Assembly: GCF_002975405.1 (NCBI RefSeq)
Contig: NZ_PCPS01000001.1
Coordinates: 1,240,001-1,304,000, forward strand
Length of the DNA stretch: 64,000 nt
Direction of reading: 5' to 3'
Source: Arthrobacter sp. MYb229
GTDB taxonomy: Bacteria > Actinomycetota > Actinomycetes > Actinomycetales > Micrococcaceae
The notes under the pieces were generated by a model that was given only the letters and a program-made list of their open reading frames with translations, was not told the DNA's origin and did no database searches. Numbering within the stretch: position 1 is the first letter of the stretch; every line of letters starts with the position of its first letter. The translations under genes were made by a program, and so were the position numbers. Positions 1 to 64,000 of the stretch are shown here, piece by piece.

Positions 1-409
1 ACATCTCTTGGAAGAAGACCGCCGCGTTCCCGTCGCCCTTTTCGTAGGCCCAACGGATGCGCTCTTCGCCGACCATGATATTGCCCGAGACGTCGACGGT
101 TGCATGGAAGATCCCCAGATCCGGGGTGAAAGACCAGCGGCTGCCATCGCAGCCTTCACTTGGTTCTTCGGTGATTTCGAATCGCAGATGCTGCCAACCA
201 CGCATGGAAGAGGCGAGAGTCGCCCCGGTGCCCTGCGGCCCGGTCCAGCTAATTTCGGCGCGACGAAGTCCAGGCGCTACGTGCTGGTCGCTCCAGTCCA
301 TCTTGACCGGTCCACCCAGCACCGCCTCTATGGCCCACTCAAGATGTGGGCATAACGCGGCAGAGGCCGAGTGAATAAAGATCACGCCTCTGGTCATCGG
401 TGCAGACAT
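1..409 (-). CDS. DUF3145 family protein (partial, C-terminus beyond window edge)
   Basis: The reading frame begins at ATG 409-407, with a GGAGGA ribosome site just upstream, and is open to the window edge. About 136 residues are visible. The N-terminus reads MSAPMTRGVIFIHSASAAL, followed by CPHLEWAIE, a GTGATLASSMRGW segment and TPDLGIFHA. This matches the actinobacterial DUF3145 family as I recall it. No biochemical role is established for the family; it is soluble, with no signal peptide or membrane segment visible. It is transcribed in the same direction as xerC-dprA-comM but is separated from xerC by about 140 bases, so it probably has its own promoter. Family assignment rests on pattern recognition. 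Confidence 0.8.
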   Translation of the reverse strand, partial: MSAPMTRGVIFIHSASAALCPHLEWAIEAVLGGPVKMDWSDQHVAPGLRRAEISWTGPQGTGATLASSMRGWQHLRFEITEEPSEGCDGSRWSFTPDLGIFHATVDVSGNIMVGEERIRWAYEKGDGNAAVFFQEM

Positions 410-552
410 GCCATCCTCCGTTACGATGTTGATCGTCTTCCCCTACGTCAACTTCGTCGAAGTGCACTTCCTACCGACAAGTACCATTTTGCCCGAACTG
501 TCGAGCTTTCGCCAGCTGTACCTGGAACTTCTCTTAGATTTCACCCAAATCA

Positions 553-1563
553 TCAGGCACGCGGGTGCGCTTGGCGGTAACTCTGCCGCAGTCGCTCCAC
601 CGAAACGTGGGTATATAGCTGCGTGGTTGCCAAGGATGAGTGTCCCAGGAACTCTTGCACGGCACGCAGATCTGCTCCGCCGTCGAGCAAATGCGTTGCC
701 ACGGTGTGCCGCAGCGCGTGCGGACCGCTCGCCGAGGTGTCCCCCAACGATTCAAGTGCCTGTGCGATTACCTGGCGAGCCTGGCGGACATTGAGCCTGG
801 CCCCGCGGGCCCCGACCAGCAAGGCGCCTTCCGCTTCGGGCAGTGCCACGACGCGACGGTGGTTTTTCAGCCAAGGTTCGATGACGCGCTCTGCAGGCTT
901 GCCGAAGGGGACCACGCGTTCCTTATTGCCCTTACCCATCACGCGCAAGGTGCGCCGCTCAAAATCAATGTCTGCGATATCCAAGGACACCAGCTCGCTA
1001 ATGCGCAGCCCCGAGGCGTAGAGCAGCTCCGCGATCACCCGATCGCGGGCTGAGATGGCCTGGCGTTTTTGTTCCGCCTGCCTCTCGGACTTGGTCTTCG
1101 GGATATCGGAAGATTCAACGGGCGGCTCGGCTGCCGGTCGGGAGAGCAACCGGTCGATCTGCCCGGACTGCAATACATGCGGCAGGCGCTGTTCCTTCTT
1201 CGGTGCCACCAATCGAAGCGCCGGATCCTTGGCGACAATTTTGTGCTTGAGCGCCCATGCAAAGAAATTCTTCACCGACGAGATACGCCGGGCGATGGTG
1301 GTGCGGGAAATTTGGGCCTCGTGCAGCTCCGCCAGCCAATCGCGGAGCATTTCCACACTCACCTCGTTCAGCTGCCGGACCATGCACCTTCCGGCCAGAT
1401 GGCCAGCCACGAGGCGCAGGTCAATGCCGTAGGCACGCAAGGTATTCTCGCTCCGGCCGCGTTCCAGGCGAAGATAATCCAGATAGTCGGCGATTGGCTC
1501 GGCAATGGCCGCCGGGATCTGTATAGGTGCGGGGTGGGCAGGTTCGGGCTTCATCTCCTTCAA
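553..1563 (-). CDS. xerC: Tyrosine recombinase XerC
   Basis: Site-specific recombinase that resolves chromosome dimers at dif together with XerD. An N-terminal SAM-like core-binding domain (about residues 20-110) precedes the catalytic domain. All catalytic residues are visible: R187 (ASGLRISEL), K211 (GKGNKERVV), H282 and R285 (HALRHTVATH), H308 (LGHSS) and nucleophile Y317 (TTQLYTH). Length 336 residues; most XerC are about 300, and the excess is a Pro-rich N-terminus plus a charged insert around residues 150-170. The listed start is a TTG whose bases overlap the dprA stop (TTGA), suggesting translational coupling. An in-frame ATG nine bases downstream, at 1554, directly follows an AAGGAG and is an alternative. 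XerC rather than XerD is inferred from its position next to dprA. Confidence 0.92.
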   Translation of the reverse strand: MKEMKPEPAHPAPIQIPAAIAEPIADYLDYLRLERGRSENTLRAYGIDLRLVAGHLAGRCMVRQLNEVSVEMLRDWLAELHEAQISRTTIARRISSVKNFFAWALKHKIVAKDPALRLVAPKKEQRLPHVLQSGQIDRLLSRPAAEPPVESSDIPKTKSERQAEQKRQAISARDRVIAELLYASGLRISELVSLDIADIDFERRTLRVMGKGNKERVVPFGKPAERVIEPWLKNHRRVVALPEAEGALLVGARGARLNVRQARQVIAQALESLGDTSASGPHALRHTVATHLLDGGADLRAVQEFLGHSSLATTQLYTHVSVERLRQSYRQAHPRA

Positions 1564-2810
1564 TTTACCGCGTTCTTCGCCGAAACGGATCCGCGGCGCA
1601 CCAACCGCCAGCGCGCCCCATTGGACTCGACCTTCCCGAGCCGTTCCAAGGCACTCAGCGCACGCAGGGTGTCCAGAATCGGAATGCCGCTCAGAGCCGA
1701 AATTTCATCCGGCACGTTTCCCTGCACGAAATTCATCACGTCGTAGATCATCGACTGCGGCCTGCTCAGCCCGTCGGTGGGCCGTGCGTCCTGGGCATCC
1801 ACGGTTTCTGGCGCCGGTGGAATTGGTTCGGCTGGCACACCGATCAGCTCCAGCACATCTGCCGCGCTGGTTACCAGGGCTGCGGTACCGGCGGCGAGCA
1901 GCCGGTGGGTGCCGGCCGAGTTTGGTGAATAAACACTGCCCGGAACCGCGGCGACATCTCGCCCAAGATCCACCGCATGACTCGCGGTGTTCAGAGCCCC
2001 GGACCGGTGCCGAGCCTCCGTAACCAGCGTAAGCCTGCTGATCGCGGCGATTAATCTGTTGCGATTGAGGAATCTGAAGCGAGTGGGCGCGGTCCCCGGA
2101 GGCACCTCGGAGAGCAGCAACCCGGTGTCGATGATCTGCCCGAGCAACGTCTCGTTTCCCGCCGGATAGGGCCTATCCGCTCCCCCGGCCAGAATCGTGA
2201 TCGTCGGATAGCTTGGCGCCTCCAGATCCGTGACCGAGAGCGCCGCTCGGTGGGCGCTGGCGTCGATTCCGTAGGCGCCACCCGAGACAATGGTAAATCC
2301 GCGCAGGGCCAATTTGCGTGCCAGCTCGGAGGTGATCTGGTGTCCATAGTCGCTGGAGTCTCGCGAGCCGACAATCGAAATGCAGCGCTGCGCCTCCTGC
2401 ACGGCCAGCAGCTGCGGACGTCTGGTGCGCCACCATAGGCACAGTGGCTTGCCCAGACCGAGCTCATCGAGCTGGTCCGGCCAGGCTGCATCGGTCGGGG
2501 TGAGTAATCCGCCGTTAAGCGCAGAGATGCGGTCGAGTGCGTCCAACGGGTTGCTGAAGCCCAGGCGTTTGCGCCAGCGGGTGAGCGCCACCGGCAGGCT
2601 CATCGTCCGGCTTCCCGAAGCACCCTGCCCCAGCACCTCGGCCAAGGCAGTTGCCAGCCCGCCAGGTACATGGTCTTCGCGGCGAATGAGCCGCACGAGT
2701 TCGGCCGGGCTCATCAGTTGCAGCAGTCCATTGCAGGCGTAGTCGTTCGGCTCAATCAGCGTGTTGAGTTCTGCGAGGCACAACTGCTCGGGAGTGTAGG
2801 AACAATGCAT
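1560..2810 (-). CDS. dprA: DNA processing protein DprA (Smf)
   Basis: Single-strand DNA-binding RecA loader used in natural transformation and generally conserved. The Rossmann-like core shows SIVGSRDSSDYG, the nucleotide-site VSGGAYGIDASAHRAAL, TILAGGADRPYPAGN, FRFLNRNRLIAA and TEARHRSGALNTA. A C-terminal winged-helix-like segment follows (about residues 340-400). ATG 2810 is preceded by AGGAG at a normal distance, and that site overlaps the comM stop. At 416 residues it is of the long actinobacterial type. It lies between comM and xerC and is probably one transcript with them. Confidence 0.93.
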   Translation of the reverse strand: MHCSYTPEQLCLAELNTLIEPNDYACNGLLQLMSPAELVRLIRREDHVPGGLATALAEVLGQGASGSRTMSLPVALTRWRKRLGFSNPLDALDRISALNGGLLTPTDAAWPDQLDELGLGKPLCLWWRTRRPQLLAVQEAQRCISIVGSRDSSDYGHQITSELARKLALRGFTIVSGGAYGIDASAHRAALSVTDLEAPSYPTITILAGGADRPYPAGNETLLGQIIDTGLLLSEVPPGTAPTRFRFLNRNRLIAAISRLTLVTEARHRSGALNTASHAVDLGRDVAAVPGSVYSPNSAGTHRLLAAGTAALVTSAADVLELIGVPAEPIPPAPETVDAQDARPTDGLSRPQSMIYDVMNFVQGNVPDEISALSGIPILDTLRALSALERLGKVESNGARWRLVRRGSVSAKNAVN

Positions 2811-2820
2811 GACCGATCTC

Positions 2821-4362
2821 CTATCGGGGCTCGAGGTTTTGCCGAAAATGCAGCGCAGCGTCCAGATCGTCCACCGTCGGCCCTTGGTGTTCTTGCTGGT
2901 CGGCTATGGTCCACGCGACACGCAGCATGCGGTCCATGCCGCGGGCCGAAAGATCCGCCCGCTCCGAGATGCGTTCCAGCGCCCGCCGAGTGTGCTGCGG
3001 GTAGTGAAGTTCTCGGCGCAAGACCTTGGCCGATAGGCGTGCGTTGCAATTCAGTCCCCAAGGCTTGAGTCTTTCGGTGGCCCGCGCACGGGCTTGCAGA
3101 ACTCGCTCGCGGACCTGCGCACTGGCCTCGCCGGCATCCCGCCCCAGTAGTTGCTGGCCGGTGACCGCGTTCATGCGAACCTGGAGGTCGATGCGGTCCA
3201 GCAGCGGTCCCGATAGCTTGGAGAAGTAGCGCCGCCTGGCGTTGGGGGTGCAGGTGCACGCGGTGCCGGTTCCAAAGTTGCGTCCGCAAGGACACGGGTT
3301 GGCGGCCAAGATCAGTTGGAAACGCGCAGGCAATTGTTGATGTCCGCTGGCTCGGGCAAGGTTGATCCGCCCTTCCTCGACCGGTTGACGGAGCGCATCG
3401 AGCACACCGGCTTGAAATTCTGTGGCTTCGTCGAGGAACAATATTCCGGCATGGGCCCGGGTGATCGCACCGGGGCGGATGGCTCTGCTTCCGCCGCCGA
3501 GCAATGCCGACGCCGAGGCGGTATGGTGTGGCGCGACGAAGGGTGGTGTCCGTTGAAGTTGATTGATGCCGCCTTGCCCGCCGCGGGTAATCGAATGGAT
3601 CGCCGTCGCTTCGAGCGAGTCGGGGTCATCGAGCGGTGGGAGGATACCCGGCAGGCAGCGCGCCAGCATCGTCTTGCCCGCTCCGGCCGGTCCCACCATG
3701 ATCAGATGGTGACCGCCCGCAGCCGCGATTTCCAGGGCCAGCTTGGCTTCGAACTGACCGTTAACCAGGCAAAGGTCCTGGGGCGGATCATCGGCCACGG
3801 GCGCTTGTTCGGTTGGTTGGCGCCGATGCCGAAGGTAGGTGCGAATACTTTCCACCGGTGCCCCGCAAAGTTCGAGCACTTCCCCGAGGTGCTCCGCCCC
3901 GGTGACCCGCACGCCGGGGACGAGTGCCGCTTCCTGGGCGTTGGCCGCGCTGACCACCACATGCGTGTAGCCGGCGCCGAGCGCAAAGCGTACGGTGGGG
4001 AGCACCCCGGCCACCGGGCGCAAGGTGCCGTCGAGGGCCAACTCGGCTACGAAGATCGTCCGCACAGGGACGGACAACTGGTTGTCCGCGGCCAAGGCCG
4101 CGATGACGATCGCCAAGTCGAAGCCCGAGCCGAATTTCGGCAGCGTGGCTGGGCTGAGATTCACCGTGAGTTTCCGATTAGCCAAGGGAATTCCGCTGTT
4201 TCGGGCGGCGGCCTTGATCCGTTCGCGGGCCTCATTCAGCGAGGCATCCGGTAGGCCGAGAATCAGGAAGCCGGGAATGCCGTTGCCAAGGTCCGCTTCC
4301 ACATCGATCAGCGCCGGTTGCACTCCGTGCAGGGCGACCGCACAGGTGCGCGCCACGCTCAC
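2821..4362 (-). CDS. comM: ComM/YifB family Mg-chelatase-like AAA+ ATPase
   Basis: AAA+ helicase of the YifB/ComM family; the proteobacterial ComM promotes branch migration during transformation. An N-terminal Lon-like (ChlI) domain covers about residues 20-150. The AAA+ core has Walker A GPAGAGKTML and Walker B GILFLDEATEF. A Cys-bearing stretch (CPCGRNFG..CTCTP) precedes SGPLLDRIDLQV, and the C-terminal Mg_chelatase_C helices follow. The start is GTG 4362, overlapping the yraN stop as GTGA, so translation is likely coupled. Length 513 matches the family. Whether it acts in competence here is unknown. Confidence 0.93.
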   Translation of the reverse strand: MSVARTCAVALHGVQPALIDVEADLGNGIPGFLILGLPDASLNEARERIKAAARNSGIPLANRKLTVNLSPATLPKFGSGFDLAIVIAALAADNQLSVPVRTIFVAELALDGTLRPVAGVLPTVRFALGAGYTHVVVSAANAQEAALVPGVRVTGAEHLGEVLELCGAPVESIRTYLRHRRQPTEQAPVADDPPQDLCLVNGQFEAKLALEIAAAGGHHLIMVGPAGAGKTMLARCLPGILPPLDDPDSLEATAIHSITRGGQGGINQLQRTPPFVAPHHTASASALLGGGSRAIRPGAITRAHAGILFLDEATEFQAGVLDALRQPVEEGRINLARASGHQQLPARFQLILAANPCPCGRNFGTGTACTCTPNARRRYFSKLSGPLLDRIDLQVRMNAVTGQQLLGRDAGEASAQVRERVLQARARATERLKPWGLNCNARLSAKVLRRELHYPQHTRRALERISERADLSARGMDRMLRVAWTIADQQEHQGPTVDDLDAALHFRQNLEPR

Positions 4363-4721
4363 GCCCTCACCTGCTCATGATGTTCGCAGCTGAACCCTGC
4401 GGCCTTGGGGTAGACCTCGACGATGTCGATACGCAAGATTCCGATGTAGCGTTGGCGGGCTTGACCCCATTGGATCAGCAACCGCTGCAGGCGCCGATAC
4501 TTCCTCGGAGTAATCGCTTCGAACCCGGTGCCATAGCGTACCGAACTCCGGGTTTTCACCTCGATCGCAAGGACAAACCCGTCGGCGTCTGCCGCCACTA
4601 GATCGAGCTCCCCGGATTTGCAGCGCCAATTGCGATCTAGGATCGTATAGCCCTGTGCGGTGAGGTAATCGGCGGCGGCTTGTTCGCCCTGTGCGCCGAG
4701 AACTTGGTGTTTGTTTTTCAT
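4359..4721 (-). CDS. YraN/UPF0102 family nuclease-like protein
   Basis: Small protein of the UPF0102 (YraN) family with a PD-(D/E)XK endonuclease-like fold. The N-terminus GEQAAADYLTAQGYTILDRN is typical, and the likely metal-site residues are in GELDLVAAD and the IEVKTR motif (E, D, E-x-K). It is 120 residues, the usual size. Its last codons overlap the comM start. It is conserved next to rnhB and comM in many actinobacteria; here the proVWX operon lies between it and DUF2469. Its biochemical role is not established. Confidence 0.9.
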   Translation of the reverse strand: MKNKHQVLGAQGEQAAADYLTAQGYTILDRNWRCKSGELDLVAADADGFVLAIEVKTRSSVRYGTGFEAITPRKYRRLQRLLIQWGQARQRYIGILRIDIVEVYPKAAGFSCEHHEQVRA

Positions 4722-5149
4722 GACGAAGCTTTCATATAGGTCTCATGACTTGTCATTCAGCATGCGGGCGCACGGGTTCAGCGCTTGGAGCCTGGCTGCC
4801 AGTTGTGGACAATCGGTGAATTCAGGCAACTTCGATCACCGGATTTCCCGCCCCGCGAACCGATCTGCCTGTTAGATCTGTTTCTCACTGACGGCAATAT
4901 CCGACTGCGGCCGCGGCAGGCAGCAATGGACCGCGCCACTTCTGGGGTCCTCGCAACGTGGTGAAACGACACCATGATGGTGCGCAACTTTCATGGAATA
5001 GCAACCAACCAGGGAATTCTTGATCATCGCATTCCCTCAGGACTCTCCATCGATACAAAACTCGCCCACGGGATTTAACGCCCGTACATGTATCTATAAA
5101 ACATTCCTACTCACCACCGCTCTTACTGATATTTGATAAATTCTCCCAT

Positions 5150-5181
5150 CCAATTTCGGTCGCTCGACCGCGAAAAATTGG
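5150..5181. repeat. Imperfect inverted repeat in the proVWX upstream region
   Basis: The arms begin and end with CCAATTT and AAATTGG, with an inner CGGTCG..CGACCG pair, centred near 5165. It could be an operator or a hairpin; neither is shown by the sequence alone. Confidence 0.4.
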
Positions 5182-5433
5182 GCACTTGAAATACGTGCTC
5201 CCCAGAAACTTCGTTCCTCGAAATAGCCCTCATGAAAGCTCCAAATCCACATGAACCAATTCTTCAAATTCGCAAGATTTCAATTGACCCAGGGCAAGGT
5301 GAGCCTGACCCGCGAAGGTGGGATACCGCTTGATTCGGGCACTGCTCGAACCACAGCATCCAGACTCAAGCCACTACATAGGACTATTAAAGATAGGTTC
5401 ACTTATCAGTTTTTGACTCCGGGTCTATAACAA

Positions 5434-5463
5434 TTGGGTAACGTGCGATTCAGCGCCTAGAAT
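5434..5463 (+). promoter_or_regulatory. Candidate promoter for proVWX
   Basis: TTGGGT at 5434-5439 and TAGAAT at 5458-5463 are separated by 18 bases, a sigma-70-like arrangement on the same strand as proV. The -35 is weak. The resulting leader would be about 275 bases. Confidence 0.3.
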
Positions 5464-5740
5464 CCGCGATAAGTTGAGGTTTTAGGAGCATGATATTGGA
5501 GGATTTTGCACTTAGCCAGAGAACTATTCTCCGGCAATTTGTTAGTGTGGATATCCGGTCTCGACATGCAGTTTGTGTCGACCAAGAATAAAAGAATCAA
5601 GGACCCTGCACGAGCTGAAGGCTTACTTCGGGCCGTGCAAGCAAGAAGCGAGTGCCAGCGATCTTTAGTTCGAGGATTCGACTGCTGCGACCGCGGCTTG
5701 TGGTCCCCAATCGGCCCGTGCCTTCACAGGTAGACGGGCA

Positions 5741-7018
5741 GTGGAGACAATGACCAGCAACATCGCCGTCAAGGTCGAGAACTTGTATAAGGTCTTCGGT
5801 CGCAAACCGCAGGAAGCGGTGAAGAAGCTCAAAGCCGGTACGAAGCGGCAAGATCTGCCTGCATCGAACACCGCAGCCGTCATCGATGCCTCCTTTGAAG
5901 TCAAAGAAGGCGAAATTTTCGTCGTCATGGGCCTCTCCGGCTCGGGCAAATCCACGCTGATCCGCACGCTGAATGGCCTGTGGGACGCTACCTCGGGGCA
6001 GATCACCGTCGGGGAAGACAAGATCACCGGGATGTCCGCCGCGAAGCTGCGCGAGGTGCGGAGAAAACGCGTTTCGATGGTTTTCCAGCACTTCGCCTTG
6101 CTGCCGCACCGCTCCGTGTTGGCCAATGTGGCCTACCCGCTCGAACAGCAAAGCGTGGGCCGGGCCCAACGGCTGTCCACCGCCGCAAAAACCTTGGATC
6201 TGGTCGGATTGACCGGCTGGGGCGACAAGATGCCCAGTGAACTATCCGGTGGCATGCAGCAGCGCGTAGGCATCGCCCGAGCGCTGGCTGCAGACACCGA
6301 GCTGCTGCTCATGGACGAGGCGTTCTCCGCCCTTGACCCGCTGATCCGCCGCGAGATGCAAGAACAGCTGGTTCAGCTGCAAGCCAAGCTCGGCAAGACC
6401 ATCGTGTTCATCACTCACGATTTGAATGAGGCAATGTTCCTCGGGGACCGGATCGCGGTGATGCGCGACGGGCAGATCGTCCAGGTGGGCACCCCGGAGG
6501 AAATCCTGATGGATCCGGCCAACGACTACGTGGCCCAATTCGTGCAGGATGTGGACCGCGCCCGCGTGCTGACCGCCTCCTCGGTGCTCGAGCCGACCAG
6601 GGCGGTCATCCAGGAGACGGCCGGGCCGCGCAATGCCTTGCGCACCATGCACGAGATGTTCCTCTCCGCGGCGATCGTCACCGACCGGGACCGCAAGGTG
6701 CTGGGCATGATCACCGACCGGGACGCGCTGAAGCTGGTACGCCAGGGCGAGACTTCCATCGTCTCGAAGATCCAGCCGCTGGAATCGGTGAACCGCGACA
6801 CGCAGCTGATTGACCTGTTCGTTCCCTCGGTGGAGTCCCCCTTGCCGGTGACCGTCACCGATAGCGAGAACCGCTTGCTGGGAGTGATCCCGCGGGTGAC
6901 GCTGCTGGCGGCCCTGGCTTCCACTGCCCCACCGACCGAAGAAATGACGGTGCTGGATCAGCCGCTGCCGGGCAATGTTGTCAGCGCGGCCCTGCAGGGC
7001 GCCGGGGAGGAAAACTAA
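5741..7018 (+). CDS. proV: Glycine betaine/proline ABC transporter ATP-binding protein (with CBS domains)
   Basis: ATPase of an osmoprotectant importer of the ProU/OpuA type. Walker A GLSGSGKST (residues 64-72), signature LSGGMQQRVGIARAL, Walker B LLLMDEAFSALDP and the H-loop ITHDLNEAM are all present. After about residue 280 there are two CBS-like repeats (around AAIVTDRDRKVLGMITDRD and SPLPVTVTDSENRLLGVI), which in OpuA-type ATPases sense ionic strength or c-di-AMP. The start is GTG 5741 or ATG 5750; the GGAG at 5743-5746 is close to the ATG, so the choice is open. It is the first gene of a three-gene operon; its stop overlaps the next start as TAATG. Confidence 0.92.
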   Translation: METMTSNIAVKVENLYKVFGRKPQEAVKKLKAGTKRQDLPASNTAAVIDASFEVKEGEIFVVMGLSGSGKSTLIRTLNGLWDATSGQITVGEDKITGMSAAKLREVRRKRVSMVFQHFALLPHRSVLANVAYPLEQQSVGRAQRLSTAAKTLDLVGLTGWGDKMPSELSGGMQQRVGIARALAADTELLLMDEAFSALDPLIRREMQEQLVQLQAKLGKTIVFITHDLNEAMFLGDRIAVMRDGQIVQVGTPEEILMDPANDYVAQFVQDVDRARVLTASSVLEPTRAVIQETAGPRNALRTMHEMFLSAAIVTDRDRKVLGMITDRDALKLVRQGETSIVSKIQPLESVNRDTQLIDLFVPSVESPLPVTVTDSENRLLGVIPRVTLLAALASTAPPTEEMTVLDQPLPGNVVSAALQGAGEEN

Positions 7019-7914
7019 TGGACGACTTTATTATTCCGGTAGGAGATGCCGCCGAAAAGGGCGTCGACTGGGTCGTAGACAATATGGGCCCGTTCTTCGA
7101 TTTTCTCCGCGCGGTCTTTGTGGAGATGTACGACGGGGTCTACTACGTGCTGGGCACCCCGCACTTCTCGATCATCATCGCGTTGGTGGCGCTCATTGCG
7201 CTCTTCGCCCGCGGCTGGCAGTTCATGCTCGGCGCGGCGCTCGGGCTGGTTTTGATCGTGGGCATGGACCAATGGGATAACGCCATGGTCACCTTGGCTC
7301 TGGTGCTGGTGGCAACCTTCTGGGCGCTGCTGATCTCGCTGCCGCTGGGAATTTGGGCGGCGAAGTCGCAGACCTTCTCCCAGATCGTCCGGCCATTTTT
7401 GGACTTCCTGCAGACCATGCCGGCCTTCGTCTACCTGATTCCGGCGCTGATGCTCTTCCGCGTCGGCGTGGCCCCGGGCATCGTGGCCACCATCGCCTTC
7501 GCGCTGGCCCCCGGCGTGCGCTTTACCGAACTGGGCATCCGCTCGGTGGACCGCGAAGTGGTCGAGGCCGGGCAGGCCTTCGGCTCCTCCTCCGGGCGCA
7601 TCCTGCGCCAGATCCAACTACCGCTGGCGCTGCCGACCATCATGGCCGGCGTCAACCAGGTCATCATGCTCTCGCTGTCCATGGTCGTGATCGCCGGCAT
7701 GGTCGGCGCCGGCGGCCTCGGCGGCGACGTGATCGCCTCGCTGGGCCGGCTGGATACCGCGCTGGGCGTCGAGGCCGGTCTGGGCGTGGTGATCCTCGCG
7801 ATGATCCTGGACCGGCTGACCAATGCCTTCGGACGGCAGTCCGGGCTCTTCGCCTGGTTCGCCAAGCGCCGCAAGGCCGCAGCCAAGGCGAAGGAACAAG
7901 AACTCGCGGCCTGA
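7018..7914 (+). CDS. proW: Glycine betaine/proline ABC transporter permease
   Basis: Inner-membrane permease of the ProW/OpuAB type, 298 residues, with about six to seven hydrophobic helices from residue 45 onward. The ATPase-docking region EAGQAFGSSSGRILRQIQLPLALPTI is characteristic of binding-protein-dependent permeases. The ATG shares one base with the proV stop, and a GGGGAGG ribosome site lies just upstream, so the two are coupled. The Lys/Ala-rich C-terminus is cytoplasmic. Confidence 0.93.
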   Translation: MDDFIIPVGDAAEKGVDWVVDNMGPFFDFLRAVFVEMYDGVYYVLGTPHFSIIIALVALIALFARGWQFMLGAALGLVLIVGMDQWDNAMVTLALVLVATFWALLISLPLGIWAAKSQTFSQIVRPFLDFLQTMPAFVYLIPALMLFRVGVAPGIVATIAFALAPGVRFTELGIRSVDREVVEAGQAFGSSSGRILRQIQLPLALPTIMAGVNQVIMLSLSMVVIAGMVGAGGLGGDVIASLGRLDTALGVEAGLGVVILAMILDRLTNAFGRQSGLFAWFAKRRKAAAKAKEQELAA

Positions 7915-7978
7915 ACCCCGCGCCGAACCACCAATGAAACCGGCGGCTTAGCCCGCCACCCCGAAAGGAAACACGCAC

Positions 7979-8863
7979 ATGAAACGCAATTCCCTCAAAG
8001 TCGGAGCGGTTCTCGCGGCCAGCGCACTGGCGTTGACCGCCTGCGGCAACGACGGCGGCAGCGAAGCCGCCGGAGAAGACAAGAAGCTGAATATCGCGGT
8101 CTTCAACGGCTGGGATGAAGGCATCGCCAGCAGCGAGCTGTGGAAGGCGGTGCTGGAGGAGAAGGGCTACGAGGTCGAGCTGACCAACTCCGACGTCGCT
8201 CCCCTCTTCCAGGGCCTGTCCTCGGGCGACTACGACCTGACCACCGACGTGTGGCTGCCGGTCACGCACGCCTCCTACCTGGAGGACTACGGCGATGACA
8301 TCGAGGATCTGGGCGCGTGGAACACCGAGTCGCGGCTGACCGTAGCCGTCAACGAGGACGCGCCGATCGATTCGCTGGACGAGTTGGCGGCGAACGCGGA
8401 CAAGTTCAACAATCGCATCGTGGGCATCGAGCCCGGTGCCGGACTGACCGAGGCCATGAATGAGGCGGCCATCCCGGAATATGGTCTGGACGATATGGAA
8501 TTCCTGACCAGTTCCACCTCCGCGATGCTCACCGAGCTGGAAACCGCGACGAAGAACAACGAGAACATCGTGGTCACCCTCTGGGAGCCGCACTGGGCGT
8601 ACAGCGCATACCCGGTGAAGAACCTGGAAGACCCGAAGGGCTCGCTGGGTGACGCCGAAGGCATTCACACCTTCAGCCGCGCAGGCTTCGCCGATGACCA
8701 CGCCGAGGTGGCCAAGTGGATGGGCGACTTCAAGATGGATCTGGAGACCCTCTACGACCTGGAGAACCTGCTGTTCGTCGAGAACGACACCGATGACTAC
8801 CAGCCGCTGGTCAAGCAGTGGATGGAAGAGAACCGCGAGTTCGTCGACGGCATGACCAGCTAA
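7979..8863 (+). CDS. proX: Glycine betaine-binding lipoprotein
   Basis: Extracellular substrate-binding subunit of the same importer. The signal peptide ends in a lipobox LTAC with Cys 22, so it is a lipoprotein. The mature domain of about 270 residues resembles OpuAC/ProX (FNGWDEGIASSELWKAVLEEKGY; TDVWLPVTHASYLEDYGDD; LWEPHWAYSAYPVKNLEDP). Trp and Tyr residues in these segments are likely candidates for the quaternary-ammonium cage. An AAAGGAA ribosome site precedes ATG 7979, 64 bases after proW. The operon ends at the hairpin at 8891-8927. Confidence 0.92.
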   Translation: MKRNSLKVGAVLAASALALTACGNDGGSEAAGEDKKLNIAVFNGWDEGIASSELWKAVLEEKGYEVELTNSDVAPLFQGLSSGDYDLTTDVWLPVTHASYLEDYGDDIEDLGAWNTESRLTVAVNEDAPIDSLDELAANADKFNNRIVGIEPGAGLTEAMNEAAIPEYGLDDMEFLTSSTSAMLTELETATKNNENIVVTLWEPHWAYSAYPVKNLEDPKGSLGDAEGIHTFSRAGFADDHAEVAKWMGDFKMDLETLYDLENLLFVENDTDDYQPLVKQWMEENREFVDGMTS

Positions 8864-8890
8864 CCCACGCCGCGTTAGCCGTTTTGCGCA

Positions 8891-8927
8891 CGAAGGCTCC
8901 CAACCAGTTGCTGGTTGGGAGCCTTCG
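8891..8927. terminator. Strong hairpin between proX and the DUF2469 gene
   Basis: A perfect 17-base stem (8891-8907 paired with 8911-8927) with a 3-base loop lies between two convergent genes. It probably terminates both the proVWX and the rnhB-DUF2469 transcripts. Confidence 0.85.
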
Positions 8928-8942
8928 GTGCATTCGGTGCGT

Positions 8943-9263
8943 TTAGCCCTGCAGCCCTTCTTTGGGGATCTGCAGTTCGTCGCGGTTCAGCTCCTCGACG
9001 TTCACATCCTTGAAGGTCAGCACCTTCACGGTCTTCACGAAGCGGCCCTGGCGGTAGATATCCCAGACCCAGGCGTCGGTGAGGTTCAGTTCGAAGTACA
9101 CCTCGCCGGAGTCGGTCAGGGTCTTCACATCGACCTGGTTCGCCAGATAAAAGCGGCGTTCGGTTTCCACCACATAGTTGAATAGCCCCACCACAGCCTT
9201 GTACTCGCGGTACAGCTGTAATTCGAGGTCTGATTCGTAGTTTTCGAGGTCTTCGGCAGCCAT
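8943..9263 (-). CDS. DUF2469 family protein
   Basis: Conserved actinobacterial protein of 106 residues (MAAEDLENYESDLELQLYRE, then YKAVVGLFNYVVETERRFYL and VYFELNLTDAWVWDIYR). The family regularly sits directly after rnhB, as here. It is soluble, acidic and of unknown function. It is separated from rnhB by only 16 bases and is likely on the same transcript. Confidence 0.92.
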   Translation of the reverse strand: MAAEDLENYESDLELQLYREYKAVVGLFNYVVETERRFYLANQVDVKTLTDSGEVYFELNLTDAWVWDIYRQGRFVKTVKVLTFKDVNVEELNRDELQIPKEGLQG

Positions 9264-9279
9264 GGTTCGTCCTTTGTCT

Positions 9280-9987
9280 CTAGGTTTTACCTTGGGCCTT
9301 TTCGGGCTTGGAAGTCAAGTTCCAACTTTTCCGGTGCAATGCGCAGGGGCCAAGTTTTTCGATTGCCGCCCGATGCGTGGCGGTGGCATAGCCCTTATTG
9401 ATTTCCCAGCCGAAGGCCGGATGCTCGGTGGCGGCCTGGACCATGATCCCATCGCGCTCCACCTTCGCCAGGATCGAGGCGCCGGCGATCGCCTGGCAGG
9501 TCATATCTCCCTTGATGATGGTGCGCACCGGAATGTGCAGTCCCACCGGTTCGCGGTCATCGTCCAGCAGGTCGAAAAGATCTTGCTCCGGCGCGGTGAG
9601 CCAGTCGTAGCTGCCGTCCAAGAGGATCGCCTCCGGGGCCACGGCGCTCTGTGCGACCGCGCGGGTGCCGGCCAGGCGCAGCGCCCCGGTAACCCCAAGC
9701 TGATCGATCTCCGCGGCGCTGGCATGCCCCACGCCGTAGCCGAGCGCCCATTCGCGCACCGGGGTCACAAGTTCTTCGCGGCGCGCGGGGGTGAGCAGCT
9801 TCGAATCGCGCAGTTCGGGGAATTCGGTCACGTGCTGCATGTCGATGACGCTGACGCCCACCGTGATGGGGCCGGCCAAGGCGCCCCGGCCCACCTCATC
9901 CACCGCGCCGATGAAGCGCACGCCGTGCTCGGCCGCCAGGGCCCGCTCGTGCTCCAGGGTTGTGGGCTGTGCCTTTGCCGTTGCCAT
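9280..9987 (-). CDS. rnhB: Ribonuclease HII
   Basis: Removes ribonucleotides and RNA primers from RNA-DNA hybrids. The N-terminal motif FIGAVDEVGRGALAGP supplies the acidic pair D30 and E31; further acidic residues lie in RDSKLLTPARREEL and LLDGSYDWL. Length 235 residues is typical for actinobacteria. It follows lepB by 11 bases in the conserved rplS-lepB-rnhB order. The ribosome site is weak. Confidence 0.93.
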   Translation of the reverse strand: MATAKAQPTTLEHERALAAEHGVRFIGAVDEVGRGALAGPITVGVSVIDMQHVTEFPELRDSKLLTPARREELVTPVREWALGYGVGHASAAEIDQLGVTGALRLAGTRAVAQSAVAPEAILLDGSYDWLTAPEQDLFDLLDDDREPVGLHIPVRTIIKGDMTCQAIAGASILAKVERDGIMVQAATEHPAFGWEINKGYATATHRAAIEKLGPCALHRKSWNLTSKPEKAQGKT

Positions 9988-9998
9988 GGGTCAGGTTC

Positions 9999-10724
9999 CT
10001 ACTTGCTGCCGGCGTCGGGGACGTTGGCGAAGACTTCTTCGTGGGTGTCGATCCCGCCGATTCGATTCAGCGGCCAGGAGATGACCGAGGCACGGCCCTG
10101 CACGGACTCCAGGTCCACGAAGCCGCCTTGGACATCGACGTGGAAGCGCGAGTCGGCGCTGGCGCCGCGGTGATCGCCCATTACCCAGATCTTTCCCTCC
10201 GGGACCGTCACCTGGAACTTGATATCGCTCGGTGCGTCGCCCTCGAAGATGTAGGATTCGTTGATGGGTTCGCCGTTGATGGTGAGCTTGCCATCGGAGC
10301 TGCAGCATTCGACGGTGTCCCCCGGCATGCCGATGATGCGCTTGACCAGGTACTGTTCGTCGGCGGCCGGCAGCACGCCAACCCAGGACAGCGCGTTCTC
10401 GAAGGCGGTCGGATCGTTCTCCAGGGACGGCAGCCACTGCAGGTCGTCGCGGAAGACCACCACGTCGCCGCGTTCGAGATCGAACGGGCCGGGGGTCATC
10501 AGGTTGGCGAAGATGCGGTCGTTGATCTGCAGCGTGTTCTCCATCGACCCCGAGGGGATGTAGTACGCACGGAAGAAGAACGTCTTGATGAGCAAGGAGA
10601 GCGCAATAGCAATGACGAGTATGATCAGCACTTCTCGTACAAATCGCCAAAGCCGGTACAACGGGCCCCGCGTTGGGGGTACTTCTGCGGATTCGGCGCT
10701 CACGTTCGGTTTCTTACCTTTCAC
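9999..10724 (-). CDS. lepB: Signal peptidase I (first copy)
   Basis: Membrane serine protease that removes signal peptides from secreted proteins. A cytoplasmic N-terminus is followed by one membrane helix (about residues 30-50), then PSGSMENTL with catalytic S60, GDVVVFRDD, and YLVKRIIGMPGD with general-base K128, and finally IWVMGDHRGASADSR. Length 241. A second copy lies at 14232-14879. Between the two copies sit a prodomain lipoprotein and a large secreted protease, both of which need export. Confidence 0.93.
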   Translation of the reverse strand: MKGKKPNVSAESAEVPPTRGPLYRLWRFVREVLIILVIAIALSLLIKTFFFRAYYIPSGSMENTLQINDRIFANLMTPGPFDLERGDVVVFRDDLQWLPSLENDPTAFENALSWVGVLPAADEQYLVKRIIGMPGDTVECCSSDGKLTINGEPINESYIFEGDAPSDIKFQVTVPEGKIWVMGDHRGASADSRFHVDVQGGFVDLESVQGRASVISWPLNRIGGIDTHEEVFANVPDAGSK

Positions 10725-10816
10725 TGTCTTGCAATAGTTCTCATCTTACTTGGCGCGCAGGTCGTTGCGCCGGAGGCCAGCTCAGCGTGTAAAAATCGCG
10801 GCTTAACGCGCAAAGC

Positions 10817-10843
10817 CGGCCAAGCATCAGGTGTGCTTGGCCG
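10817..10843 (-). terminator. Hairpin downstream of the prodomain lipoprotein gene
   Basis: A perfect 10-base stem (10817-10826 with 10834-10843) and a 7-base loop lie 18 bases past the stop of the minus-strand gene at 10861. Confidence 0.65.
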
Positions 10844-10860
10844 ACCTTCAACGCAACCGG

Positions 10861-11409
10861 TTAATTGGCGCGGGTGGCGATGCCGCCGCTCTTCTGGTAT
10901 TCGACCGGGATGCCGCCCAGTGGCTTCTCCGCTTCCAGCAGGGTCTTGATTTCTTCTAGGTGGCTGGAATCCACCGACAGGGTCAAACCACCGATTTTCG
11001 GATTCAGGGTGTAGCCGTGGATCGAAACGTTCAGTGGGGCTTCCAGCCCCGCCTGCCACTTCATCACGTCCTTGATGGCCTGGCGAAGGTCATCGGCGGA
11101 GTACTCAACTAGGTGCGGCTCCGCACCGGCTTCCTCGATGGCCTTCATCTGGCTTTCGTCGGTGGTCGACACGTTGAGCTTGCCGTCTTCGATCCAGCCC
11201 TGCACATAGTCCTCCCCCAAGGTGGCGGACAATGCGTCATTGGTTTCTAATAGTGCGTTTTGGTCCACAACATTCTCGCTGCCGGTAGGTTCAGTAGTTC
11301 CTTCACCGCTCGTGGAGGCCTGCCCGCAACCGGAGAGCATGAGCCCTGCGACGACTGCGGTGGATGCCAGTGCAAGTGAACGACGAGCTGATGGGGATTT
11401 GTAGATCAT
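10861..11409 (-). CDS. Lipoprotein resembling an alpha-lytic-protease-type prodomain
   Basis: A 182-residue lipoprotein: signal peptide with lipobox LSGC (Cys 28), a Ser/Thr/Gly-rich linker, and one globular domain. The domain carries YVQGWIEDGKLNVSTTDES, MKAIEEAGAEPHLVEYSADD and a C-terminal beta-rich part (SIHGYTLNPKIGGLTLSVDS). This pattern recalls the prodomains of alpha-lytic/streptogrisin-type S1 proteases, which fold and inhibit their protease, but no catalytic domain follows. It lies next to a large S1 protease on the same strand, with a separate promoter region and its own terminator. I infer a possible foldase or inhibitor; this is not proven and the family call is moderate. Confidence 0.6.
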   Translation of the reverse strand: MIYKSPSARRSLALASTAVVAGLMLSGCGQASTSGEGTTEPTGSENVVDQNALLETNDALSATLGEDYVQGWIEDGKLNVSTTDESQMKAIEEAGAEPHLVEYSADDLRQAIKDVMKWQAGLEAPLNVSIHGYTLNPKIGGLTLSVDSSHLEEIKTLLEAEKPLGGIPVEYQKSGGIATRAN

Positions 11410-11499
11410 GGTACTACCGCCTCAAGGTCATTAGGATCACCTAGGAAGATGATAACTGGACTTCTGCAAAGTATTCGGTGAGGCACATGTGTGCCAAGT

Positions 11500-11539
11500 G
11501 AAAGTGCCCCGCAACCGTTGCCGGTAGCGGGGCACTTTC
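11500..11539 (-). terminator. Hairpin downstream of the S1 protease gene
   Basis: A 13-base perfect stem (11500-11512 with 11527-11539) and a 14-base loop lie 40 bases after the protease stop. Confidence 0.75.
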
Positions 11540-11578
11540 GGGTCGTGGCCGAAGCTACAACCGTTTAGGGATTATCCC

Positions 11579-13831
11579 TTAGCTGTGGCGACGGTTTCCG
11601 CGGCGGAACAGCAGGAACATTGCGCCTACGAGAGCCAGGGCTCCACCAGCGGCGATCAGCGGAACGGTGCTGGAACCGGTATCGGCCAGCGGGTCCTTCT
11701 TCTCAGGCGACTTGGTTGGAGTCTGGTCATCCTTTGGAGCCTCGGTTGGCTCTTCGGAATCATCCTCGGTTGGAGTTGGCTTAGCCGTCTCGGTTGGCTT
11801 CTCCGTTGGAGTAGCCGACTCGGTTGGCTTCTCCGTTGGAGTAGCCGATTCGGTTGGCTTCTCCGTTGGAGTAGCCGACTCGGTTGGAGTAGCCGACTCG
11901 GTTGGAGTAGCCGACTCGGTTGGCTCCTCAGTTGGAGTAGCCGACTCGGTTGGCTCCTCAGTTGGAGTAGCCGACTCGGTTGGCTCCTCAGTTGGAGTCG
12001 CGGTTGGCTCCTCAGTTGGAGTCGCGGTTGGCTCCTCAGTTGGAGTCGCGGTTGGCTCCTCGGTAGGAGTTGGGGTCGGCGTCGGAGTTGGCTCCGGAGC
12101 CGCAACGAGTACCGAACCGGTTGCATTGCCCGACTTGTTGTAGCCGTTCACTGCGGTCATGCGGAAATTGAACTCGCCTTCTTCTGCAGGTGCAACGAAG
12201 GTGAAGGTTCCATCTGACTTGACGTCAGCGAGCTTGTACAGCTTGCCGTCAACAACGATACGAACCTGGGTGCCGGCCGAAGGGCCTTCAACAGTACCGG
12301 TGATGGTTGCGCCTGGCTTGACTTCAGCGCCAGCTGCTGGCGAGCTCTGAGCCGGGGTGTTTACAGCGAACTTGACGGTGTAGCCACCGGTGTAGTCCTT
12401 TGCCTTGACGTCAGCCAGCGAGGTGTAGAAAGCGAGATCGTCGGCGTTGTCTTCGATACCGTCTTCACCGCCGGAGTTTGCCGAGTTGATGCCAACAGCC
12501 TTGTTGCCAACGAGCACTGCTCCACCGGAGTCGCCCTGGTCCAGAATGCCCTGGTTAGGGTTCTCAGCGGTGTAGCCCCAGACGGCACGAATGTCATCAT
12601 CGTAGCCGCCGACGAAGAACATGCCTTCGCCGAGAATGGTCGAGCAGCTCCAACCGGTGGTGCGACCCACCGAGCAAGCCTCGGAACCAACGGCAGCCTT
12701 CGAAACGCCGGTTACCTGGATAACCTTCGAACGCTCATCGGCGCCAGCTGGCCACTGCGTTACTTCGTTGTGCAGGGTCAGTTCAGGGTTGATGTCGTCA
12801 ATGACTGCGATATCGGTACCTGGCTCGGCCTGATCCAGCTCATCCTGGGTCAGGTCCGGGGTGATCGGAACACCGTAGTTGTTCGGTCCACCGAACTGGC
12901 TGAACCCAAAGGTACCGAGCGCAGCGCTGATGCCTTCTACTTCATTTGGTGCGGTGTGTTCAACGACGAAGGTGTTCTTGAATGCGCCGTCTTCGGTGCA
13001 GTGCCCTGCGGTCAGTACTGCATCGGCGCCCTCTGGGTTCCAGGCGTTGAAGCCGATGGAGCAGAGGCCTTCAACATTGTCGCCGGTGCGCGCTGCGCCG
13101 TAGCCCATGCCACCGTAGATGTCGGTCAGGGCGCCAGGCTTTACCTCGCTACCCTCCACGAGCTTCACATTGGTTGCTTCTTCGGCGAACTCTTCCAAGG
13201 TCAGCAGTTCTTCTTCTGCTGCCTTGGTGGCCGTGGCCTTTGGCGTAGCCTTCTTCTCGATGCTGGCTGGCCCGCTTGCAACGATTTCGAACGGCTTACC
13301 GCTACCGGTATTCATGATGGCGGTCAGTCGAGTCATTTCGACTGGTGCAACATTGTCGCGAAGTTCGTCGTAGACGTCATTCACGTTGGAGATCTTGCCG
13401 ACCTCAGCGTTGATCTTCAGGCTGACAGCCTTAGGAGCTGCGCTTGCGACTACAATTTCCTTGGCTTTCTTGGCATCTTTAGCGCCAACTTCAACCTCGG
13501 CCTTGCCGTCTTTGACGCTGGCCTTGACCTTTACGCCTTCGGCTTCAAGCTTCTTGGTGACCTCGGCAACGGTGTCGTTTGCCTTTGCGTCTTCAAGGTA
13601 CTTCTCCGGCGACTTGTTCAAGTCGCGCTCGATAGCCTCGTCCAAGCCCTTGGTGTCTACTGCGACATCCGAGGCAGATGGCGTAACGCTCGGGCTCTGC
13701 GAAGGTGCCGGAGTGCTTTCAGCCTTATCGGCTGCGACTGCGGGAGCAATGAAGCTACCGCCAACCACCAGTGCGGTGGCTGCGGCAGCGACAATGCCGC
13801 GCTGCGCAGTCATGTTCTTTGGTTTTGGCAT
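11579..13831 (-). CDS. Cell-wall-anchored trypsin-like (S1) serine protease with TPTEEPT repeats
   Basis: A 750-residue secreted protease. In order: signal peptide (1-33, ending APAVA), a charged prodomain-like region (about 55-200), an S1 catalytic domain with H277 (LTAGHC), D340 (GTDIAVID) and S435 (DQGDSGGAVL), an Ig-like domain (about 500-580), a Pro/Thr/Glu-rich stalk of repeated TPTEEPTA/TPTEKPTESA units, and a C-terminal sortase signal LADTG followed by a hydrophobic helix and RRGNRRHS. The LADTG motif departs from LPXTG at the second position. It is probably displayed on the cell wall and digests external protein. The neighbouring prodomain lipoprotein may assist or restrain it. Confidence 0.9.
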   Translation of the reverse strand: MPKPKNMTAQRGIVAAAATALVVGGSFIAPAVAADKAESTPAPSQSPSVTPSASDVAVDTKGLDEAIERDLNKSPEKYLEDAKANDTVAEVTKKLEAEGVKVKASVKDGKAEVEVGAKDAKKAKEIVVASAAPKAVSLKINAEVGKISNVNDVYDELRDNVAPVEMTRLTAIMNTGSGKPFEIVASGPASIEKKATPKATATKAAEEELLTLEEFAEEATNVKLVEGSEVKPGALTDIYGGMGYGAARTGDNVEGLCSIGFNAWNPEGADAVLTAGHCTEDGAFKNTFVVEHTAPNEVEGISAALGTFGFSQFGGPNNYGVPITPDLTQDELDQAEPGTDIAVIDDINPELTLHNEVTQWPAGADERSKVIQVTGVSKAAVGSEACSVGRTTGWSCSTILGEGMFFVGGYDDDIRAVWGYTAENPNQGILDQGDSGGAVLVGNKAVGINSANSGGEDGIEDNADDLAFYTSLADVKAKDYTGGYTVKFAVNTPAQSSPAAGAEVKPGATITGTVEGPSAGTQVRIVVDGKLYKLADVKSDGTFTFVAPAEEGEFNFRMTAVNGYNKSGNATGSVLVAAPEPTPTPTPTPTEEPTATPTEEPTATPTEEPTATPTEEPTESATPTEEPTESATPTEEPTESATPTESATPTESATPTEKPTESATPTEKPTESATPTEKPTETAKPTPTEDDSEEPTEAPKDDQTPTKSPEKKDPLADTGSSTVPLIAAGGALALVGAMFLLFRRGNRRHS
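11770..12090. repeat. In-frame tandem repeats coding the Thr/Pro/Glu stalk
   Basis: Repeated 18-30-base units built on GTTGGCTYCTCVGTTGGAGT (plus-strand reading) encode TPTEEPT, TPTEKPTESA and TPTESA blocks in the S1 protease. Such near-identical units are prone to length change by slippage. Confidence 0.85.
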
Positions 13832-14231
13832 TAAAGCTTCTCCCAGTTAAGTGGTGCGATCGCTTGAAGGTCGCGACCCGGTCTGGGCGCACTTCAGAGC
13901 AGTGTGTTGTTACCAAATTGAAACAATATCGGCTTTACAGAGGGAGTTTCAAGGAGCGAGTCCAACAAACGGAGATATTCACTCGAACATTTACCCTTGT
14001 CATTCCACCGCCGAGGGATCTTCTTTTGAATCAATGCCGAACCAAGGAGATAGTTTAAGATTGCATTTCGGTTACTTACCGCTAGTCAACTAAGTGCGGG
14101 CTGAGAATTCGCAATGAATTCTCAGCGGTCTCGGAAAAGCTTGTATTTTCAAGCATTGGTTGCACGGGGGTATTCGCGCTGGGTGAAAAGTTTTTAAAGT
14201 TTTTCGACTGTTCGGGGATGTTGCGGGCTTA
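13832..14231. other. 400-base intergenic region between lepB2 and the protease
   Basis: No gene recognised. It holds the upstream region of the protease and, at 14100-14126, the hairpin ending the rplS-lepB2 transcript. Confidence 0.6.
14100..14126 (-). terminator. Hairpin downstream of the second lepB
   Basis: A perfect 11-base stem (14100-14110 with 14116-14126) and a 5-base loop lie about 105 bases after the stop of the second signal peptidase gene. No T run follows, so the role is probable rather than certain. Confidence 0.55.
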
Positions 14232-14879
14232 TTACTCGATATCGGTGCGCTGATCCAGCGGCCAAACAATCTGCGTTGCCTTACCGACGACCCGATCGAC
14301 ACTGATCATACCGCCGCCACTTGATCCGAGCAGGGCCCTGGAGTCTTCAGACCTTGACCGGTGATCCCCCATAACCCACAATCGCCCCTCGGGGACGACC
14401 CCGATGAATTCTTGTTCGCTGGCCGCATCTCCTTCATATATATACGGCTCGTCTGTCGGCACACCGTTGATACTGAGCTTCCCATCCGAGCCGCAGCAGT
14501 CTACCGTGTCACCGCCAACGGCAATCACGCGTTTAATGTAGGTATTTTCGGTCCCGCTAAGGCGCAGCGCGCCGAGCAGGTCATCGGCGAAGGATGCGCG
14601 GGCGTATGGAAGAAATGAACCGCGGCCGTCGAAGACGATTACATCTCCGCGTTGCGGATCTGCGTGGGCATAGGCGCGACGGTCGACCATGACGCTTTGC
14701 CCGGGATTAAGCGTGCTCTGCATCGAGATGGACTCGATGCGGTAGACATCCAGCACCAGTGCGCGGATGAATAGGGTGGCGATAAGGCCACAGATGACGG
14801 CGAGAACAACGAAGCGCCAGACCCAAAACCAGGTCCGGCGCTTCGTGATTGCTCGCTCGGGGCTAGCAATCTCGTTCAT
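14232..14879 (-). CDS. lepB: Signal peptidase I (second copy)
   Basis: Second type I signal peptidase, 215 residues from ATG 14879; a longer open frame to 14975 overlaps rplS and is unlikely. Membrane helix at about residues 18-42, then RIESISMQSTL with nucleophile S52, GDVIVFDGRG, and YIKRVIAVGGDTV with base K116. It keeps the CCGSDGKLSING segment and VMGDHRSRSEDSR shared with the first copy. The region before the nucleophile reads RIESISM rather than the usual IPSGSM. It lies 13 bases after rplS, in the classical position of lepB, so it is likely co-transcribed. Confidence 0.92.
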   Translation of the reverse strand: MNEIASPERAITKRRTWFWVWRFVVLAVICGLIATLFIRALVLDVYRIESISMQSTLNPGQSVMVDRRAYAHADPQRGDVIVFDGRGSFLPYARASFADDLLGALRLSGTENTYIKRVIAVGGDTVDCCGSDGKLSINGVPTDEPYIYEGDAASEQEFIGVVPEGRLWVMGDHRSRSEDSRALLGSSGGGMISVDRVVGKATQIVWPLDQRTDIE

Positions 14880-14892
14880 CAGAGAACAGAGA

Positions 14893-15252
14893 TTACTTCT
14901 TGCCGCCGAAGTCGCGCTTCTCGCGGATACGCGCAGCCTTGCCGTGACGATCGCGCATGTAGTAAAGCTTTGCACGACGCACGTCGCCCTTGGTCACTAC
15001 CTCAATCTTGTCGATGATTGGGGAGTGAACTGGGAAGGTACGCTCAACACCGGTACCGAAGGAAACCTTACGCACGGTGAAGGTCTCGCCCAGGCCGGAA
15101 CCGTGGCGACCAAGGACGTAGCCCTGGAAAACCTGAACACGCGAGTTCTTACCTTCGATGATGTTGACGTGAACCTTCAGGGTGTCACCCGGAGCGAAGG
15201 CTGGAACGTCGGAGCGCAGCGAAGCTGCATCTACTGAGTCAAGAATATGCAT
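14893..15252 (-). CDS. rplS: 50S ribosomal protein L19
   Basis: Large-subunit protein at the 30S-50S interface, 119 residues from ATG 15252 ([15 protein letters not shown]), chosen because an AGAGGA ribosome site lies just upstream; the frame stays open further but without a good site. Typical segments are [40 protein letters not shown] and [20 protein letters not shown]. It sits between trmD and lepB as in other actinobacteria. Confidence 0.97.
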
Positions 15253-15345
15253 TGTGCATCCTCTAGGATCAATGCCACAGGTCACCGAATCCTCGTAGCG
15301 GAGCTCATCAACCGATAAGGCGATCTCTCCGAAACGTGTTACCAC

Positions 15346-15364
15346 CGGCAGCCTGTCGCTGCCG
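15346..15364. other. Short hairpin in the trmD-rplS intergenic region
   Basis: A 7-base stem (15346-15352 with 15358-15364) with a 5-base loop lies about 100 bases upstream of rplS. It may be part of an rplS leader or a weak terminator of trmD. I cannot decide from sequence. Confidence 0.35.
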
Positions 15365-15487
15365 ATGCGGCGGTTTTTCCGTGTCCCTCATCCCCCTGTG
15401 GCAGGAGTAGGACAAAAACACACCAAGAAACAATTTTGCCATATTCTGCCTAGGGGCGCGAGTATGCGCACCCGGCTCGATGGTGAT

Positions 15488-16297
15488 CTAGGACTCTTTA
15501 GCCCAGTCCAGCTCCGATTTTGCGATGATTTCTCCGTCGACAACGGCGAATCCAGAGTGCCAGAGAGCATCGCGATCCTTGCGGTTCAGCTTGCTCGCAT
15601 CGAGCAGTTGGATGAGATCCGGACGGCGAGTGGCGGTACGGCGAATCTGTTCGTCGCGGCGGAAGCGGGCCACCCGTGCGTGGTTGCCGCCGAGCAATAC
15701 CTCCGGCACCTCGCGGCCGCGCCAGGCGGCAGGCTTGGTGTAGACCGGGTATTCGAGCAGCACATCCGAGTGGGATTCTTCGACCAGGGATTCCGGGTTG
15801 CCGATCACTCCGGGGATGAGTCGGGCGATGGCCTCAACCATGACCATCACCGCTACTTCTCCCCCATTGAGCACATAGTCCCCGATGCTGACGGGGATGA
15901 CGGTGAAGTTCTCGTGCGCGTATTCGATGACGCGCTCGTCGATTCCTTCGTAGCGTCCGCAGGCGAAGACCAGGTGCTCTTCTTCGGCGAGGTCATAGGC
16001 CATCTGCTGGTCGAATACCGCTCCGGCCGGGGAAGGAACGATTAAGATTGGTTTGCGATCCGCCGGGGCCGAAGCACGCACGGTGTCCAGCGCCTGGCCC
16101 CATGGCTCGGGCATCATCACCATGCCGGCGCCGCCGCCGAAAGGGGTGTCGTCGACCTTGTGGTGGCGGTCGGTGGTGAAGTCACGCAGGTTGGTGACGT
16201 TCAAGTTGAGGATTCCGCCCTCGCGGGCGCGGCCGATCAGCGATAGATCCAGCGGTGCAAGGTACTCCGGGAAGATGGAGACTACGTCGATGCGCAT
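15488..16297 (-). CDS. trmD: tRNA (guanine-N1)-methyltransferase
   Basis: SPOUT-class enzyme that methylates G37 of tRNAs. It starts with [20 protein letters not shown], the usual N-terminus. The [13 protein letters not shown] motif, the knotted AdoMet site ([28 protein letters not shown]) and [10 protein letters not shown] are all visible. 269 residues. It is five bases downstream of rimM and translationally close to it. The last 30 residues ([17 protein letters not shown]) are an actinobacterial-style extension. Confidence 0.97.
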
Positions 16298-16302
16298 AAT
16301 GC

Positions 16303-16833
16303 TTACTTTTCTTCCTCGGAATCGTCCTGGTTCAGCTGCAGCAGCCCGGCTGGCGGGGTGATGGTCAGCGTGCCGGCTTCCAGATCAACGTCGGGGACAA
16401 ATTCGTCCACGAACGGCAGGTAGATCTCCTCGCCATTGTTGTCCTCGAAGACCAGGAGGTCTTGGGCCGGGTTGGTGCGCAGCGCGGTGATCACGCCGAC
16501 CTGCGTGCCTTCGTGCATCACCTTCAGATCGAGAAGCTCATGCTCGTACCATTCATCCGATTCGCTTTCTTCCTCGCCGGTGACCTCGATTTCGAGGCGT
16601 GCCTGGCGCAGGGTTTCTGCGGTGTTGCGGTCCTTGATTTCTTCGAAGGCGACCAAAAGAATGGTTTTGTTCCAGCGCGACTTGCTGACGGTCAAGGTTT
16701 TGACCGGACCGTCGATGACGTGGAGCACCTCGCCGGGTGCGAAACGTTCATCTGGGACGTCGGTGAGGACCTGAACGGTCACTTCGCCACGGATTCCGTG
16801 GGGCTTGCCGATACGTGCTACCTGCAATCGCAT
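16303..16833 (-). CDS. rimM: Ribosome maturation factor RimM
   Basis: 30S maturation factor that binds S19. From ATG 16833 it reads [20 protein letters not shown], the hallmark N-terminus, then a PRC-barrel domain with HELLDLKVM and [20 protein letters not shown]. The acidic tail ends DDSEEEK. 176 residues. The frame extends upstream to 16890 but lacks family similarity there. An AAGGAG lies 15 bases before the ATG, rather far. Confidence 0.95.
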
Positions 16834-16910
16834 AATCTGGTGATCATTCTCCTTGGATTCACGGGACGGTGCCACGCGCTGTGGTGCCAAAAGCTGGCGG
16901 GTGAAACACG

Positions 16911-16948
16911 AGAAGGAGTTTCCGCCCTGTTGAGCGGAAACTCCTTCT
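16911..16948 (-). terminator. Long hairpin between khpA and rimM
   Basis: A perfect 15-base stem (16911-16925 with 16934-16948) and an 8-base loop sit in the 155-base gap between khpA and rimM. It separates an rpsP-khpA unit from a rimM-trmD-rplS-lepB unit; no long T run follows, so it may be an attenuator or a processing site. Confidence 0.7.
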
Positions 16949-16988
16949 GTGGTGAGATCAGCTTGCGCCTGACCTCAAAGTTGCTTGG

Positions 16989-17228
16989 CTAGCGGCTACG
17001 ATCGGTGTCGATAACATCAACACGAATCGGCTCCTTAGCCAACGCTGCCATCACGGTACGCAGTGCCCGTGCGGTACGTCCCTGGCGACCGATCACACGA
17101 CCGAGATCATCCGGGTGCACACGCACTTCGAGCAGGTCGCCGCGGCGGTTGGACTTCAGGGCAACCCTGACGTCTTCCGGTTCCTCGACTACCCCGCGAA
17201 CCAAATGGTCCAGCGCATCGGCAAGCAT
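16989..17228 (-). CDS. khpA: KH-domain RNA-binding protein KhpA
   Basis: 79-residue single KH domain protein. The RNA-binding GxxG loop is in GRVIGRQGRTARALR, preceded by HPDDL. It follows rpsP by two bases, the standard bacterial arrangement. In other Gram-positive bacteria KhpA pairs with KhpB and binds many small and messenger RNAs. Confidence 0.94.
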   Translation of the reverse strand: MLADALDHLVRGVVEEPEDVRVALKSNRRGDLLEVRVHPDDLGRVIGRQGRTARALRTVMAALAKEPIRVDVIDTDRSR

Positions 17229-17230
17229 GA

Positions 17231-17641
17231 TTACTCGGCCTCGGTGGCTTCAGCTTCTGCCGGCTCGGCAGCTGGCTTCTCGGCCTTCTTGGTGATGGCC
17301 TCCTTGAGGATCACCGAACCCTTTTCAGGAGCAACGAATGCAGGCTTAGGCTCGGCAACCTGGTAGGTGCCTTCCTGGCCTTCGATGCCCTTGTGCTTCT
17401 GCCAGTCACCAGTGATGGTCAGCAGCTTGTGTACCTGCTCGGTTGGCTGGGCGCCAACGGAAAGCCAGTACAGTGCACGCTCGGAATCGATCTCGATGAT
17501 CGATGGGTTCTCGGTTGGGTGGTACTTACCGATCTCCTCGATGGCACGGCCATCGCGCTTGGCGCGCGAGTCCATAACAACAACGCGGTAGAAAGGTGCG
17601 CGCATCTTACCGAAGCGCTTCAGACGAATCTTTACGGCCAC
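17231..17641 (-). CDS. rpsP: 30S ribosomal protein S16
   Basis: Small-subunit protein, 136 residues. The N-terminus [20 protein letters not shown] and [17 protein letters not shown] are diagnostic. The last 35 residues (Lys, Ala and Glu rich, ending EAEATEAE) are an acidic tail found in actinobacterial S16. First gene of the rpsP-khpA unit. Confidence 0.97.
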
Positions 17642-17855
17642 TTTAGTGGTCTCCTGTTTCTCAACATGGGCGAGCCAAACGTTTCGCGCCTGTGGGGCAG
17701 GCCGTACTAGTTCAACTCTAAAAAAGGACAGGATCTATCACGGAGAGAGGGTCCACAATAAATCGAGTACCTTCCAATCATGCCAGAGACTCACAAGCGA
17801 TACCAACTCAATCTTTGTGGGATGCGCTACTGAGCCGGCTACTCCCGGGCTCGGG

Positions 17856-19475
17856 TTAGGCGACGGCAGAGAAGTAGCTATTGCGCCGCGGTATTTGCGC
17901 CGGGTCCAGATACTTGGGCAGCAGGATGTGCGGCAGGCTATCGACCATGGCAATTCTAAGCAATCTTCGATGGATTGCCGTGTGGTGCTGCCGGCAGAGC
18001 ACCGCGCAGTTTTCCACGCAGGTCTTGCCGCCGCGTTCCCACCAGTTGCAATGGTGGTATTCGAGCATTTCATGCGGGGCCGTGCATCCGGGGACGATGC
18101 ACCCGCGGTCCCGGGCGAAGGCAGCTCGCTTGATCGGCTCCGGGAAGAGCCGCTGGGATCTGCCGACATCGAGCACCTGGCCGTTGCCGCCGAAGACGAT
18201 CGGGATGATCTGGGCATCGCAGAGGAGCTGGCGAAGTTCGCCGGGGTCGAGTTCCACACCGTGCGCGGTCAGCCCCTTGGCTTGGGCCAGGTCTTCGAGG
18301 TTCTGCGCCTGCATGTTCACCAGGATCTGCGGGGTAACGGTCTTGGCGCCCGGTGCCGAGTGGGTCAGTGAGGCGAGCAGCGCGTTCAGGCGGCGCTGGG
18401 CCACCGTGACCTGGTCCGCTTCGGCCGCATGGTCCGCGGCCCCTGTTGGTGCCTCCGGGCCGGGAGTGGGATTTCCGGCTGACTCGGGTGCGGAGGCTTC
18501 ATGCTCCGCCGGGATCTGCGCCCACGCCGGGGCGGGCCGATCGCTGTCGAATAGCGTTTCGGGGGCCGGTTCGGGTGGGTTGGCGGCGCGCGCTGCTTGG
18601 CCGCTTCGGGTGCGCGGGTTGTCCGCCTGTCCGACAAATGAGCGGAATTGCTCGGCTTGGGCTCCTTTGACGCGCACCAGATAGGTATCCACCCCGTTGC
18701 GGGTGCCGCGGCTGAAGAACCCGCATTCGGGCTCGGTGGCCTGCGCGTGGGCTTTGCGGTAGCCGGCCAGCAGGTCCGTGAACTTCTTTTCCCCGGTGGC
18801 GCGGTCTTCTTCGGTGAGCAGCTTGACCGCATGAGCCTGCATCGGCCGTCCGTCTCGGTGCGTTGCCACCGGGTCCAGTGGCGCGCCCTCGAAGCTGGTA
18901 TCTGCCGGTTCCAGCTGCTCCAGGCTGCGGGCGGTTTTGGCGACGCGTCGCGGGTCGAGGCTTTCATGCCCGGAATGCAGTGTTGCGAGCTCTGCGAAGC
19001 GCGGCGACAGTGCGCTGCCGTCCATATTGCGCCGGGCCACCAGCAGGTGGGCGTCGTTGATCCGCCGGTCCGCCTCGTGGAAGTCCAGCCCGAGCCAGCC
19101 GGCGGTGAACCCGGCGGCATTCCGGTAGGGGGTGCGTCCGGATTCCTGGCGCGCCGGCCGGGAGTAGTCTGCCCGGTGGTCGCGGACCGCGCTCAGCTCT
19201 TCTTCGGCGAGCAGATGCGCGCCGGTTCCCTCGCAGTGGGCCGCCGCGCGAAGTTGCTCGCGCACGGCGTAGCGGAAGATGTTTTCGATGCACAGCGCGT
19301 GGGCGGCGGCCACGCGCGGGTCCGTTGATTCGCGCAGCCGGACCGAAAGCTTCTGCAGCACCTCCAGGCACAGCTCCATGACCTCGAGGAGCACGGCGAT
19401 GGCGCCTTGCGGGATGCTCCCGGTCACGAATTCACGCAGTCCGGTCAGTCCGGCCGCTAGCTGGGAAATACTCAT
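17856..19475 (-). CDS. DUF222/HNH endonuclease family protein
   Basis: A 539-residue protein of the 13E12/DUF222 repeat family common in actinobacteria. The long N-terminal helical DUF222 region (about 20-400) is followed by a C-terminal HNH site: RGCIVPGCTAPHEMLEYHHC, then NCAVLCRQHHTAIHRR. The Cys pairs and the HH dipeptides are the zinc and catalytic residues. The middle (about 280-350) is Pro/Ala/Glu rich and probably disordered. Members are often multi-copy and their role is not established. It stands alone, not in an operon. Confidence 0.85.
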   Translation of the reverse strand: MSISQLAAGLTGLREFVTGSIPQGAIAVLLEVMELCLEVLQKLSVRLRESTDPRVAAAHALCIENIFRYAVREQLRAAAHCEGTGAHLLAEEELSAVRDHRADYSRPARQESGRTPYRNAAGFTAGWLGLDFHEADRRINDAHLLVARRNMDGSALSPRFAELATLHSGHESLDPRRVAKTARSLEQLEPADTSFEGAPLDPVATHRDGRPMQAHAVKLLTEEDRATGEKKFTDLLAGYRKAHAQATEPECGFFSRGTRNGVDTYLVRVKGAQAEQFRSFVGQADNPRTRSGQAARAANPPEPAPETLFDSDRPAPAWAQIPAEHEASAPESAGNPTPGPEAPTGAADHAAEADQVTVAQRRLNALLASLTHSAPGAKTVTPQILVNMQAQNLEDLAQAKGLTAHGVELDPGELRQLLCDAQIIPIVFGGNGQVLDVGRSQRLFPEPIKRAAFARDRGCIVPGCTAPHEMLEYHHCNWWERGGKTCVENCAVLCRQHHTAIHRRLLRIAMVDSLPHILLPKYLDPAQIPRRNSYFSAVA

Positions 19476-19545
19476 GCAGCCATCATCACGCCATTTCCGG
19501 CTGCGCCCCGCGGGCGCCGACGGGCTGTGGAGAACTTCGGCCGGG

Positions 19546-21069
19546 CTAGTGCCCGCCGCCGAGCTTGCCGCCCAGGCGTTCGCGCATCTTCAGGCTCGCC
19601 GCGTTCAGCCCCTCGATTTCCACGGTCTTGCCGTACTTCTCGTACTTCGCGCCGATGGCGTCCAGCGCGGCGCTGGTGGAGGCGTCCCACAGGTGCGAGT
19701 TGTGCATGTCGATGACCACGCGGTCCGGATCCTCGGCGTAGTCGAACTGGGTGTAGAGGTCGTTGGAGGAGGCGAAGAACAGCTCCCCGTTGACCTCGTA
19801 CTTGGCGATCTGCACCCCGAAGTGCTCCTCCAGGCGGCGTTCAACGGTGACCAGGTGGGCCACCCGGTTGGCGAAGAGCACCATCGCGGTGAGCACCCCG
19901 ACACCCACGCCGATGGCCAGGTTGTGCGTGGCGACGGTGACCACGACGGTGGCCAGCATGACGGTGGTTTCGCTCTTGGGCATCATGCGCAGGGTGGCGG
20001 GCTTGATGCTGTGCCAGTCGAAGGTGGCCACCGATACGAAGATCATCACGGCCACCAGCGCGGCCATCGGGATCAGCGCCACGATGTCGCCCAGGACCAC
20101 CACCAGGATCAACAGGAACACCCCGGCGAGGAAGGTGGAGATGCGGGTGCGCGCCCCGGAGGCCTTGACGTTGATCATGGTCTGCCCGATCATCGCGCAA
20201 CCGCCCATGCCGCCGAAGAAGCCGGTGATGATATTCGCCGCGCCCTGCCCCCAGGACTCGCGGGTCTTATTCGAGCGCGTGTCGGTGACGTCGTCCACCA
20301 GCTTGGCGGTCATCAGGGATTCGAGCAGGCCGACGAAGGCCATGGCCAGCGCGTAGGGGAAGAGCACCTGCAGGGTTTCGAGGTTCAGCGGCACATCGGG
20401 GAAGAACAGCGCCGGCAGGGATTCGGGCAGCTGACCCTTGTCCCCCACGGTGGGCACGGCCAGCGAGGCCAGCACGGTGATCAGCGTGAGCACCACGATG
20501 GCCACCAGCGGGGCCGGGACGGCGGTGGTGAGCCTGGGCAGGCCGAAGACGATGAGCAGGCCCAGGGCCACCAGCGGGTAGACCAGCCAGGGCACGCCGA
20601 GCAGTTCGGGCACCTGGGAGAGGAAGATCAGGATGCCCAGGGCGTTGACGAAGCCGACCATCACCTGGCGCGGGATAAAGCGCATCAGCTTGGCCACGCC
20701 GAGCAGCGCGAGCAGCACCTGGAAGATGCCGGCCATGATCACCGCGGCGATGAAGTAGTCGATGCCGTGGCTGGCCACCAGCGGCGCGATGACCAGCGCG
20801 ATGGCGCCGGTGGCCGCGGAGATCATCGCCGGCCGCCCGCCGAGGAAGGCGATGGACACCGCCATGGTGAAGGAGGCGAAGAGCCCGAGGCGCGGATCCA
20901 CCCCGGCGATGATGGAAAAGGCGATGGCCTCGGGGATCAGCGCCAGGGCCACCACCAGCCCGGCGAGCACCTCGGTCTTGAGCAGCCGCGGGGATTTGAG
21001 CGTGCGCAGCACCGATTGGCGCTCTTCCGGCGTGGGAACCGGGGGTGCTGCCGTGGTTTTTGTCGCCAT
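19546..21069 (-). CDS. SulP family anion transporter with STAS domain
   Basis: Integral membrane transporter of 507 residues with about 10-12 hydrophobic helices. It starts LKSPRLLKTEVLAGLVVALA and has the family stretch AFSIIAGVDPRLGLFASFTM, then NIITGFFGGMGGCAMIGQT. A C-terminal STAS domain follows (about 410-500, VVIDMHNSHLWDASTSAALD). Substrates of this family include bicarbonate, sulfate and carboxylates; I cannot tell which applies. It is divergent from a MerR regulator with an operator-like palindrome between them, so it is probably that regulator's target. Confidence 0.9.
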   Translation of the reverse strand: MATKTTAAPPVPTPEERQSVLRTLKSPRLLKTEVLAGLVVALALIPEAIAFSIIAGVDPRLGLFASFTMAVSIAFLGGRPAMISAATGAIALVIAPLVASHGIDYFIAAVIMAGIFQVLLALLGVAKLMRFIPRQVMVGFVNALGILIFLSQVPELLGVPWLVYPLVALGLLIVFGLPRLTTAVPAPLVAIVVLTLITVLASLAVPTVGDKGQLPESLPALFFPDVPLNLETLQVLFPYALAMAFVGLLESLMTAKLVDDVTDTRSNKTRESWGQGAANIITGFFGGMGGCAMIGQTMINVKASGARTRISTFLAGVFLLILVVVLGDIVALIPMAALVAVMIFVSVATFDWHSIKPATLRMMPKSETTVMLATVVVTVATHNLAIGVGVGVLTAMVLFANRVAHLVTVERRLEEHFGVQIAKYEVNGELFFASSNDLYTQFDYAEDPDRVVIDMHNSHLWDASTSAALDAIGAKYEKYGKTVEIEGLNAASLKMRERLGGKLGGGH

Positions 21070-21207
21070 TACCGGCTCCGTTCAGGAAAGGGGGCGAGCG
21101 CGGTGGCACCGCGTTGCATAGAATCAGTGGGGTGTGCGCGGCCCTGGCCTCGGGCAGACCAAGGCCGAGACCGGGAATGGCCCCGGCGGCGCAGCAACCG
21201 ATTCAAA

Positions 21208-21228
21208 CTTACCTTAACGTAAGGGTAG
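21208..21228. promoter_or_regulatory. MerR-type operator between sulP and merR-like genes
   Basis: A near-palindrome TTACCTTAACGTAAGGGTA (arms CCTTA and TAAGG around ACG) lies in the 190-base divergent intergenic region, about 30 bases before the regulator start. MerR-family proteins bind such dyads within an over-long promoter spacer. Confidence 0.6.
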
Positions 21229-21258
21229 AGTTTAAATCCGAGGGACAAGGAGCACCAC

Positions 21259-21654
21259 ATGGACGAATCCACCCCGGCCCCGGCCGAGGCCGCACCGAGA
21301 ATGCACATCGGGGACATCGCCGAGGCCACGGGCCTCTCCCAGCGCACCATCCGCCACTATGACGAGGTGGGCCTGCTTCCGGCGACCACACGCAGCGAGG
21401 GCGGCTTCCGGATCTACACCCCCGCCGACCTGGCGCGCATGCTGGTCATCCGCTCGATGAAGCCGCTGGGCTTCACCCTGGAGGAGATGGGCTCGCTGCT
21501 GGACACCGTGGACACCCTGGCCGGCGATCCGCAGAACGCGCCCGCCCGCGCCCTGCTCGCCGACTACCTGCAGCGGGCCACCGAGAAGCGCAATAAGCTC
21601 GCGCTGAACCTCGAACGCGCCGATAAGTTCATCGAGGACCTGCGCGGCCGCTAG
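21259..21654 (+). CDS. MerR family transcriptional regulator
   Basis: 131 residues. A Pro/Ala-rich leader precedes the MerR winged helix (MHIGDIAEATGLSQRTIRHY, DEVGLLPATTRSEGGFRIYT), a dimerisation helix (about 85-125) and no Cys-rich sensor tail, so a metal ligand is not suggested. AAGGAG lies upstream of ATG 21259; an internal ATG at residue 15 is an alternative start. Divergent from the SulP transporter. Confidence 0.9.
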   Translation: MDESTPAPAEAAPRMHIGDIAEATGLSQRTIRHYDEVGLLPATTRSEGGFRIYTPADLARMLVIRSMKPLGFTLEEMGSLLDTVDTLAGDPQNAPARALLADYLQRATEKRNKLALNLERADKFIEDLRGR

Positions 21655-21739
21655 CCTGCACGCCAAGGGTGAGACAGCTGGCAGTGCCCTGCGAATCAGC
21701 CGGGTTCCGGCCCGCCGGCCGGGTTGAGCGCCTAGAGTC

Positions 21740-22537
21740 GTGAGCGTGATTGAACTTACCGCGCTCAGTAGCTACGAGGACGAGCTGGGCAACCGGATCG
21801 AGTCCCCCACCGTTTTCGAGAAGAACATAGCGATCAAGATCCGCGGGAAAAACAACCGCGTGCTGGTCGACCCGGACGCCAAGATCGGCCGGCTGGACCT
21901 GGTGTTCGACTGCGACAACGGGACGCTGCTCATCGGCCCCAGCAAGAAGAAGGGCTGGCAGCTGAACATCCGCATCGGGCAGGATGCCACGGTGCAGATC
22001 GGCCGCGACCTGACCACCACCGCCAAGGCCTTGGTCAGCGCGGTGGAGGGGGTGACCGTGCGCTTCGGCGATGATGTGATGATCGCCAGCGGAAACCAGT
22101 TCCGCGCCGATGACGGGCACCCGATCTTCGACGTGAAAACCGGCAAGCGGATCAACCCGGCCAAGGACATCACGGTCGGCAGCCATGTCTGGATCGGCGC
22201 GCAGGCCGCGCTGCTGGCCGGGGCCAGCATCGGGGACGGCTCGGTGATCGGCTACCGCAGCCTGGTCACCGGCAAGATTCCGAACAATGTCATTGCCGCG
22301 GGCACCCCGGCGCGGGTGCTGCGCAGGAATATCGCCTGGGAGCGCCCGCACCTCTCCTTCCACAAGCCGCCCTATAAGCCCGATGCCTCCACGGTCACCA
22401 AGAGCGAGGCGTACTGGAACGACACCGTCGAAGCGCAGGAACACGCGGCGATCGCGATGCCGCAGGTGCAAAGCCAGCTGCCGAAAAACCTCATTCGGCG
22501 CGCCGCGGCGAAACTCGGCCGGATCACCGGCGCCTAG
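21740..22537 (+). CDS. Left-handed beta-helix (hexapeptide) acyltransferase
   Basis: 265 residues with hexapeptide-repeat character: IGRLDLVFDCDNGTLLIGP, then IRIGQDATVQIGRDLTTTA, VRFGDDVMIASG and the terminal coil VGSHVWIGAQAALLAGASIGDGSVIG. IAAGTPARVLRRNI closes the domain as in acetyltransferases acting on sugars or polysaccharides. The C-terminal 60 residues are unlike the fold. Start GTG 21740; a second GTG six bases on is possible. It follows the MerR gene by 85 bases, which may be chance. Confidence 0.8.
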   Translation: MSVIELTALSSYEDELGNRIESPTVFEKNIAIKIRGKNNRVLVDPDAKIGRLDLVFDCDNGTLLIGPSKKKGWQLNIRIGQDATVQIGRDLTTTAKALVSAVEGVTVRFGDDVMIASGNQFRADDGHPIFDVKTGKRINPAKDITVGSHVWIGAQAALLAGASIGDGSVIGYRSLVTGKIPNNVIAAGTPARVLRRNIAWERPHLSFHKPPYKPDASTVTKSEAYWNDTVEAQEHAAIAMPQVQSQLPKNLIRRAAAKLGRITGA

Positions 22538-22546
22538 CCCCTTGCG

Positions 22547-22795
22547 CTATTCGACGGTCCAGCCCTGGGCCTCGGAGCTTTCGCCCGCCGAGAGCCCTCC
22601 CAGCTTTTCCATAAGCTCCACGTACTCCGCGACGCTGTCCAGATCCTTGTATACGCCTTCGATGGGCATCTTCCGGTAGCTGTCAACGAGATGGGCCGCG
22701 TGATTGTCGAGAGTGGATTCGGCGTAGGAGATCGCCAACTGGTTGCTGCTCTGCGGCAGTCCGGTTTCCGGGTCCATGCTGGGCAGAGGGCTCAT
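22547..22795 (-). CDS. Small hypothetical protein
   Basis: 82 residues from ATG 22795, chosen for the AAAGGAGATCACC ribosome site directly upstream. Sequence MSPLPSMDPETGLPQSSNQL followed by a helical acidic region. No membrane segment or known family. Convergent with the acyltransferase and only 9 bases from its stop. Real gene status rests on the ribosome site and codon-like composition. Confidence 0.6.
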   Translation of the reverse strand: MSPLPSMDPETGLPQSSNQLAISYAESTLDNHAAHLVDSYRKMPIEGVYKDLDSVAEYVELMEKLGGLSAGESSEAQGWTVE

Positions 22796-22841
22796 GGTGA
22801 TCTCCTTTCGGCTACCTTCAGCATACGAGCTTTGTCCTAGT

Positions 22842-24101
22842 TCAACCATGGCCGCGGGGAGAAAATTTCCTCGGCTTGCGCACGGCCCGCTCGGCCAACC
22901 AGAACCCCAGCGCGAAGGCGCCAAATGCGTAGGCAATCAGCCAGAGCAGGGTCCACATCCGCGGCGACCACTGGACGGATAGGGCTCCGGCCATGGTCAG
23001 CATCGACAGGGCCAGGAGAATATTGATCAGGCGGAGCCGGTATAGGGCCCTGGCCACAACCCCCGGCTCGGGCGCCCGTGCCATCCAGGACATGAAAAGC
23101 GCCGGCGCAACGAGTATCACCGAGGAGGAAATTGAGCCCGACCAATTCCGGCTCAGGTAGTAATCGGTCGGACCCAGCCAAATCGCGAAGCTGGCGAGGA
23201 TGAATACCCAGACTAGGAGCAAGGCCCACCGGGTGAACGCGCGGATCCCCGTCGGAGCGGGCCGGATTCGGAATTCCACTCCGGCTTTGGCGAAACGCGG
23301 AATGAAAATCAGGTTCTGGATATGGGATATCGGACCCAGGGTGGTTGCAGTGGCAATGCTTCTGACCACGCGTCCGGTCACGCTGCCGTGCTCGAGGCTG
23401 GTTTCGAAAATCGCAAGCTCTGGCGGGACCAGCACCTCATGATGCAGGCTTCGCGAAAAACCGGGATCGGACACGTCGAAACTGTAGACGTCGTTGTCTT
23501 GGAGAATCCTTGGCGGTGGAACCGGGTTCATGGGCAGGTCGTACCCATAGCTGAGAATGGTTCGCTGCCCCAAGGCGCCCTCGGGGACTTCCACGAGCAC
23601 AACCCATGAGTTCGCGAGCAAATGGATGAAGTCGTTGATGAACCGGATCGTGGGATTGGCCGCCTGCAACTGCGGATAGGCCTCAAGCAATGCGGTCGGT
23701 GGAACCGGAGCAATGGCTTCGGAATTATTGACAAATTTTAGCTGCGCCCGGCGTTCGGCAGCATTGGACGTGAATTCGATTCCCGCCTGTTCAACGACGC
23801 TGACCAGCATGTCCGCCACCAGTCGGGTTGACCGTTCCTGATTAATCACGGCCAGCGGAGCTCCCGAACTGTCCCTGACCCAGAATCCGGTTAACACCTT
23901 CTTATCGAGGATCGCGATGGGAATGACCACCCGGGAAGTACTGCCGGCTATTCGTGCCGAAGCCGGCGGGGTCAAATCCAGGGAATTCTTCAGCAGTACC
24001 CGGCCAGGTGTTGTGTGGTCACTGGTCTGGATTCTGCGGTGCACCCACTTGGGCGAGGCGATAACCATGCTCCGAAGCCTGTCACCCTCATTCGAGGCCA
24101 T
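22842..24101 (-). CDS. Uncharacterised membrane protein
   Basis: 419 residues. The first about 270 are soluble, with mixed alpha/beta character (VVIPIAILDKKVLTGFWVRD; LVEVPEGALGQRTILSYGYD). The C-terminal 130 contain four hydrophobic helices (from WALLLVWVFILASFAIWLG onward) and a basic tail. I recognise no family. The start ATG 24101 has no strong ribosome site and the next internal ATG is at residue 12. The layout suggests a cytoplasmic or external domain tethered by a four-helix membrane anchor. Confidence 0.65.
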   Translation of the reverse strand: MASNEGDRLRSMVIASPKWVHRRIQTSDHTTPGRVLLKNSLDLTPPASARIAGSTSRVVIPIAILDKKVLTGFWVRDSSGAPLAVINQERSTRLVADMLVSVVEQAGIEFTSNAAERRAQLKFVNNSEAIAPVPPTALLEAYPQLQAANPTIRFINDFIHLLANSWVVLVEVPEGALGQRTILSYGYDLPMNPVPPPRILQDNDVYSFDVSDPGFSRSLHHEVLVPPELAIFETSLEHGSVTGRVVRSIATATTLGPISHIQNLIFIPRFAKAGVEFRIRPAPTGIRAFTRWALLLVWVFILASFAIWLGPTDYYLSRNWSGSISSSVILVAPALFMSWMARAPEPGVVARALYRLRLINILLALSMLTMAGALSVQWSPRMWTLLWLIAYAFGAFALGFWLAERAVRKPRKFSPRGHG

Positions 24102-24212
24102 CGCCGGTCACCCCTCTCCGCATCCGATGACTGGAGATTACCACCGCGCAACGAATCTGGATATGCGCAAGGCGAAAACGGCCGGTACTCCGCCGATCCG
24201 GCGGCGAAATAG

Positions 24213-25082
24213 TTAGCCGACCGCCACGCGCAGCTGGTTGTTCCAGGGATCCATGAAGCGCAGTTCGGCTCCGGTGTGGTGGTTTTCCACCTTTGCGAAG
24301 CTCAAGCGTTCGGCTAGCTTGCCGACCTCCTCCTCGGTCGGGACGTTGATCAGCACCTCTCCCAATCCGAGGGTGTCCTTGCGCGGCCCGGCGCCGCGCG
24401 AATTCCACACGTTCATCGCCATGTGGTGGTGGTAGCCGCCGGCGGAGACGAACAACGCCTGGTTGCCCAGGGAGGTGGTCTCATCGAAGCCCAGGGTATT
24501 GACGTAGAACGCCCGGGCGGTGGCCACGTCTCCTACCTGCAGGTGCACGTGGCCGATTTCCGCCTCCGCGGTGCGCTGCGCGGCAATGGCCTGCTCGCTC
24601 AGGTGCGAACTGAGGAACGCGTTCGGGTCCAGGTGCACGGTGTCCATGGCCACCTGGCCATCGGACCACGACCACGCCTCGCGCGGGCGGTCCCAGTACA
24701 GCTCGATGCCATTGCCTTCCGGATCGGTGAAGTAGAAGGCCTCGGAGACCAGGTGGTCCGAGCTGCCCACGAAGCGGCTCTGGTCGAATTGCGCGGCGGA
24801 AAGCACCGTGGCCGCGAGATCCGCCTGGGTTTCGAAGAGCAGTGCGGTATGGAAGAGGCCGGCCTCGCCGGCGGCCGGCAGCTGGAGCCCCGGAGCGTGC
24901 TGCAGGTTCACCAAGGTCTGCGTGCCGCGTCCGAGGCGCGTGCCCTGGGCCGATTCGCCCAGCACCTCAAGCCCGAGGGCCTGCTGGTAGTAGCCGCTCA
25001 TCGCCTTCATGTCCCCCACCTTGAGCTGCACGGCGTTCATCTGGAGGTCTGCGGAGAGCTTGTCTGCTTGGAGGATCGTCAT
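24213..25082 (-). CDS. VOC (glyoxalase/extradiol dioxygenase) superfamily protein
   Basis: 289 residues with two paired-beta VOC modules. The first begins NAVQLKVGDMKAMSGYYQQ and the second IGHVHLQVGDVATARAFYVN. Candidate metal ligands are H178 or nearby in the second module, plus YHHHMAMNVW and the C-terminal AELRFMDPWNNQLRV. The layout matches Bacillus CatE-type catechol-2,3-dioxygenase-like proteins. The true substrate is unknown. It stands alone, with a 230-base gap to the divergent nuclease gene. Confidence 0.82.
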   Translation of the reverse strand: MTILQADKLSADLQMNAVQLKVGDMKAMSGYYQQALGLEVLGESAQGTRLGRGTQTLVNLQHAPGLQLPAAGEAGLFHTALLFETQADLAATVLSAAQFDQSRFVGSSDHLVSEAFYFTDPEGNGIELYWDRPREAWSWSDGQVAMDTVHLDPNAFLSSHLSEQAIAAQRTAEAEIGHVHLQVGDVATARAFYVNTLGFDETTSLGNQALFVSAGGYHHHMAMNVWNSRGAGPRKDTLGLGEVLINVPTEEEVGKLAERLSFAKVENHHTGAELRFMDPWNNQLRVAVG

Positions 25083-25314
25083 GGTGAGAGGCCTTTCTGG
25101 GTACCGGTCGACTGTTCTTGATTACTACCCTACTCCAATTTAGTTGAAGCTTCAAGTGTTTTGCCGATTGCTCGCAAGTGATCTCCAATACCCTCGGGCC
25201 CGCCACCCGCGGTTCACAATCGGATTTAAGTTGACGCGACAATGTTTCTCTTCTTGAATGAGCGAAGGGAGCTCATCACCCCACCCCACTCGCAGCTTCA
25301 AAAGGAAGTCATCA

Positions 25315-26406
25315 ATGAGCAAGAAAAGAACCGCCTGGATTTCGATCGGCGTAACGGCCGCCCTGGTCACCGGCGGCGCGGTATACGCGGGCACCTTGAA
25401 TAGTGACTCGCGCGGCACGGTAGTCCGCGTGATCGACGGGGACACCGTGGATATGCGCATCGCCGGCGAGGAAACCCGCGTGCGGCTCCTGAACATCGAC
25501 ACCCCAGAGACGGTGGACCCGGATAAGGCCGTCGAATGCATGGGCCCCGAAGCCTCCGACTACCTCAAATCGCTGCTCGCCCCGGGGGACAAGGTGAAGC
25601 TCGAGTACGACATCGAACGCACCGATAGGTATGGACGCACACTGGCCGGTGTCTACAAGGATAAAAGCCTGATAAATGCCGAGATCGCGGCCGCCGGTCT
25701 TGGCATCGCGGTCAAATATGAGCCGAACGTCCGATTCTATGACGAAGTGCTTCGGGCAGAGAAGGAAGCATCGACCACGACCGCCGGGCTCTTCGACCCA
25801 AACGCCGAATGCACTATCCCAGCAAAGCTGGAAGAAGCCACGCAAGCTCTGGGCCAGCTTGGCGACGCTCCGGCGGACTCGATCAACGAAGCCGAAAGCC
25901 TGGCCGGAGAGGCCGCTGCCGCCATAGCACTCGGACAAGGCGCCAAAAGCGCACTGGACAAGCTCACGCCGAACACGCATCCCGTTGCTTATGCGCTACT
26001 CGCCACGCACTTTGCCAAGAACGTAGCGAATCTCGATACATCAATATCGCGTGCAAACGGCATCGAACAAGCACATCAAGACCATAAGACCGCTCTGATC
26101 AAGGCCGAGGAAGAGCGAAAGGAAGCCGAAAAGAAGAAAAAAGAGGAAGCAGCAAAGAAAAAGAAGGCAGCGGAAGAAAAAGCAGCCGAAGAACAGCGTC
26201 GCGCAGCCATAGAGCGACAGCAACAAGCTGCCGAACAAAAGGCCGCCGAGCAACGTCGCCTCCAGCAGCAGAAACCGAAACCGGCCGCACCCAAGGTTCA
26301 GCAGCCGCGACCGAAAACTCAGCAGCCGCGCCAGCAGGGACCCAGCAACTACACCGGTCCGCGCTGCTACGCACCCGGTGGCAAGTCATGGAAGCCGTGC
26401 CCCTAG
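25315..26406 (+). CDS. Secreted SNase-like nuclease with charged C-terminal coil
   Basis: 363 residues from ATG 25315, which has AAAAGGAAG upstream; a longer frame starting at 25258 is less likely. An N-terminal hydrophobic anchor or signal (about 7-25) is followed by a staphylococcal-nuclease domain: VVRVIDGDTVDMRI, VRLLNIDTPETV and ERTDRYGRTLAGVY, which carry the catalytic Asp, Arg and Glu. Then comes an all-helical region and a Lys/Glu/Ala/Gln coiled coil (about 260-325), a Pro/Gln/Lys stretch, and a short Cys-containing end, GPRCYAPGGKSWKPCP. Probably a secreted or surface nuclease; the C-terminal end may bind the cell envelope (inference). Confidence 0.85.
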   Translation: MSKKRTAWISIGVTAALVTGGAVYAGTLNSDSRGTVVRVIDGDTVDMRIAGEETRVRLLNIDTPETVDPDKAVECMGPEASDYLKSLLAPGDKVKLEYDIERTDRYGRTLAGVYKDKSLINAEIAAAGLGIAVKYEPNVRFYDEVLRAEKEASTTTAGLFDPNAECTIPAKLEEATQALGQLGDAPADSINEAESLAGEAAAAIALGQGAKSALDKLTPNTHPVAYALLATHFAKNVANLDTSISRANGIEQAHQDHKTALIKAEEERKEAEKKKKEEAAKKKKAAEEKAAEEQRRAAIERQQQAAEQKAAEQRRLQQQKPKPAAPKVQQPRPKTQQPRQQGPSNYTGPRCYAPGGKSWKPCP

Positions 26407-26436
26407 AGCCCGCCACGGCGGCCTGGCTTCACCCAA

Positions 26437-26499
26437 CCCCTCGGATTCCCCGCTGGTACGCGGTGGCCCCGAGGGGTTTGCCATCTCCATTCCCCTCGG
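26437..26499 (+). terminator. Hairpin(s) downstream of the SNase gene
   Basis: CCCCTCGG at 26437-26444 can pair with CCGAGGGG at 26469-26476, with further pairing inside, followed by TTTG. A second CCCCTCGG at 26492-26499 offers an alternative pairing. About 30 bases after the stop. Confidence 0.55.
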
Positions 26500-26626
26500 A
26501 CCCGCCACTCGGCTGCCGCGAATTCAAAAAGCAGCGCGCGGGTGCTTTGAAATGCTTTGACATCCAAGTAGATTGGCACGTAACGCAGGTCACCTTTTGA
26601 AACCACACGGAAGTTGGAGGACATCT

Positions 26627-28339
26627 ATGAACGTCAGCGAGGAATTCCGCGCCGCCCGCAATCAACTCTTGGAGCTCCGCAAGGACTACTCGAAGGCCAA
26701 GGAGTCCTTCAGCTGGCCCGAGTTCACCCACTTCAATTTCGGCACCGACTGGTTCGACCACCTCGCCGCGGATCCGCAGCGAGGCGAGGAACCGGCCCTG
26801 ATCATTACCGAACTCGATGGCAGTTCGACGCGGCGCACCTGGCGAGAACTCTCGGCCCGCTCCACCCAGCTCGCGCGCTGGCTCAGCGACCAGGGAGTGC
26901 AACGCTCGGATTCGATCGCCGTGATGCTCGGCAACCAGGTTGAGCTGTGGGAAACGATGCTTGCCGGCATCAAGCTCGGGGCGGTGCTCGTCCCCTGCAC
27001 CACCCAACTGACCCCGGCTGACCTCGAAGACCGGATCGAACGCGGCCACGTGTCCTGGATGATCACCAATGAGTCGGAAATGCACAAGTTCGAGACGGTG
27101 CGCGGAGACTACCGGCTGATCCAGATCGGTGGCGCACCGGACGCCGGGATCCTCAGCTACGAGGACTCGCTCACCGCCGAGGCCGAGTTCGAATTGAGCG
27201 AGCCGACCCGGGCCGATGAGACCCTGCTGCGCTACTTCACCTCGGGCACGACCTCCAAGGCAAAACTCGTTGAGCACACCCACACCTCCTACCCGGTGGG
27301 GCATCTGAGCACGATGTTCTGGATCGGCCTGGAGCCAGGCGACGTGCACCTGAATGTGGCCTCCCCGGGCTGGGCAAAACACGCCTGGTCAAATCTGTTC
27401 ACCCCGTGGATCGCCGAGGCCACGGTCTTCATCTACAACTATGAACGATTCGACGCCGCGGCGCTGATGGGCCAGATGGCCAAGGAGCAGGTCACCAGCT
27501 TCTGCGCGCCGCCCACCGTGTGGCGGCTGCTGATCCAGGCGGACCTGTCGCTGCTTCAAACTCCCCCGATCAAGCTGGTCTCCGCCGGGGAACCGCTCAA
27601 CGCCGAGGTCATCGATCAGGTGCAGCGCGCCTGGGGCCAGGTGATCCGCGACGGTTTCGGGCAAACCGAAACCACCGTGCAAATCGCCAACCCGCCCGGA
27701 GAGCGCATCACCATCGGCGCGATGGGCCGCCCGATGCCCGGATACGAGGTGGTGCTCCGCGATCCGGCCACCGGCGCGGAAGGCGATCTCGGCGAGATCT
27801 GCCTGGTAACCGCTCCGCGGCCGCTGGGGCTGATGAAGGGCTACTTCGAGGACGCGGAGAAGACCGCCGAGGTGTTCCGGGACGGGGTTTACCACACCGG
27901 AGACATTGCCGAACGCGATGAACACGGGGTTCTCACCTATGTGGGCCGCGCCGATGACGTGTTCAAGTCCAGCGACTACAAGCTCAGCCCCTTCGAGCTG
28001 GAATCGGTGCTGATCGAGCACCCCGGCGTCGGCGAGGCGGCGGTGGTCCCGGCGCCGGATGACCTGCGCTTGACGGTGCCCAAGGCGTATATCGTCCCGG
28101 CGGCGGGCTATGAGCCCTCCCCCGAACTGGCGGAGAGCATCCTGGGCTTCTGCCGCGAGCATCTGGCGGCCTACAAGCGCATCCGCCGGATCGAATTCGC
28201 CGACCTGCCCAAGACGATCTCGGGCAAGATCCGCCGGGTCGAACTGCGCCGGGCCGAGGAAGACCGGCACCGCACCGGCGTAGTCGCGGGCACCGAATTC
28301 CGCGATTCGGACTTTCCCGCGCTGCGTCCGCGCGCCTAG
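26627..28339 (+). CDS. AMP-forming acyl-CoA synthetase
   Basis: Adenylate-forming ligase of the acetyl/medium-chain acyl-CoA synthetase group, 570 residues from ATG 26627 (GGAGGA upstream). Motifs: P-loop-like YFTSGTTSKAKLVEHTH, aromatic-acid motif DGFGQTETT, YHTGDIAERDEHG, GRADDVFKSSDYKLSPFELE and the catalytic Lys in KTISGKIRRVELR. It starts EEFRAARNQLLELRKDYSKA like the MACS-type ligases that activate medium-chain or aromatic acids. It stands alone, so its role (fatty acid use) is inferred from family only. Confidence 0.85.
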   Translation: MNVSEEFRAARNQLLELRKDYSKAKESFSWPEFTHFNFGTDWFDHLAADPQRGEEPALIITELDGSSTRRTWRELSARSTQLARWLSDQGVQRSDSIAVMLGNQVELWETMLAGIKLGAVLVPCTTQLTPADLEDRIERGHVSWMITNESEMHKFETVRGDYRLIQIGGAPDAGILSYEDSLTAEAEFELSEPTRADETLLRYFTSGTTSKAKLVEHTHTSYPVGHLSTMFWIGLEPGDVHLNVASPGWAKHAWSNLFTPWIAEATVFIYNYERFDAAALMGQMAKEQVTSFCAPPTVWRLLIQADLSLLQTPPIKLVSAGEPLNAEVIDQVQRAWGQVIRDGFGQTETTVQIANPPGERITIGAMGRPMPGYEVVLRDPATGAEGDLGEICLVTAPRPLGLMKGYFEDAEKTAEVFRDGVYHTGDIAERDEHGVLTYVGRADDVFKSSDYKLSPFELESVLIEHPGVGEAAVVPAPDDLRLTVPKAYIVPAAGYEPSPELAESILGFCREHLAAYKRIRRIEFADLPKTISGKIRRVELRRAEEDRHRTGVVAGTEFRDSDFPALRPRA

Positions 28340-28340
28340 C

Positions 28341-29357
28341 TCAGGCGCTGCGCACCCGCGTCTGGCGGATCACCAGATAGATCAGGTACGGCGCGCCGAT
28401 CACGGCGGTGGCCACGCCCGCGGGAAGCACCACGGAGAATAGCCGGGCCGCGGCCAAATCCGCAAGCAGCACGAAGATGGCACCGACCAGCGCGCTATGC
28501 GCAACCGGCGGCACGGTGCTGCGCGCAATCAAGCGCGAAGCGTGCCCGCTGGCCAGCGCGACGAAGGCCAGCGGCCCGGCAATCACCGTCGCGGCCACCG
28601 CCAGCGCGGTGGCCAGGCCCAGCATGATGATGCGGTCCCGGCCCAGGTCCATGCCCAGCGCGCGGGAGGTATCCGAGTCCAGGGCGAGCACTTCGCGCTG
28701 GTTGCGCAGCGCCGCGGCCAGCGCGACGCCTATGGCGATGACCAGCGGGGCGATGGCCAGATCCGCCCAGGAAACGCCGTTGACGGTGCCCGCCATCCAG
28801 GTCAATGCCTGCTGCGCGTTGTACACGTCGCCCAGGGTCAGCATCCACGAGGTCAGCGCGGCGCAGAGCCCGCTCATGCCCAGTCCCACGAGCACCAGCC
28901 GGTTGCTCTCCAGCGAGCTGTGCCAGACCAGCGAGAAGACCAGCGCCGAGACCAGCAGCCCGCCCAGCGTGGCGGCGATCGGCAGCCCGTAGGCGTGCAG
29001 GAACATCGGCAGGCCCTGCACCTGGCTGGTGAGCGCCAGCAGCGCGACGGCGCCGAGCGCCGCACCGTTGGTCACGCCGAGGATATCCGGGCTGGCCAGC
29101 GGGTTGCGCGCCACGGTTTGGGTCAGCGCACCGGCCACGCCGAAGCCGACGCCGGCGCATAAGGCCGCGAGGCTGCGCGGCAGCCGGAATTCCATAATGG
29201 CCAGCTCGGTGCGTGGATCCGGGGATATGCCGAGCAGGCTGCCGACCACGTCGGGCAGCGGAATTGGGGTGCCGCCGATGGAAAGATGCAGGCAGAGCAC
29301 CGCCAGCGTGGCCAGGAACAGCAGCAGCGCCGTCGGCGCGGTGCGTCGGGCGCTCAT
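28341..29357 (-). CDS. Iron-siderophore ABC transporter permease (FecCD family)
   Basis: 338 residues, about nine to ten membrane helices. FecCD signatures: EFRLPRSLAALCAGVGFGVA, GALTQTVARNPLASPDILGV, and GRDRIIMLGLATALAVAATV before the last helices. The ATG overlaps the stop of the other permease as ATGA, showing translational coupling. No ATPase gene is visible in this locus; it may be supplied from elsewhere in the genome. Confidence 0.92.
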   Translation of the reverse strand: MSARRTAPTALLLFLATLAVLCLHLSIGGTPIPLPDVVGSLLGISPDPRTELAIMEFRLPRSLAALCAGVGFGVAGALTQTVARNPLASPDILGVTNGAALGAVALLALTSQVQGLPMFLHAYGLPIAATLGGLLVSALVFSLVWHSSLESNRLVLVGLGMSGLCAALTSWMLTLGDVYNAQQALTWMAGTVNGVSWADLAIAPLVIAIGVALAAALRNQREVLALDSDTSRALGMDLGRDRIIMLGLATALAVAATVIAGPLAFVALASGHASRLIARSTVPPVAHSALVGAIFVLLADLAAARLFSVVLPAGVATAVIGAPYLIYLVIRQTRVRSA

Positions 29358-30301
29358 ACGGTGACCGGCTTGCGTCGTCGGGCCACGTAGATGAAGAAGG
29401 GCGCCCCGAGCATGGCCACCACCACGCCGACCGGGAGCTCGCCGGGACGCGCCAGCATGCGCCCGAGCACGTCGGCGACCACCAGCAGCAACGCTCCGCA
29501 GACCGCGGAGCCCGGGATCACCCAGCGGTAGTCCGCGCCGAAGATCCGCCGCGCCACATGCGGCACCAGCAGGCCGAGGAAGGCGATGGGCCCGGCGAGG
29601 GTGACGGCCAGACCGGAGAGCATCACGATCGCCGCCAACCCGATGCCGCGCGCCCGGGGCGCGGTGATGCCCAGGGCCCGGGCCGAATCTTCACCGAGGG
29701 TCAGGGCATTGAGCCCGCGCGCATTGGCCATGGCGAGCCCGGTCCCGGCCAGCAGCAGCGGCCAGAGCGCCAGGAACGAATCGTAGCCTTGGACCACGGA
29801 ACCGACCTGCCAGAAGCGCAGCGTCTCCAATGCCGCCTCGCTGAGCAGTACGATGGCGGAGACCACTCCGGCGCACAGCGCGGTCACCGCCGCTCCGACG
29901 AGCACCAGGGTGATCGGCGAGGCGCCGCGTCCGTCCACCCGGCCGATGCCGAAAACTATCAGGGACGCCGCCAATGCGCCGCCCAGCGCCAGCAGTGCCT
30001 GCGGCCAGGGCTGCAGCGGTCCGGAGAACACGGCCACCGAGACGATGGCCAGCGCGGCTCCCTGGTTGATGCCCAGCAGGCCCGGTTCGGCAATGGGGTT
30101 GCGGGTATGGCCCTGGATCAGGGTTCCGGCCATGCCCAGCGCGGCCCCGGCGGCCAGCGCAGTGACGGTACGCGGCCAGCGGATCTCCCGGATGGCGATG
30201 TCGCTGACCCGCTCATCGGGGCTGAAGAGGGCATGGCGCAGTTCGGCGATGCTCGAGGTGCTGCTGCCGATCCAGAGGCTCAGCAGCACCGCGGCGATCA
30301 C
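29354..30301 (-). CDS. Iron-siderophore ABC transporter permease (FecCD family), start uncertain
   Basis: 315 residues from GTG 30301. It shows IRWPRTVTALAAGAALGMAG, LIQGHTRNPIAEPGLLGINQ and the usual downstream helices. The start is a problem: GTG 30301 falls in the middle of the first hydrophobic helix. In-frame codons upstream give a normal helix start, ending at an ATT codon (30352-30350), and a TGA lies before that. An ATG one frame off at 30359-30357 would join the frame if one base in the TCATTTCAC region were absent. So the true start is non-canonical, or there is a 1-base indel. Function as the second permease of the siderophore importer is clear. Confidence 0.88.
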   Translation of the reverse strand: MIAAVLLSLWIGSSTSSIAELRHALFSPDERVSDIAIREIRWPRTVTALAAGAALGMAGTLIQGHTRNPIAEPGLLGINQGAALAIVSVAVFSGPLQPWPQALLALGGALAASLIVFGIGRVDGRGASPITLVLVGAAVTALCAGVVSAIVLLSEAALETLRFWQVGSVVQGYDSFLALWPLLLAGTGLAMANARGLNALTLGEDSARALGITAPRARGIGLAAIVMLSGLAVTLAGPIAFLGLLVPHVARRIFGADYRWVIPGSAVCGALLLVVADVLGRMLARPGELPVGVVVAMLGAPFFIYVARRRKPVTV

Positions 30302-30427
30302 ACCGAGGGAAAGGGCGAGGAGGCTGGCGGCCCGTGCTGTGCTACGTGAAATGACTCATTACCCTTCGTGCGACGCGGGATGTTGCCCAAGTGGGCCAGA
30401 ACCATGCTACTGTACATTTCGCAGATT

Positions 30428-30446
30428 GAGTTTACCCTTACCTAAG
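30428..30446. promoter_or_regulatory. DtxR/IdeR-type iron box
   Basis: The reverse complement reads TTAGGTAAGGGTAAACTCA, matching the actinobacterial iron-box TTAGGTTAGGCTAACCTAA at about 15 of 19 positions. It sits in the divergent region between the permease operon and the binding-protein gene, so iron-dependent repression of both is likely. Confidence 0.75.
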
Positions 30447-30507
30447 CTCGCGTCTAAGAATTAGACTATGCGCCAATAAGTAAATCATCTTCACGGAAAG
30501 CACTCGC

Positions 30508-31509
30508 ATGCATACTTCGCGCTTGATCGGCCTCACTGCAGCCTTGGCCGCCGCAACCCTCACCCTCGCATCCTGCGGCGGCGCCGCAACCTCCGAGACT
30601 CCCGCCAAGGAAAATGCATCCGCAGATTCCGGCTTCCCGGTCACCATCGAGCACTTCCGCGGAAAGACCGAGCTGGCCGAACGCCCGCTGCGCGTGGCGG
30701 CGCTGGATCCGTCCTATGTGGACGCCACGCTGCTGCTTGGCGCCGAACTGGTGGCGTACACCGAGTACCGCAAGTCCGGCAATCCCTTCCCCGAATACCT
30801 CGGCGACGTCACCGAGCTGACCGAGGACGCGGTGAACGTTGGCACCACCACCGAGCCGGATCTCGAAAAGTTGCTGGCCGCAGACCCGGACATCATCATC
30901 TCGGCCGACGTGCGCCAGGGCGGCATGTATGACCAGCTGAACAAGATCGCCCCGACCGTCTTCTCCGAGTCCACCGGACCGACCTGGAAGGAGAACGTCG
31001 TGCTGCTGGGCGAGACGCTGGGCAAGAAGAGCGAGGCGGAGCAGGCAGTGGCCGACTACGAAACCCGCGCGGCCGCCGTGGGCAAGGAAATCCTTGCGCA
31101 GCAGGCGGATACCACCTACTCGCTGGTGCGCTTCGCCGGCGAAGACACCGCCCGGCTCTATGCCACGGATTCCTTCATCGGTGAAATCATGGCGGATATG
31201 GGCATCCCCCGCCCCAAGGACGCTCCGGACACCACCGAGTCCATCTTCGTACCGCTGTCTTCCGAGGAGATCCTGAAGGCCGACGCAGAGGTCATCTTCC
31301 AGTCCACCTGGGCACCGGAAGGCGCCGAGGGCGACGCGTCGCGGGATCAGGAAAAGAAGTTCACCTCCAACCCGCTGTGGAAGAAGCTCACCGGCGAGGT
31401 ACTGCCGGTGGACGACTCGATCTTCCTTTCCTCGGTCTCGCTCCAGGGCGCCAACGAGGTCATCACCCAGGTGGCCGAGCACTTCGACGTGGATCCGCAG
31501 CTGTCCTAA
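30508..31509 (+). CDS. Iron-siderophore-binding lipoprotein
   Basis: 333 residues, lipobox LASC (Cys 23), then a FepB/FhuD-like two-lobe fold: HFRGKTELAERPLRVAALD, LLAADPDIIISADVRQGGMY and TLGKKSEAEQAVADY. It captures the ferric siderophore for the divergent FecCD permeases. It is divergently transcribed from them across the iron box. The gene ends before a hairpin at 31545-31591. Confidence 0.92.
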   Translation: MHTSRLIGLTAALAAATLTLASCGGAATSETPAKENASADSGFPVTIEHFRGKTELAERPLRVAALDPSYVDATLLLGAELVAYTEYRKSGNPFPEYLGDVTELTEDAVNVGTTTEPDLEKLLAADPDIIISADVRQGGMYDQLNKIAPTVFSESTGPTWKENVVLLGETLGKKSEAEQAVADYETRAAAVGKEILAQQADTTYSLVRFAGEDTARLYATDSFIGEIMADMGIPRPKDAPDTTESIFVPLSSEEILKADAEVIFQSTWAPEGAEGDASRDQEKKFTSNPLWKKLTGEVLPVDDSIFLSSVSLQGANEVITQVAEHFDVDPQLS

Positions 31510-31544
31510 GGCTGCTTGCCGCCAGCAGCTGGCGGCAGAACGCC

Positions 31545-31591
31545 ATCGAGCCCCTGCCCGGCGATCATTCGCTGCGGTACAGGGGCTCGAT
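31545..31591 (+). terminator. Hairpin downstream of the siderophore-binding gene
   Basis: A perfect 12-base stem (31545-31556 with 31580-31591) and a 23-base loop, followed by TGGTGTTT. About 35 bases after the stop. Confidence 0.65.
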
Positions 31592-31635
31592 TGGTGTTTA
31601 GTGCTTAGTGCACAGCGCTCATGGCTGGCTCTTAA

Positions 31636-31764
31636 TTATTTGGCTGACTTCCGCACCGGCTCGGTGACCGTATCAGCGTGCTTCAAGCGCTTTTCGGCGC
31701 GCTTTTCCTTGATGGACTTGCCGGGTTTTTTCGCATCGCTCTTGCGTGGTGACTTGTTCGACAT
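31636..31764 (-). CDS. Small basic protein, 42 residues (paralogue 1)
   Basis: ATG 31764 to TAA 31636. The N-terminal part MSNKSPRKSDAKKPGKSIKE continues KRAEKRLKHAD and ends RKSAK. Nearly identical in design to the 42-residue protein at 35900-36028. Similar SPRK..KSIKEKRAEKR proteins occur in Arthrobacter relatives, as I recall, without known function. High Lys/Arg content suggests nucleic-acid or ribosome contact, which is inference. The upstream leader, including a hairpin at 31782-31800, is conserved with the paralogue. Confidence 0.8.
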   Translation of the reverse strand: MSNKSPRKSDAKKPGKSIKEKRAEKRLKHADTVTEPVRKSAK

Positions 31765-31781
31765 AATGTGCCGTCCTTGCC

Positions 31782-31800
31782 GGAAATGCCGCGCATTTCC
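31782..31800 (-). promoter_or_regulatory. Conserved leader hairpin of microprotein paralogue 1
   Basis: GGAAATGC (31782-31789) pairs perfectly with GCATTTCC (31793-31800), 18 bases before the start codon. The same element precedes paralogue 2. A conserved GGGGTAC block lies upstream at 31815-31820 in both. Confidence 0.6.
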
Positions 31801-32064
31801 AAAAATGGGGAGGGTACCCCGTTAGCCCTAGCCTAGGATATGCGGCAGTTTTTCTCTAGCTTTCGTCCGCCAGCGAAATGCGAATGTACGGTGTTGCAGC
31901 TGGATACCGGAAAAGCAGTCCGTAGAAAATCCCCATCCGGCATTCGGGTTCGGACCTGCATCGGCGGATTCAACACAAGACGCTTGCGAGTTCTTTCCCC
32001 TGGGGATCCAGAATTCTTCGAGACCGTCGGGAAGATATCCCTAAATGATAACCGGTGGGACACT

Positions 32065-32188
32065 TTCTATCAGATAACCGGATAAACGATAGAAGGTACG
32101 CCGCCGGCAACCAGATAGCAGGGTCGCAGAGACTAGAGGTGAAAGCCAGGAAGGACTTTTCTATCAGATAAATTACTAAGTGATAGAA
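32065..32188. promoter_or_regulatory. Twin 30-base operator-like repeats upstream of the fic gene
   Basis: Two copies of TTCTATCAGATAA-N-TAA-N-GATAGAA occur at 32065-32094 and 32159-32188. In each, TTCTATC and GATAGAA form a perfect inverted repeat. The second copy overlaps a TAGAAT -10-like hexamer (32184-32189) and ends 33 bases before the start. This looks like the binding site of an autoregulator. Confidence 0.7.
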
Positions 32189-32220
32189 TCCAACTAGAAG
32201 AGTTGCAGATGGAGGCATCG

Positions 32221-33498
32221 ATGAATCAGCAATCACGCCATATGGATGGGAAGTTCGGTCACAGCCACAGAGACGAGGCCAACAACTCGCTATCGTCCAG
32301 CAATTCATGGCCAGAGGCCGAATATGACGAGGTCACATGGGAGGGTGGGGCCCAGGATTTCAACGATCACAGATTCATGTCCGGAATGCGGGGCCAGAAC
32401 TACAAAGCCTTCGTCTCTCCGACCATCGCAGAAACTGGCTATGCACCCTCGCCTCAGATCGCATCTCTCGCCGAAGAAGCGAGCCGGGAAATCAGCCGCT
32501 TCGATGAAAAGTATGGTGCGCGGGTCGGTCCATTTGCAACGATCATGCTCCGGTCCGAATCCGTTGCCTCGTCGCAAATCGAGAACCTGACGGCTAACGC
32601 CCGCAGCCTGGGCGAAGCCGAGCTCGGCGTCGAAGAGGAACTGAACGCCACACTCGTGGTGCGAAACGTTAGGGCGATGGAATCGGCTCTGGCGGCCTCG
32701 GAAAATCTTGACACTGGTAGCATCCTCGACATGCACAGAGCGCTGATGAAAGGTACGAGAGACGAGGCTACTGCAGGCTCATGGAGGCAGCAGCAAGTCT
32801 GGATTGGAACCAGCTCAAGCAGCCCTATCGGCGCAGAGTTCATCCCACCCCATCACGACCGAGTCCCTGCATTGATGGAAGATTTGATGGTCTACGCCCG
32901 ACGAACTGACGTGCCCGCGATGGCTCAGGCAGCTATAGCTCACGCCCAGTTTGAAACCGTCCACCCCTTCACGGACGGAAACGGCCGAACTGGGAGGGCT
33001 CTGATCCACTCGATGCTCAAACGCCACGGCGTCGCGCGCAACGTGTCAACGCCCGTTTCTGCTGGTCTCCTGGCGGACATCGGCGCCTACCACCGCTCCC
33101 TTGATGCGTACCGCGCTGGAAACCCCGAGCCGATCATCACGCTCTGCGCGGAAGCCTCATTCCGGGCAATCTGGAACGGCACACAACTTGCCGAGGACGT
33201 CACATCGATTGCAGACTCCTGGAAAGCCAAAATCAAGGCTCGCAAGGACGCCGCAGTGTGGCGAGTCCTTGAGCTTCTGGAAAGCCGACCCGTGGTAAAT
33301 GCCGCGGTGCTGGAAGCAGAGCTGGGACTGGACTACCTCAGGTCCAAGCGAGCCATGGACCTTCTAACCGAAAATGGGGTGGTTATCGGTGTCGACAAAT
33401 ACAAACGGGGCAGATTCTGGCGCGCTCCCGAGATGCTCAATGCCCTGGATGCCTTCGCAGAACGGGCAGGCCGCCGACGGCAGTCAGGTTCCGTCTAG
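32221..33498 (+). CDS. Fic family protein (AMP/nucleotide-transferase-like) with C-terminal winged helix
   Basis: 425 residues from ATG 32221, preceded by GGAGG; a TTG start six codons earlier is less likely. The N-terminal Fic_N-like part includes SVASSQIENLTANARSLGEA, where the SSxIEN segment resembles the intramolecular inhibitory helix of class II Fic proteins. The active site HPFTDGNGRTGR (His 248) is intact. The last about 100 residues (AAVWRVLELLESRPVVNAAV) resemble a winged-helix DNA-binding domain. Fic enzymes transfer AMP or other phosphoryl groups to proteins. Autorepression through the twin upstream repeats is inferred. No antitoxin gene is visible nearby. Confidence 0.88.
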   Translation: MNQQSRHMDGKFGHSHRDEANNSLSSSNSWPEAEYDEVTWEGGAQDFNDHRFMSGMRGQNYKAFVSPTIAETGYAPSPQIASLAEEASREISRFDEKYGARVGPFATIMLRSESVASSQIENLTANARSLGEAELGVEEELNATLVVRNVRAMESALAASENLDTGSILDMHRALMKGTRDEATAGSWRQQQVWIGTSSSSPIGAEFIPPHHDRVPALMEDLMVYARRTDVPAMAQAAIAHAQFETVHPFTDGNGRTGRALIHSMLKRHGVARNVSTPVSAGLLADIGAYHRSLDAYRAGNPEPIITLCAEASFRAIWNGTQLAEDVTSIADSWKAKIKARKDAAVWRVLELLESRPVVNAAVLEAELGLDYLRSKRAMDLLTENGVVIGVDKYKRGRFWRAPEMLNALDAFAERAGRRRQSGSV

Positions 33499-33543
33499 GG
33501 CACTTACGCGATCAAGAGGACTGCACGAGCTACGGCCGGACAC

Positions 33544-33987
33544 TCAACCGCTGCGCGGTGCTCGGCCCAGATCCCAGCCCACAATATCGAGGGCACGAAG
33601 CACCGTGATGGGCACCGAGGGGTCGACCATGGTTACGATTTCTTCCCACACGGGCAACTGCTGCAGCACGTCCCGTTGTAGTGCCGGCAGCCAGGCCTCG
33701 GCGAAGTCACGATGAGTCTGAGTCTTCACCGGTGGCACCGGTGCCTCCCCGATCAGGCATTAGCAGCGGCGAATATTCTCGTCGAAGAACGGGATGAGCT
33801 CGGGACGTTTGCGGTGCAGCACTTTCATCGGCTTGGTCTTTCCGACGTGCTTGGTTGGCTTGTCATTCAGGATCCCGAACAGGTCGGCGATGACGTCGAG
33901 GGTTTCTGATGATGCCTCAGCAAAAGACTCCTCTTTTGGGAGACGCGAAAGGACGGGCGGCCCCCGGGAAGTGGACACCGGGAGCAA
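33544..33987 (-). pseudogene. Decayed gene with one in-frame stop (DUF6308-like, tentative)
   Basis: Two open segments in the same minus-strand frame are split by a single TAA at 33762-33760. The first reads HVGKTKPMKVLHRKRPELIP and FFDENIRRC, the second HRDFAEAWLPALQRDVLQQL and ALDIVGWDLGR. Together they resemble the C-terminal half of an actinobacterial family I would tentatively call DUF6308. No N-terminus is present; the upstream side runs directly into a transposase remnant. A Tyr-to-stop change in an already truncated copy is the simple explanation. Confidence 0.5.
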
Positions 33988-33992
33988 AAACG

Positions 33993-34090
33993 CTAAGCAG
34001 CGAACTCCACCACAACCCGAAAATCACCCTCAAAATCAACAGGCGACTTATAGCCTAACGCCGAATGCTTCCACCTACGGCGCTTTTTGT
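33993..34090 (-). mobile_element. IS3-family transposase C-terminal remnant
   Basis: The last about 31 codons before the stop at 33993 read KKRRRWKHSALGYKSPVDFE followed by a short tail. The RRRWKHSALGYKSP segment is the typical end of IS3-group OrfB integrases (YNxxRRHSALGYxSP). The catalytic core is absent. A scar of an old insertion next to the broken gene at 33544-33987. Confidence 0.65.
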
Positions 34091-34189
34091 GGCAGCTTGC
34101 TCGTATCGAAACGCAGATCGACAGCTCCCGATCTAGTTGCCCGCAATAAATTGCTGTATCTCGCACAGCAATCGACGTGGCCAATCCCG

Positions 34190-34294
34190 ATCCGCGGGTA
34201 AGCTCATCCACCGCGAAATGCTCCGTTTCAATCCGGGAAGTCACATAGGACCGCGGCTCCATGCAGCCGTTGGAAATGAACTTGAGAAGGCGCG
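34190..34294 (-). pseudogene. Possible zinc-alcohol-dehydrogenase C-terminal fragment
   Basis: The minus-strand frame here reads LLKFISNGCMEPRSYVTSRI and HFAVDELTRG, which is reminiscent of the C-terminal part of medium-chain alcohol dehydrogenases (LLKxVxSGxxxPxxxVTHRF..LDE). No other part of such a gene is present. Low confidence; it may be coincidental. Confidence 0.25.
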
Positions 34295-34438
34295 AATCAC
34301 AGCGCACGGTGACTTGCTGGATCACTCCCGCAGATCTGGGATCCCACTGACTGCGACCTTGCCTTCCAGTCCTCGCAGCTTCAGTACCCGTCTACGGGTG
34401 GCTAAATCAGGCTGGGATTCGACGCCGAACCAGTCGAT

Positions 34439-35647
34439 TCAGGAAGACATGGCTTTCTGCAGTTTCGGTTCCAACGCTTCCTTGACTCCCCTGGCAAGGT
34501 AATACACACCGTCCGAGTACCAGAAGAACATGAGACCCCGGCGCAGCGGCTTAGGTATACGGGACAGGCTTGGCGAAGTCTTCATCGCCCGGTTTGCGAT
34601 GGCTCCGGCGGCCAGGACGGCCACGCTGGAGGAAATCAACGCCCGCGGGCTCCACCCGGTGCGGGAGAGCAAACCCATCAGGCCGGTGGCCTCGCGTTCG
34701 AACTCTTCGAAGGTGACTCGGATCGAGTTCAGCACCCCGTGGACATGGATTTCCCGTGCGTCCTCGGGAACCGGTGCGCCCGAGAGGAAGTCGATGCTCC
34801 GCGGGTCATAACCATGAAGAGTCAGGAACCTTTTGAGATTGTTCGCCGAGCGTGGCGCGCGCAGAATCGATTTTGCTTCTTCCCGCGCCGGTCCGGCTGC
34901 CAGCAGCTGATCCACGATCTCATAGTCGTCCGCGTAGACCCCGTCGTTCCACTCGTCCATAGCATGCAACAGCAACTGCGCATCGCTGCCGGTACTGGCC
35001 TCCAGGATCCTCATGCGTTCCAGATCGATCTGGTAGGACACGTGGTCGGGCAAGAGCTGCGGACGCAGCGGGCCTTTGGAGTGGATCGATGCGGTGAGCA
35101 CGCTGCCGCTGCGCGTCAGCGTCAGGTACGGCCGGCTGGACCGCGAGATGTTGGGCTCTTCCAATGGATTACTGGGCAGGACCGTCAGCCCGGCGAGATT
35201 TCTGAACACCGTGAAGGTATTGCCTTCGAGGCGCGGGGAAAGTGTCAGATCCGAGACTTTCAGGGTAGCGCCCTGGAATAACTGCGCGTCCGGAGCGTAC
35301 TGGCCAAGCTGTTCTTCTCCCGGGACCGGGCCGTCCAATTCCTCGCCGTTGATCAAGACGAATCGCGCACCGCTTGCCGCCTTGAGGTTATGGGCCAGCT
35401 CCGTGAGCCGCGGGCCTTGGATAAGTGCAGCTTCCGGGCCGATCTGGCACAGCACCGGGTCCCGGGCATCGTTCAATGTCGCCAGTTCGGCGAGCACCTC
35501 CGTGGCGTGCTCCCGGGATCTCGCACCGTCGATAAAACCGACGAGCCGGTGTTCGGCGAGGACGGCGTGGACATCGGCGGCCGCTTCAGGCTTTGAACCG
35601 GTGAAGATAAATTCAAGGTTGATAAAGCTGAACTCATTATCGTCCAC
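34439..35647 (-). CDS. Hypothetical protein with C-terminal hydrophobic segment
   Basis: 402 residues, no recognised family. The first about 310 residues are soluble and contain runs such as HRLVGFIDGARSREHATEVL and FTVFRNLAGLTVLPSNPLEE. Near 330-350 there is a hydrophobic stretch (ALISSSVAVLAAGAIANRAM), then a basic segment and FFWYSDGVYYLARGVKEALE. It may associate with the membrane. ATG 35647 has no strong ribosome site. It is flanked by decayed sequences on one side and the second microprotein on the other. Confidence 0.6.
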   Translation of the reverse strand: MDDNEFSFINLEFIFTGSKPEAAADVHAVLAEHRLVGFIDGARSREHATEVLAELATLNDARDPVLCQIGPEAALIQGPRLTELAHNLKAASGARFVLINGEELDGPVPGEEQLGQYAPDAQLFQGATLKVSDLTLSPRLEGNTFTVFRNLAGLTVLPSNPLEEPNISRSSRPYLTLTRSGSVLTASIHSKGPLRPQLLPDHVSYQIDLERMRILEASTGSDAQLLLHAMDEWNDGVYADDYEIVDQLLAAGPAREEAKSILRAPRSANNLKRFLTLHGYDPRSIDFLSGAPVPEDAREIHVHGVLNSIRVTFEEFEREATGLMGLLSRTGWSPRALISSSVAVLAAGAIANRAMKTSPSLSRIPKPLRRGLMFFWYSDGVYYLARGVKEALEPKLQKAMSS

Positions 35648-35899
35648 GATCTAGGACCCCTTTTTCACGCTTTGATCAATCGATTTCTCACTAGTTTAGG
35701 CATGGGCAGGAATCACGCGAAATCCTGTCTCATTCGGGCATGGCCTCGGGGTGAAGCAGATTCGGCCCGCGCTGCGTGCTCGAGAAAATCTTGGAAAGCA
35801 GCAAGCCTCCGCCGGACGGTGGCTGACCGAGAGGCAGAGGCTTGGCTGGGCGCTGTTCTTAGGCCGCTGATTCGCTACCTAAGGATCGGACGCTGATGC

Positions 35900-36028
35900 T
35901 TATTTGGCGTTTTTACGTGCTGATGCGGTGATGGAATCAGCACTCTTCAGCCGCTTCTCGGCGCGTTTTTCCTTGATGGATTTTGCGGGCTTCTTCGCTT
36001 CGCCCTTGCGTGGTGACTTGTCGGACAT
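35900..36028 (-). CDS. Small basic protein, 42 residues (paralogue 2)
   Basis: ATG 36028 to stop at 35900. The N-terminal part MSDKSPRKGEAKKPAKSIKE continues KRAEKRLKSAD and ends RKNAK. It shares most of its first 30 positions with paralogue 1 at 31636-31764, including SPRK, SIKEKRAEKRLK and a C-terminal RK-x-AK. The longer open frame to 36238 is not conserved. The leader hairpin is also conserved. Confidence 0.8.
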   Translation of the reverse strand: MSDKSPRKGEAKKPAKSIKEKRAEKRLKSADSITASARKNAK

Positions 36029-36044
36029 GATGTGCCGCCTAGCT

Positions 36045-36063
36045 GGAAATGCCGTGCACTTCC
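36045..36063 (-). promoter_or_regulatory. Conserved leader hairpin of microprotein paralogue 2
   Basis: In the transcript GGAAGUGC (from 36063-36056) pairs with GCAUUUCC (36052-36045). Relative to paralogue 1 one A-U pair becomes a G-U pair, so base pairing is kept despite a base change. A GGGGTAC block follows upstream near 36078-36084. Confidence 0.6.
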
Positions 36064-36156
36064 AAAATACGGGGAGAGTACCCCTGCCTTCCATCCTACG
36101 GCGCGTGAACTGGCGCCGAAACCAGTGGCTCTGAATACTGGCGTAGCGCAAAGAAA

Positions 36157-36193
36157 ACTGCGCCCCACGAACCGAAGGTCCACGAAGCGCAGT
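36157..36193 (-). terminator. Hairpin downstream of ffh
   Basis: ACTGCGC (36157-36163) and GCGCAGT (36187-36193) pair around a 23-base loop, and on the minus strand TTTTCTTT follows. About 20 bases after the ffh stop. Confidence 0.55.
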
Positions 36194-36212
36194 CTGGTAA
36201 AAAACCGAAGAA

Positions 36213-37778
<1,566 letters not shown>

Positions 37779-38347
37779 GTGCCGGGCACTTCTTTCGATA
37801 GGTCTTACGGTGCGCATAGAAAATCACACAGGACTCGACTTATAAGAATATCAACAAACGAGCCATCGGCTAACCGAACCCGCGTTGATGAGATGAATAT
37901 CTTTGGATCCCCCAGCCCGCAGCAAAGAAGGTTCACCGCGCGGGCCCGCGCGAATCAGGCGCCGAACGACCGGCAAGCGGCGCCGTTCCGCCCCGGGAAT
38001 CGGGACCATGACGCTGGCGGGGCAGCATTCGCTTTTCCGCCGCCCGCCTCATCCCACCTTGGCCCCAAATATTGAGCGGTGCGCGCCGGATAATCGCTTC
38101 TCCATCCTCCTAATTCACGAGGGTGAAATCATTGACGCGATCCATTAGTCCTGAGTATTGTCATAAATTGGCCTGGTCCTCGGGGATATTTGGGAATACG
38201 GCAGGGTAATTTCCGGTAGCGCAACATCGGATTGCTGGTAGATCCTCAAAAGCGAACCAAGGTTTACCACAGCCAAAATCGCCGCAAACGGCCTGCCTGC
38301 TGCATGGGTTGCTTTGGCTCAGAGCCCACTAAGGATACGGAGAATTC
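37779..38347. other. Gene-poor region upstream of ffh
   Basis: About 570 bases with no convincing gene. It holds the ffh promoter region and marks the left border of the accessory island; base composition becomes more AT-rich from about 38090. Confidence 0.5.
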
Positions 38348-38467
38348 ATGGCTGCTTCAGTAGATGAAGACACACCCCTTAATAAAACGATCGCAATTTT
38401 CTGGGCGTTCCTGATTCTGTACTTTGTTCTTGTATTTGTTTCCCCGACGCTCTCGGCGGACATTTAA
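38348..38467 (+). CDS. Small single-pass membrane protein, 39 residues
   Basis: ATG 38348 with GGAG five bases upstream. It begins MAASVDEDTPLNKTIAIFWA, continues with a hydrophobic run FLILYFVLVFV and ends SPTLSADI. The charged N-terminus and single helix resemble small accessory subunits of membrane transporters, but no transporter gene is adjacent. It stands alone in a gene-poor stretch. The good ribosome site and clean topology support a real gene. Confidence 0.55.
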   Translation: MAASVDEDTPLNKTIAIFWAFLILYFVLVFVSPTLSADI

Positions 38468-38867
38468 AGGTTACGGCCCCGACTCTGGGTCAATGCACGA
38501 TGTTGGCACCCGCCATGAAATAAGAGAATTTGCACAGTAGCACACCCAGCAACCTAGAGGAAGCACGAAAACAGAACAGCAGATGCTCTAAAAAGAGGCT
38601 CTCCTTACGAAAATGTGGGTCAGGGAAAATGTGGCAAATAAGAGATTCCGCCAACACAGGGCCAACCACGAGGGCTGGTATGAACGCCAGCGTATTTAAG
38701 TCCGACAGGTGGGTCATTGAAGAGTAAGGCAGGCACAGCAACAGCTAAACACGAAATTGTCTAGAACTCATCGTCAACAGTAACGCTTGTGCTTGCCCTG
38801 CCGTATTGCATCATGAACCCGTTCTGTAGCCGATTCGGGGCACTGATCCACGAGATTATTTACACCC
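38468..38867. other. Gene-poor stretch before the IS remnant
   Basis: About 400 AT-richer bases. Short open frames on both strands have no ribosome site or family resemblance. I see nothing that can be named. Confidence 0.5.
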
Positions 38868-39460
38868 ATCCATGGGGTGCCACCGCCCACGGATCTGCGA
38901 CCGGCTCATCGGCCTAGAACTCGAGGACTTCAACGTGGACGGGTGCATTGTCAAAGCACCGTGCGGTGGTCAGGCCGTCGGGAAGTCCCCGGTAGACCAG
39001 GGCCAGAGAGGCGCCAAAGCTCACGGATGGTCGACGGCCAAACCTTCCCGATCGAGTATGTGATCACTCTTGCTAATCGGCACGGTTTACCCCTATTGCT
39101 CCCGACGCTAGAACGGCCCTTCCGCTTCGCCTATTTCCTGCCAGAGCGCATCACGGTTTACCTCGATGCCCGGGTACGACAGCGCCAAGACCCGCGACAG
39201 ACTCGAATAACTGGGCTGCGACTGGGTACTCAGCACCAAGTACACACACTTGCAGGCCAGAGCCAGATGGGTGGTAGAACGCACCAATTCATGACACAAC
39301 CGATGCTTCAAGAAACTAGGAATCTGCACCGAACGGGTCACCGAGGTTACTGACGCGTTGATCAGCTTTGCGAACAGCATCGTCGTGATCTGCCAGTTGG
39401 TCAAGGAATCCGGGGGACGATATCGCTGGGAATCAAGGCCAAAACGACAGTCTAAATATT
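38868..39460 (+). pseudogene. Decayed IS5-family transposase
   Basis: Pieces of one transposase are spread over two frames: IGLELEDFNVDG-IVKAPCGG and GKSPVDQGQRGAK (38908-39020), then MVDGQTFPIEYVITLANRHG and LPTLERPFRF (39030-39170), then YDSAKTRDRLE-stop-LGCDW, ARWVVERTNS-stop-HNRCFKKLGICTERVTEVTD and ISFANSIVVICQL (39175-39400). The order and motifs match IS5-group DDE transposases. Two frameshifts and two stops (TAA 39208, TGA 39292) make it inactive. Terminal inverted repeats were not identified. It marks the left end of the catabolic island. Confidence 0.8.
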
Positions 39461-39645
39461 CTGCCTCTATTGGCGCAATCAACTTGGACTATCCATGGCA
39501 CAGTTCGGGTCGGCCCAAAGACTACAACAAGAATTCATTCAAACACTGGACCACGCTAAGTTGACCTACTTGATTTTGATCCCTGGGGCCGGAGCCGGGG
39601 TTGCCCTATGGTGCGTGGAAGACCCCGGTGACAACCAATACTCAG

Positions 39646-39972
39646 TTACTCCCCTACCAACATTTTCTTAGTCCCCGACAACCAGGTTCGAATGGTTGTG
39701 GCTCCGCTTTCAGCCGTGTCTGCCCGAGCGGCCGCCCACTCGGGTGAGTTGTAGGCGCGCAGGGCAGCATCCTTATCGGCAAACTCAAGATAGTCGGTTC
39801 CCGCAATTTCCGGGTCACCACCATTTTCGTCCGTGTCGGCCAAGTTGATGGTGTAGCTCATCAGTCCTGGCATCTTACGTGCAATTGGTGCGTGGTGCTC
39901 CAGCCACCAGCGGTGCTGTTCTTCCAAAGTCATCTGGTTCCTGAAAAGGATGATAGCGATTTTGACGCTCAT
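39646..39972 (-). CDS. EthD-like small protein
   Basis: 108 residues from ATG 39972 (AGGAAAATC before it); a longer frame into the binding-protein gene is not credible. MSVKIAIILFRNQMTLEEQH, then WWLEHHAPIARKMPGLMSY and EWAAARADTAESG match the EthD/dimeric alpha-beta-barrel family. Such proteins occur beside ether- and carbonyl-degrading enzymes or act as small decarboxylases or isomerases. It is the last gene of the catabolic cluster, 47 bases after the third binding protein, and may act on a pathway intermediate (inference). Confidence 0.82.
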   Translation of the reverse strand: MSVKIAIILFRNQMTLEEQHRWWLEHHAPIARKMPGLMSYTINLADTDENGGDPEIAGTDYLEFADKDAALRAYNSPEWAAARADTAESGATTIRTWLSGTKKMLVGE

Positions 39973-40019
39973 GATTTTCCTAGGGGTCGGTAGTTGATTA
40001 GACAGGTAATACTTGGGAG

Positions 40020-41093
40020 CTAGTTTTGGCAGCCGGTGGACAAGTACTCTTCCAGCGGAGCTGGATCGATCATTGAATCCAGTTCTTGGGTGGTGAACGC
40101 TTGGTCGAACACCTCCGCCTCGACCAGGGCCTCGCTGGCAAGGGACAGCCGCTTTGCCAATCCTGTTTCCGCGTTGGTCAACGACCACGGCGAATCCTCA
40201 CTGAGTTGTTCTTCCAGACCCGGGATAGCGAGGGTATCATAGGTTTGCTGGGCAATTTTAGGAGTGAGACCCAGTTCTTGTTGCAAGGTTTCCGGCCCAA
40301 GTTGTGGTTCCTGACGTGCAACTTCCAAAGAGCGCTGATGCACATCGATGAGTTTGCAGGCCACATCGGGATGCTGTGCGGCGAAGGCCGGGCGGATCGC
40401 CATATTGGTTGCACAGAGCCCTGCACCGCCTTGGTAATCGGCATCCCAATTCACAATCTTGTACCCGGCCTGTTCCAAAGCGATACTCCACGGACCCCAG
40501 ATGAACGTACCGTCGATATCCCCGCTGTCCAGTGCTGTCTGCAGGATGTTGGGATCAACATTGACAATATTCAAGCTCCCGGGCTCAAGTCCCGCTGCTT
40601 GTGCTGCCGTCACTGCCGAGATGTGTGCGCAGGATGCCGTAGGCACCCCAATGGTGTCCAGCTTGTCCAGATCCTCATAGGACTGCACTTCCGAGTTCTC
40701 CGGGACGATAAACCCTTCCTGACTGGAAGAATCCAAAGGGGTGAGGATGTATGTCAGCTCAATCCCTTGTCGCACAGCAAATAACGTGGCCAACCCGGTA
40801 AACACCGAATCGACACTCCCGCTTTCCAAAGCAGCAATAAGTGGCGCACCGCTGTTGAAGGAGATGAACTCCGGGTCCAGCCCTGCTTCCTCGTAGAGTT
40901 CTCGCTCCCGTGCAATATACGCGGGCCAGTAGTTCGAGGATGGTAGTCCAACTCGGATAGGTGTCAACTCTGCGGACTGTGTTCCCTCATCCGTTGATCC
41001 ACCACAACCGGCCAACAAGCTGGTAGCCAGCGTTGCAGCTACCGTCAGCGCAAACCCGCGACGGGTTTTTCGTGCCTTAGAAAGATATTCCAT
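40020..41093 (-). CDS. NitT/TauT-type substrate-binding lipoprotein (third copy)
   Basis: 357 residues. Signal peptide with lipobox LLAGC (Cys 30) and a bilobed periplasmic-binding fold of the SsuA/TauA/NrtA class: IRVGLPSSNYWPAYIARERE, GAPLIAALESGSVDSVFTGL, TIGVPTASCAHISAV. It is related to, but clearly more distant than, the tandem pair at 50720-52827. It lies downstream of the GntR gene. It could feed the same permease with another ligand. Confidence 0.88.
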   Translation of the reverse strand: MEYLSKARKTRRGFALTVAATLATSLLAGCGGSTDEGTQSAELTPIRVGLPSSNYWPAYIARERELYEEAGLDPEFISFNSGAPLIAALESGSVDSVFTGLATLFAVRQGIELTYILTPLDSSSQEGFIVPENSEVQSYEDLDKLDTIGVPTASCAHISAVTAAQAAGLEPGSLNIVNVDPNILQTALDSGDIDGTFIWGPWSIALEQAGYKIVNWDADYQGGAGLCATNMAIRPAFAAQHPDVACKLIDVHQRSLEVARQEPQLGPETLQQELGLTPKIAQQTYDTLAIPGLEEQLSEDSPWSLTNAETGLAKRLSLASEALVEAEVFDQAFTTQELDSMIDPAPLEEYLSTGCQN

Positions 41094-41181
41094 TATTCAA
41101 AGCTCCCTTGAAATGTAGCTTTTAGGTACGACGAAGCGACCGTCGACCATCCGGCCGACAATGAATTGAAAGCGGTATTAG

Positions 41182-41964
41182 TTACTTGTCGCTGCGACTA
41201 AAGGTGTAGGAAATGTTCTGCGGAATCTCCGTGGCGACTTCAGCTTGCAGTTCGAAAGCCTCCGGCAAGAAATGCGTCACCGTGCACTCGAGGAACTCAC
41301 CAGTGTCACTAAATGTCATGCGCTGCAAGCGCGGAACATAGGTCAGTTCGCTGACATCCAGCAGCACACGAATCTCTTCTCGAGGAGGCACCAAGGTTAC
41401 TTGCAGCTGTGCGGTCTTGAAGGTCTTTCCCACTTGCTCCTGCAAAACCTGATACACCGGGTGGTTTTGCAGGTCAGCAATTGTGACCTCGGCACCGATG
41501 TTCCATGGGAGGTAGATCTCCGCCACCGCGACACGCAGTCCGTCCGCACTGTAAATCCGCCGGGCCAAAAGGAACGAGTCGCTGAGCTCCCTGATCCTCT
41601 CGGGCACCTCTTCTTTAGAGTCCAGCCAGGCAAACGCTTGAAGTGAGACGGAGGGACAGATCCCTGCAGCGGTGAACGACTCGACAAACGGTGCCAGCTT
41701 CGTCACGCTTTGGACCGGCCGGTTGCCAAGTACGAAGGTCCCCTTGCCTTGACGGCGAATCAACAGACCCTGTTCCACCAGCTGCTGCACCGCGCGTCGA
41801 ACCGTAGTACGGCTGAGCCCGGATTCTTTGATGATGTCTTCCTCGGTACGAAACCGGTCCCCTGGACTCATTCCGTCGAGTTCGTCACCTAACTGGACGG
41901 CAAGCTGCGCATAGACCGCTACCGGACTATCGCGTTTGATCGCATTCGCCAAGATTACCTTCAC
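41182..41964 (-). CDS. GntR/HutC-family regulator with UTRA domain
   Basis: 260 residues. An N-terminal winged helix (YAQLAVQLGDELDGMSPGDR, EEDIIKESGLSRTTVRRAVQ, LVEQGLLIRRQGKGTFV) precedes a UTRA ligand-binding domain (about 90-240, SFLLARRIYSADGLRVAVAE). UTRA regulators are usually released from DNA by a pathway metabolite. A 17-base motif containing two GTATC half-sites lies 14 bases before its start and recurs in front of the ABC operon, so it probably controls itself and the cluster. Confidence 0.92.
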   Translation of the reverse strand: MKVILANAIKRDSPVAVYAQLAVQLGDELDGMSPGDRFRTEEDIIKESGLSRTTVRRAVQQLVEQGLLIRRQGKGTFVLGNRPVQSVTKLAPFVESFTAAGICPSVSLQAFAWLDSKEEVPERIRELSDSFLLARRIYSADGLRVAVAEIYLPWNIGAEVTIADLQNHPVYQVLQEQVGKTFKTAQLQVTLVPPREEIRVLLDVSELTYVPRLQRMTFSDTGEFLECTVTHFLPEAFELQAEVATEIPQNISYTFSRSDK

Positions 41965-41977
41965 CTCATTTGTCCTA

Positions 41978-41994
41978 CGTATCCAAATTGTATC
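41978..41994. promoter_or_regulatory. Candidate operator of the GntR/UTRA regulator (site 1)
   Basis: CGTATCCAAATTGTATC just upstream of the regulator start. The reverse complement of 53712-53727 is CGTATCTAAATGTATC, the same pattern with one base less. A wider CCAAAT-N8-ATTTGG inverted repeat overlaps this site. Confidence 0.55.
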
Positions 41995-42027
41995 GGATTT
42001 GGTGTAATCGCTTTTTGTGGCGACTAT

Positions 42028-42828
42028 TTAGTCCTCCGTTCTAGCCAAACCGTCGGTGGCCGTCCACCCGCCATCAACCATCAAAGTTGCACCGGTCACG
42101 AACCCACCGGCGTCGGAAGCCAGTAGCAGCACCGGGCCCACGAAGTCCTCTGCGGTGGCCCAGCGGCGAAGCATCGAACGCTGCGTGACAATGTCCACCC
42201 ACTCCTGTTTGGACCGCACATCAGCGGTTAGCGGAGTGGCCACTGGTGACGGGGCCACGGTGTTGACCCGCACACCTTGCGGTCCAAGTTCCACAGCGAG
42301 GGACTTCATCACCGCCACCACTGCGGCTTTGGTTGCCGAATACATGCCCGAGGCGGGTTCCACGACGAACGCGCGGATACTGGAGAAAGCGATGATGCTC
42401 CCCTTACCGCGTTTGGCCATGTTCGCACCGAACGCCCGCGCTAACAGCAGCGTGTACTTCACGTTCATCGCCAACTGAAAATCGATTTCACTTTCACTTT
42501 GGTCCATGAGCTTTTTGCGCACCATCACCGCCGGCATAATCACCAGCACTTCGGCATCACTGTGGCGTTCGGCCAAATCCTCAATGGCCTCGGTGTTCAA
42601 CATATCGCAAGCCTCGGCCGAGCTCTGTTTCCCGTCCTGGGTGATTGCTTCCACCGCGCTCTGGGCGATTTCTTCGGTACGGTCCACGCAGACCACTTGG
42701 GCCCCATGGGCCGCAAAACCGCGGGCGAGGGTAAGTCCAATGCCGCCGCCGGCACCGACCACCACGGCTTTGCGACCGTTCAGTTGGAACAGCTGGCCAA
42801 GGTCCTGTTTTGCTGAAAGAGTTTGCAT
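42028..42828 (-). CDS. Short-chain dehydrogenase/reductase
   Basis: 266 residues, NAD(P)-dependent oxidoreductase. Cofactor motif GAGGGIGLTLARGFA (about residues 25-40), the substitute NNAG-like segment VLVIMPAVMVRKKL, active site Ser in FSSIRAFVVEP, and YSATK with catalytic Tyr and Lys. The C-terminal GFVTGATLMVDGGW is standard. Asp in VCVDRTEE suggests NAD preference. Its ATG overlaps the stop of the carboxyltransferase gene by one base, so it belongs to the pathway operon and likely oxidises a hydroxy intermediate. Confidence 0.93.
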   Translation of the reverse strand: MQTLSAKQDLGQLFQLNGRKAVVVGAGGGIGLTLARGFAAHGAQVVCVDRTEEIAQSAVEAITQDGKQSSAEACDMLNTEAIEDLAERHSDAEVLVIMPAVMVRKKLMDQSESEIDFQLAMNVKYTLLLARAFGANMAKRGKGSIIAFSSIRAFVVEPASGMYSATKAAVVAVMKSLAVELGPQGVRVNTVAPSPVATPLTADVRSKQEWVDIVTQRSMLRRWATAEDFVGPVLLLASDAGGFVTGATLMVDGGWTATDGLARTED

Positions 42829-44318
42829 CAGTGCTCCTGAATTTTCGTGGTTTTATTGTAATTGATGCCAAGCGGCTTGGACTTGTGGCTATAACTGAAT
42901 TGGCTAATCGAGGGGTTGTTGACCACCCCGGCCACCAATAAGGAGAAGGCATTCTTGGGGGTGGAGCGGTAGCCGTCCCAATCCAGCTTGTTCCAGCTGG
43001 AAAGGATCGGTTTGGAGTAGAACAGCGCCAACGCCAAGGCCTCGTCATCGGCAAAGGGGCCGTTTTTGGCACGGAAGGACTCCACCATGGGTTCAAGGAT
43101 TTCGCCGGGTCGCTGGGTGATGGCTTCCTCACCGCGAGTGACTTTGTCCAGCACGTTGGGATCTACCGGCCCCGGTGTCTGCCCGTAGTAGCCCAACAGG
43201 TAACTGCGGATCTCGTCGGGAACTACCGAGTAGCGGTCCCCAGTCACCACGTTGAGCACCGATTGGATCCCCACATACTGTGCCATGGGGCTGACCAGCA
43301 ACGGATAACCCAGTTCGGCCCGGACCCGACCCACTTCTTCCAAAACTTCCGGAAGCCGGTGAACCATCCCCTGGTCGGTAAGTTGCTGGCGTAGATTGCT
43401 GAGCATCCCTCCGGGGACTTGATGGACCAGCATCTCCGGGTCATCAAGTATCGGGTGGGAGGTAGGCATGCCGCGGCGACGAGCCAGTCCCACAAAGTAG
43501 GACTCCATTTCCTTTAGTGCTTGCTTATCGATATCCACCTGGAATCCGCGACTTTCAAGCTCTTCAATGAGGAACTCGTGTGACGGGTGCGAGGTGCCCC
43601 AGGCAAAGGGTGGAACCGCGCCGTGGAATACGTCGGGTCCGGCATCCCCTAGGTCCATCGCGGCCCGGTGAACATCCGGAGCGGTACCCGTCGAAGCGTG
43701 GCAATGCAGTTGCAGGGTCTGCCCCTTGAGGACCTGGCGCATCCGTAGCAGCAAGCTGCTGGCACGCTGCGCGGTGAGCAACCCGCTGGGGTCCTTCAAA
43801 GAAATGGCGTCCACCCCCATCTCCACCAGTTCCTTAGTCTTCTCAATGAAATGCTCATCGGTATGGTATGGACTAATAGTGAAGGTCACCGACCCGATAA
43901 TGTACAGCCCCAACTCCTTGGCCACCTGCGCGCTGAACACTAGGTTGCGCATGTCGTTGAGCGGGTCGAAGAGCATCACCGAATCGATCCCAGCCCGAGC
44001 AAAGGTCTGCAAGGTCAGGTGAGCTACGTCGTCGGGGTATTGTGTCCAGCGGAAGACGCTCTGCCCACGGGAGTTGAAGTTCAGCCGGGTGTTTGGCATC
44101 AGCTGACGCAGGATTCGGATTCTTTCGAACGGATCTTCCTGAAGATACATGATGCTGGTATCGATGGCCGCCCCACCGGTGACATCGACAACGTCGAATC
44201 CGGCGCGTTCCATGGTGCTGGCGATCGGCACGATTTCGTGGGTCGACAACCGTGTTGCCCAGAGGCACTGGGCTCCATCACGGATCGTAATGTCTTCAAG
44301 CCTGATAATTTTGGCCAT
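42828..44318 (-). CDS. Biotin-dependent carboxyltransferase subunit (transcarboxylase 5S / pyruvate carboxylase B type)
   Basis: 496 residues. HMGL-like TIM barrel (about 5-270) plus the PYC_OADA domain (about 290-460). D14 in TIRDGAQCLWATR, K175 in ISLKDPSGLL (the carbamylated metal-ligand Lys of this family) and H205/H207 in LQLHCHAST are present. The family signature RDAHQSL is changed to RDGAQCL, and LQMLLRGQN to LNFNSRGQS, so the keto-acid pocket differs from pyruvate enzymes. There is no biotin domain; the separate carrier at 45709 is the partner. It would move CO2 between carboxybiotin and an unknown keto substrate. Confidence 0.88.
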   Translation of the reverse strand: MAKIIRLEDITIRDGAQCLWATRLSTHEIVPIASTMERAGFDVVDVTGGAAIDTSIMYLQEDPFERIRILRQLMPNTRLNFNSRGQSVFRWTQYPDDVAHLTLQTFARAGIDSVMLFDPLNDMRNLVFSAQVAKELGLYIIGSVTFTISPYHTDEHFIEKTKELVEMGVDAISLKDPSGLLTAQRASSLLLRMRQVLKGQTLQLHCHASTGTAPDVHRAAMDLGDAGPDVFHGAVPPFAWGTSHPSHEFLIEELESRGFQVDIDKQALKEMESYFVGLARRRGMPTSHPILDDPEMLVHQVPGGMLSNLRQQLTDQGMVHRLPEVLEEVGRVRAELGYPLLVSPMAQYVGIQSVLNVVTGDRYSVVPDEIRSYLLGYYGQTPGPVDPNVLDKVTRGEEAITQRPGEILEPMVESFRAKNGPFADDEALALALFYSKPILSSWNKLDWDGYRSTPKNAFSLLVAGVVNNPSISQFSYSHKSKPLGINYNKTTKIQEH

Positions 44319-44326
44319 GTTCTTTC

Positions 44327-45712
44327 CTACCTTCCGGCTGTTTCGAGAACGGGCATCAGTTCTTCGCGTTGGTGCTCCAGCCAGCGGGTCGAAATGTCAT
44401 TGTGCTGGAAGTCTTCGTGGCGCAGCACGCGCTGCAAGAACTCGATATTTGTGGTGACTCCGTCAATTTTCATTTCTTCCAGGGCGGCAATTGCCCTGGA
44501 GATCGCACTGGGCCGGTCGCGGTCATGCACGATCAGTTTGGCGATCATGGAGTCATAGAAGGGGGAAATAAGCGTGCCGACTTGGCAGTGGGTATCGATT
44601 CGCACGCCCGGGCCCCCGGGCAGGGTTAATGCGGTGATCCGCCCGGGCATCGGCTGGAAGTTCCGATCCGGATCCTCGGCGTTGATCCTTAGTTCAATCG
44701 CCGCCCCGCGCACTTGCACCTGCTGTTGGGTAAAGGACAGCTCATTGGCTGGATCAGCGACCCACAATTGTTCACGCACCAGGTCGAGTCCCGATAACAT
44801 CTCGGTGACCGGGTGCTCGACCTGGATGCGGGTGTTCATTTCAATGAAATGGTGCGTATTGCGCTCTAAGTCGACCACAAATTCGACGGTTCCTGCACCG
44901 ACATAGTGCAGTTTGGATACCAGTCGCACCGCGTCGTCCTCGATCCGGCTGCGCAGCTCATCCGAGATCGCGTTGGCCGGGCCTTCTTCCAACACCTTCT
45001 GGTAGCGGCGTTGCACGGTGCAGTCACGGGTTCCCACATGCATCACATTTCCGTGGTGGTCGCCCAAGATCTGCACCTCGACGTGCCGGATACGCTCTAG
45101 GAACTGCTCGGCGAGGATCACATCCGAGCCGAAGGACGCCAACGCTTCACGGCGGGCATCTTCCAATTCGGCCTTCACCTGATTTGGTTCGCGCACGATG
45201 CGCATTCCCCGGCCGCCACCGCCGGCGGCAGCTTTGAGCAGTACCGGATAACCTGCGCTCTGCCCCAGTGCGTGCACATCGGCTTCGCTTACATTGTCAT
45301 CACCACTGCCAGCAACCACCGGGACACCGGCAGTGGTAGCAATCCCACGACCGTAGACCTTGTCACCAAGTTTGGAAATGATCTGTTCGCTGGGTCCGAT
45401 GAAGATAATGTTTTCTTCCTGGCACATTCGAGCAAACTGCGCGTTTTCGGCCAGGAATCCATAACCCGGATGGATAGCATCAGCCCCGGTGGACAACGCA
45501 ATCTGCACGATGACATCCCCACGCAAATAACTTTGACCGGGATGTGAGGGCCCCACTTTAACAGCCTTATCGGCGAGCCGCACATGCAATAGGTCCGCAT
45601 CGGCTTCCGAATATATGGCCACCGTTTCCAGCCCAAGCTGACGGCAAGCCCGGATGATTCGCACAGCGATCTCACCACGGTTTGCCACAAGTACTCTCTT
45701 CATCGAGCTCAC
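44327..45712 (-). CDS. accC: Biotin carboxylase subunit
   Basis: 461 residues, ATP-grasp enzyme that carboxylates biotin on the carrier protein. RVLVANRGEIAVRIIRACRQ, GYGFLAENAQFARMC, KAAAGGGGRGMRIV, the ATP/Mg site EMNTRIQVEHPVTEM and the C-terminal RINAEDPDRNFQPMPGRITA are intact. It stops before any biotin domain, like AccC. The first codons overlap the carrier stop by four bases. Part of the carrier-carboxylase-carboxyltransferase run. The symbol names the family only; this need not be the acetyl-CoA carboxylase of fatty-acid synthesis. Confidence 0.93.
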   Translation of the reverse strand: MSSMKRVLVANRGEIAVRIIRACRQLGLETVAIYSEADADLLHVRLADKAVKVGPSHPGQSYLRGDVIVQIALSTGADAIHPGYGFLAENAQFARMCQEENIIFIGPSEQIISKLGDKVYGRGIATTAGVPVVAGSGDDNVSEADVHALGQSAGYPVLLKAAAGGGGRGMRIVREPNQVKAELEDARREALASFGSDVILAEQFLERIRHVEVQILGDHHGNVMHVGTRDCTVQRRYQKVLEEGPANAISDELRSRIEDDAVRLVSKLHYVGAGTVEFVVDLERNTHHFIEMNTRIQVEHPVTEMLSGLDLVREQLWVADPANELSFTQQQVQVRGAAIELRINAEDPDRNFQPMPGRITALTLPGGPGVRIDTHCQVGTLISPFYDSMIAKLIVHDRDRPSAISRAIAALEEMKIDGVTTNIEFLQRVLRHEDFQHNDISTRWLEHQREELMPVLETAGR

Positions 45713-46236
45713 TTCGATTCCTCATCGGCTGTGATTTCAAAGAGCACCTGGCCATGCTCGACAAGTTGCTCATTGTTCCCGCGGATGGCGCTCACAGTGC
45801 CGGAGACCGGCGAGGAAAGTCGGTTCATCAGTTTCATGACCTCCACGATGGCCACGACGTCTCCTTCATTGACGTGCTGGCCCACAACCACGAACGGTTC
45901 AGCATCCGGTGTGGGTTGCCGGTAAAATACCCCGGTCATTGGCGCCTCAATAACTGTCACGCCTTCTGCCGCTGGGGCTGTGGCTGCCACAGCGTTCTGG
46001 GCTTCCGACTCTGCGGCAGCCGCTGGTTCTGAAACTTCAACCGGTGCCACCGCTGATATTGACTGAACGGGGGTGCCGGGGGCAACATCACTTTTCCCGT
46101 TGGAGCTGATTTCCTTGGAAACTTTCAAATTCATCCCGCCCAGGGTGATATCTACCTGACCACCGTGCGGCGTAGCATCGATGATGCGTAGGATGGCTTC
46201 AACTTCTTGGAAAGTCATGGATTCTGTTGAGTTCAT
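45709..46236 (-). CDS. accB: Biotin carboxyl carrier protein
   Basis: 175 residues from ATG 46236, with AAGGGA upstream; a TTG six codons earlier is possible. N-terminal helix and strand like AccB (TFQEVEAILRIIDATPHGGQ), an Ala/Glu-rich linker, and a biotinyl domain with the attachment site VEVMKLMN (Lys 135). The canonical site is EAMKM; EVMKLMN is typical of AccB-like carriers. It would carry CO2 between the carboxylase and the 5S-type carboxyltransferase encoded next to it. Confidence 0.93.
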   Translation of the reverse strand: MNSTESMTFQEVEAILRIIDATPHGGQVDITLGGMNLKVSKEISSNGKSDVAPGTPVQSISAVAPVEVSEPAAAAESEAQNAVAATAPAAEGVTVIEAPMTGVFYRQPTPDAEPFVVVGQHVNEGDVVAIVEVMKLMNRLSSPVSGTVSAIRGNNEQLVEHGQVLFEITADEESK

Positions 46237-46269
46237 TGTGGCTTGTCCCTTCAAAGTAGAGTGCTGTAG

Positions 46270-48336
46270 TTAGATCGCCAAGGCGTCAACGGCAGTGACA
46301 TTCTGGCCTGTAATAATGACTGGGTTGATCTCGATTTCCCGCAGCTGAGTATCGGAGGCGGCCACGACGTTCTGCAGGCTCAATGCCACCTTCGCAATCC
46401 GCTCAATGGCTTGTTCCTCGATGTTGCCCTCGACCGTGACGCGCAGCGAACGGATCTTGGCAATGACGGTTTTCAGGTTCGCTGGTGTGGGCACAAGGAC
46501 CCGGTCATCCATCTGTTCGACCCCCGAGCCGCCCTTGCCAATTAGCAAGAAACCGCCCAGAGATTCGTCACGGATATAACCCAGAATCAGTTCAACGCCC
46601 TGGTTGACCATCCCCTGCACCACCAGGCCACGCGAATCAATGTCACCCATCTGGGCGACAATACTTCGGATCTGAGCGACGGCAGAAACAACTTCCTGCT
46701 CACTACGTAGACCCAGATGCACGCATCCGGCGTCGACCTTATGTGGGATATCCGGGGACTGGGCTTTGATGACCAACGGAAAACCAAGCTTGCGGGCCGC
46801 GGCCACAGCCGACTCCTCGTCGGAGACCATCAGTTGTTCCGGAATGCTCACTCCGTGGGATTTGAGTTCATTGAGTACATCAAACTCCACCGAGCGGGCC
46901 CAGCTACGGTTGCCGCGACTTCCGGGGGCCGCATGGCGCGGATCCGCATCATCGTGCAGTTCCTTGCGGGCCCGGCTGAAGTCAGCCATTTTGTCCAAGG
47001 CTTTCAACGCCCGTTCCGGACTGGCGTAGACCGGGACCCCCGCCTCCCGCAGGATGTCGAAGGCTTCCTTATTCAGCGATTCACGGGCAGACCACGAGAC
47101 CACGATGGGCACCCCGGAGGCGTGCTTGGCACTGGCAATGGCCTGAGCGATTTGGGTTCCGACCGCGCTGTGGACGGAGGCGACGCAGGCCAAAACCTGA
47201 TCGACAGTGTCATGTTCGGTCAGTGCGGCCACTACCCGCTCAAAAAGATCCGGTTCGTTGAAGATCTGGGCGGTGACGTCAATCGGGTTGCGGGCTGTGG
47301 CAAAGGAGGGCAGTTGGGCGGCAATGTCCGCCACGACCGAATCATCGAATTCGGCCAGCGACAAGTTCTGCGATACAGCCAGGTAGTCCGCCGCGATCAC
47401 CCCGGCACCACCGGACACCGAAACCACCCCCACCCGGCCGGCAGCAGCATGAACGCCGCCTTGGGCCAGCCGCAGCACATCGACCATATCGATGGTGTCA
47501 TTGACCTCAATCACACCGTACTTCTCGAAGACCGCACGGTAGCGTTCCATGTTGCCGGCCATGCGGCCGGTATGCGAGACCACGGCCGAGGCGCTGGACT
47601 CGTGCTGTCCGGCCTTCCACACCAGTAGCGGCTTGTTGGCACGCAATGCTTCATAGGCGATCTGGGAGAAGCGTCCCGTGGTGCCCAAACCTTCGACGTA
47701 GGCCAGGAGGGTATTGATCTTGGGGTCCTCGATGAAGGCTTCCAGCAAGGTCTCGATGTCCATATCGGCCGCATTGCCGGTGTGGACAAAGTGCCCAAAG
47801 TTCACCCCCGCCTCGTCGGCAACGGTCAGCAGCGAACCTCCCACCCCACCGCTCTGGGTGACGAATCCCACCGAGCCGGGGCTGAACTCGTAGTCGAAGA
47901 AGGCACCGAAACCGGCATACAGGTTATTGTTCATCCCAATGAATCCGACGCAGTTCGGTCCAAGCAACCGCACCCCATGGTCCCGAGCGGTAACTAGCAG
48001 ATCTTCCTGCGCTTGTTGTCCCGCGGCTCCGGCATCAGCGAACCCTGAGCTGAGAATAACTGCGTAGGGAATTTTCAACTGCCCACACTCGGCGATAACC
48101 TGTGCCACCCTCGTCGCGGCAACGGCAACGATCACCAGATCTACCGGGCCGGGAACCTCACCCAGCGAAGGGAAACACCGGAGGTCTTGGACCATCTCGC
48201 GTTTCGGATTCACTGGATAGATTTTGCCGCCGTACCCGTGCGCCAGCAACTGCTGGATCGGCTTACCGCCAATGGCTGCAGGGTTCGCGGACGCGCCGAC
48301 CACGGCAATTGCTTGCGGATCAAAGAATTTTTTCAC
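46270..48336 (-). CDS. ADP-forming acyl-CoA synthetase (acetate-CoA ligase family)
   Basis: 688 residues from GTG 48336 (AAAGG upstream); a TTG five codons earlier is the longer option. Domains: CoA-binding (FFDPQAIAVVGASANPAAIG), succinyl-CoA-ligase-like with the phosphohistidine in VVSHTGRMAGNMERYRAVFE (His about 255), and a C-terminal ATP-grasp part (AARKLGFPLVIKAQSPDIPH, GVELILGYIRDESLGGFLLI). A single-chain NDP-forming ligase that activates carboxylic acids with CoA and ATP. As the only activating enzyme in the cluster it probably starts the pathway. Confidence 0.9.
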   Translation of the reverse strand: MKKFFDPQAIAVVGASANPAAIGGKPIQQLLAHGYGGKIYPVNPKREMVQDLRCFPSLGEVPGPVDLVIVAVAATRVAQVIAECGQLKIPYAVILSSGFADAGAAGQQAQEDLLVTARDHGVRLLGPNCVGFIGMNNNLYAGFGAFFDYEFSPGSVGFVTQSGGVGGSLLTVADEAGVNFGHFVHTGNAADMDIETLLEAFIEDPKINTLLAYVEGLGTTGRFSQIAYEALRANKPLLVWKAGQHESSASAVVSHTGRMAGNMERYRAVFEKYGVIEVNDTIDMVDVLRLAQGGVHAAAGRVGVVSVSGGAGVIAADYLAVSQNLSLAEFDDSVVADIAAQLPSFATARNPIDVTAQIFNEPDLFERVVAALTEHDTVDQVLACVASVHSAVGTQIAQAIASAKHASGVPIVVSWSARESLNKEAFDILREAGVPVYASPERALKALDKMADFSRARKELHDDADPRHAAPGSRGNRSWARSVEFDVLNELKSHGVSIPEQLMVSDEESAVAAARKLGFPLVIKAQSPDIPHKVDAGCVHLGLRSEQEVVSAVAQIRSIVAQMGDIDSRGLVVQGMVNQGVELILGYIRDESLGGFLLIGKGGSGVEQMDDRVLVPTPANLKTVIAKIRSLRVTVEGNIEEQAIERIAKVALSLQNVVAASDTQLREIEINPVIITGQNVTAVDALAI

Positions 48337-48364
48337 TTGGCTACCTTTCAATGGATTTAATACT

Positions 48365-49501
48365 TCACACGGTCAACAGCACTGTGGAATGGCTGGACAT
48401 GGTCCCGCCAATACCGTGGGCCAGCGCGGTCTTTGCCGGAACCTGGCGTTGACCTGCCCGGCCGCGCAGCTGCGCAACCGACTCCAATATCGTGTAAATC
48501 CCGAACATCCCGGGGTGTGTATAGGCCAGGCCACCACCACTGGTATTCATGGGTAGTTTTCCGCCCGGTGAGGTGTGTCCGTCGGCGATGAACCGCCCAG
48601 CTTGGCCGCGATCACAGAATCCCAAATCCTCGAGAATGAGAATGGGGTTGATGGTGAAGGCATCGTAAATTTGCACGGTGTTCACCTCATTGGGACCGAA
48701 CCCAGCCTGTTCGAAGGCGGATGCACCGGTGAGTCTGGCCCCGGTACTGGTCAAATCCGGCATGGCCATCATGCCATCGTGTTCGGTCACGTCGGCCACC
48801 GCCGCAATGGTGACGGTCTGTGCCAGCCCCAATGATTTGGCTTTCTGCTGGCTCATCACCACTAGGGCACCGGCCCCATCGGTAATGAGACAGCAGTCAA
48901 GGGTGTGGAAGGGTTCTGCGACGGCCGGTGAGGCGAGGATCTCCTCATGGCTGAGCAGCTCGCGACGCTGAGCTGCGGGGTTCAGGGCCCCCCAGCGGCT
49001 GGCGGCAATGGCTACCGCGCTGAGATATTCACGGGGGACTTCCCATTGGTGCAGGTATCGCGAAGCCATCAAGGCATAGGAGGTGATCGGGTAGCGCGGG
49101 TTCGCCATGGCTTCTAGGGGCGGGGCAGCGGCGACCATAGGACGGGTCCCGGTGGCCTTCAGCGCGGTACGTTGGGTGCTGCCATAGGCAATCAACGCCA
49201 CCTCGATTTGTCCGGCGTTAATGGCTGCTACCGCATGTTGGAGATGAGACAGGTTGGAGGCACCGCCGTGGACCGTTGAATCCAAATACCGTGGTGTGAT
49301 CCCCAAATATTCGGCGAGCGCAAGGGTGGGCAGTGCTACCTGCGCGGTTGCCGTGAAGATCGCGTCGATATCACGCAGCTGGATTCCGGCATCCCTTGTG
49401 GCTTCGATACAGGCTTGGGCCATCACATCCATCGTGTCGCGGTGTTCGTCCGCACGGGTCGGGGCGACCCCGGTGCCAGCAATAACTACTGAAGTGCTCA
49501 A
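48365..49501 (-). CDS. Thiolase-like protein (SCP-x/Ltp type) lacking the catalytic Cys
   Basis: 378 residues with the double thiolase fold: VVIAGTGVAPTRADEHRDTM, VAAINAGQIEVALIAYGSTQ, YDAFTINPILILEDLGF and NTSGGGLAYTHPGMFGIY. The usual nucleophile Cys position reads VHGGASNLSHL (Ser 82), and the C-terminal CxG is GGTMSSH, so both reactive Cys are missing. This matches Ltp-type thiolases that work with a DUF35 partner in retro-aldol cleavage of CoA esters. The partner is the upstream gene, overlapping by four bases. I infer C-C bond cleavage or formation without a Cys intermediate. Confidence 0.85.
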   Translation of the reverse strand: MSTSVVIAGTGVAPTRADEHRDTMDVMAQACIEATRDAGIQLRDIDAIFTATAQVALPTLALAEYLGITPRYLDSTVHGGASNLSHLQHAVAAINAGQIEVALIAYGSTQRTALKATGTRPMVAAAPPLEAMANPRYPITSYALMASRYLHQWEVPREYLSAVAIAASRWGALNPAAQRRELLSHEEILASPAVAEPFHTLDCCLITDGAGALVVMSQQKAKSLGLAQTVTIAAVADVTEHDGMMAMPDLTSTGARLTGASAFEQAGFGPNEVNTVQIYDAFTINPILILEDLGFCDRGQAGRFIADGHTSPGGKLPMNTSGGGLAYTHPGMFGIYTILESVAQLRGRAGQRQVPAKTALAHGIGGTMSSHSTVLLTV

Positions 49502-49893
49502 TTTTCCACCAGCTTAATACTTGGAATCAGTTGTCCCTGGTCCACGGCGTCCATACCGCTGACCGTGCATTCAGCCAAGGTCAGTTCCACTGGCTGCCCG
49601 ATCTGTGCTTGTTGGTTTCCCGGGCCCACCAGTTGACCGTAAAACCGGGTGCCGGTGTTCAGTACTTCGAATTCGCACAGGGCGACGGAACCTTCGTTGG
49701 AGTGGCGACTGATTGAGTAGATGGTTCCTTGGGCCCCACCGACCGGGGTCCAGCCCAGTGCGTCGGTGCCGCAGGCGGGGCAGGCCGCCCGCGGTGGCAT
49801 GAAGACCGCAGCGCATTCTTCACAACGCGGGAAGACCAGTTCCCCTGCGGCGGCACGTCCAAGGTAGTGGCGTAGGTGTTTGTTCATGTTCAT
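49498..49893 (-). CDS. DUF35/OB-fold zinc-ribbon protein
   Basis: 131 residues: a zinc ribbon with Cys 24, 27, 38 and 41 (FPRCEECAAVF, ACPACGTD) followed by an OB-fold (about 50-125: GTIYSISRHSNEGSVALCEF, TRFYGQLVGPGNQQAQIGQP). DUF35 proteins form complexes with thiolase-like enzymes and shuttle or position CoA. It sits immediately before the Cys-less thiolase, as in steroid-degradation Ltp pairs and archaeal HMG-CoA synthase complexes. Confidence 0.9.
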   Translation of the reverse strand: MNMNKHLRHYLGRAAAGELVFPRCEECAAVFMPPRAACPACGTDALGWTPVGGAQGTIYSISRHSNEGSVALCEFEVLNTGTRFYGQLVGPGNQQAQIGQPVELTLAECTVSGMDAVDQGQLIPSIKLVEN

Positions 49894-49895
49894 GG

Positions 49896-50720
49896 TTAGC
49901 CCCGTCCCAGCCAGTGCACAAGCTTGGACTCAACGAGGGCCAACGTGAGGTTCATCAGCAAACCGATGATGCCAATCAGGATGATTCCGATAAACACCGT
50001 TGGGATTTGAAAGAGCAGGGCGGCATTGTTGATCATGTAGCCAAGTCCCTTCTGCGCACCAACAAGTTCTGCGGCCACCACCACCGCCCAGGACAGGGCC
50101 AGCGCGACTTTCAGGCCTGCGAAGATGCTGGGTAGTGCGGCGGGAAATATCACATGGAAGAATTCTCGATACTTTCCAATGCCCAAGGTGGCCGCCGCGC
50201 GGCGATAGGCGATGGGTACACCGCTGGCTCCCGCTTGGGCGTTAACCACCGCATAGTTGAAGGCGGTCACGGTTATCAGGACAATCTTTCCGGTCTCGCC
50301 CAAACCGAAGTAGAGCACCACCATGGGAATGAAAGCGATCGGTGGGATCGGGCGGATGAAGGCCATGATCGGTGACAACGCTGCGGAGATCACCCGATTG
50401 GAGCCAGCCGCCAATCCGATGATGACACCAATCAAGGAGCCAATCGCGAATCCAACCAGGGTGCGGGTCAGGCTCGCGCCAATGTGCTCCCAGAGGGAAC
50501 GACCCTGGTAACCATCTTGGAGTAGCACCCCGAATTGTTGGAGTAACGCTTGCGGCGACGGTAAGTAGTTCGGGCCAACGAGCCCGGTATTGGTGACCAA
50601 GAACCAGGTCAGCAACAGCGCGACGATGGTCGACACCGAGATCACCATTGAGGGAACGGACCGCAGTTTCTTGGCACGAGTGCCAACCACCTGGGGTTTA
50701 CCAAAGGATGTGAGTGTCAT
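49896..50720 (-). CDS. NitT/TauT-type ABC transporter permease
   Basis: 274 residues, about six helices, SsuC/NrtB-like. Segments LVGPNYLPSPQALLQQFGVL, the docking loop YRRAAATLGIGKYREFFHVI and LSWAVVVAAELVGAQKGLGY are typical. It shares one base with the stop of the binding-protein gene before it (TAATG), so the two are coupled. It probably transports an organic anion delivered by the two or three binding lipoproteins. Confidence 0.92.
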   Translation of the reverse strand: MTLTSFGKPQVVGTRAKKLRSVPSMVISVSTIVALLLTWFLVTNTGLVGPNYLPSPQALLQQFGVLLQDGYQGRSLWEHIGASLTRTLVGFAIGSLIGVIIGLAAGSNRVISAALSPIMAFIRPIPPIAFIPMVVLYFGLGETGKIVLITVTAFNYAVVNAQAGASGVPIAYRRAAATLGIGKYREFFHVIFPAALPSIFAGLKVALALSWAVVVAAELVGAQKGLGYMINNAALLFQIPTVFIGIILIGIIGLLMNLTLALVESKLVHWLGRG

Positions 50721-51766
50721 TATTTTGCACCGACTTCAGCTGCTTCAATGTACTGGGGGTCAATGGCCGTGCGTAGTTGTACTTCGCTGAGCGCTTCTTC
50801 AATGACACCCATCTCTGCGAAGGTGTCAGAAGCCAGTTTGATTTGGGCGTAAAGCCCTTCCTCGCCGACCATTGCATAACGGTTATTCTCATCCAGCTGC
50901 TCTGCCAAGGTTGGTTGGACTGACATGTAGCGGTCGGCGACCTTGTCGCCGACTGACGCGGAAACGCTCAGGTGTTTTTGTAGCATCTGGGAGCCCAACT
51001 CGGGTTCGGCACGCAGGTCCTCCCACGCCCGGCTCAAGGCATGCAGCATCTTGGTAGGCACCTCGGGGTGCTCGTCTAAGAACTTGGCCCGTCCAGCGTG
51101 CATTTCGGGGCAGGTTCCGCCGCCGGGAACCCAATCCTGATCGAAGCCGATAATTTTGTTTCCACGTTCTTCGAGGTCAAAGAGGTACGGCGACCATGAG
51201 AACCCACCTGCTACGGAACCACCGGCGAAGGCGTTGGCATATAAGTTGGGAGTGATATCCACGGTGTCAACCTCACTGAGGTCCACACCGACGGATTGTG
51301 CCGCATAGTACGCCGATACCTGAACGCAGGTTCCGGTGGCCACACCGATGGGTCCGCTGTTGACCAGATCTTCGAGACTGTCGATGCCACTTTCTGCGCT
51401 GGCGACAAAGCCTTCCGCGGCCGAGGCATCGCCCTCCAGTGAGATGTAGCGCAGGTCGATGCCCTTGCCCAGCGCAAAGACCGAAGCCAGTCCGGTGGTC
51501 ACCAAGTCCAAGCTTTCACTTTCTAGCGCCGCCAGCATGGGTGCGCCGGTTTGGAAGACCTGCATCTGCGGGTCTAGCCCTTCGTCGGTGAAGTAGCCTC
51601 GTTCCTCGGCTACGTAGAACGCTAGGTATGATCCCTGGGCGCGTCCCCAATTGAAGGTGATCGTGTCCTCATCGTCGGCGGCACCGCTCGATGCTGCCGT
51701 GCAAGAAGCCAGTAGGCCTATGCACGCCATCCCGAGGACGGCTTTGGTTAGAATCTTCCTATTCAT
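50720..51766 (-). CDS. NitT/TauT-type substrate-binding lipoprotein (tandem copy B)
   Basis: 348 residues, lipobox LLASC (Cys 22). FNWGRAQGSYLAFYVAEERG, TGAPMLAALESESLDLVTTG and TGTCVQVSAYYAAQSVG repeat almost position by position in copy A at 51763-52827, showing a tandem duplication. It ends at the permease start. A conserved PGGGTCPEMHAGRAKF segment with one Cys lies in the second lobe, and another Cys in TGTC; possibly a disulfide. Confidence 0.9.
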   Translation of the reverse strand: MNRKILTKAVLGMACIGLLASCTAASSGAADDEDTITFNWGRAQGSYLAFYVAEERGYFTDEGLDPQMQVFQTGAPMLAALESESLDLVTTGLASVFALGKGIDLRYISLEGDASAAEGFVASAESGIDSLEDLVNSGPIGVATGTCVQVSAYYAAQSVGVDLSEVDTVDITPNLYANAFAGGSVAGGFSWSPYLFDLEERGNKIIGFDQDWVPGGGTCPEMHAGRAKFLDEHPEVPTKMLHALSRAWEDLRAEPELGSQMLQKHLSVSASVGDKVADRYMSVQPTLAEQLDENNRYAMVGEEGLYAQIKLASDTFAEMGVIEEALSEVQLRTAIDPQYIEAAEVGAK

Positions 51767-52827
51767 TGTCTTGCTCCTTGCACTTCGAGTACGTACTGCT
51801 CGTCCACGGCAGCATCAAGTTCTTCGATCGTTAGCTGTTCCTCGATGACGCCAAGGGCCGCGAAGGCATCAGAAGCCAAGCCAAGTTGTTTGACCAGCCC
51901 TTCGGTGCCAACCATTGAGTAACGATTTGTTGGATCTGTTAGCTGCTCACTGGTGGGCTGGGCGGCAACGTATCGGGCCACGACTTCGCTGGCTATTTCC
52001 TCGGATATTGATAACCGGGAGGCCAGTGCCGCGACGGCCACCGACTCATCGTCCCGAATGTCCTGCCAGGCACGCTTCACCGCACGAACAATTTTGCTAC
52101 CGACCTCGGGGTGCTCTTCGAGGAAGGCACTGCGTCCGATATGCGTTTCGGGGCAGCTACCACCGCCGGGAACCCATTCTTCGTCCCAGCCGATGATGTT
52201 GTGGCCGTTGCGTTCAAGTTCCACCAGGTAGGGGGACCAGGAGAACCCGGCGTCGATGGATTCGCTGGTCAGTGCGTTGGCGTATAGGTTCGGTGCAATA
52301 TCCACCGCGTTGAGGTCGCTGTAGTCCTTGCCGAGGGATTCCATGGCGTAGTAGGCCGAGACTTGGGCGCAGGTACCGGTCGGCACTGCAACAGGCGCGC
52401 CCCCGGCGATATCTTCTAGCGTTGCGACCGCTCCGCCTTCGCGGGCCACCAGGCCTTCCACCGCTGCGGCATCACCTTCAAAGGTGATGAACCGGATGTC
52501 GATTCCTTTACCCAAGGCGAAGACCGTTGCCAGTCCCGTCGTTGCAATGTCGAGACTGTCGCTTTCCAAGGCGGCCAATAGTGGCGCGCCAGTGGTAAAA
52601 CTCTGAAATGACGGATCCAATCCCTCATCTTGGAAGTAACCCTGGTCCTGCGCTACATACAACGCGAGGTAGGACGCAGCCGGAACGCCCCAGTCAAAGC
52701 TCAGAAGGTCTTCGTCGCCGGCGCCGGTCGGTGCCCCAGTTGTGCAGGCGGTCACTCCCAGCAGCGCCGAGCAGCCTACCGCCGTAGTAGCCATGGCTCT
52801 GGAATAATGTCTTGTAGGTCGTTTCAT
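51763..52827 (-). CDS. NitT/TauT-type substrate-binding lipoprotein (tandem copy A)
   Basis: 354 residues, lipobox GVTAC (Cys 28). FDWGVPAASYLALYVAQDQG, TGAPLLAALESDSLDIATTG, TGTCAQVSAYYAMESLG and PGGGSCPETHIGRSAF parallel copy B. Its stop overlaps the copy B start by four bases. Having two divergent copies in one operon suggests related ligands of one transport system. Confidence 0.9.
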   Translation of the reverse strand: MKRPTRHYSRAMATTAVGCSALLGVTACTTGAPTGAGDEDLLSFDWGVPAASYLALYVAQDQGYFQDEGLDPSFQSFTTGAPLLAALESDSLDIATTGLATVFALGKGIDIRFITFEGDAAAVEGLVAREGGAVATLEDIAGGAPVAVPTGTCAQVSAYYAMESLGKDYSDLNAVDIAPNLYANALTSESIDAGFSWSPYLVELERNGHNIIGWDEEWVPGGGSCPETHIGRSAFLEEHPEVGSKIVRAVKRAWQDIRDDESVAVAALASRLSISEEIASEVVARYVAAQPTSEQLTDPTNRYSMVGTEGLVKQLGLASDAFAALGVIEEQLTIEELDAAVDEQYVLEVQGARQ

Positions 52828-52853
52828 CGTGCAGTCTCCTCAGGGTCGGCAGG

Positions 52854-53654
52854 TCAAGCGGCGGCCCGAGCGGCCATAATTTCTTGCTGAACGGTCTCCA
52901 AGACTTGATGTTCCAGACCGACAAAGTTCTCTGACGTCAGAAATTCCAGATGTCGTGGCTTAGGCTCATTGACGGCAACTTCCAGACGAACCCGGCCCGG
53001 GCGGGAACTCATCACCACAACACGATCAGAGATAAAGATCCCTTCGCTCACGTCGTGAGTGATGAACAGGATGGTCGGTTTGAACTCTTGCCACAGTTCC
53101 AATAGCAATTGCTGCATCAGAATGCGGGTTTGGTAATCCAAGGCACCGAATGGTTCATCCATCAGCAGCACTTCCGGGCTTCCGATCAGCGCCCGGGCAA
53201 TCTGCACGCGTTGTTGCATGCCACCAGAGATCTGGTAGGGGTAGTGTTTTTCGAATTTCCTGAGTCCCACCGCACGAAGGAACGTGTTGGCCTTCTCTTC
53301 ATACTCTGCCCGTGGCATTCCCTGGCTCTTGACGCCGAACACGACATTTTCATAAACATTCATCCATGGGAACAACGCCGCGTGTTGGAATACCACGGCG
53401 CGATCCGGGCCTGGTGCGAAGATTTCATGTCCATCCAACAGCAGCGAACCAGTGCTGGGTTTGTCGAACCCGGCGACCATGTTCAGGGCAGTGGACTTTC
53501 CGCATCCGGTGGGACCGACGATGGAAACGATTTCTGACTGTTGTATTCCCAACTCGAGCTTCGAGATCGCGGTAATTTGCTCGCTACCCCTAGCTGGAGA
53601 GTCAAAGACTCGCGATACATCGGAGAAGTGAATCTTGTATTGAGACTGCGACAT
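52854..53654 (-). CDS. NitT/TauT-type ABC transporter ATP-binding protein
   Basis: 266 residues from ATG 53654, which has GAAGGAG upstream; the longer frame to 53741 lacks a site. Walker A GPTGCGKSTALN, Q-loop QHAALFPWMNVYEN, signature ISGGMQQRVQIARAL (first residue I rather than L), Walker B VLLMDEPFGALD and ITHDVSEG. SsuB/TauB/NrtD-like. It is the first gene of the long minus-strand operon, facing the aconitase X genes. Confidence 0.93.
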   Translation of the reverse strand: MSQSQYKIHFSDVSRVFDSPARGSEQITAISKLELGIQQSEIVSIVGPTGCGKSTALNMVAGFDKPSTGSLLLDGHEIFAPGPDRAVVFQHAALFPWMNVYENVVFGVKSQGMPRAEYEEKANTFLRAVGLRKFEKHYPYQISGGMQQRVQIARALIGSPEVLLMDEPFGALDYQTRILMQQLLLELWQEFKPTILFITHDVSEGIFISDRVVVMSSRPGRVRLEVAVNEPKPRHLEFLTSENFVGLEHQVLETVQQEIMAARAAA

Positions 53655-53711
53655 TGTGGCTCCTTCGGCCCTAACTCGACAACACGTTTCTTCGTACTGC
53701 TGACTGAGAAA

Positions 53712-53727
53712 GATACATTTAGATACG
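53712..53727. promoter_or_regulatory. Candidate operator of the GntR/UTRA regulator (site 2)
   Basis: GATACATTTAGATACG in the divergent region 58 bases upstream of the ATPase start. It is the reverse-complement counterpart of the site at 41978-41994 (CGTATCyAAAt-GTATC). It is placed to control the ABC operon. Confidence 0.55.
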
Positions 53728-53852
53728 TCCTCAATCCTCACTAAAAGTGAATCTAGTCACTCATAAGCATTTACGCAAGGGGTTACCGGAAAAATGACTA
53801 TTTCCCCGAGAAGACGGCGCCATTTGTCATGCTGAACATCAGAAACTTTTCC

Positions 53853-53881
53853 TTGCCCAATCGCCAAGCACCTAGTATAAG
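53853..53881 (+). promoter_or_regulatory. Candidate promoter of the aconitase X genes
   Basis: TTGCCC (53853-53858) and TATAAG (53876-53881) with a 17-base spacer, about 40 bases before the start codon. Confidence 0.5.
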
Positions 53882-53883
53882 TA

Positions 53884-53900
53884 TTAAGAACGTCTCTTAA
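53884..53900. promoter_or_regulatory. Palindrome next to the aconitase X promoter
   Basis: TTAAGA-ACGTC-TCTTAA, a perfect 6-base inverted repeat with a 5-base spacer, immediately after the -10 candidate. A possible repressor site. Confidence 0.4.
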
Positions 53901-53921
53901 CGTATACATGAAAGGTTCACC

Positions 53922-55151
53922 ATGCAGCTGAGCAAAGTTGAGCAGGAGATGCTCGATCAAGGCGGAGCGGTCGCGCAGGCGCTTCGCCAGCAGATTGCGG
54001 TCGGCGATTTTTTTGACGCACCGCATATGGTCGAAATCGCCAACGCCCACTTCACAGGGGATCCGGAGGTTTTCGGCGAAGCCGGGTTGGAGTATTTGGA
54101 GGGGTTGACGCTAAGTGGCGTTTCCTGTCGGGTGCCCACTACCCGCAATGCAACATGCGTCGACTTGGAGCAGCTGGAGTCATTCAATCAGCTAAGCCAT
54201 CTCAGCGAGCAGGAACTTGAGGTACGCAGAACACTCACCAAATTGGGAGTTATGGTCGTCAATACCTGCATTGGATACCAGACGGTGTACCAACCGCAGT
54301 TGGGCGAACATGTGGCCTGGGGAGACACGGGCACCGTCGCCTACGCAAATTCGGTGTTGGGGGCACGCTCAAATTACGAAGCGGGCCCCTCCTCCCTCCT
54401 TGCCGGAATCACCGGGCGCACCCCAGCATATGGTTTCCATCTCGACAAGAACCGGGCGGCTCAGTATGTCGTTACCGTGACTGCCCCGCTAACGGATCCC
54501 GCAGATTGGGGAGCGGTCGGAGCGATGATCGGCTCTCGCTATCGCGGGTATGACAATGTGGTGGCCATTGTGCTGGAGAACGGCTCCTCACCGAACAGTG
54601 ACGACCTGAAATACCTTTCTGCCTCAATTTCCAGCTACGGCTCCATGGCCATGTTCCATGTTGTGGGCATTACCCCGGAAGCATTCAGCCTTGAACAGGC
54701 AACACAAGGCCAAGATCCACGGGAGACTTCAGAAATTACCGCGAAGGACTTAGCCGAATTCCTAGGATGGGATGACACCGACATCCCAGATGTCGTGGTC
54801 TTCACTGCACCGCAACTCTCACTATTCGAGGTGGCGCGTCTTTCCTCGTTGTTGGAGGGGCGTGAGGTGCTGGACGGGACCACAGTTATTGCCACCACCA
54901 GCCAGATGGTGTACCAGGAAGCTGAACGTCAGGGATACATCGGGGTCCTCCTTCAAGCCGGAGTACGGGTAATCAAAGATACCTGCTGGTATCTTATGGA
55001 TCCAGCCGGCCAACTCAGGGATTTTGGCTGGCAGACATTGATGACCAGCTCTTCCAAATTGGCAAACATTGTCAAGGCTCACGGCTACACCCCCACCGTG
55101 CTACCGGTAGCCGAATGTATCGTCCGATCAACCCGAAAGGTTACCCCATGA
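53922..55151 (+). CDS. Aconitase X catalytic (large) subunit, DUF521
   Basis: 409 residues. MQLSKVEQEMLDQGGAVAQA, PTTRNATCVDLEQ, NTCIGYQTVYQPQLGEHVAW, GDTGTVAYANSVLGARSNYE and GPSSLLAGITGRTPAYGFHL match the aconitase X large subunit. Known members dehydrate hydroxyproline isomers or phosphomevalonate (families as described for bacteria and archaea); the substrate here is not deducible. The conserved Cys residues (for example in NATC and NTC) may bind iron-sulfur or metal. The stop overlaps the small-subunit ATG by four bases. Confidence 0.9.
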   Translation: MQLSKVEQEMLDQGGAVAQALRQQIAVGDFFDAPHMVEIANAHFTGDPEVFGEAGLEYLEGLTLSGVSCRVPTTRNATCVDLEQLESFNQLSHLSEQELEVRRTLTKLGVMVVNTCIGYQTVYQPQLGEHVAWGDTGTVAYANSVLGARSNYEAGPSSLLAGITGRTPAYGFHLDKNRAAQYVVTVTAPLTDPADWGAVGAMIGSRYRGYDNVVAIVLENGSSPNSDDLKYLSASISSYGSMAMFHVVGITPEAFSLEQATQGQDPRETSEITAKDLAEFLGWDDTDIPDVVVFTAPQLSLFEVARLSSLLEGREVLDGTTVIATTSQMVYQEAERQGYIGVLLQAGVRVIKDTCWYLMDPAGQLRDFGWQTLMTSSSKLANIVKAHGYTPTVLPVAECIVRSTRKVTP

Positions 55152-55597
55152 CCAACCACCAGACCTCCGGACTTCAAATCAAGGCTTCCCCCAGCGAATT
55201 CATCCTCAAACACGCCACCGGCGAAAAAATCATTGCTAGGGCGCTGGTCAGCACCGCACCATTCAGTGCGCGATATGACCTGAACCGGGTCGAAGGAACC
55301 ATTAGCCGCAAAGAGCACCCTTTGCGCGGACATCAGATTGCCGGACAAATCTTTGTGGCCCCTGGCGTACAAGGCGGAGTTGCCGGTGGATGGGCGCTAC
55401 TTGATATGGGAAGCCGGCAGGTGGGATTTGCTGGCCTGATCCTAGGACGAACCAACCCGGTCATGGTCCAGGGAGCAGTCACCGCAGGAATACCCATTGC
55501 TGCGGGAATATCCGAGGCGTTCTTCGCGACAGTAAAGACTGGCGACTTAATCGAATTGTGCCCAGACGAAAAGACGGTGAGAATCCTCGAAGGCTAA
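55148..55597 (+). CDS. Aconitase X swivel (small) subunit, DUF126
   Basis: 149 residues from ATG 55148, overlapping the large subunit stop (ATGA). PFSARYDLNRVEGTISRKEH, GQIFVAPGVQGGVAGGWALL and GIPIAAGISEAFFATVKTGD show the swivel-domain pattern with the flexible active-site Ser/Gly loop. Split subunits are the usual archaeal and some bacterial arrangement. It completes the two-gene operon divergent from the ABC genes. Confidence 0.9.
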   Translation: MTNHQTSGLQIKASPSEFILKHATGEKIIARALVSTAPFSARYDLNRVEGTISRKEHPLRGHQIAGQIFVAPGVQGGVAGGWALLDMGSRQVGFAGLILGRTNPVMVQGAVTAGIPIAAGISEAFFATVKTGDLIELCPDEKTVRILEG

Positions 55598-55686
55598 GTA
55601 CCCAGCCGGTTCCAGCATCGAAGCTTACCCACGGAATATACGTTGATTAAACGTTGGCTCCGGCCTGTTTGTGAAGAGAATCGAGT

Positions 55687-55711
55687 AGGTGGGGGTCTCT
55701 AACCCCCACCT
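55687..55711 (+). terminator. Hairpin downstream of aconitase X genes
   Basis: AGGTGGGGGT (55687-55696) and ACCCCCACCT (55702-55711) form a perfect 10-base stem with a 5-base loop, 90 bases after the stop. Confidence 0.65.
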
Positions 55712-55867
55712 CACACCACTGTGACATGCGGTCCCGCATCCGGCGGTTCGCAAGTGCCCTGCTTTAGCAATTCCTGAAGGGTTGGCCCTCGCCAGAACTT
55801 CCTCAGCCGATTTGGTCTTCGGCCATTTCCGCCGCGTTGTTCTTGGTGCTGCTATGGGTAGTCAAGA

Positions 55868-56182
55868 AATTTCCGGCGCCAAAACGACCTGCGGCATAGC
55901 CGGATTCTGAATTCCGGGCCACGGGGACCATGGGCCGGCGGCACCTCGACGCTGGCGCTCGAATCGTTCCAGCCGCTGGTCAACGAACTGGTCGAACACC
56001 GGGGCGCAAGACAGGCCGGCCGTGGACTCACCGTCCAGGGAATCAGCAAAGAGCACCGGCATCTGTTCAACGGCCTGTCCTGTGCCGCATTGGGGAGACT
56101 GAACGAGGCCTTAGCGACCCCGCACCTTGGCCATGGAGAAGATTCCGGGCGGGGTGCCGGTCATCACCTGGTTTCGTATTGA
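55868..56182 (+). pseudogene. Unidentified coding-like fragment
   Basis: The plus-strand frame ending at TGA 56182 is open for about 105 codons with coding-like sequence (GGTSTLALESFQPLVNELVE, GLTVQGISKEHRHLFNGLSC) but has no good start or ribosome site. It overlaps the end of the small acidic gene on the other strand. It looks like the tail of a larger decayed gene; I cannot name its family. Confidence 0.3.
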
Positions 56183-56358
56183 TCATCGTCCGAGGCGTTC
56201 AGATCCGGGTCTTCTCCGATCGCGGGATCGTCTTCGTCGAACAAGCCGTCATCCCCTGTCACGTTGCGGGTTTCCTGCTCGATGTCCTCGTCCTCCGGCG
56301 GCTTCACCTTTCCGAGCAGGTTTTCAATCTTTTCCTTGGCCTCTTCGAAGAATGACAT
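56164..56358 (-). CDS. Small acidic protein, 64 residues
   Basis: From ATG 56358 (AAGAGGAGC upstream): MSFFEEAKEKIENLLGKVKP then a strongly acidic tail rich in Asp and Glu. The first 20 residues could form an amphipathic helix. No family recognised. The longer frame to 56598 runs into the start region of the divergent membrane-protein gene. Confidence 0.6.
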   Translation of the reverse strand: MSFFEEAKEKIENLLGKVKPPEDEDIEQETRNVTGDDGLFDEDDPAIGEDPDLNASDDDQYETR

Positions 56359-56512
56359 GATGCTCCTCTTCCTTGCGCACGGCGCCGATTCTGCCCTTAG
56401 CGGGATAATTGCGAGAATTCCACATCGGCTCGGAGATCGCAAGGAAATCCGGATAAGGAGGAAGTCTTTCTGGCTCTGCACTGGCGTGTTTCTCCAAAAA
56501 GGCTGAGATTGC

Positions 56513-57706
56513 TTGGCGATTGCCCCTGCAGTTCCTAGAGTGGGCATAGTGGCACCCGCCGCCGAAAAATACCATGCCGCACTTCGGAGGTCCATCATTC
56601 CAGAGCAACAGCCCGCCGTGCGTACCGTGGGATTGATTGCCGACCCGGGGATCGCTCAGGTGCTGGCAGGCAAGGTGCGCGAACGCTTGGAAAAGGAGTT
56701 GAATAACGAGGGGCAGGATCAGGTCCGCTGGTCGGTCAAGGTCGGCCCGCTCACGCTGCCGCTGGACGAATCTGGGCAGGTGATGCTCAATAAGCACGTC
56801 GGTGCGCTGCGTGAGAAGTTCGGCTGGGAATACATCATCTACCTCACCGATATCCCGCAATACGGGCAGGGCAAGCCGGTGAGTCGAAGCATCAGCCAGC
56901 TCCACGGGGCCGCGACGCTGGTGGTGCCGAGCCTGGGGATGGCCCGTCCGCGCAACCTCACCAGCTCGTTGGTTGACATCATGGGCGAATTGGCCAGCGA
57001 TCGGAAGCCGATTATGCCGACGTCTCTGTCGGCTCGAGCCTTCTCGGTGAGCGGAAGCCTGGACGAGCCGAGCGAAGATGGCCAATCATCAACCAGATAT
57101 GTCAGCCTCAAGGGTCTGCGTGGACGAATTTTCCTGGTCTGCGGAATGGTGCGCAGCAACAGGCCATGGCGGCTGGTCCCCCGGTTGTCCTCGGCCCTCG
57201 CCGGCGCCGCGGCCACCGGTGCCTTCGGCGTGTTCTACACCAGCATCTGGTCCATGGCCGACTACCTCAGCAGCCTCCGTCTGGCGCTGATTACCGTGGT
57301 CAGCATCCTATTGTTCGGGCTATGGCTGCTGTTCCATAACAGGCTCTGGGAACGTCCGCGCGGCAAGCACTACCGCGAGCGTCTGGTGCTCTACAACACC
57401 TCTACGGTGCTGACCGTAATGCTGGCGGCAGGCGCAATGTACCTTTTGCTGTTCGTCGCGCTCTTGCTCGGTTCGCTGGTGGTCATCGATCACGGATTCC
57501 TCGCCTACCAGCTGCGCCATCCGGTGGGCTTCGCCGAGTACTTCAACCTCGCCTGGCTGGCGGCGTCGCTGGGAACCCTGGGCGGGGCCATCGGGTCGAG
57601 TTTCGACCAAGTCGAATCGATCCAGCAAGCGACCTTCAGCCAGCGCGAATATGAACGCCGGAATATGGATTTCGGTGTGGACGGCAGCGGAACGCAGAAG
57701 CCTTGA
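56513..57706 (+). CDS. Uncharacterised membrane protein
   Basis: 397 residues from TTG 56513; GTG codons at 56540 and 56549 are alternative starts. The N-terminal half is soluble with a Rossmann-like look (VRTVGLIADPGIAQVLAGKV, EYIIYLTDIPQYGQGKPVSR, HGAATLVVPSLGMARPRNL). The C-terminal half has about four hydrophobic helices (LALITVVSILLFGLWLLF; LTVMLAAGAMYLLLFVALL). No recognised family. Confidence 0.7.
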   Translation: MAIAPAVPRVGIVAPAAEKYHAALRRSIIPEQQPAVRTVGLIADPGIAQVLAGKVRERLEKELNNEGQDQVRWSVKVGPLTLPLDESGQVMLNKHVGALREKFGWEYIIYLTDIPQYGQGKPVSRSISQLHGAATLVVPSLGMARPRNLTSSLVDIMGELASDRKPIMPTSLSARAFSVSGSLDEPSEDGQSSTRYVSLKGLRGRIFLVCGMVRSNRPWRLVPRLSSALAGAAATGAFGVFYTSIWSMADYLSSLRLALITVVSILLFGLWLLFHNRLWERPRGKHYRERLVLYNTSTVLTVMLAAGAMYLLLFVALLLGSLVVIDHGFLAYQLRHPVGFAEYFNLAWLAASLGTLGGAIGSSFDQVESIQQATFSQREYERRNMDFGVDGSGTQKP

Positions 57707-57788
57707 ATCACGCCGGCTGCGCTGCGCCACTTGGGTACCTGCCCCGGACGGGTCGGCCACAGGCCACGGACAGGATGTGGCAAACGCA

Positions 57789-57833
57789 GAGGAAGCCTGC
57801 CGCTGGCCCCATGAACCATTGGCAGGCTTCCTC
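57789..57833. terminator. Hairpin between the membrane-protein gene and amt
   Basis: GAGGAAGCCTGCC (57789-57801) and its exact complement (57821-57833) form a 13-base stem with a 19-base loop between two convergent genes. Confidence 0.75.
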
Positions 57834-57883
57834 CGGAACTTCCGAGTTGCCTCGGAGTTCTACCCCCTATTTATCCCTCATTG

Positions 57884-59113
57884 CTATTTGCTGACCCAGT
57901 GGTACCCGCTTTCGTTGTGCTCGGAGACGTCGATGCCTTCGATCTCGGTTTCGGCCGAGACGCGCCACGGGGCGATCTTGTCGATGACCGTGGCAATAAT
58001 CCAGGTCATGGCCGCCGAGAAGAGGATCACGACGAGCAGCGTCATGAACTGCGCAAGCAGCTGGCTCAGTCCACCGCCGTAGAACAGGCCGCCGGCGTGC
58101 TCCTCGGTGGGCAGTGCGAAGAAGCCCAGGTACAGGGTGCCGATGATTCCGGCGACCAGGTGGACGCCGACCACGTCGAGCGAATCGTCGTAGCCGAGCT
58201 TCCACTTCAGGTTGACCGCCCAGGCGGCACCGGCACCGGCAATCAGTCCCAGCAGCAGGGCAGCCCATGGGGACAGGTCGGCGCAGGATGGCGTGATGGC
58301 CACCAGGCCGGCGACCAGGCCGGAGGCGACGCCTACCGAGCTCGGGCGCTGCCCGCGCAGCTTCTCAACCAGAATCCAGCCGAGCACCGCGGCGGCCGGA
58401 GCACCCATGGTGTTGATCCAGATCAGCCCGGCCTGCTCGATGGTGGTGGCGGCACCGGCGTTGAAGCCGAACCAGCCGAACCAGAGCAGTGCTGCGCCCA
58501 GCATCACCAGCGGGGTGTTATGCGGCTGCGGACGGTCGTGGAAGTTGTGGCGCTGTCCAAGCTTCAACGCCAGGACAAGGGCTGCGATACCTGCGTTGGT
58601 GTGGACCACGGCGCCGCCGGCGAAGTCGATGGCTTCACCGAAGAGCTGGCCGAGAACGCCGTCCTCGGAGAGCAGCCCGCCGCCCCAGATCCAGAAGGCC
58701 ACCGGCGCGTAGACCAGCGAGACCCACAGCGGCACGAAGAGCAGCCACGGGGCGAAACGGCTGCGGTCGGCGATGGCGCCGGAGATAATCGCCACCGAGA
58801 TCAGCGCGAAGGTGCCGGAGAACCCGGCCGCGAGCAAGCCGCTGGGTTCGGTGTTCTGCATGGCGATGTCGCTGAACGGGTTGCCGATGATCCCGGCGAT
58901 GGCCGGCTCCCCGGCCGAGAGCGAGTAGCCCCAGAGAATCCAGACGATCGCGCTGAGCGCGGCCGCCGAGAAGCTCATCAGCATCATATTCACCACGCCG
59001 GTCGAGCGGGTCATTCCGCCGTAGAACAGGCCCAGTGCCGGTGTCATGAGTAGAACAAGCGCTGCGGCGATCATTATCCATAGGCTGGCTGTATCTAACT
59101 CCATGGGGTCCAC
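57884..59113 (-). CDS. amt: Ammonium transporter
   Basis: 409 residues, about eleven membrane helices. LMTPALGLFYGGMTRSTGVV, FSAAALSAIVWILWGYSLS, DFAGGAVVHTNAGIAALVLA (with the pore His) and GVHLVAGIIGTLYLGFF (second His) are intact. It takes up ammonium under nitrogen limitation. A GlnR-like box sits about 100 bases upstream. No glnK or glnD follows, although actinobacterial amt is usually next to them. Confidence 0.95.
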   Translation of the reverse strand: MDPMELDTASLWIMIAAALVLLMTPALGLFYGGMTRSTGVVNMMLMSFSAAALSAIVWILWGYSLSAGEPAIAGIIGNPFSDIAMQNTEPSGLLAAGFSGTFALISVAIISGAIADRSRFAPWLLFVPLWVSLVYAPVAFWIWGGGLLSEDGVLGQLFGEAIDFAGGAVVHTNAGIAALVLALKLGQRHNFHDRPQPHNTPLVMLGAALLWFGWFGFNAGAATTIEQAGLIWINTMGAPAAAVLGWILVEKLRGQRPSSVGVASGLVAGLVAITPSCADLSPWAALLLGLIAGAGAAWAVNLKWKLGYDDSLDVVGVHLVAGIIGTLYLGFFALPTEEHAGGLFYGGGLSQLLAQFMTLLVVILFSAAMTWIIATVIDKIAPWRVSAETEIEGIDVSEHNESGYHWVSK

Positions 59114-59207
59114 ATCTCCTCAAAGGTGTTAGGTGTATCGGTGAGTGAATCAATTGCTTTCAAGTACTAATTCTTGGCCACCGATATTTCGCCGGCCTCC
59201 ACCTTTG

Positions 59208-59223
59208 GTTTCGGGGATGTGAC
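59208..59223 (-). promoter_or_regulatory. GlnR-like nitrogen box upstream of amt
   Basis: On the minus strand GTCAC-ATCCCC-GAAAC fits the actinobacterial GlnR consensus GTnAC-N6-GaAAc exactly. A second, weaker GTCAC-GCCAAC-CGGTG half-pair lies 20 bases upstream. About 95-110 bases before the amt start. Confidence 0.65.
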
Positions 59224-59652
59224 ATCTCACCGGTTGGCGTGACGTTTTGTTCTCTTCGGTGTTTCCGGCAGGTTTCCGGATATTTATATGCACGCTGAAC
59301 GAGCCGGCAGCTGCGTGTTGCAGCTGCCGACCCGACGAATTGCGTTTAGCAGTACTTAGAGCCATACGTTGCTTACTGCTTGGATCTGGGGACCGGTGGT
59401 TGAACCGAAAATACTGGTTTCATAACTCGGCGAGCCGGAGATGATCGCGGCGGAAGCGCGTTCGGCGTCAAATTACCGTGTAGTAGCCCCCGGCAGTCAA
59501 AGACAACCAGCAATGCAAAAAATTGTTGGACCGGTCAGGAGATCTTTTATTGCCACTCAGTCGCGGGTGTGAGTTTCAGAGCATCACATGTTTCCGGAGA
59601 CAGTCGGCTTCTGCGCGGCGACCAAAATCTAAGCGAGACTTGGCATACTTGA
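59224..59652. other. Intergenic region between amt and the DNA glycosylase gene
   Basis: About 430 bases shared by two divergent genes. Apart from the nitrogen box at its edge I recognise no element or gene; the open frame at 59150-59365 has no ribosome site or family likeness. Confidence 0.5.
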
Positions 59653-60297
59653 ATGATGGACCGAGATCTTCTTACTCCGGATGCTTTGCACGTCGCCCCG
59701 AGGTTGCTAGGAGCCTTATTCTCCGTGGATTCCGCCGAGGGGACGGTGACTCTTCGCATCACCGAAGTTGAAGCGTATATGGGCTTGGGCAGTGCTGGCC
59801 CGTATGATCCCGGCAGCCACTCGAAGGATCGCCGCACCGAGCGGAACTCGTCGATGTTCTTAGATCCCGGGCATGCTTACGTGTATTTCAGCTACGGAAT
59901 GCACTTTGCGATCAACTTCGTCTGTTCGCCACAAGGTGCTGCCTCAGGAGTTCTGGTTCGTGCAGGTGAAATTGTCGAGGGCGCGGAGATTGCGCGCGCT
60001 CGCAGGCTTGCGCGAAGAGTAGACAGCAGCTCGATATTCGCAGATACCCAGCTGGCTCGGGGTCCAGGAAATGTGGCACAGGCGTTGGGGATTAACCGCA
60101 TTGATCACGACGGAAAGGACCTTTTCGCCGCGCCGTTCCAGCTGGAAGAACCACGGAAAGTGCCAACGCGCATCTCTGTCGGTCCGCGGGTAGGGGTGGC
60201 AGGAATCGCAGGTGGTCCCGAATTTCCCTGGCGGTTCTGGCTACCAGGAGAACCTACGGTATCTGCCTTTAGACGTGGCAAGAATGCCCCGCAATAG
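59653..60297 (+). CDS. 3-methyladenine DNA glycosylase (MPG/AAG family)
   Basis: 214 residues. RLLGALFSVDSAEGTVTLRI, TEVEAYMGLGSAGPYDPGSH (with the catalytic Glu of the family), SMFLDPGHAYVYFSYGMHF, GVLVRAGEIVEGAEIARARR and ARGPGNVAQALGINRIDHDG match the AAG fold. It excises alkylated purines. ATG 59653 is followed by a second ATG; there is no strong ribosome site. A single gene with its own promoter. Confidence 0.92.
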   Translation: MMDRDLLTPDALHVAPRLLGALFSVDSAEGTVTLRITEVEAYMGLGSAGPYDPGSHSKDRRTERNSSMFLDPGHAYVYFSYGMHFAINFVCSPQGAASGVLVRAGEIVEGAEIARARRLARRVDSSSIFADTQLARGPGNVAQALGINRIDHDGKDLFAAPFQLEEPRKVPTRISVGPRVGVAGIAGGPEFPWRFWLPGEPTVSAFRRGKNAPQ

Positions 60298-60498
60298 CAC
60301 GGCGATATTCTGACTCCAGTCCGCGGCCCTTCGGCTGGACCTTCCTACAGTACTGACCTGTAAGCCAATTCCCCATGCGCGTGTCCAGGACCTTGCACCC
60401 GAAACCCGCAGTATGTCTCAAGCCCCGAGGATCTTGAGCTCTGCGGATGCAATCGAAGCTCAGGGCGCTAGGCATAAGCCGTTGCAAGCTCAACTGCT
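60298..60498. other. Intergenic between convergent genes
   Basis: About 200 bases between the DNA glycosylase and the M23 peptidase. No gene; no clear hairpin recognised. Confidence 0.5.
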
Positions 60499-62121
60499 TC
60501 ACTCTTCTGGATCAGTCGATTCTGGCCGCTTCGCAGATTTTTCTTGAGCTGACGAGTCTGGCGTTTTGGACTTATCGGACTTTAGCGTTGGCAGCACGTT
60601 TGAATCCGGCACTTTAAGCAGCGGCGCGGAGGCACTCGGACTAATCTGCGTTTCCGGGGTCACCTTAGGAGGCTGACTCGGCTTCACGCTGGGAGTCGGC
60701 TTTGCGGATTGCTTTGGCGCTTCGATGCTTGGAGCTGATTCCTTGGGCGAATCACTTGGAGATTGGGTCACCTTCGGTTTCACCGTGGGTTCTGCTGACT
60801 TCTCCGGAAGCTTCGTAGGAGAGGGAGTCACACTCGGCGACTTGCTAGGGCTTTGAGTTGGCTTCTGTTCTTCACTCTGGCTCGGTGAAGGAGAAGCTGA
60901 CGGTTTAGCCGAAGGTGATTTGGAAGGCTCTTCCGACGCTGACGGAGTAGGTTTCGCTGACGGCGACTTCGAAGGCGAAGGAGTTGGTTTGACCGACGGC
61001 GTCTTCGAAGGCTTGGTGGATTCCGATGGCTTTGGCGAAGGCTTTGCCTTTGGCGTGGGCTCCGATTTCGGCTCGGGTTTCGGCACCACGGGGGTGTCGT
61101 CCTTCGGCACTACAACGTCAGGATTCTGTTCCTTGCGCGATTCCTTGCTTTGACGGTCGTCATCATTTTTTGAAGGGCTGTTTTTGCCGCCTTTAGGAGC
61201 GCTCTTGGCATCTACAGTCAAACGCGATGAATCGATCATCGCCTGACGTTGACCAGGGATCGATGGCAGATACAAACGTGGATCGGTCCAGCGCCCGTTG
61301 ACAAGTACCTCGAAATGCACGTGACAGCCTGTGGAGTTGCCGGTCGTTCCTGCAAGCGCAATGACTTCACCTTGCTGAACTCTTTGACCCACCTTGACCA
61401 ACAGCTTTGAGTTATGGCTGTATCCAGTTTGGACATTATGCTCGTGATCGATTGTCACGCGCATTCCGGAGTGCCCCGCCCATCGAGAAACGGTGACGGT
61501 TCCCGATTCGCTGGCGTAGACAGGCGAGCCGCAGGAGATTGGATAATCTTGGCCAATATGAATCTGGTTGCCAGGTCCCGTCGGGTTGGCACGCCACCCG
61601 TAAGGGCTGGAAATACGACGCGTCGTCACTGGGTGCATGAGTTGCAGGTTTCCAGGGAGCTGCCCGACTGAACTCAGCCTTCCCACGAGTTGCGCCCTTT
61701 CAGCGGGTACTTTCGTATCGCCTTGAGGCCTCTGGTTGACCGTGGCGTTAGAACCGGAGTTCTCGTCCGCACCGTTTGCTTCCCAGACATCGAGCGGCAT
61801 GTCCACGGGACGTCCGTCGATGGCCAAGGCTTTGCCCGATCCCCCGAATATGGCCAGCGGTGCAAACTCGCTAACGACAATTGGGTAGCTATCTAGGCTA
61901 CTGGCCTCCAATGAGCCCACCACTGTTGGAATGGTTCCGCTTCTGACTTCAGCCGGTTGGGCGAATAGCGGCCAGCCGAGTGCTCCCGTAAGACAGAGCG
62001 CGGACAGCGCAGAAGTTCCCCAGAGTACCAACGGTCTTTTCCGCTGAACGACTCTGTGTCTGGGCAAAAAATAGGTCACATGATGACGACGTTTCACAAT
62101 AATCCGGTCCCCCCAAAGCAC
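60499..62121 (-). CDS. M23 family peptidoglycan peptidase with long Lys/Pro/Ser-rich tail
   Basis: 540 residues from GTG 62121; GTG at 62097 after a G-rich stretch is an alternative. Membrane anchor or signal at about 30-55 (LVLWGTSALSALCLTGALGW). The LytM/M23 domain (about 168-290) has SPYGWRANPTGPGNQIHIGQDYP cut here to its metal motif HIGQD and the HVHFE motif. Both zinc-site halves are intact. The tail (about 310-520) repeats KPTPS, SPSAKP and SPSKSPS units, then a short charged end. It probably cuts or processes cell-wall peptides. Confidence 0.88.
   Translation of the reverse strand: MLWGDRIIVKRRHHVTYFLPRHRVVQRKRPLVLWGTSALSALCLTGALGWPLFAQPAEVRSGTIPTVVGSLEASSLDSYPIVVSEFAPLAIFGGSGKALAIDGRPVDMPLDVWEANGADENSGSNATVNQRPQGDTKVPAERAQLVGRLSSVGQLPGNLQLMHPVTTRRISSPYGWRANPTGPGNQIHIGQDYPISCGSPVYASESGTVTVSRWAGHSGMRVTIDHEHNVQTGYSHNSKLLVKVGQRVQQGEVIALAGTTGNSTGCHVHFEVLVNGRWTDPRLYLPSIPGQRQAMIDSSRLTVDAKSAPKGGKNSPSKNDDDRQSKESRKEQNPDVVVPKDDTPVVPKPEPKSEPTPKAKPSPKPSESTKPSKTPSVKPTPSPSKSPSAKPTPSASEEPSKSPSAKPSASPSPSQSEEQKPTQSPSKSPSVTPSPTKLPEKSAEPTVKPKVTQSPSDSPKESAPSIEAPKQSAKPTPSVKPSQPPKVTPETQISPSASAPLLKVPDSNVLPTLKSDKSKTPDSSAQEKSAKRPESTDPEE
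60620..61130. repeat. Degenerate in-frame Lys/Pro/Ser repeats
   Basis: Short repeated units coding KPSxSPS/TPSPSK in the M23 peptidase tail. Low-complexity but coding; likely a wall-spanning or wall-binding linker. Confidence 0.7.
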
Positions 62122-62594
62122 GAATTGATTGTAGGCTTCAAGACTATGCCGAATTCGAAAAGTAATCTAGATGTGGGATAAAATAATCCAAATTCCTACT
62201 CCCGATAAGCGGGTTTGAATTTAATCGCTTCAGATCAGAGGCACACATTTCTTCCTTTCTTGGGAATAAATTTTCACGAAAATATGCCGCATCACCTAAC
62301 GCCAACTCTTTGGTGTCAAAATCGAAAATCCTGCTATATCTGGCAGGCATTGCGAAAACCAAGTAGTTGCACATGCCCACACATGGATTCTCCGAGTTGT
62401 TTACCATCCTCGGGCGCTCCTCCGTGAAAAGGATCAATTCTTGCACTTCTTACTTCACTTCTTTACAGGGTTTAAAGAGTAAAAATAGCGGCCGTATGCC
62501 GCGTTGCTAGGAGGAATTCTAGTAGATGGTCACAATTACGCTTCGATTCCTCTAATTCATGTTCAATCTAGTGATTCATTGGGATACTTCGAAT
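62122..62594. other. AT-rich intergenic region
   Basis: About 470 bases, visibly AT-rich, between divergent genes. An AGGAGG at 62509-62514 precedes a nine-codon frame at 62524 (MVTITLRFL), which could be a leader peptide or chance. No other gene seen. Confidence 0.45.
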
Positions 62595-63176
62595 ATGGAA
62601 TATTTTCGCTTGGGGGAAAAGATACTTGCTGCGGTTGGCATGCTTGCCTTATGCATTTCGACTGCTTCGTGCACAACTGGACCAACTTCGGATGACGGCG
62701 AACCGAACGCGCAATATAGCGTTAGCCCTTCAACCGCGAACACCACGAGTACAGACCCAACCCCGGAAACAAGCAGACCAGTTGCCACGGCGACAGATCA
62801 GCCGAATCTGACACCGAAAGCCAGCGCGACACCGACTTCTTCAACCACTGAGCCGGGAACAATAACTGGTTCAAATCAAGGTGAAATTTTCATCGACATC
62901 CAAGCTAGTCCAATGCCGCCGGATGTTAGGTGTGAAGGTTTTGCGTACAATTCCGATGGCGTGAATTCAGGCGGCGGTGCTTTAGTCGGTGCAACGCTAA
63001 AGCTTGGCTCAGTTTCCGCCACTGTGCCCACGCGGGTGACCCTGCTCCCTGGCAATTACGAGATCAGTATCGACTGTTCATTTGATAGCAGGCGTTGGAG
63101 CGGCAATAGTGAGCAGACCTCGGTCGCGGGCGGTCAATCCTCGGATCTCCAGATCACATTGAGTGAATCAAAATAA
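62595..63176 (+). CDS. Hypothetical lipoprotein
   Basis: 193 residues from ATG 62595; an ATG at 62559 is the longer option. Signal peptide MEYFRLGEKILAAVGMLALC followed by lipobox STASC. A Ser/Thr/Pro-rich linker (about 30-90) leads to a beta-rich domain (IFIDIQASPMPPDVRCEGFA, TRVTLLPGNYEISIDCSFDS) with two Cys that might pair. No family recognised. The ribosome site is weak. Confidence 0.6.
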   Translation: MEYFRLGEKILAAVGMLALCISTASCTTGPTSDDGEPNAQYSVSPSTANTTSTDPTPETSRPVATATDQPNLTPKASATPTSSTTEPGTITGSNQGEIFIDIQASPMPPDVRCEGFAYNSDGVNSGGGALVGATLKLGSVSATVPTRVTLLPGNYEISIDCSFDSRRWSGNSEQTSVAGGQSSDLQITLSESK

Positions 63177-63588
63177 CGTAATGTGCTTTTGAAGTTCTTC
63201 GGATTATGAGTCCAGGATTTCACCAACGGCAACTGCCGCCGCGGGTTGGTGTCCACACCATCGCAATGGAGCAGATACGGCTTCCTACTAGTTATGTCGC
63301 AGATCTGCCGACAGCTACGATGGGTTCTACGGAGCCAAGAGACTAATTTCGGCTTGGTGAACGACACAAACGCAATGGCTCTCAGGATTCGTCCCTTTCC
63401 ATGACTCCTGAATACAGGACTTTTAAGTAAGCGCCTGAGAGAATATTTTACGGAGCTCACTGCAGTTCGGCTCAGCTTTCAATAAAGATCTAGGTTTCAG
63501 CCCAAGTCCATGGGACGTGGATTCACGAAACACCAAAAATGAATTTATTGCTGACGGTTCTTGGTTAGGCTGAAGATTAGAGACCGAC
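63177..63588. other. Intergenic region
   Basis: About 410 bases without a recognisable gene. Open frames on the minus strand here lack ribosome sites and family resemblance. Confidence 0.5.
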
Positions 63589-64000
63589 ATGCAACCATCT
63601 GTGAAAGTAGCTGTGATGATCAAGGAATACCCACCGGTTTCGGCAGAACATTTGATCAGTGTTCCTGACAATTACAAACCAGGTGCCCTACCCACGTTGA
63701 TGGTGACTTGGACTGTTGACGAAATATTCGGTGGAATGACGAAGATGTGCCTCGACCGCGCCCATATTTTCCATGAGCGCGGAGTTCCGTCTGCCGTTGT
63801 GACATTTGCTCCGAATCCAGACTTCGAGGTGACGCGTCGGGCGCTGGTCGAGGCCGGGAAACTCAACGCGAATGTGCCCATCGTCAACTTGCATGAGTAT
63901 TACGCCCGGCATTTTCCCGAGGACGCCGCCACCGGTTTCAAAGCCAGTGACGTGGACGGATTTCAATGGGTAGATGCGGAAGAGATTCACCGTTCTGATG
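63589..64000 (+). CDS. Glycosyltransferase-like protein (N-terminal part, runs off window)
   Basis: From ATG 63589 (internal ATG at 63616 is an alternative) the frame stays open to the edge, about 137 codons. LPTLMVTWTVDEIFGGMTKM, CLDRAHIFHERGVPSAVVTF, NPDFEVTRRALVEAGKLNAN and LHEYYARHFPEDAATGFKAS resemble the N-terminal lobe of GT4-type enzymes that build teichoic-acid-like or wall polysaccharides in Gram-positive bacteria. Ribosome site weak (TGAAGA). Function at family level only. Confidence 0.6.
   Translation, partial: MQPSVKVAVMIKEYPPVSAEHLISVPDNYKPGALPTLMVTWTVDEIFGGMTKMCLDRAHIFHERGVPSAVVTFAPNPDFEVTRRALVEAGKLNANVPIVNLHEYYARHFPEDAATGFKASDVDGFQWVDAEEIHRSD

Follow-up and report, generated by a model that had tools for sequence, protein, structure and literature searches.

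A rare sixteen-gene cluster with an atypical aconitase X and a Cys-less thiolase in Arthrobacter sp. MYb229, and a tentative route for its substrate

What might a bacterium do with an ABC importer, an ADP-forming CoA ligase, a three-protein biotin carboxylase, a Cys-less thiolase and a two-subunit aconitase X (AcnX) encoded side by side? These genes lie in the window analysed here, a 64,000-nucleotide stretch of the Arthrobacter sp. MYb229 genome, and a preliminary description had read them as a catabolic unit, so far uncharacterised, that serves a transported acid, a view that our results support. Literature searches on AcnX with thiolase, biotin carboxylase, EthD and NitT revealed no described operon of identical composition, and searches on DUF521/DUF126 with a carboxyltransferase gene cluster, or on reverse elongation, returned no matching system.

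Layout and gene models

Fourteen of the sixteen genes at 39646-55597 are on the minus strand (53741 to 39646), and the two AcnX genes run divergently on the plus strand. Nine of the 13 minus-strand junctions fall within 15 bases, five of these nine being overlaps of 1-4 bases. Pfam and NCBIfam searches agreed with the positions and families initially given for these tightly spaced genes, which are as follows:

39646..39972, minus: EthD-family dimeric alpha/beta-barrel protein, 108 aa (PF07110, TIGR02118; five of five clusters)
40020..41093, minus: third NMT1-type solute-binding protein, SBP3 (PF09084)
41182..41964, minus: GntR/UTRA regulator (PF00392, PF07702; five of five clusters)
42028..42828, minus: short-chain dehydrogenase/reductase (SDR), Y163/K167, proposed beta-keto acid reductase (PF13561; five of five clusters)
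42828..44318, minus: carboxyltransferase (CT), PycB/OadA/HpeB fold (PF00682, PF02436; PRK09282; tree)
44327..45712, minus: biotin carboxylase subunit, BC (PF00289/PF02786/PF02785; PRK08591 above cut-off)
45709..46254, minus: biotin carboxyl carrier protein (BCCP), presumed biotinyl Lys141 in EVMKL (PF00364)
46270..48351, minus: ADP-forming acyl-CoA ligase, SHTG with His260 (PF13380, PF13607, PF13549)
48365..49501, minus: thiolase-fold protein (THL), Gly80 and Y279DAF, proposed retro-aldolase (PF22691; PRK06158 above cut-off)
49498..49893, minus: DUF35/ChsH2-type zinc-ribbon OB-fold partner of THL (PF12172)
49896..50720, minus: ABC importer permease, TauC/SsuC type (PF00528)
50720..51766, minus: solute-binding protein 2, NMT1 type (PF09084)
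51763..52827, minus: solute-binding protein 1 (SBP1), NMT1 type (PF09084)
52854..53741, minus: ABC importer ATPase (PF00005)
53889..53910, no strand: candidate regulator half-sites (weak), divergent ATPase/AcnX intergenic region (sequence comparison)
53922..55151, plus: AcnX large subunit (AcnXL), GDTG/APQLS subclass (PF04412, 350 bits)
55115..55597, plus: AcnX small (swivel) subunit (AcnXS), Gly88, Arg53 (PF01989)

The EthD gene most likely begins at 39972 (108 aa), rather than at 40188, the start of a 180-aa ORF. AcnXS probably begins at ORF residue 12 (base 55148), which would give a 4-base overlap with AcnXL, and the true start of the ABC ATPase may lie later than the annotated 53741; four homologs align only from residues 12-36 onward. 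Promoter and terminator scans gave no excess over shuffled sequence.

Recurrence of the gene set

All 14 protein families of the cluster co-occur in four further genomes, three of actinobacteria and one of the gammaproteobacterium Aquisalimonas, so that the set is complete in five of five genomes from two phyla. The CT of each of these four genomes is at least 67% identical to that of the window; of the five loci found, the remaining one, Boseongicola L008, has a CT only 28% identical and is not a member. The preliminary description had suggested looking for the same gene set elsewhere and had considered that the order might be a chance juxtaposition; the recurrence in four other genomes bears out the former and contradicts the latter. 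Because the whole set is kept across two phyla, its parts probably work together. For the same reason we find it highly improbable that several unrelated short pathways without a shared substrate merely happen to be neighbours, in spite of the fact that AcnX, the ABC genes and EthD differ in position and strand between clusters, and that the AcnX subclass discussed below is found in eight other loci in which no carboxylase, ligase or thiolase-fold genes were seen.

No CT ortholog was found in 17 same-genus genomes, nor, leaving aside the genomes from which the queries came, among the 396 Actinomycetota and 398 Pseudomonadota sampled, where at most three candidate places were scored per genome; in unannotated loci, the ORFs scanned were those picked by length and codon-position GC. 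The cluster is a rare, probably catabolic unit, apparently spread by horizontal transfer. A carboxyltransferase of 43% identity in G857 sits in a different locus.

Import and regulation

The permease scored 188 bits against the TauC model, below the cut-off of 342, and the nearest solved relatives of SBP1 and SBP3 are taurine- and sulfonate-binding proteins. These matches, and the occurrence of TauE/SafE within one cluster and of SulP within a second (the latter at 402 bits against the sulfate-permease model, cut-off 380), would fit an organosulfonate substrate, with TauA/SsuA-like importers, AcnX as a sulfo-lyase, and export of sulfite or sulfate. We consider this very unlikely, however, as the similarity of the binding proteins is weak, the exporter genes occur in two of the five clusters, that of the window not among them, the sixteen genes include no known desulfonating enzyme, and SulP proteins may carry bicarbonate (the BicA model gave 191 bits, below cut-off). 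The imported organic acid is probably dianionic. As for regulation, candidate half-sites AACGTCTC and AACGTATA lie in the ATPase/AcnX intergenic region of the window and an exact GATACGTT is found upstream of AcnX in three of the other clusters, which weakly suggests a regulator half-site shared between clusters.

Enzyme families and a tentative pathway

Our best model, to which we give rather less than an even chance, is that the cluster carboxylates a 2-oxo acid, reduces and isomerises the product, ligates it to CoA and splits it by a retro-aldol reaction, as a reverse-TCA-like segment made from other enzymes. The biotin enzyme would act on a 2-oxo acid R-CH2-CO-COO-, imported or derived from the substrate, adding a carboxyl group to the carbon beside its ketone, and the SDR would reduce the product to a 3-substituted malate; AcnX would then shift the hydroxyl (or remove water) to give a 2-substituted malate, the ligase would convert this to its CoA thioester, and THL/DUF35 would cleave the thioester, giving acetyl-CoA together with a 2-oxo acid shortened by one carbon. 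The model is supported by the position of the CT on its tree and by the CT neighbours with beta-keto-acid cleavage or 'citryl-CoA lyase' enzymes, by the Gly and YDAF motif of THL, by the Arg of AcnX and the transporters near its relatives, by the hydroxy-acid matches of the ligase, and by the SDR in five of five clusters. Against it count the cost of two ATP and one reductant, which is odd for catabolism, and the lack of a place for EthD. If the model is true, heterotrophs would own a portable module that shortens a 2-oxo acid at the expense of CO2 and ATP; to our knowledge, such carboxylate-to-cleave logic has so far been seen in autotrophs. A further reading, which we regard as somewhat unlikely, is that of a mobile, CO2-fixing half of the reverse TCA cycle serving another 2-oxo acid in heterotrophs, with different enzyme families for reduction, isomerisation and cleavage and an AcnX subclass with a new base; its CO2-fixing segment could equally be described as leucine-type 2-oxo acid elongation run backwards.

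The two-step reverse TCA segment of Aquificaceae follows the same chemical order as our best model, using 2-oxoglutarate carboxylase, oxalosuccinate reductase, aconitase, citryl-CoA synthetase and citryl-CoA lyase. In PMC5441870 the first of these is regarded as a descendant of pyruvate carboxylase, and citryl-CoA synthetase as one of succinyl-CoA synthetase, the wider families to which the window CT and ligase belong. The window cluster differs in that the SDR, the AcnX subclass and THL/DUF35 replace the reductase, aconitase and lyase, and in adding ABC import.

The CT had been called '5S-type' in the preliminary description. That it is a carboxyltransferase holds; the qualifier was too loose, as the protein passed the PycB-type model PRK09282 (438 bits, curated cut-off 402) and failed the 5S model PRK12330 (324 bits, cut-off 827). 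The CT, BC and BCCP genes are adjacent in five of five clusters, and CT residues K175, H205 and H207, which we take to be the metal-site Lys and HxH, are invariant in all of them; together with Lys141 of BCCP, these features are those of a biotin-dependent 2-oxo acid or ketone carboxylase. In a midpoint-rooted tree with three long branches, whose row types were assigned from the length of the frame and its biotin tail, the cluster CTs and eight homologs of other loci together make up 13 of the 24 rows, set off by a 100/100 branch from the PC-, PycB- and OadA-like rows. By sequence, the CT thus belongs with ketone-carboxylase-type homologs encoded on plasmids and stands apart from pyruvate carboxylase (PC). 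A plain pyruvate carboxylase or oxaloacetate decarboxylase was rejected on the tree, and a separate PC-type frame of 1224 residues exists in the genome. Arg84, presumably the pyruvate-binding Arg of pyruvate carboxylase, was dropped as proof of a 2-oxo acid substrate because the Hpe-like protein keeps the same residue. None of the eight tree neighbours is linked here to a 2-oxo acid, and the sole one of known class acts on aryl ketones. One neighbour comes from a plasmid locus, L042, that is Hpe-like by gene content; the tree labels HpeB_Rpyr (L042) and AcvE_Syan (L043) are our own working names based on gene content, unmatched to GD02 or SYK-6 proteins. A beta-keto-acid cleavage enzyme is found in the stretches of two neighbours (L043, and L129 at about 7 kb from the CT), and a divergent citrate-synthase-domain 'citryl-CoA lyase' in that of another, L040.

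The tree position and the beta-keto-acid cleavage enzymes also favour a methyl-ketone route akin to Hpe (HpeHICBADEF) and Acv/Xcc, which have a three-protein biotin carboxylase as well; the presumed Hpe-like CT falls on the window CT's side of the tree, and in L042, too, an OB-fold protein and a thiolase accompany CT/BC/BCCP. Here AcnX would prepare the substrate, and a methyl ketone would arise when the SDR oxidises a secondary alcohol; the biotin enzyme would carboxylate this ketone to a beta-keto acid, and the ligase would form the beta-ketoacyl-CoA, from which the thiolase pair would release acetyl-CoA by thiolysis. We deem this unlikely: the L042 thiolase retains its Cys (ENACASG) whereas window-type THL has Gly in all clusters, AcnX has no clear place, and neither the two-component kinase and phosphatase of those pathways nor aromatic genes were found among the sixteen genes. 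Compared with those pathways, the window ligase is ADP- rather than AMP-forming, the cleaving enzyme is Cys-less, and AcnX, SDR and EthD are additional. As carboxylases with the fold of the CT work on the carbon adjacent to a ketone carbonyl, and by comparison with Hpe, carboxylation may well come before CoA activation, the reverse of the order first implied for this locus. In PMC9618137, in fact, HpeCBA carboxylates an aryl methyl ketone and does so before CoA activation, as our best model also has it.

The Cys-less thiolase/DUF35 pair originally noted was confirmed by alignments, which place Gly (Gly80 in the window) at the nucleophile position of THL in all five clusters, and also in five of five plasmid relatives. 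The Tyr motif Y279DAF and an adjoining DUF35 gene are likewise kept in all five clusters, and Cys 24, 27, 38 and 41 of the DUF35 protein make up two CxxC pairs. Given the missing nucleophile and the retained retro-aldolase Tyr motif, thiolase-type cleavage is unlikely, and so is the initially suggested splitting step if read as a thiolase reaction; we propose instead that THL/DUF35 may be a retro-aldolase, having the Tyr of a YDxF/Y motif and the DUF35 partner typical of Ltp2 and Sal. PMC12329534 gives Sal a Gly at the same place and a Tyr motif, and Ltp2 the motif Y294DHF. Ltp2/ChsH2 and Sal/Shy thus share with the window pair the thiolase fold, the DUF35 partner and the YD-motif Tyr; the window pair differs in its YDAF as opposed to YDHF or YDCY, in a DUF35 protein not fused to a MaoC hydratase, and in belonging to the PRK06158 group, its best solved match (4u4e) being named only 'Thiolase'. 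The catalytic acid of the retro-aldolases is a second Tyr (Ltp2 Tyr344) or the Cys of YDCY (Sal); window THL has Ala where Sal has this Cys, and the position preceding the conserved HP is occupied by Tyr in two clusters and by Phe in three. The cluster supplies a genetic context for unexplained PRK06158 thiolase/DUF35 pairs.

The ligase has the CoA-binding, flavodoxin-like and ATP-grasp domains of ADP-forming acyl-CoA ligases, with His260 presumably the phospho-His; among solved structures it matches 3-hydroxypropionate- and 4-hydroxybutyrate-CoA ligases best, both of them hydroxy-acid enzymes. Such matches also speak for a scheme with the retro-aldol step first, where a branched enoate would be hydrated by AcnX, the resulting tertiary beta-hydroxy acid would be activated by the ligase and split by THL/DUF35 into acetyl-CoA and a ketone or keto acid, and the biotin enzyme would carboxylate the ketone last. 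HMG-CoA and citramalyl-CoA lyases perform a comparable split, and MaoC or enoyl-CoA hydratase genes are present in five of five THL/DUF35 plasmid loci examined. The hydration would be the reverse of the type IIb AcnX reaction, which dehydrates mevalonate 5-phosphate to a 3-methyl-2-enoate (PMC8184944). This scheme seems quite unlikely to us, since it leaves the SDR and EthD without a role and would rely on an AcnX subclass from which the catalytic Ser and some of the phosphate contacts for mevalonate are missing.

The two-subunit AcnX was verified by both Pfam domains, above cut-off at 350.5 and 62.3 bits, and AcnXL is the only AcnX match in the genome. In alignment to the TkAcnX small subunit, AcnXS carries Gly88 in place of the Ser base (TkAcnX Ser62) and Arg53 at a substrate-contact position, a combination that defines a subclass of 13 among 29 sequences. 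Aconitases use this Ser as base, so that isomerase activity would need another one, and the Arg suggests a second anionic group on the substrate. With residue roles taken from PMC8184944, phosphate contacts G48-V49-S50 of TkAcnX become G46-D47-P48, N53 is not kept and N79 is kept as N76; two Cys (116, 355) are found versus the three Fe-S Cys of mevalonate 5-phosphate dehydratase (type IIb), and a mevalonate substrate was rejected on these residues. Hydroxyprolines, put forward as candidates in the preliminary description, are disfavoured as well, because the cis-3-hydroxyproline-binding residues are lost (AcnX has G88-V89-A90, through TkAcnX, T45, D135 and I383) and the curated cis-3-hydroxyproline (C3LHyp) dehydratase model gave 204.9 bits against a cut-off of 700. 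The window AcnX shares with characterised members the fold, the two Fe-S Cys of type IIa, the active-site Lys and Asn N76; it differs by Ser to Gly, Glu to Asp and Tyr to Ile replacements and by the Arg, and it has lost the contacts to the amine and some of those to the phosphate. Judging by its residues, the subclass fits neither characterised AcnX activity. Types IIc-IIf, devoid of the landmark residues of both, are said to await characterisation in PMC8184944. Whichever pathway model holds, the subclass described here, having lost the catalytic Ser, marks a well-delimited gap in the aconitase superfamily that experiments could address. In its eight other loci, a di-/tricarboxylate-type transporter gene occurs in five (L061, L062, L087, L168, L176; canonical AcnX loci are outside this count), an aldehyde dehydrogenase in three (L060, L061, L087) and a 2-hydroxy-acid dehydrogenase in three (L060, L061, L062); the equal counts of the two dehydrogenases also fit a simple dehydratase.

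As for EthD, its AF2 model (pLDDT 81) has the EthD protein 2ftr as best PDB match, and the fold search returned the EthD family and 4-methylmuconolactone methylisomerase. The plasmid search gave one weak match, and a weak EthD-like piece, 35% identical over 57 residues, lies at the edge of L087.

Gene content, conservation and distribution

The sixteen genes previously assigned to 39646-55597 were borne out, with their positions confirmed and their families named by Pfam and NCBIfam, and are arranged as follows:

Minus strand, downward from 53741: ABC ATPase, two NMT1-type binding proteins, permease
Minus strand, next: ChsH2-type zinc-ribbon protein, thiolase-fold protein, ADP-forming CoA ligase
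Minus strand, then: biotin carrier (BCCP), biotin carboxylase (BC), carboxyltransferase (CT), SDR
Minus strand, last: GntR/UTRA regulator, third binding protein, EthD protein
Plus strand, divergent: large and small subunits of aconitase X (AcnX)

Nine of the 13 minus-strand junctions fall within 15 bases, five of these nine being overlaps of 1-4 bases, and the EthD gene most likely starts at 39972. Adjoining the cluster, at 56513-57706, lies a 397-aa ORF of coding-like composition without a Pfam match.

A species-genome scan with the CT as query returned five loci, in four of which (two Arthrobacter, Leucobacter chromiisoli and Aquisalimonas lutea) the CT is 67-74% identical. The conservation in other genomes that the preliminary description had wanted checked is found in all four of these: like the window, each has the full set of 14 families in one place, AcnX included. 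The fifth locus, whose CT is 28% identical, was rejected as a cluster member. A DUF35-thiolase-ligase-BCCP-BC-CT block keeps its order in all five clusters and has the SDR next to it in four, while gene order and strand otherwise differ, the ABC genes, binding proteins, GntR and EthD shifting place. Among 58 genomes searched for a CT ortholog, a set that takes in the genome of the window and 17 others of the genus, none turned up outside the window's genome, and the CT matches in those 17 are 28-31% identical and lie inside frames of 1171-1243 residues, the size of pyruvate carboxylase. The CT alignment gave no further ortholog in 396 Actinomycetota, the window's genome among them, or in 398 Pseudomonadota, among them Aquisalimonas; both sets are samples of larger groups and evidently missed the other two Arthrobacter and the Leucobacter. 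The nearest sequence, from genome G857, was 43% identical and lies in a different locus.

The cluster is thus a rare, scattered unit, and is therefore taken as having spread by horizontal transfer. It is flanked by ffh and amt, which span 20 kb in the window (37818-57883); in 16 of the 17 same-genus genomes the matched parts of these genes are about 0.5 to 43 kb apart, and in the remaining one they are on separate contigs. The interval looks like an insertion hotspot. Literature combining the cluster's components was not found in a search whose coverage excluded most subscription journals. The cluster is real, conserved and, as far as that search goes, uncharacterised.

The carboxylase and the thiolase-fold protein

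The BC and BCCP of the cluster are ordinary members of their families. On a midpoint-rooted CT tree of 24 rows, with long branches at L040, L042 and L013 (stretches from the homolog searches), the five cluster CTs form one group (100/100), and on the same side fall homologs from L039-L043, from G857 and from two genomes belonging to the family of the window's organism; under this rooting, a 100/100 branch sets that side apart from PC-, PycB- and OadA-like rows. By its gene content L042 resembles the hydroxyphenylethanone (Hpe) operon, whose HpeCBA, as described in PMC9618137, carboxylates 4-phospho-acetovanillone and has XccBCA as a homolog. Beta-keto-acid cleavage enzymes are encoded about 3 and 7 kb from the CT in L043 and G857, and L040 has a divergent citrate-synthase-domain protein about 4 kb away. 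The CT family thus carboxylates a position adjacent to a ketone.

On a Sulfitobacter dubius plasmid (L040:7319-13470), the genes near a three-part carboxylase include the citrate-synthase-domain lyase, a GntR regulator and a TRAP transporter; this may be a related carboxylate-and-cleave pathway. A BioY biotin transporter gene follows the AcnX small subunit in Arthrobacter HY1533 (L072:11932-12609), which would suit a biotin-dependent pathway; plasmid locus L041 likewise carries a BioY gene, downstream of its CT operon.

Among solved structures the thiolase-fold protein is best matched by 4u4e ("Thiolase"), by benzoylsuccinyl-CoA thiolase and by two entries titled lipid-transfer proteins, 9myr and 6ok1, taken here as the steroid side-chain aldolases Sal and Ltp2. 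The absence of the nucleophilic Cys, noted in the preliminary description, holds in all five clusters, where the residue is Gly (Gly80 in the window); the PRK06158-type plasmid relatives have the same replacement (5/5), whereas the Hpe-like thiolase of L042 keeps its Cys. In Sal, Gly at this position is said to exclude thiolysis (PMC12329534). All five cluster proteins carry YDAF at the position of YDHF in Ltp2 and YDCY in Sal, but the catalytic acid of these aldolases was not recognisable in the five aligned sequences, Ala replacing the Cys of Sal, and a Tyr near the motif is Phe in three of five. Putative membership in the retro-aldol class is the best-supported assignment from these comparisons. 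Plasmids repeatedly carry thiolase/DUF35 pairs of the Cys-less PRK06158 type (L082-L086), accompanied in their stretches by genes for MaoC or enoyl-CoA hydratase; these are likely uncharacterised retro-aldol pathways.

A variant aconitase X

When AcnX residues were mapped on solved AcnX structures, with residue roles from PMC8184944, the window protein was found to have Gly88 for the Ser base, Asp135 for Glu292, Ile383 for Tyr534, Thr45 for Asp203 and Arg53 for Trp35/Leu27, and to keep two Fe-S Cys, the active-site Lys and a single Asn. Among 25 sequences compared, these changes are common to nine (the SARYD stretch of L087 left out) and the canonical motifs are found in 16 (L058 ending before the last two); the nine variant large subunits form one clade (100/99). 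Four further loci carry the signature, for a total of 13 of 29: L176 and L177 match five of five motifs, L168 all four looked for, and L178 four of five, GDTG being unmatched. This is one clearly unusual enzyme subclass within otherwise known kinds of chemistry. The literature on AcnX includes PMC8184944, PMC5144071 and PMC10040528.

Eight of the 13 variant loci lie outside the cluster, and no CT, BC, ligase or thiolase-fold gene was found in their stretches. TctC/TctA, MatC/CitMHS or TRAP genes occur in five of these eight, a GntR/UTRA gene in three (L087, L168, L176) and an aldehyde dehydrogenase in three (L060, L061, L087). Enzymes for 2-hydroxy acids are encoded in the L060 stretch (genes annotated as glycolate oxidase), in that of L061 (Ldh_2) and in that of L062 (GlcD-like). 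Such an enzyme also adjoins AcnX in two clusters: the Leucobacter one, where a D-lactate dehydrogenase scores above cut-off, and an Arthrobacter one, where it comes after BioY; none was found in the window cluster. These transporter and enzyme neighbours, a gene association without a control set, point to small di- or tricarboxylates as substrates.

Proposed pathway order, importer and regulator

Our main model would have the substrate carboxylated (CT/BC/BCCP), reduced (SDR), isomerised (AcnX), activated (ligase) and cleaved (thiolase/DUF35), each component being used once. This order would match the two-step reverse TCA segment described in PMC5441870. It leaves EthD without a place, calls for AcnX to use a new base and consumes ATP, and we propose it only tentatively, ahead of a methyl-ketone route, which we rate as somewhat less likely, and of a route in which retro-aldol cleavage comes first, rated slightly lower again.

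The best solved relatives of the cluster's binding proteins are taurine- and sulfonate-binding proteins, a weak similarity that does not decide any of the models. A TauE/SafE exporter gene lies inside one cluster (L074:2515-3396) and a SulP permease gene inside another (L007:11881-13719). In each of the two Arthrobacter clusters an MFS gene adjoins EthD (L004:13768-15177, L074:8700-10091) and an SBP3-type binding protein is absent, as if one importer replaced another. Half-sites resembling GATACGTT lie at 53889-53910 in the window and upstream of the AcnX large subunit in the two Arthrobacter clusters (L070, L072), in both of which they are, by eye, in tandem with 10-base spacing; with weak statistics, they are candidate GntR sites.
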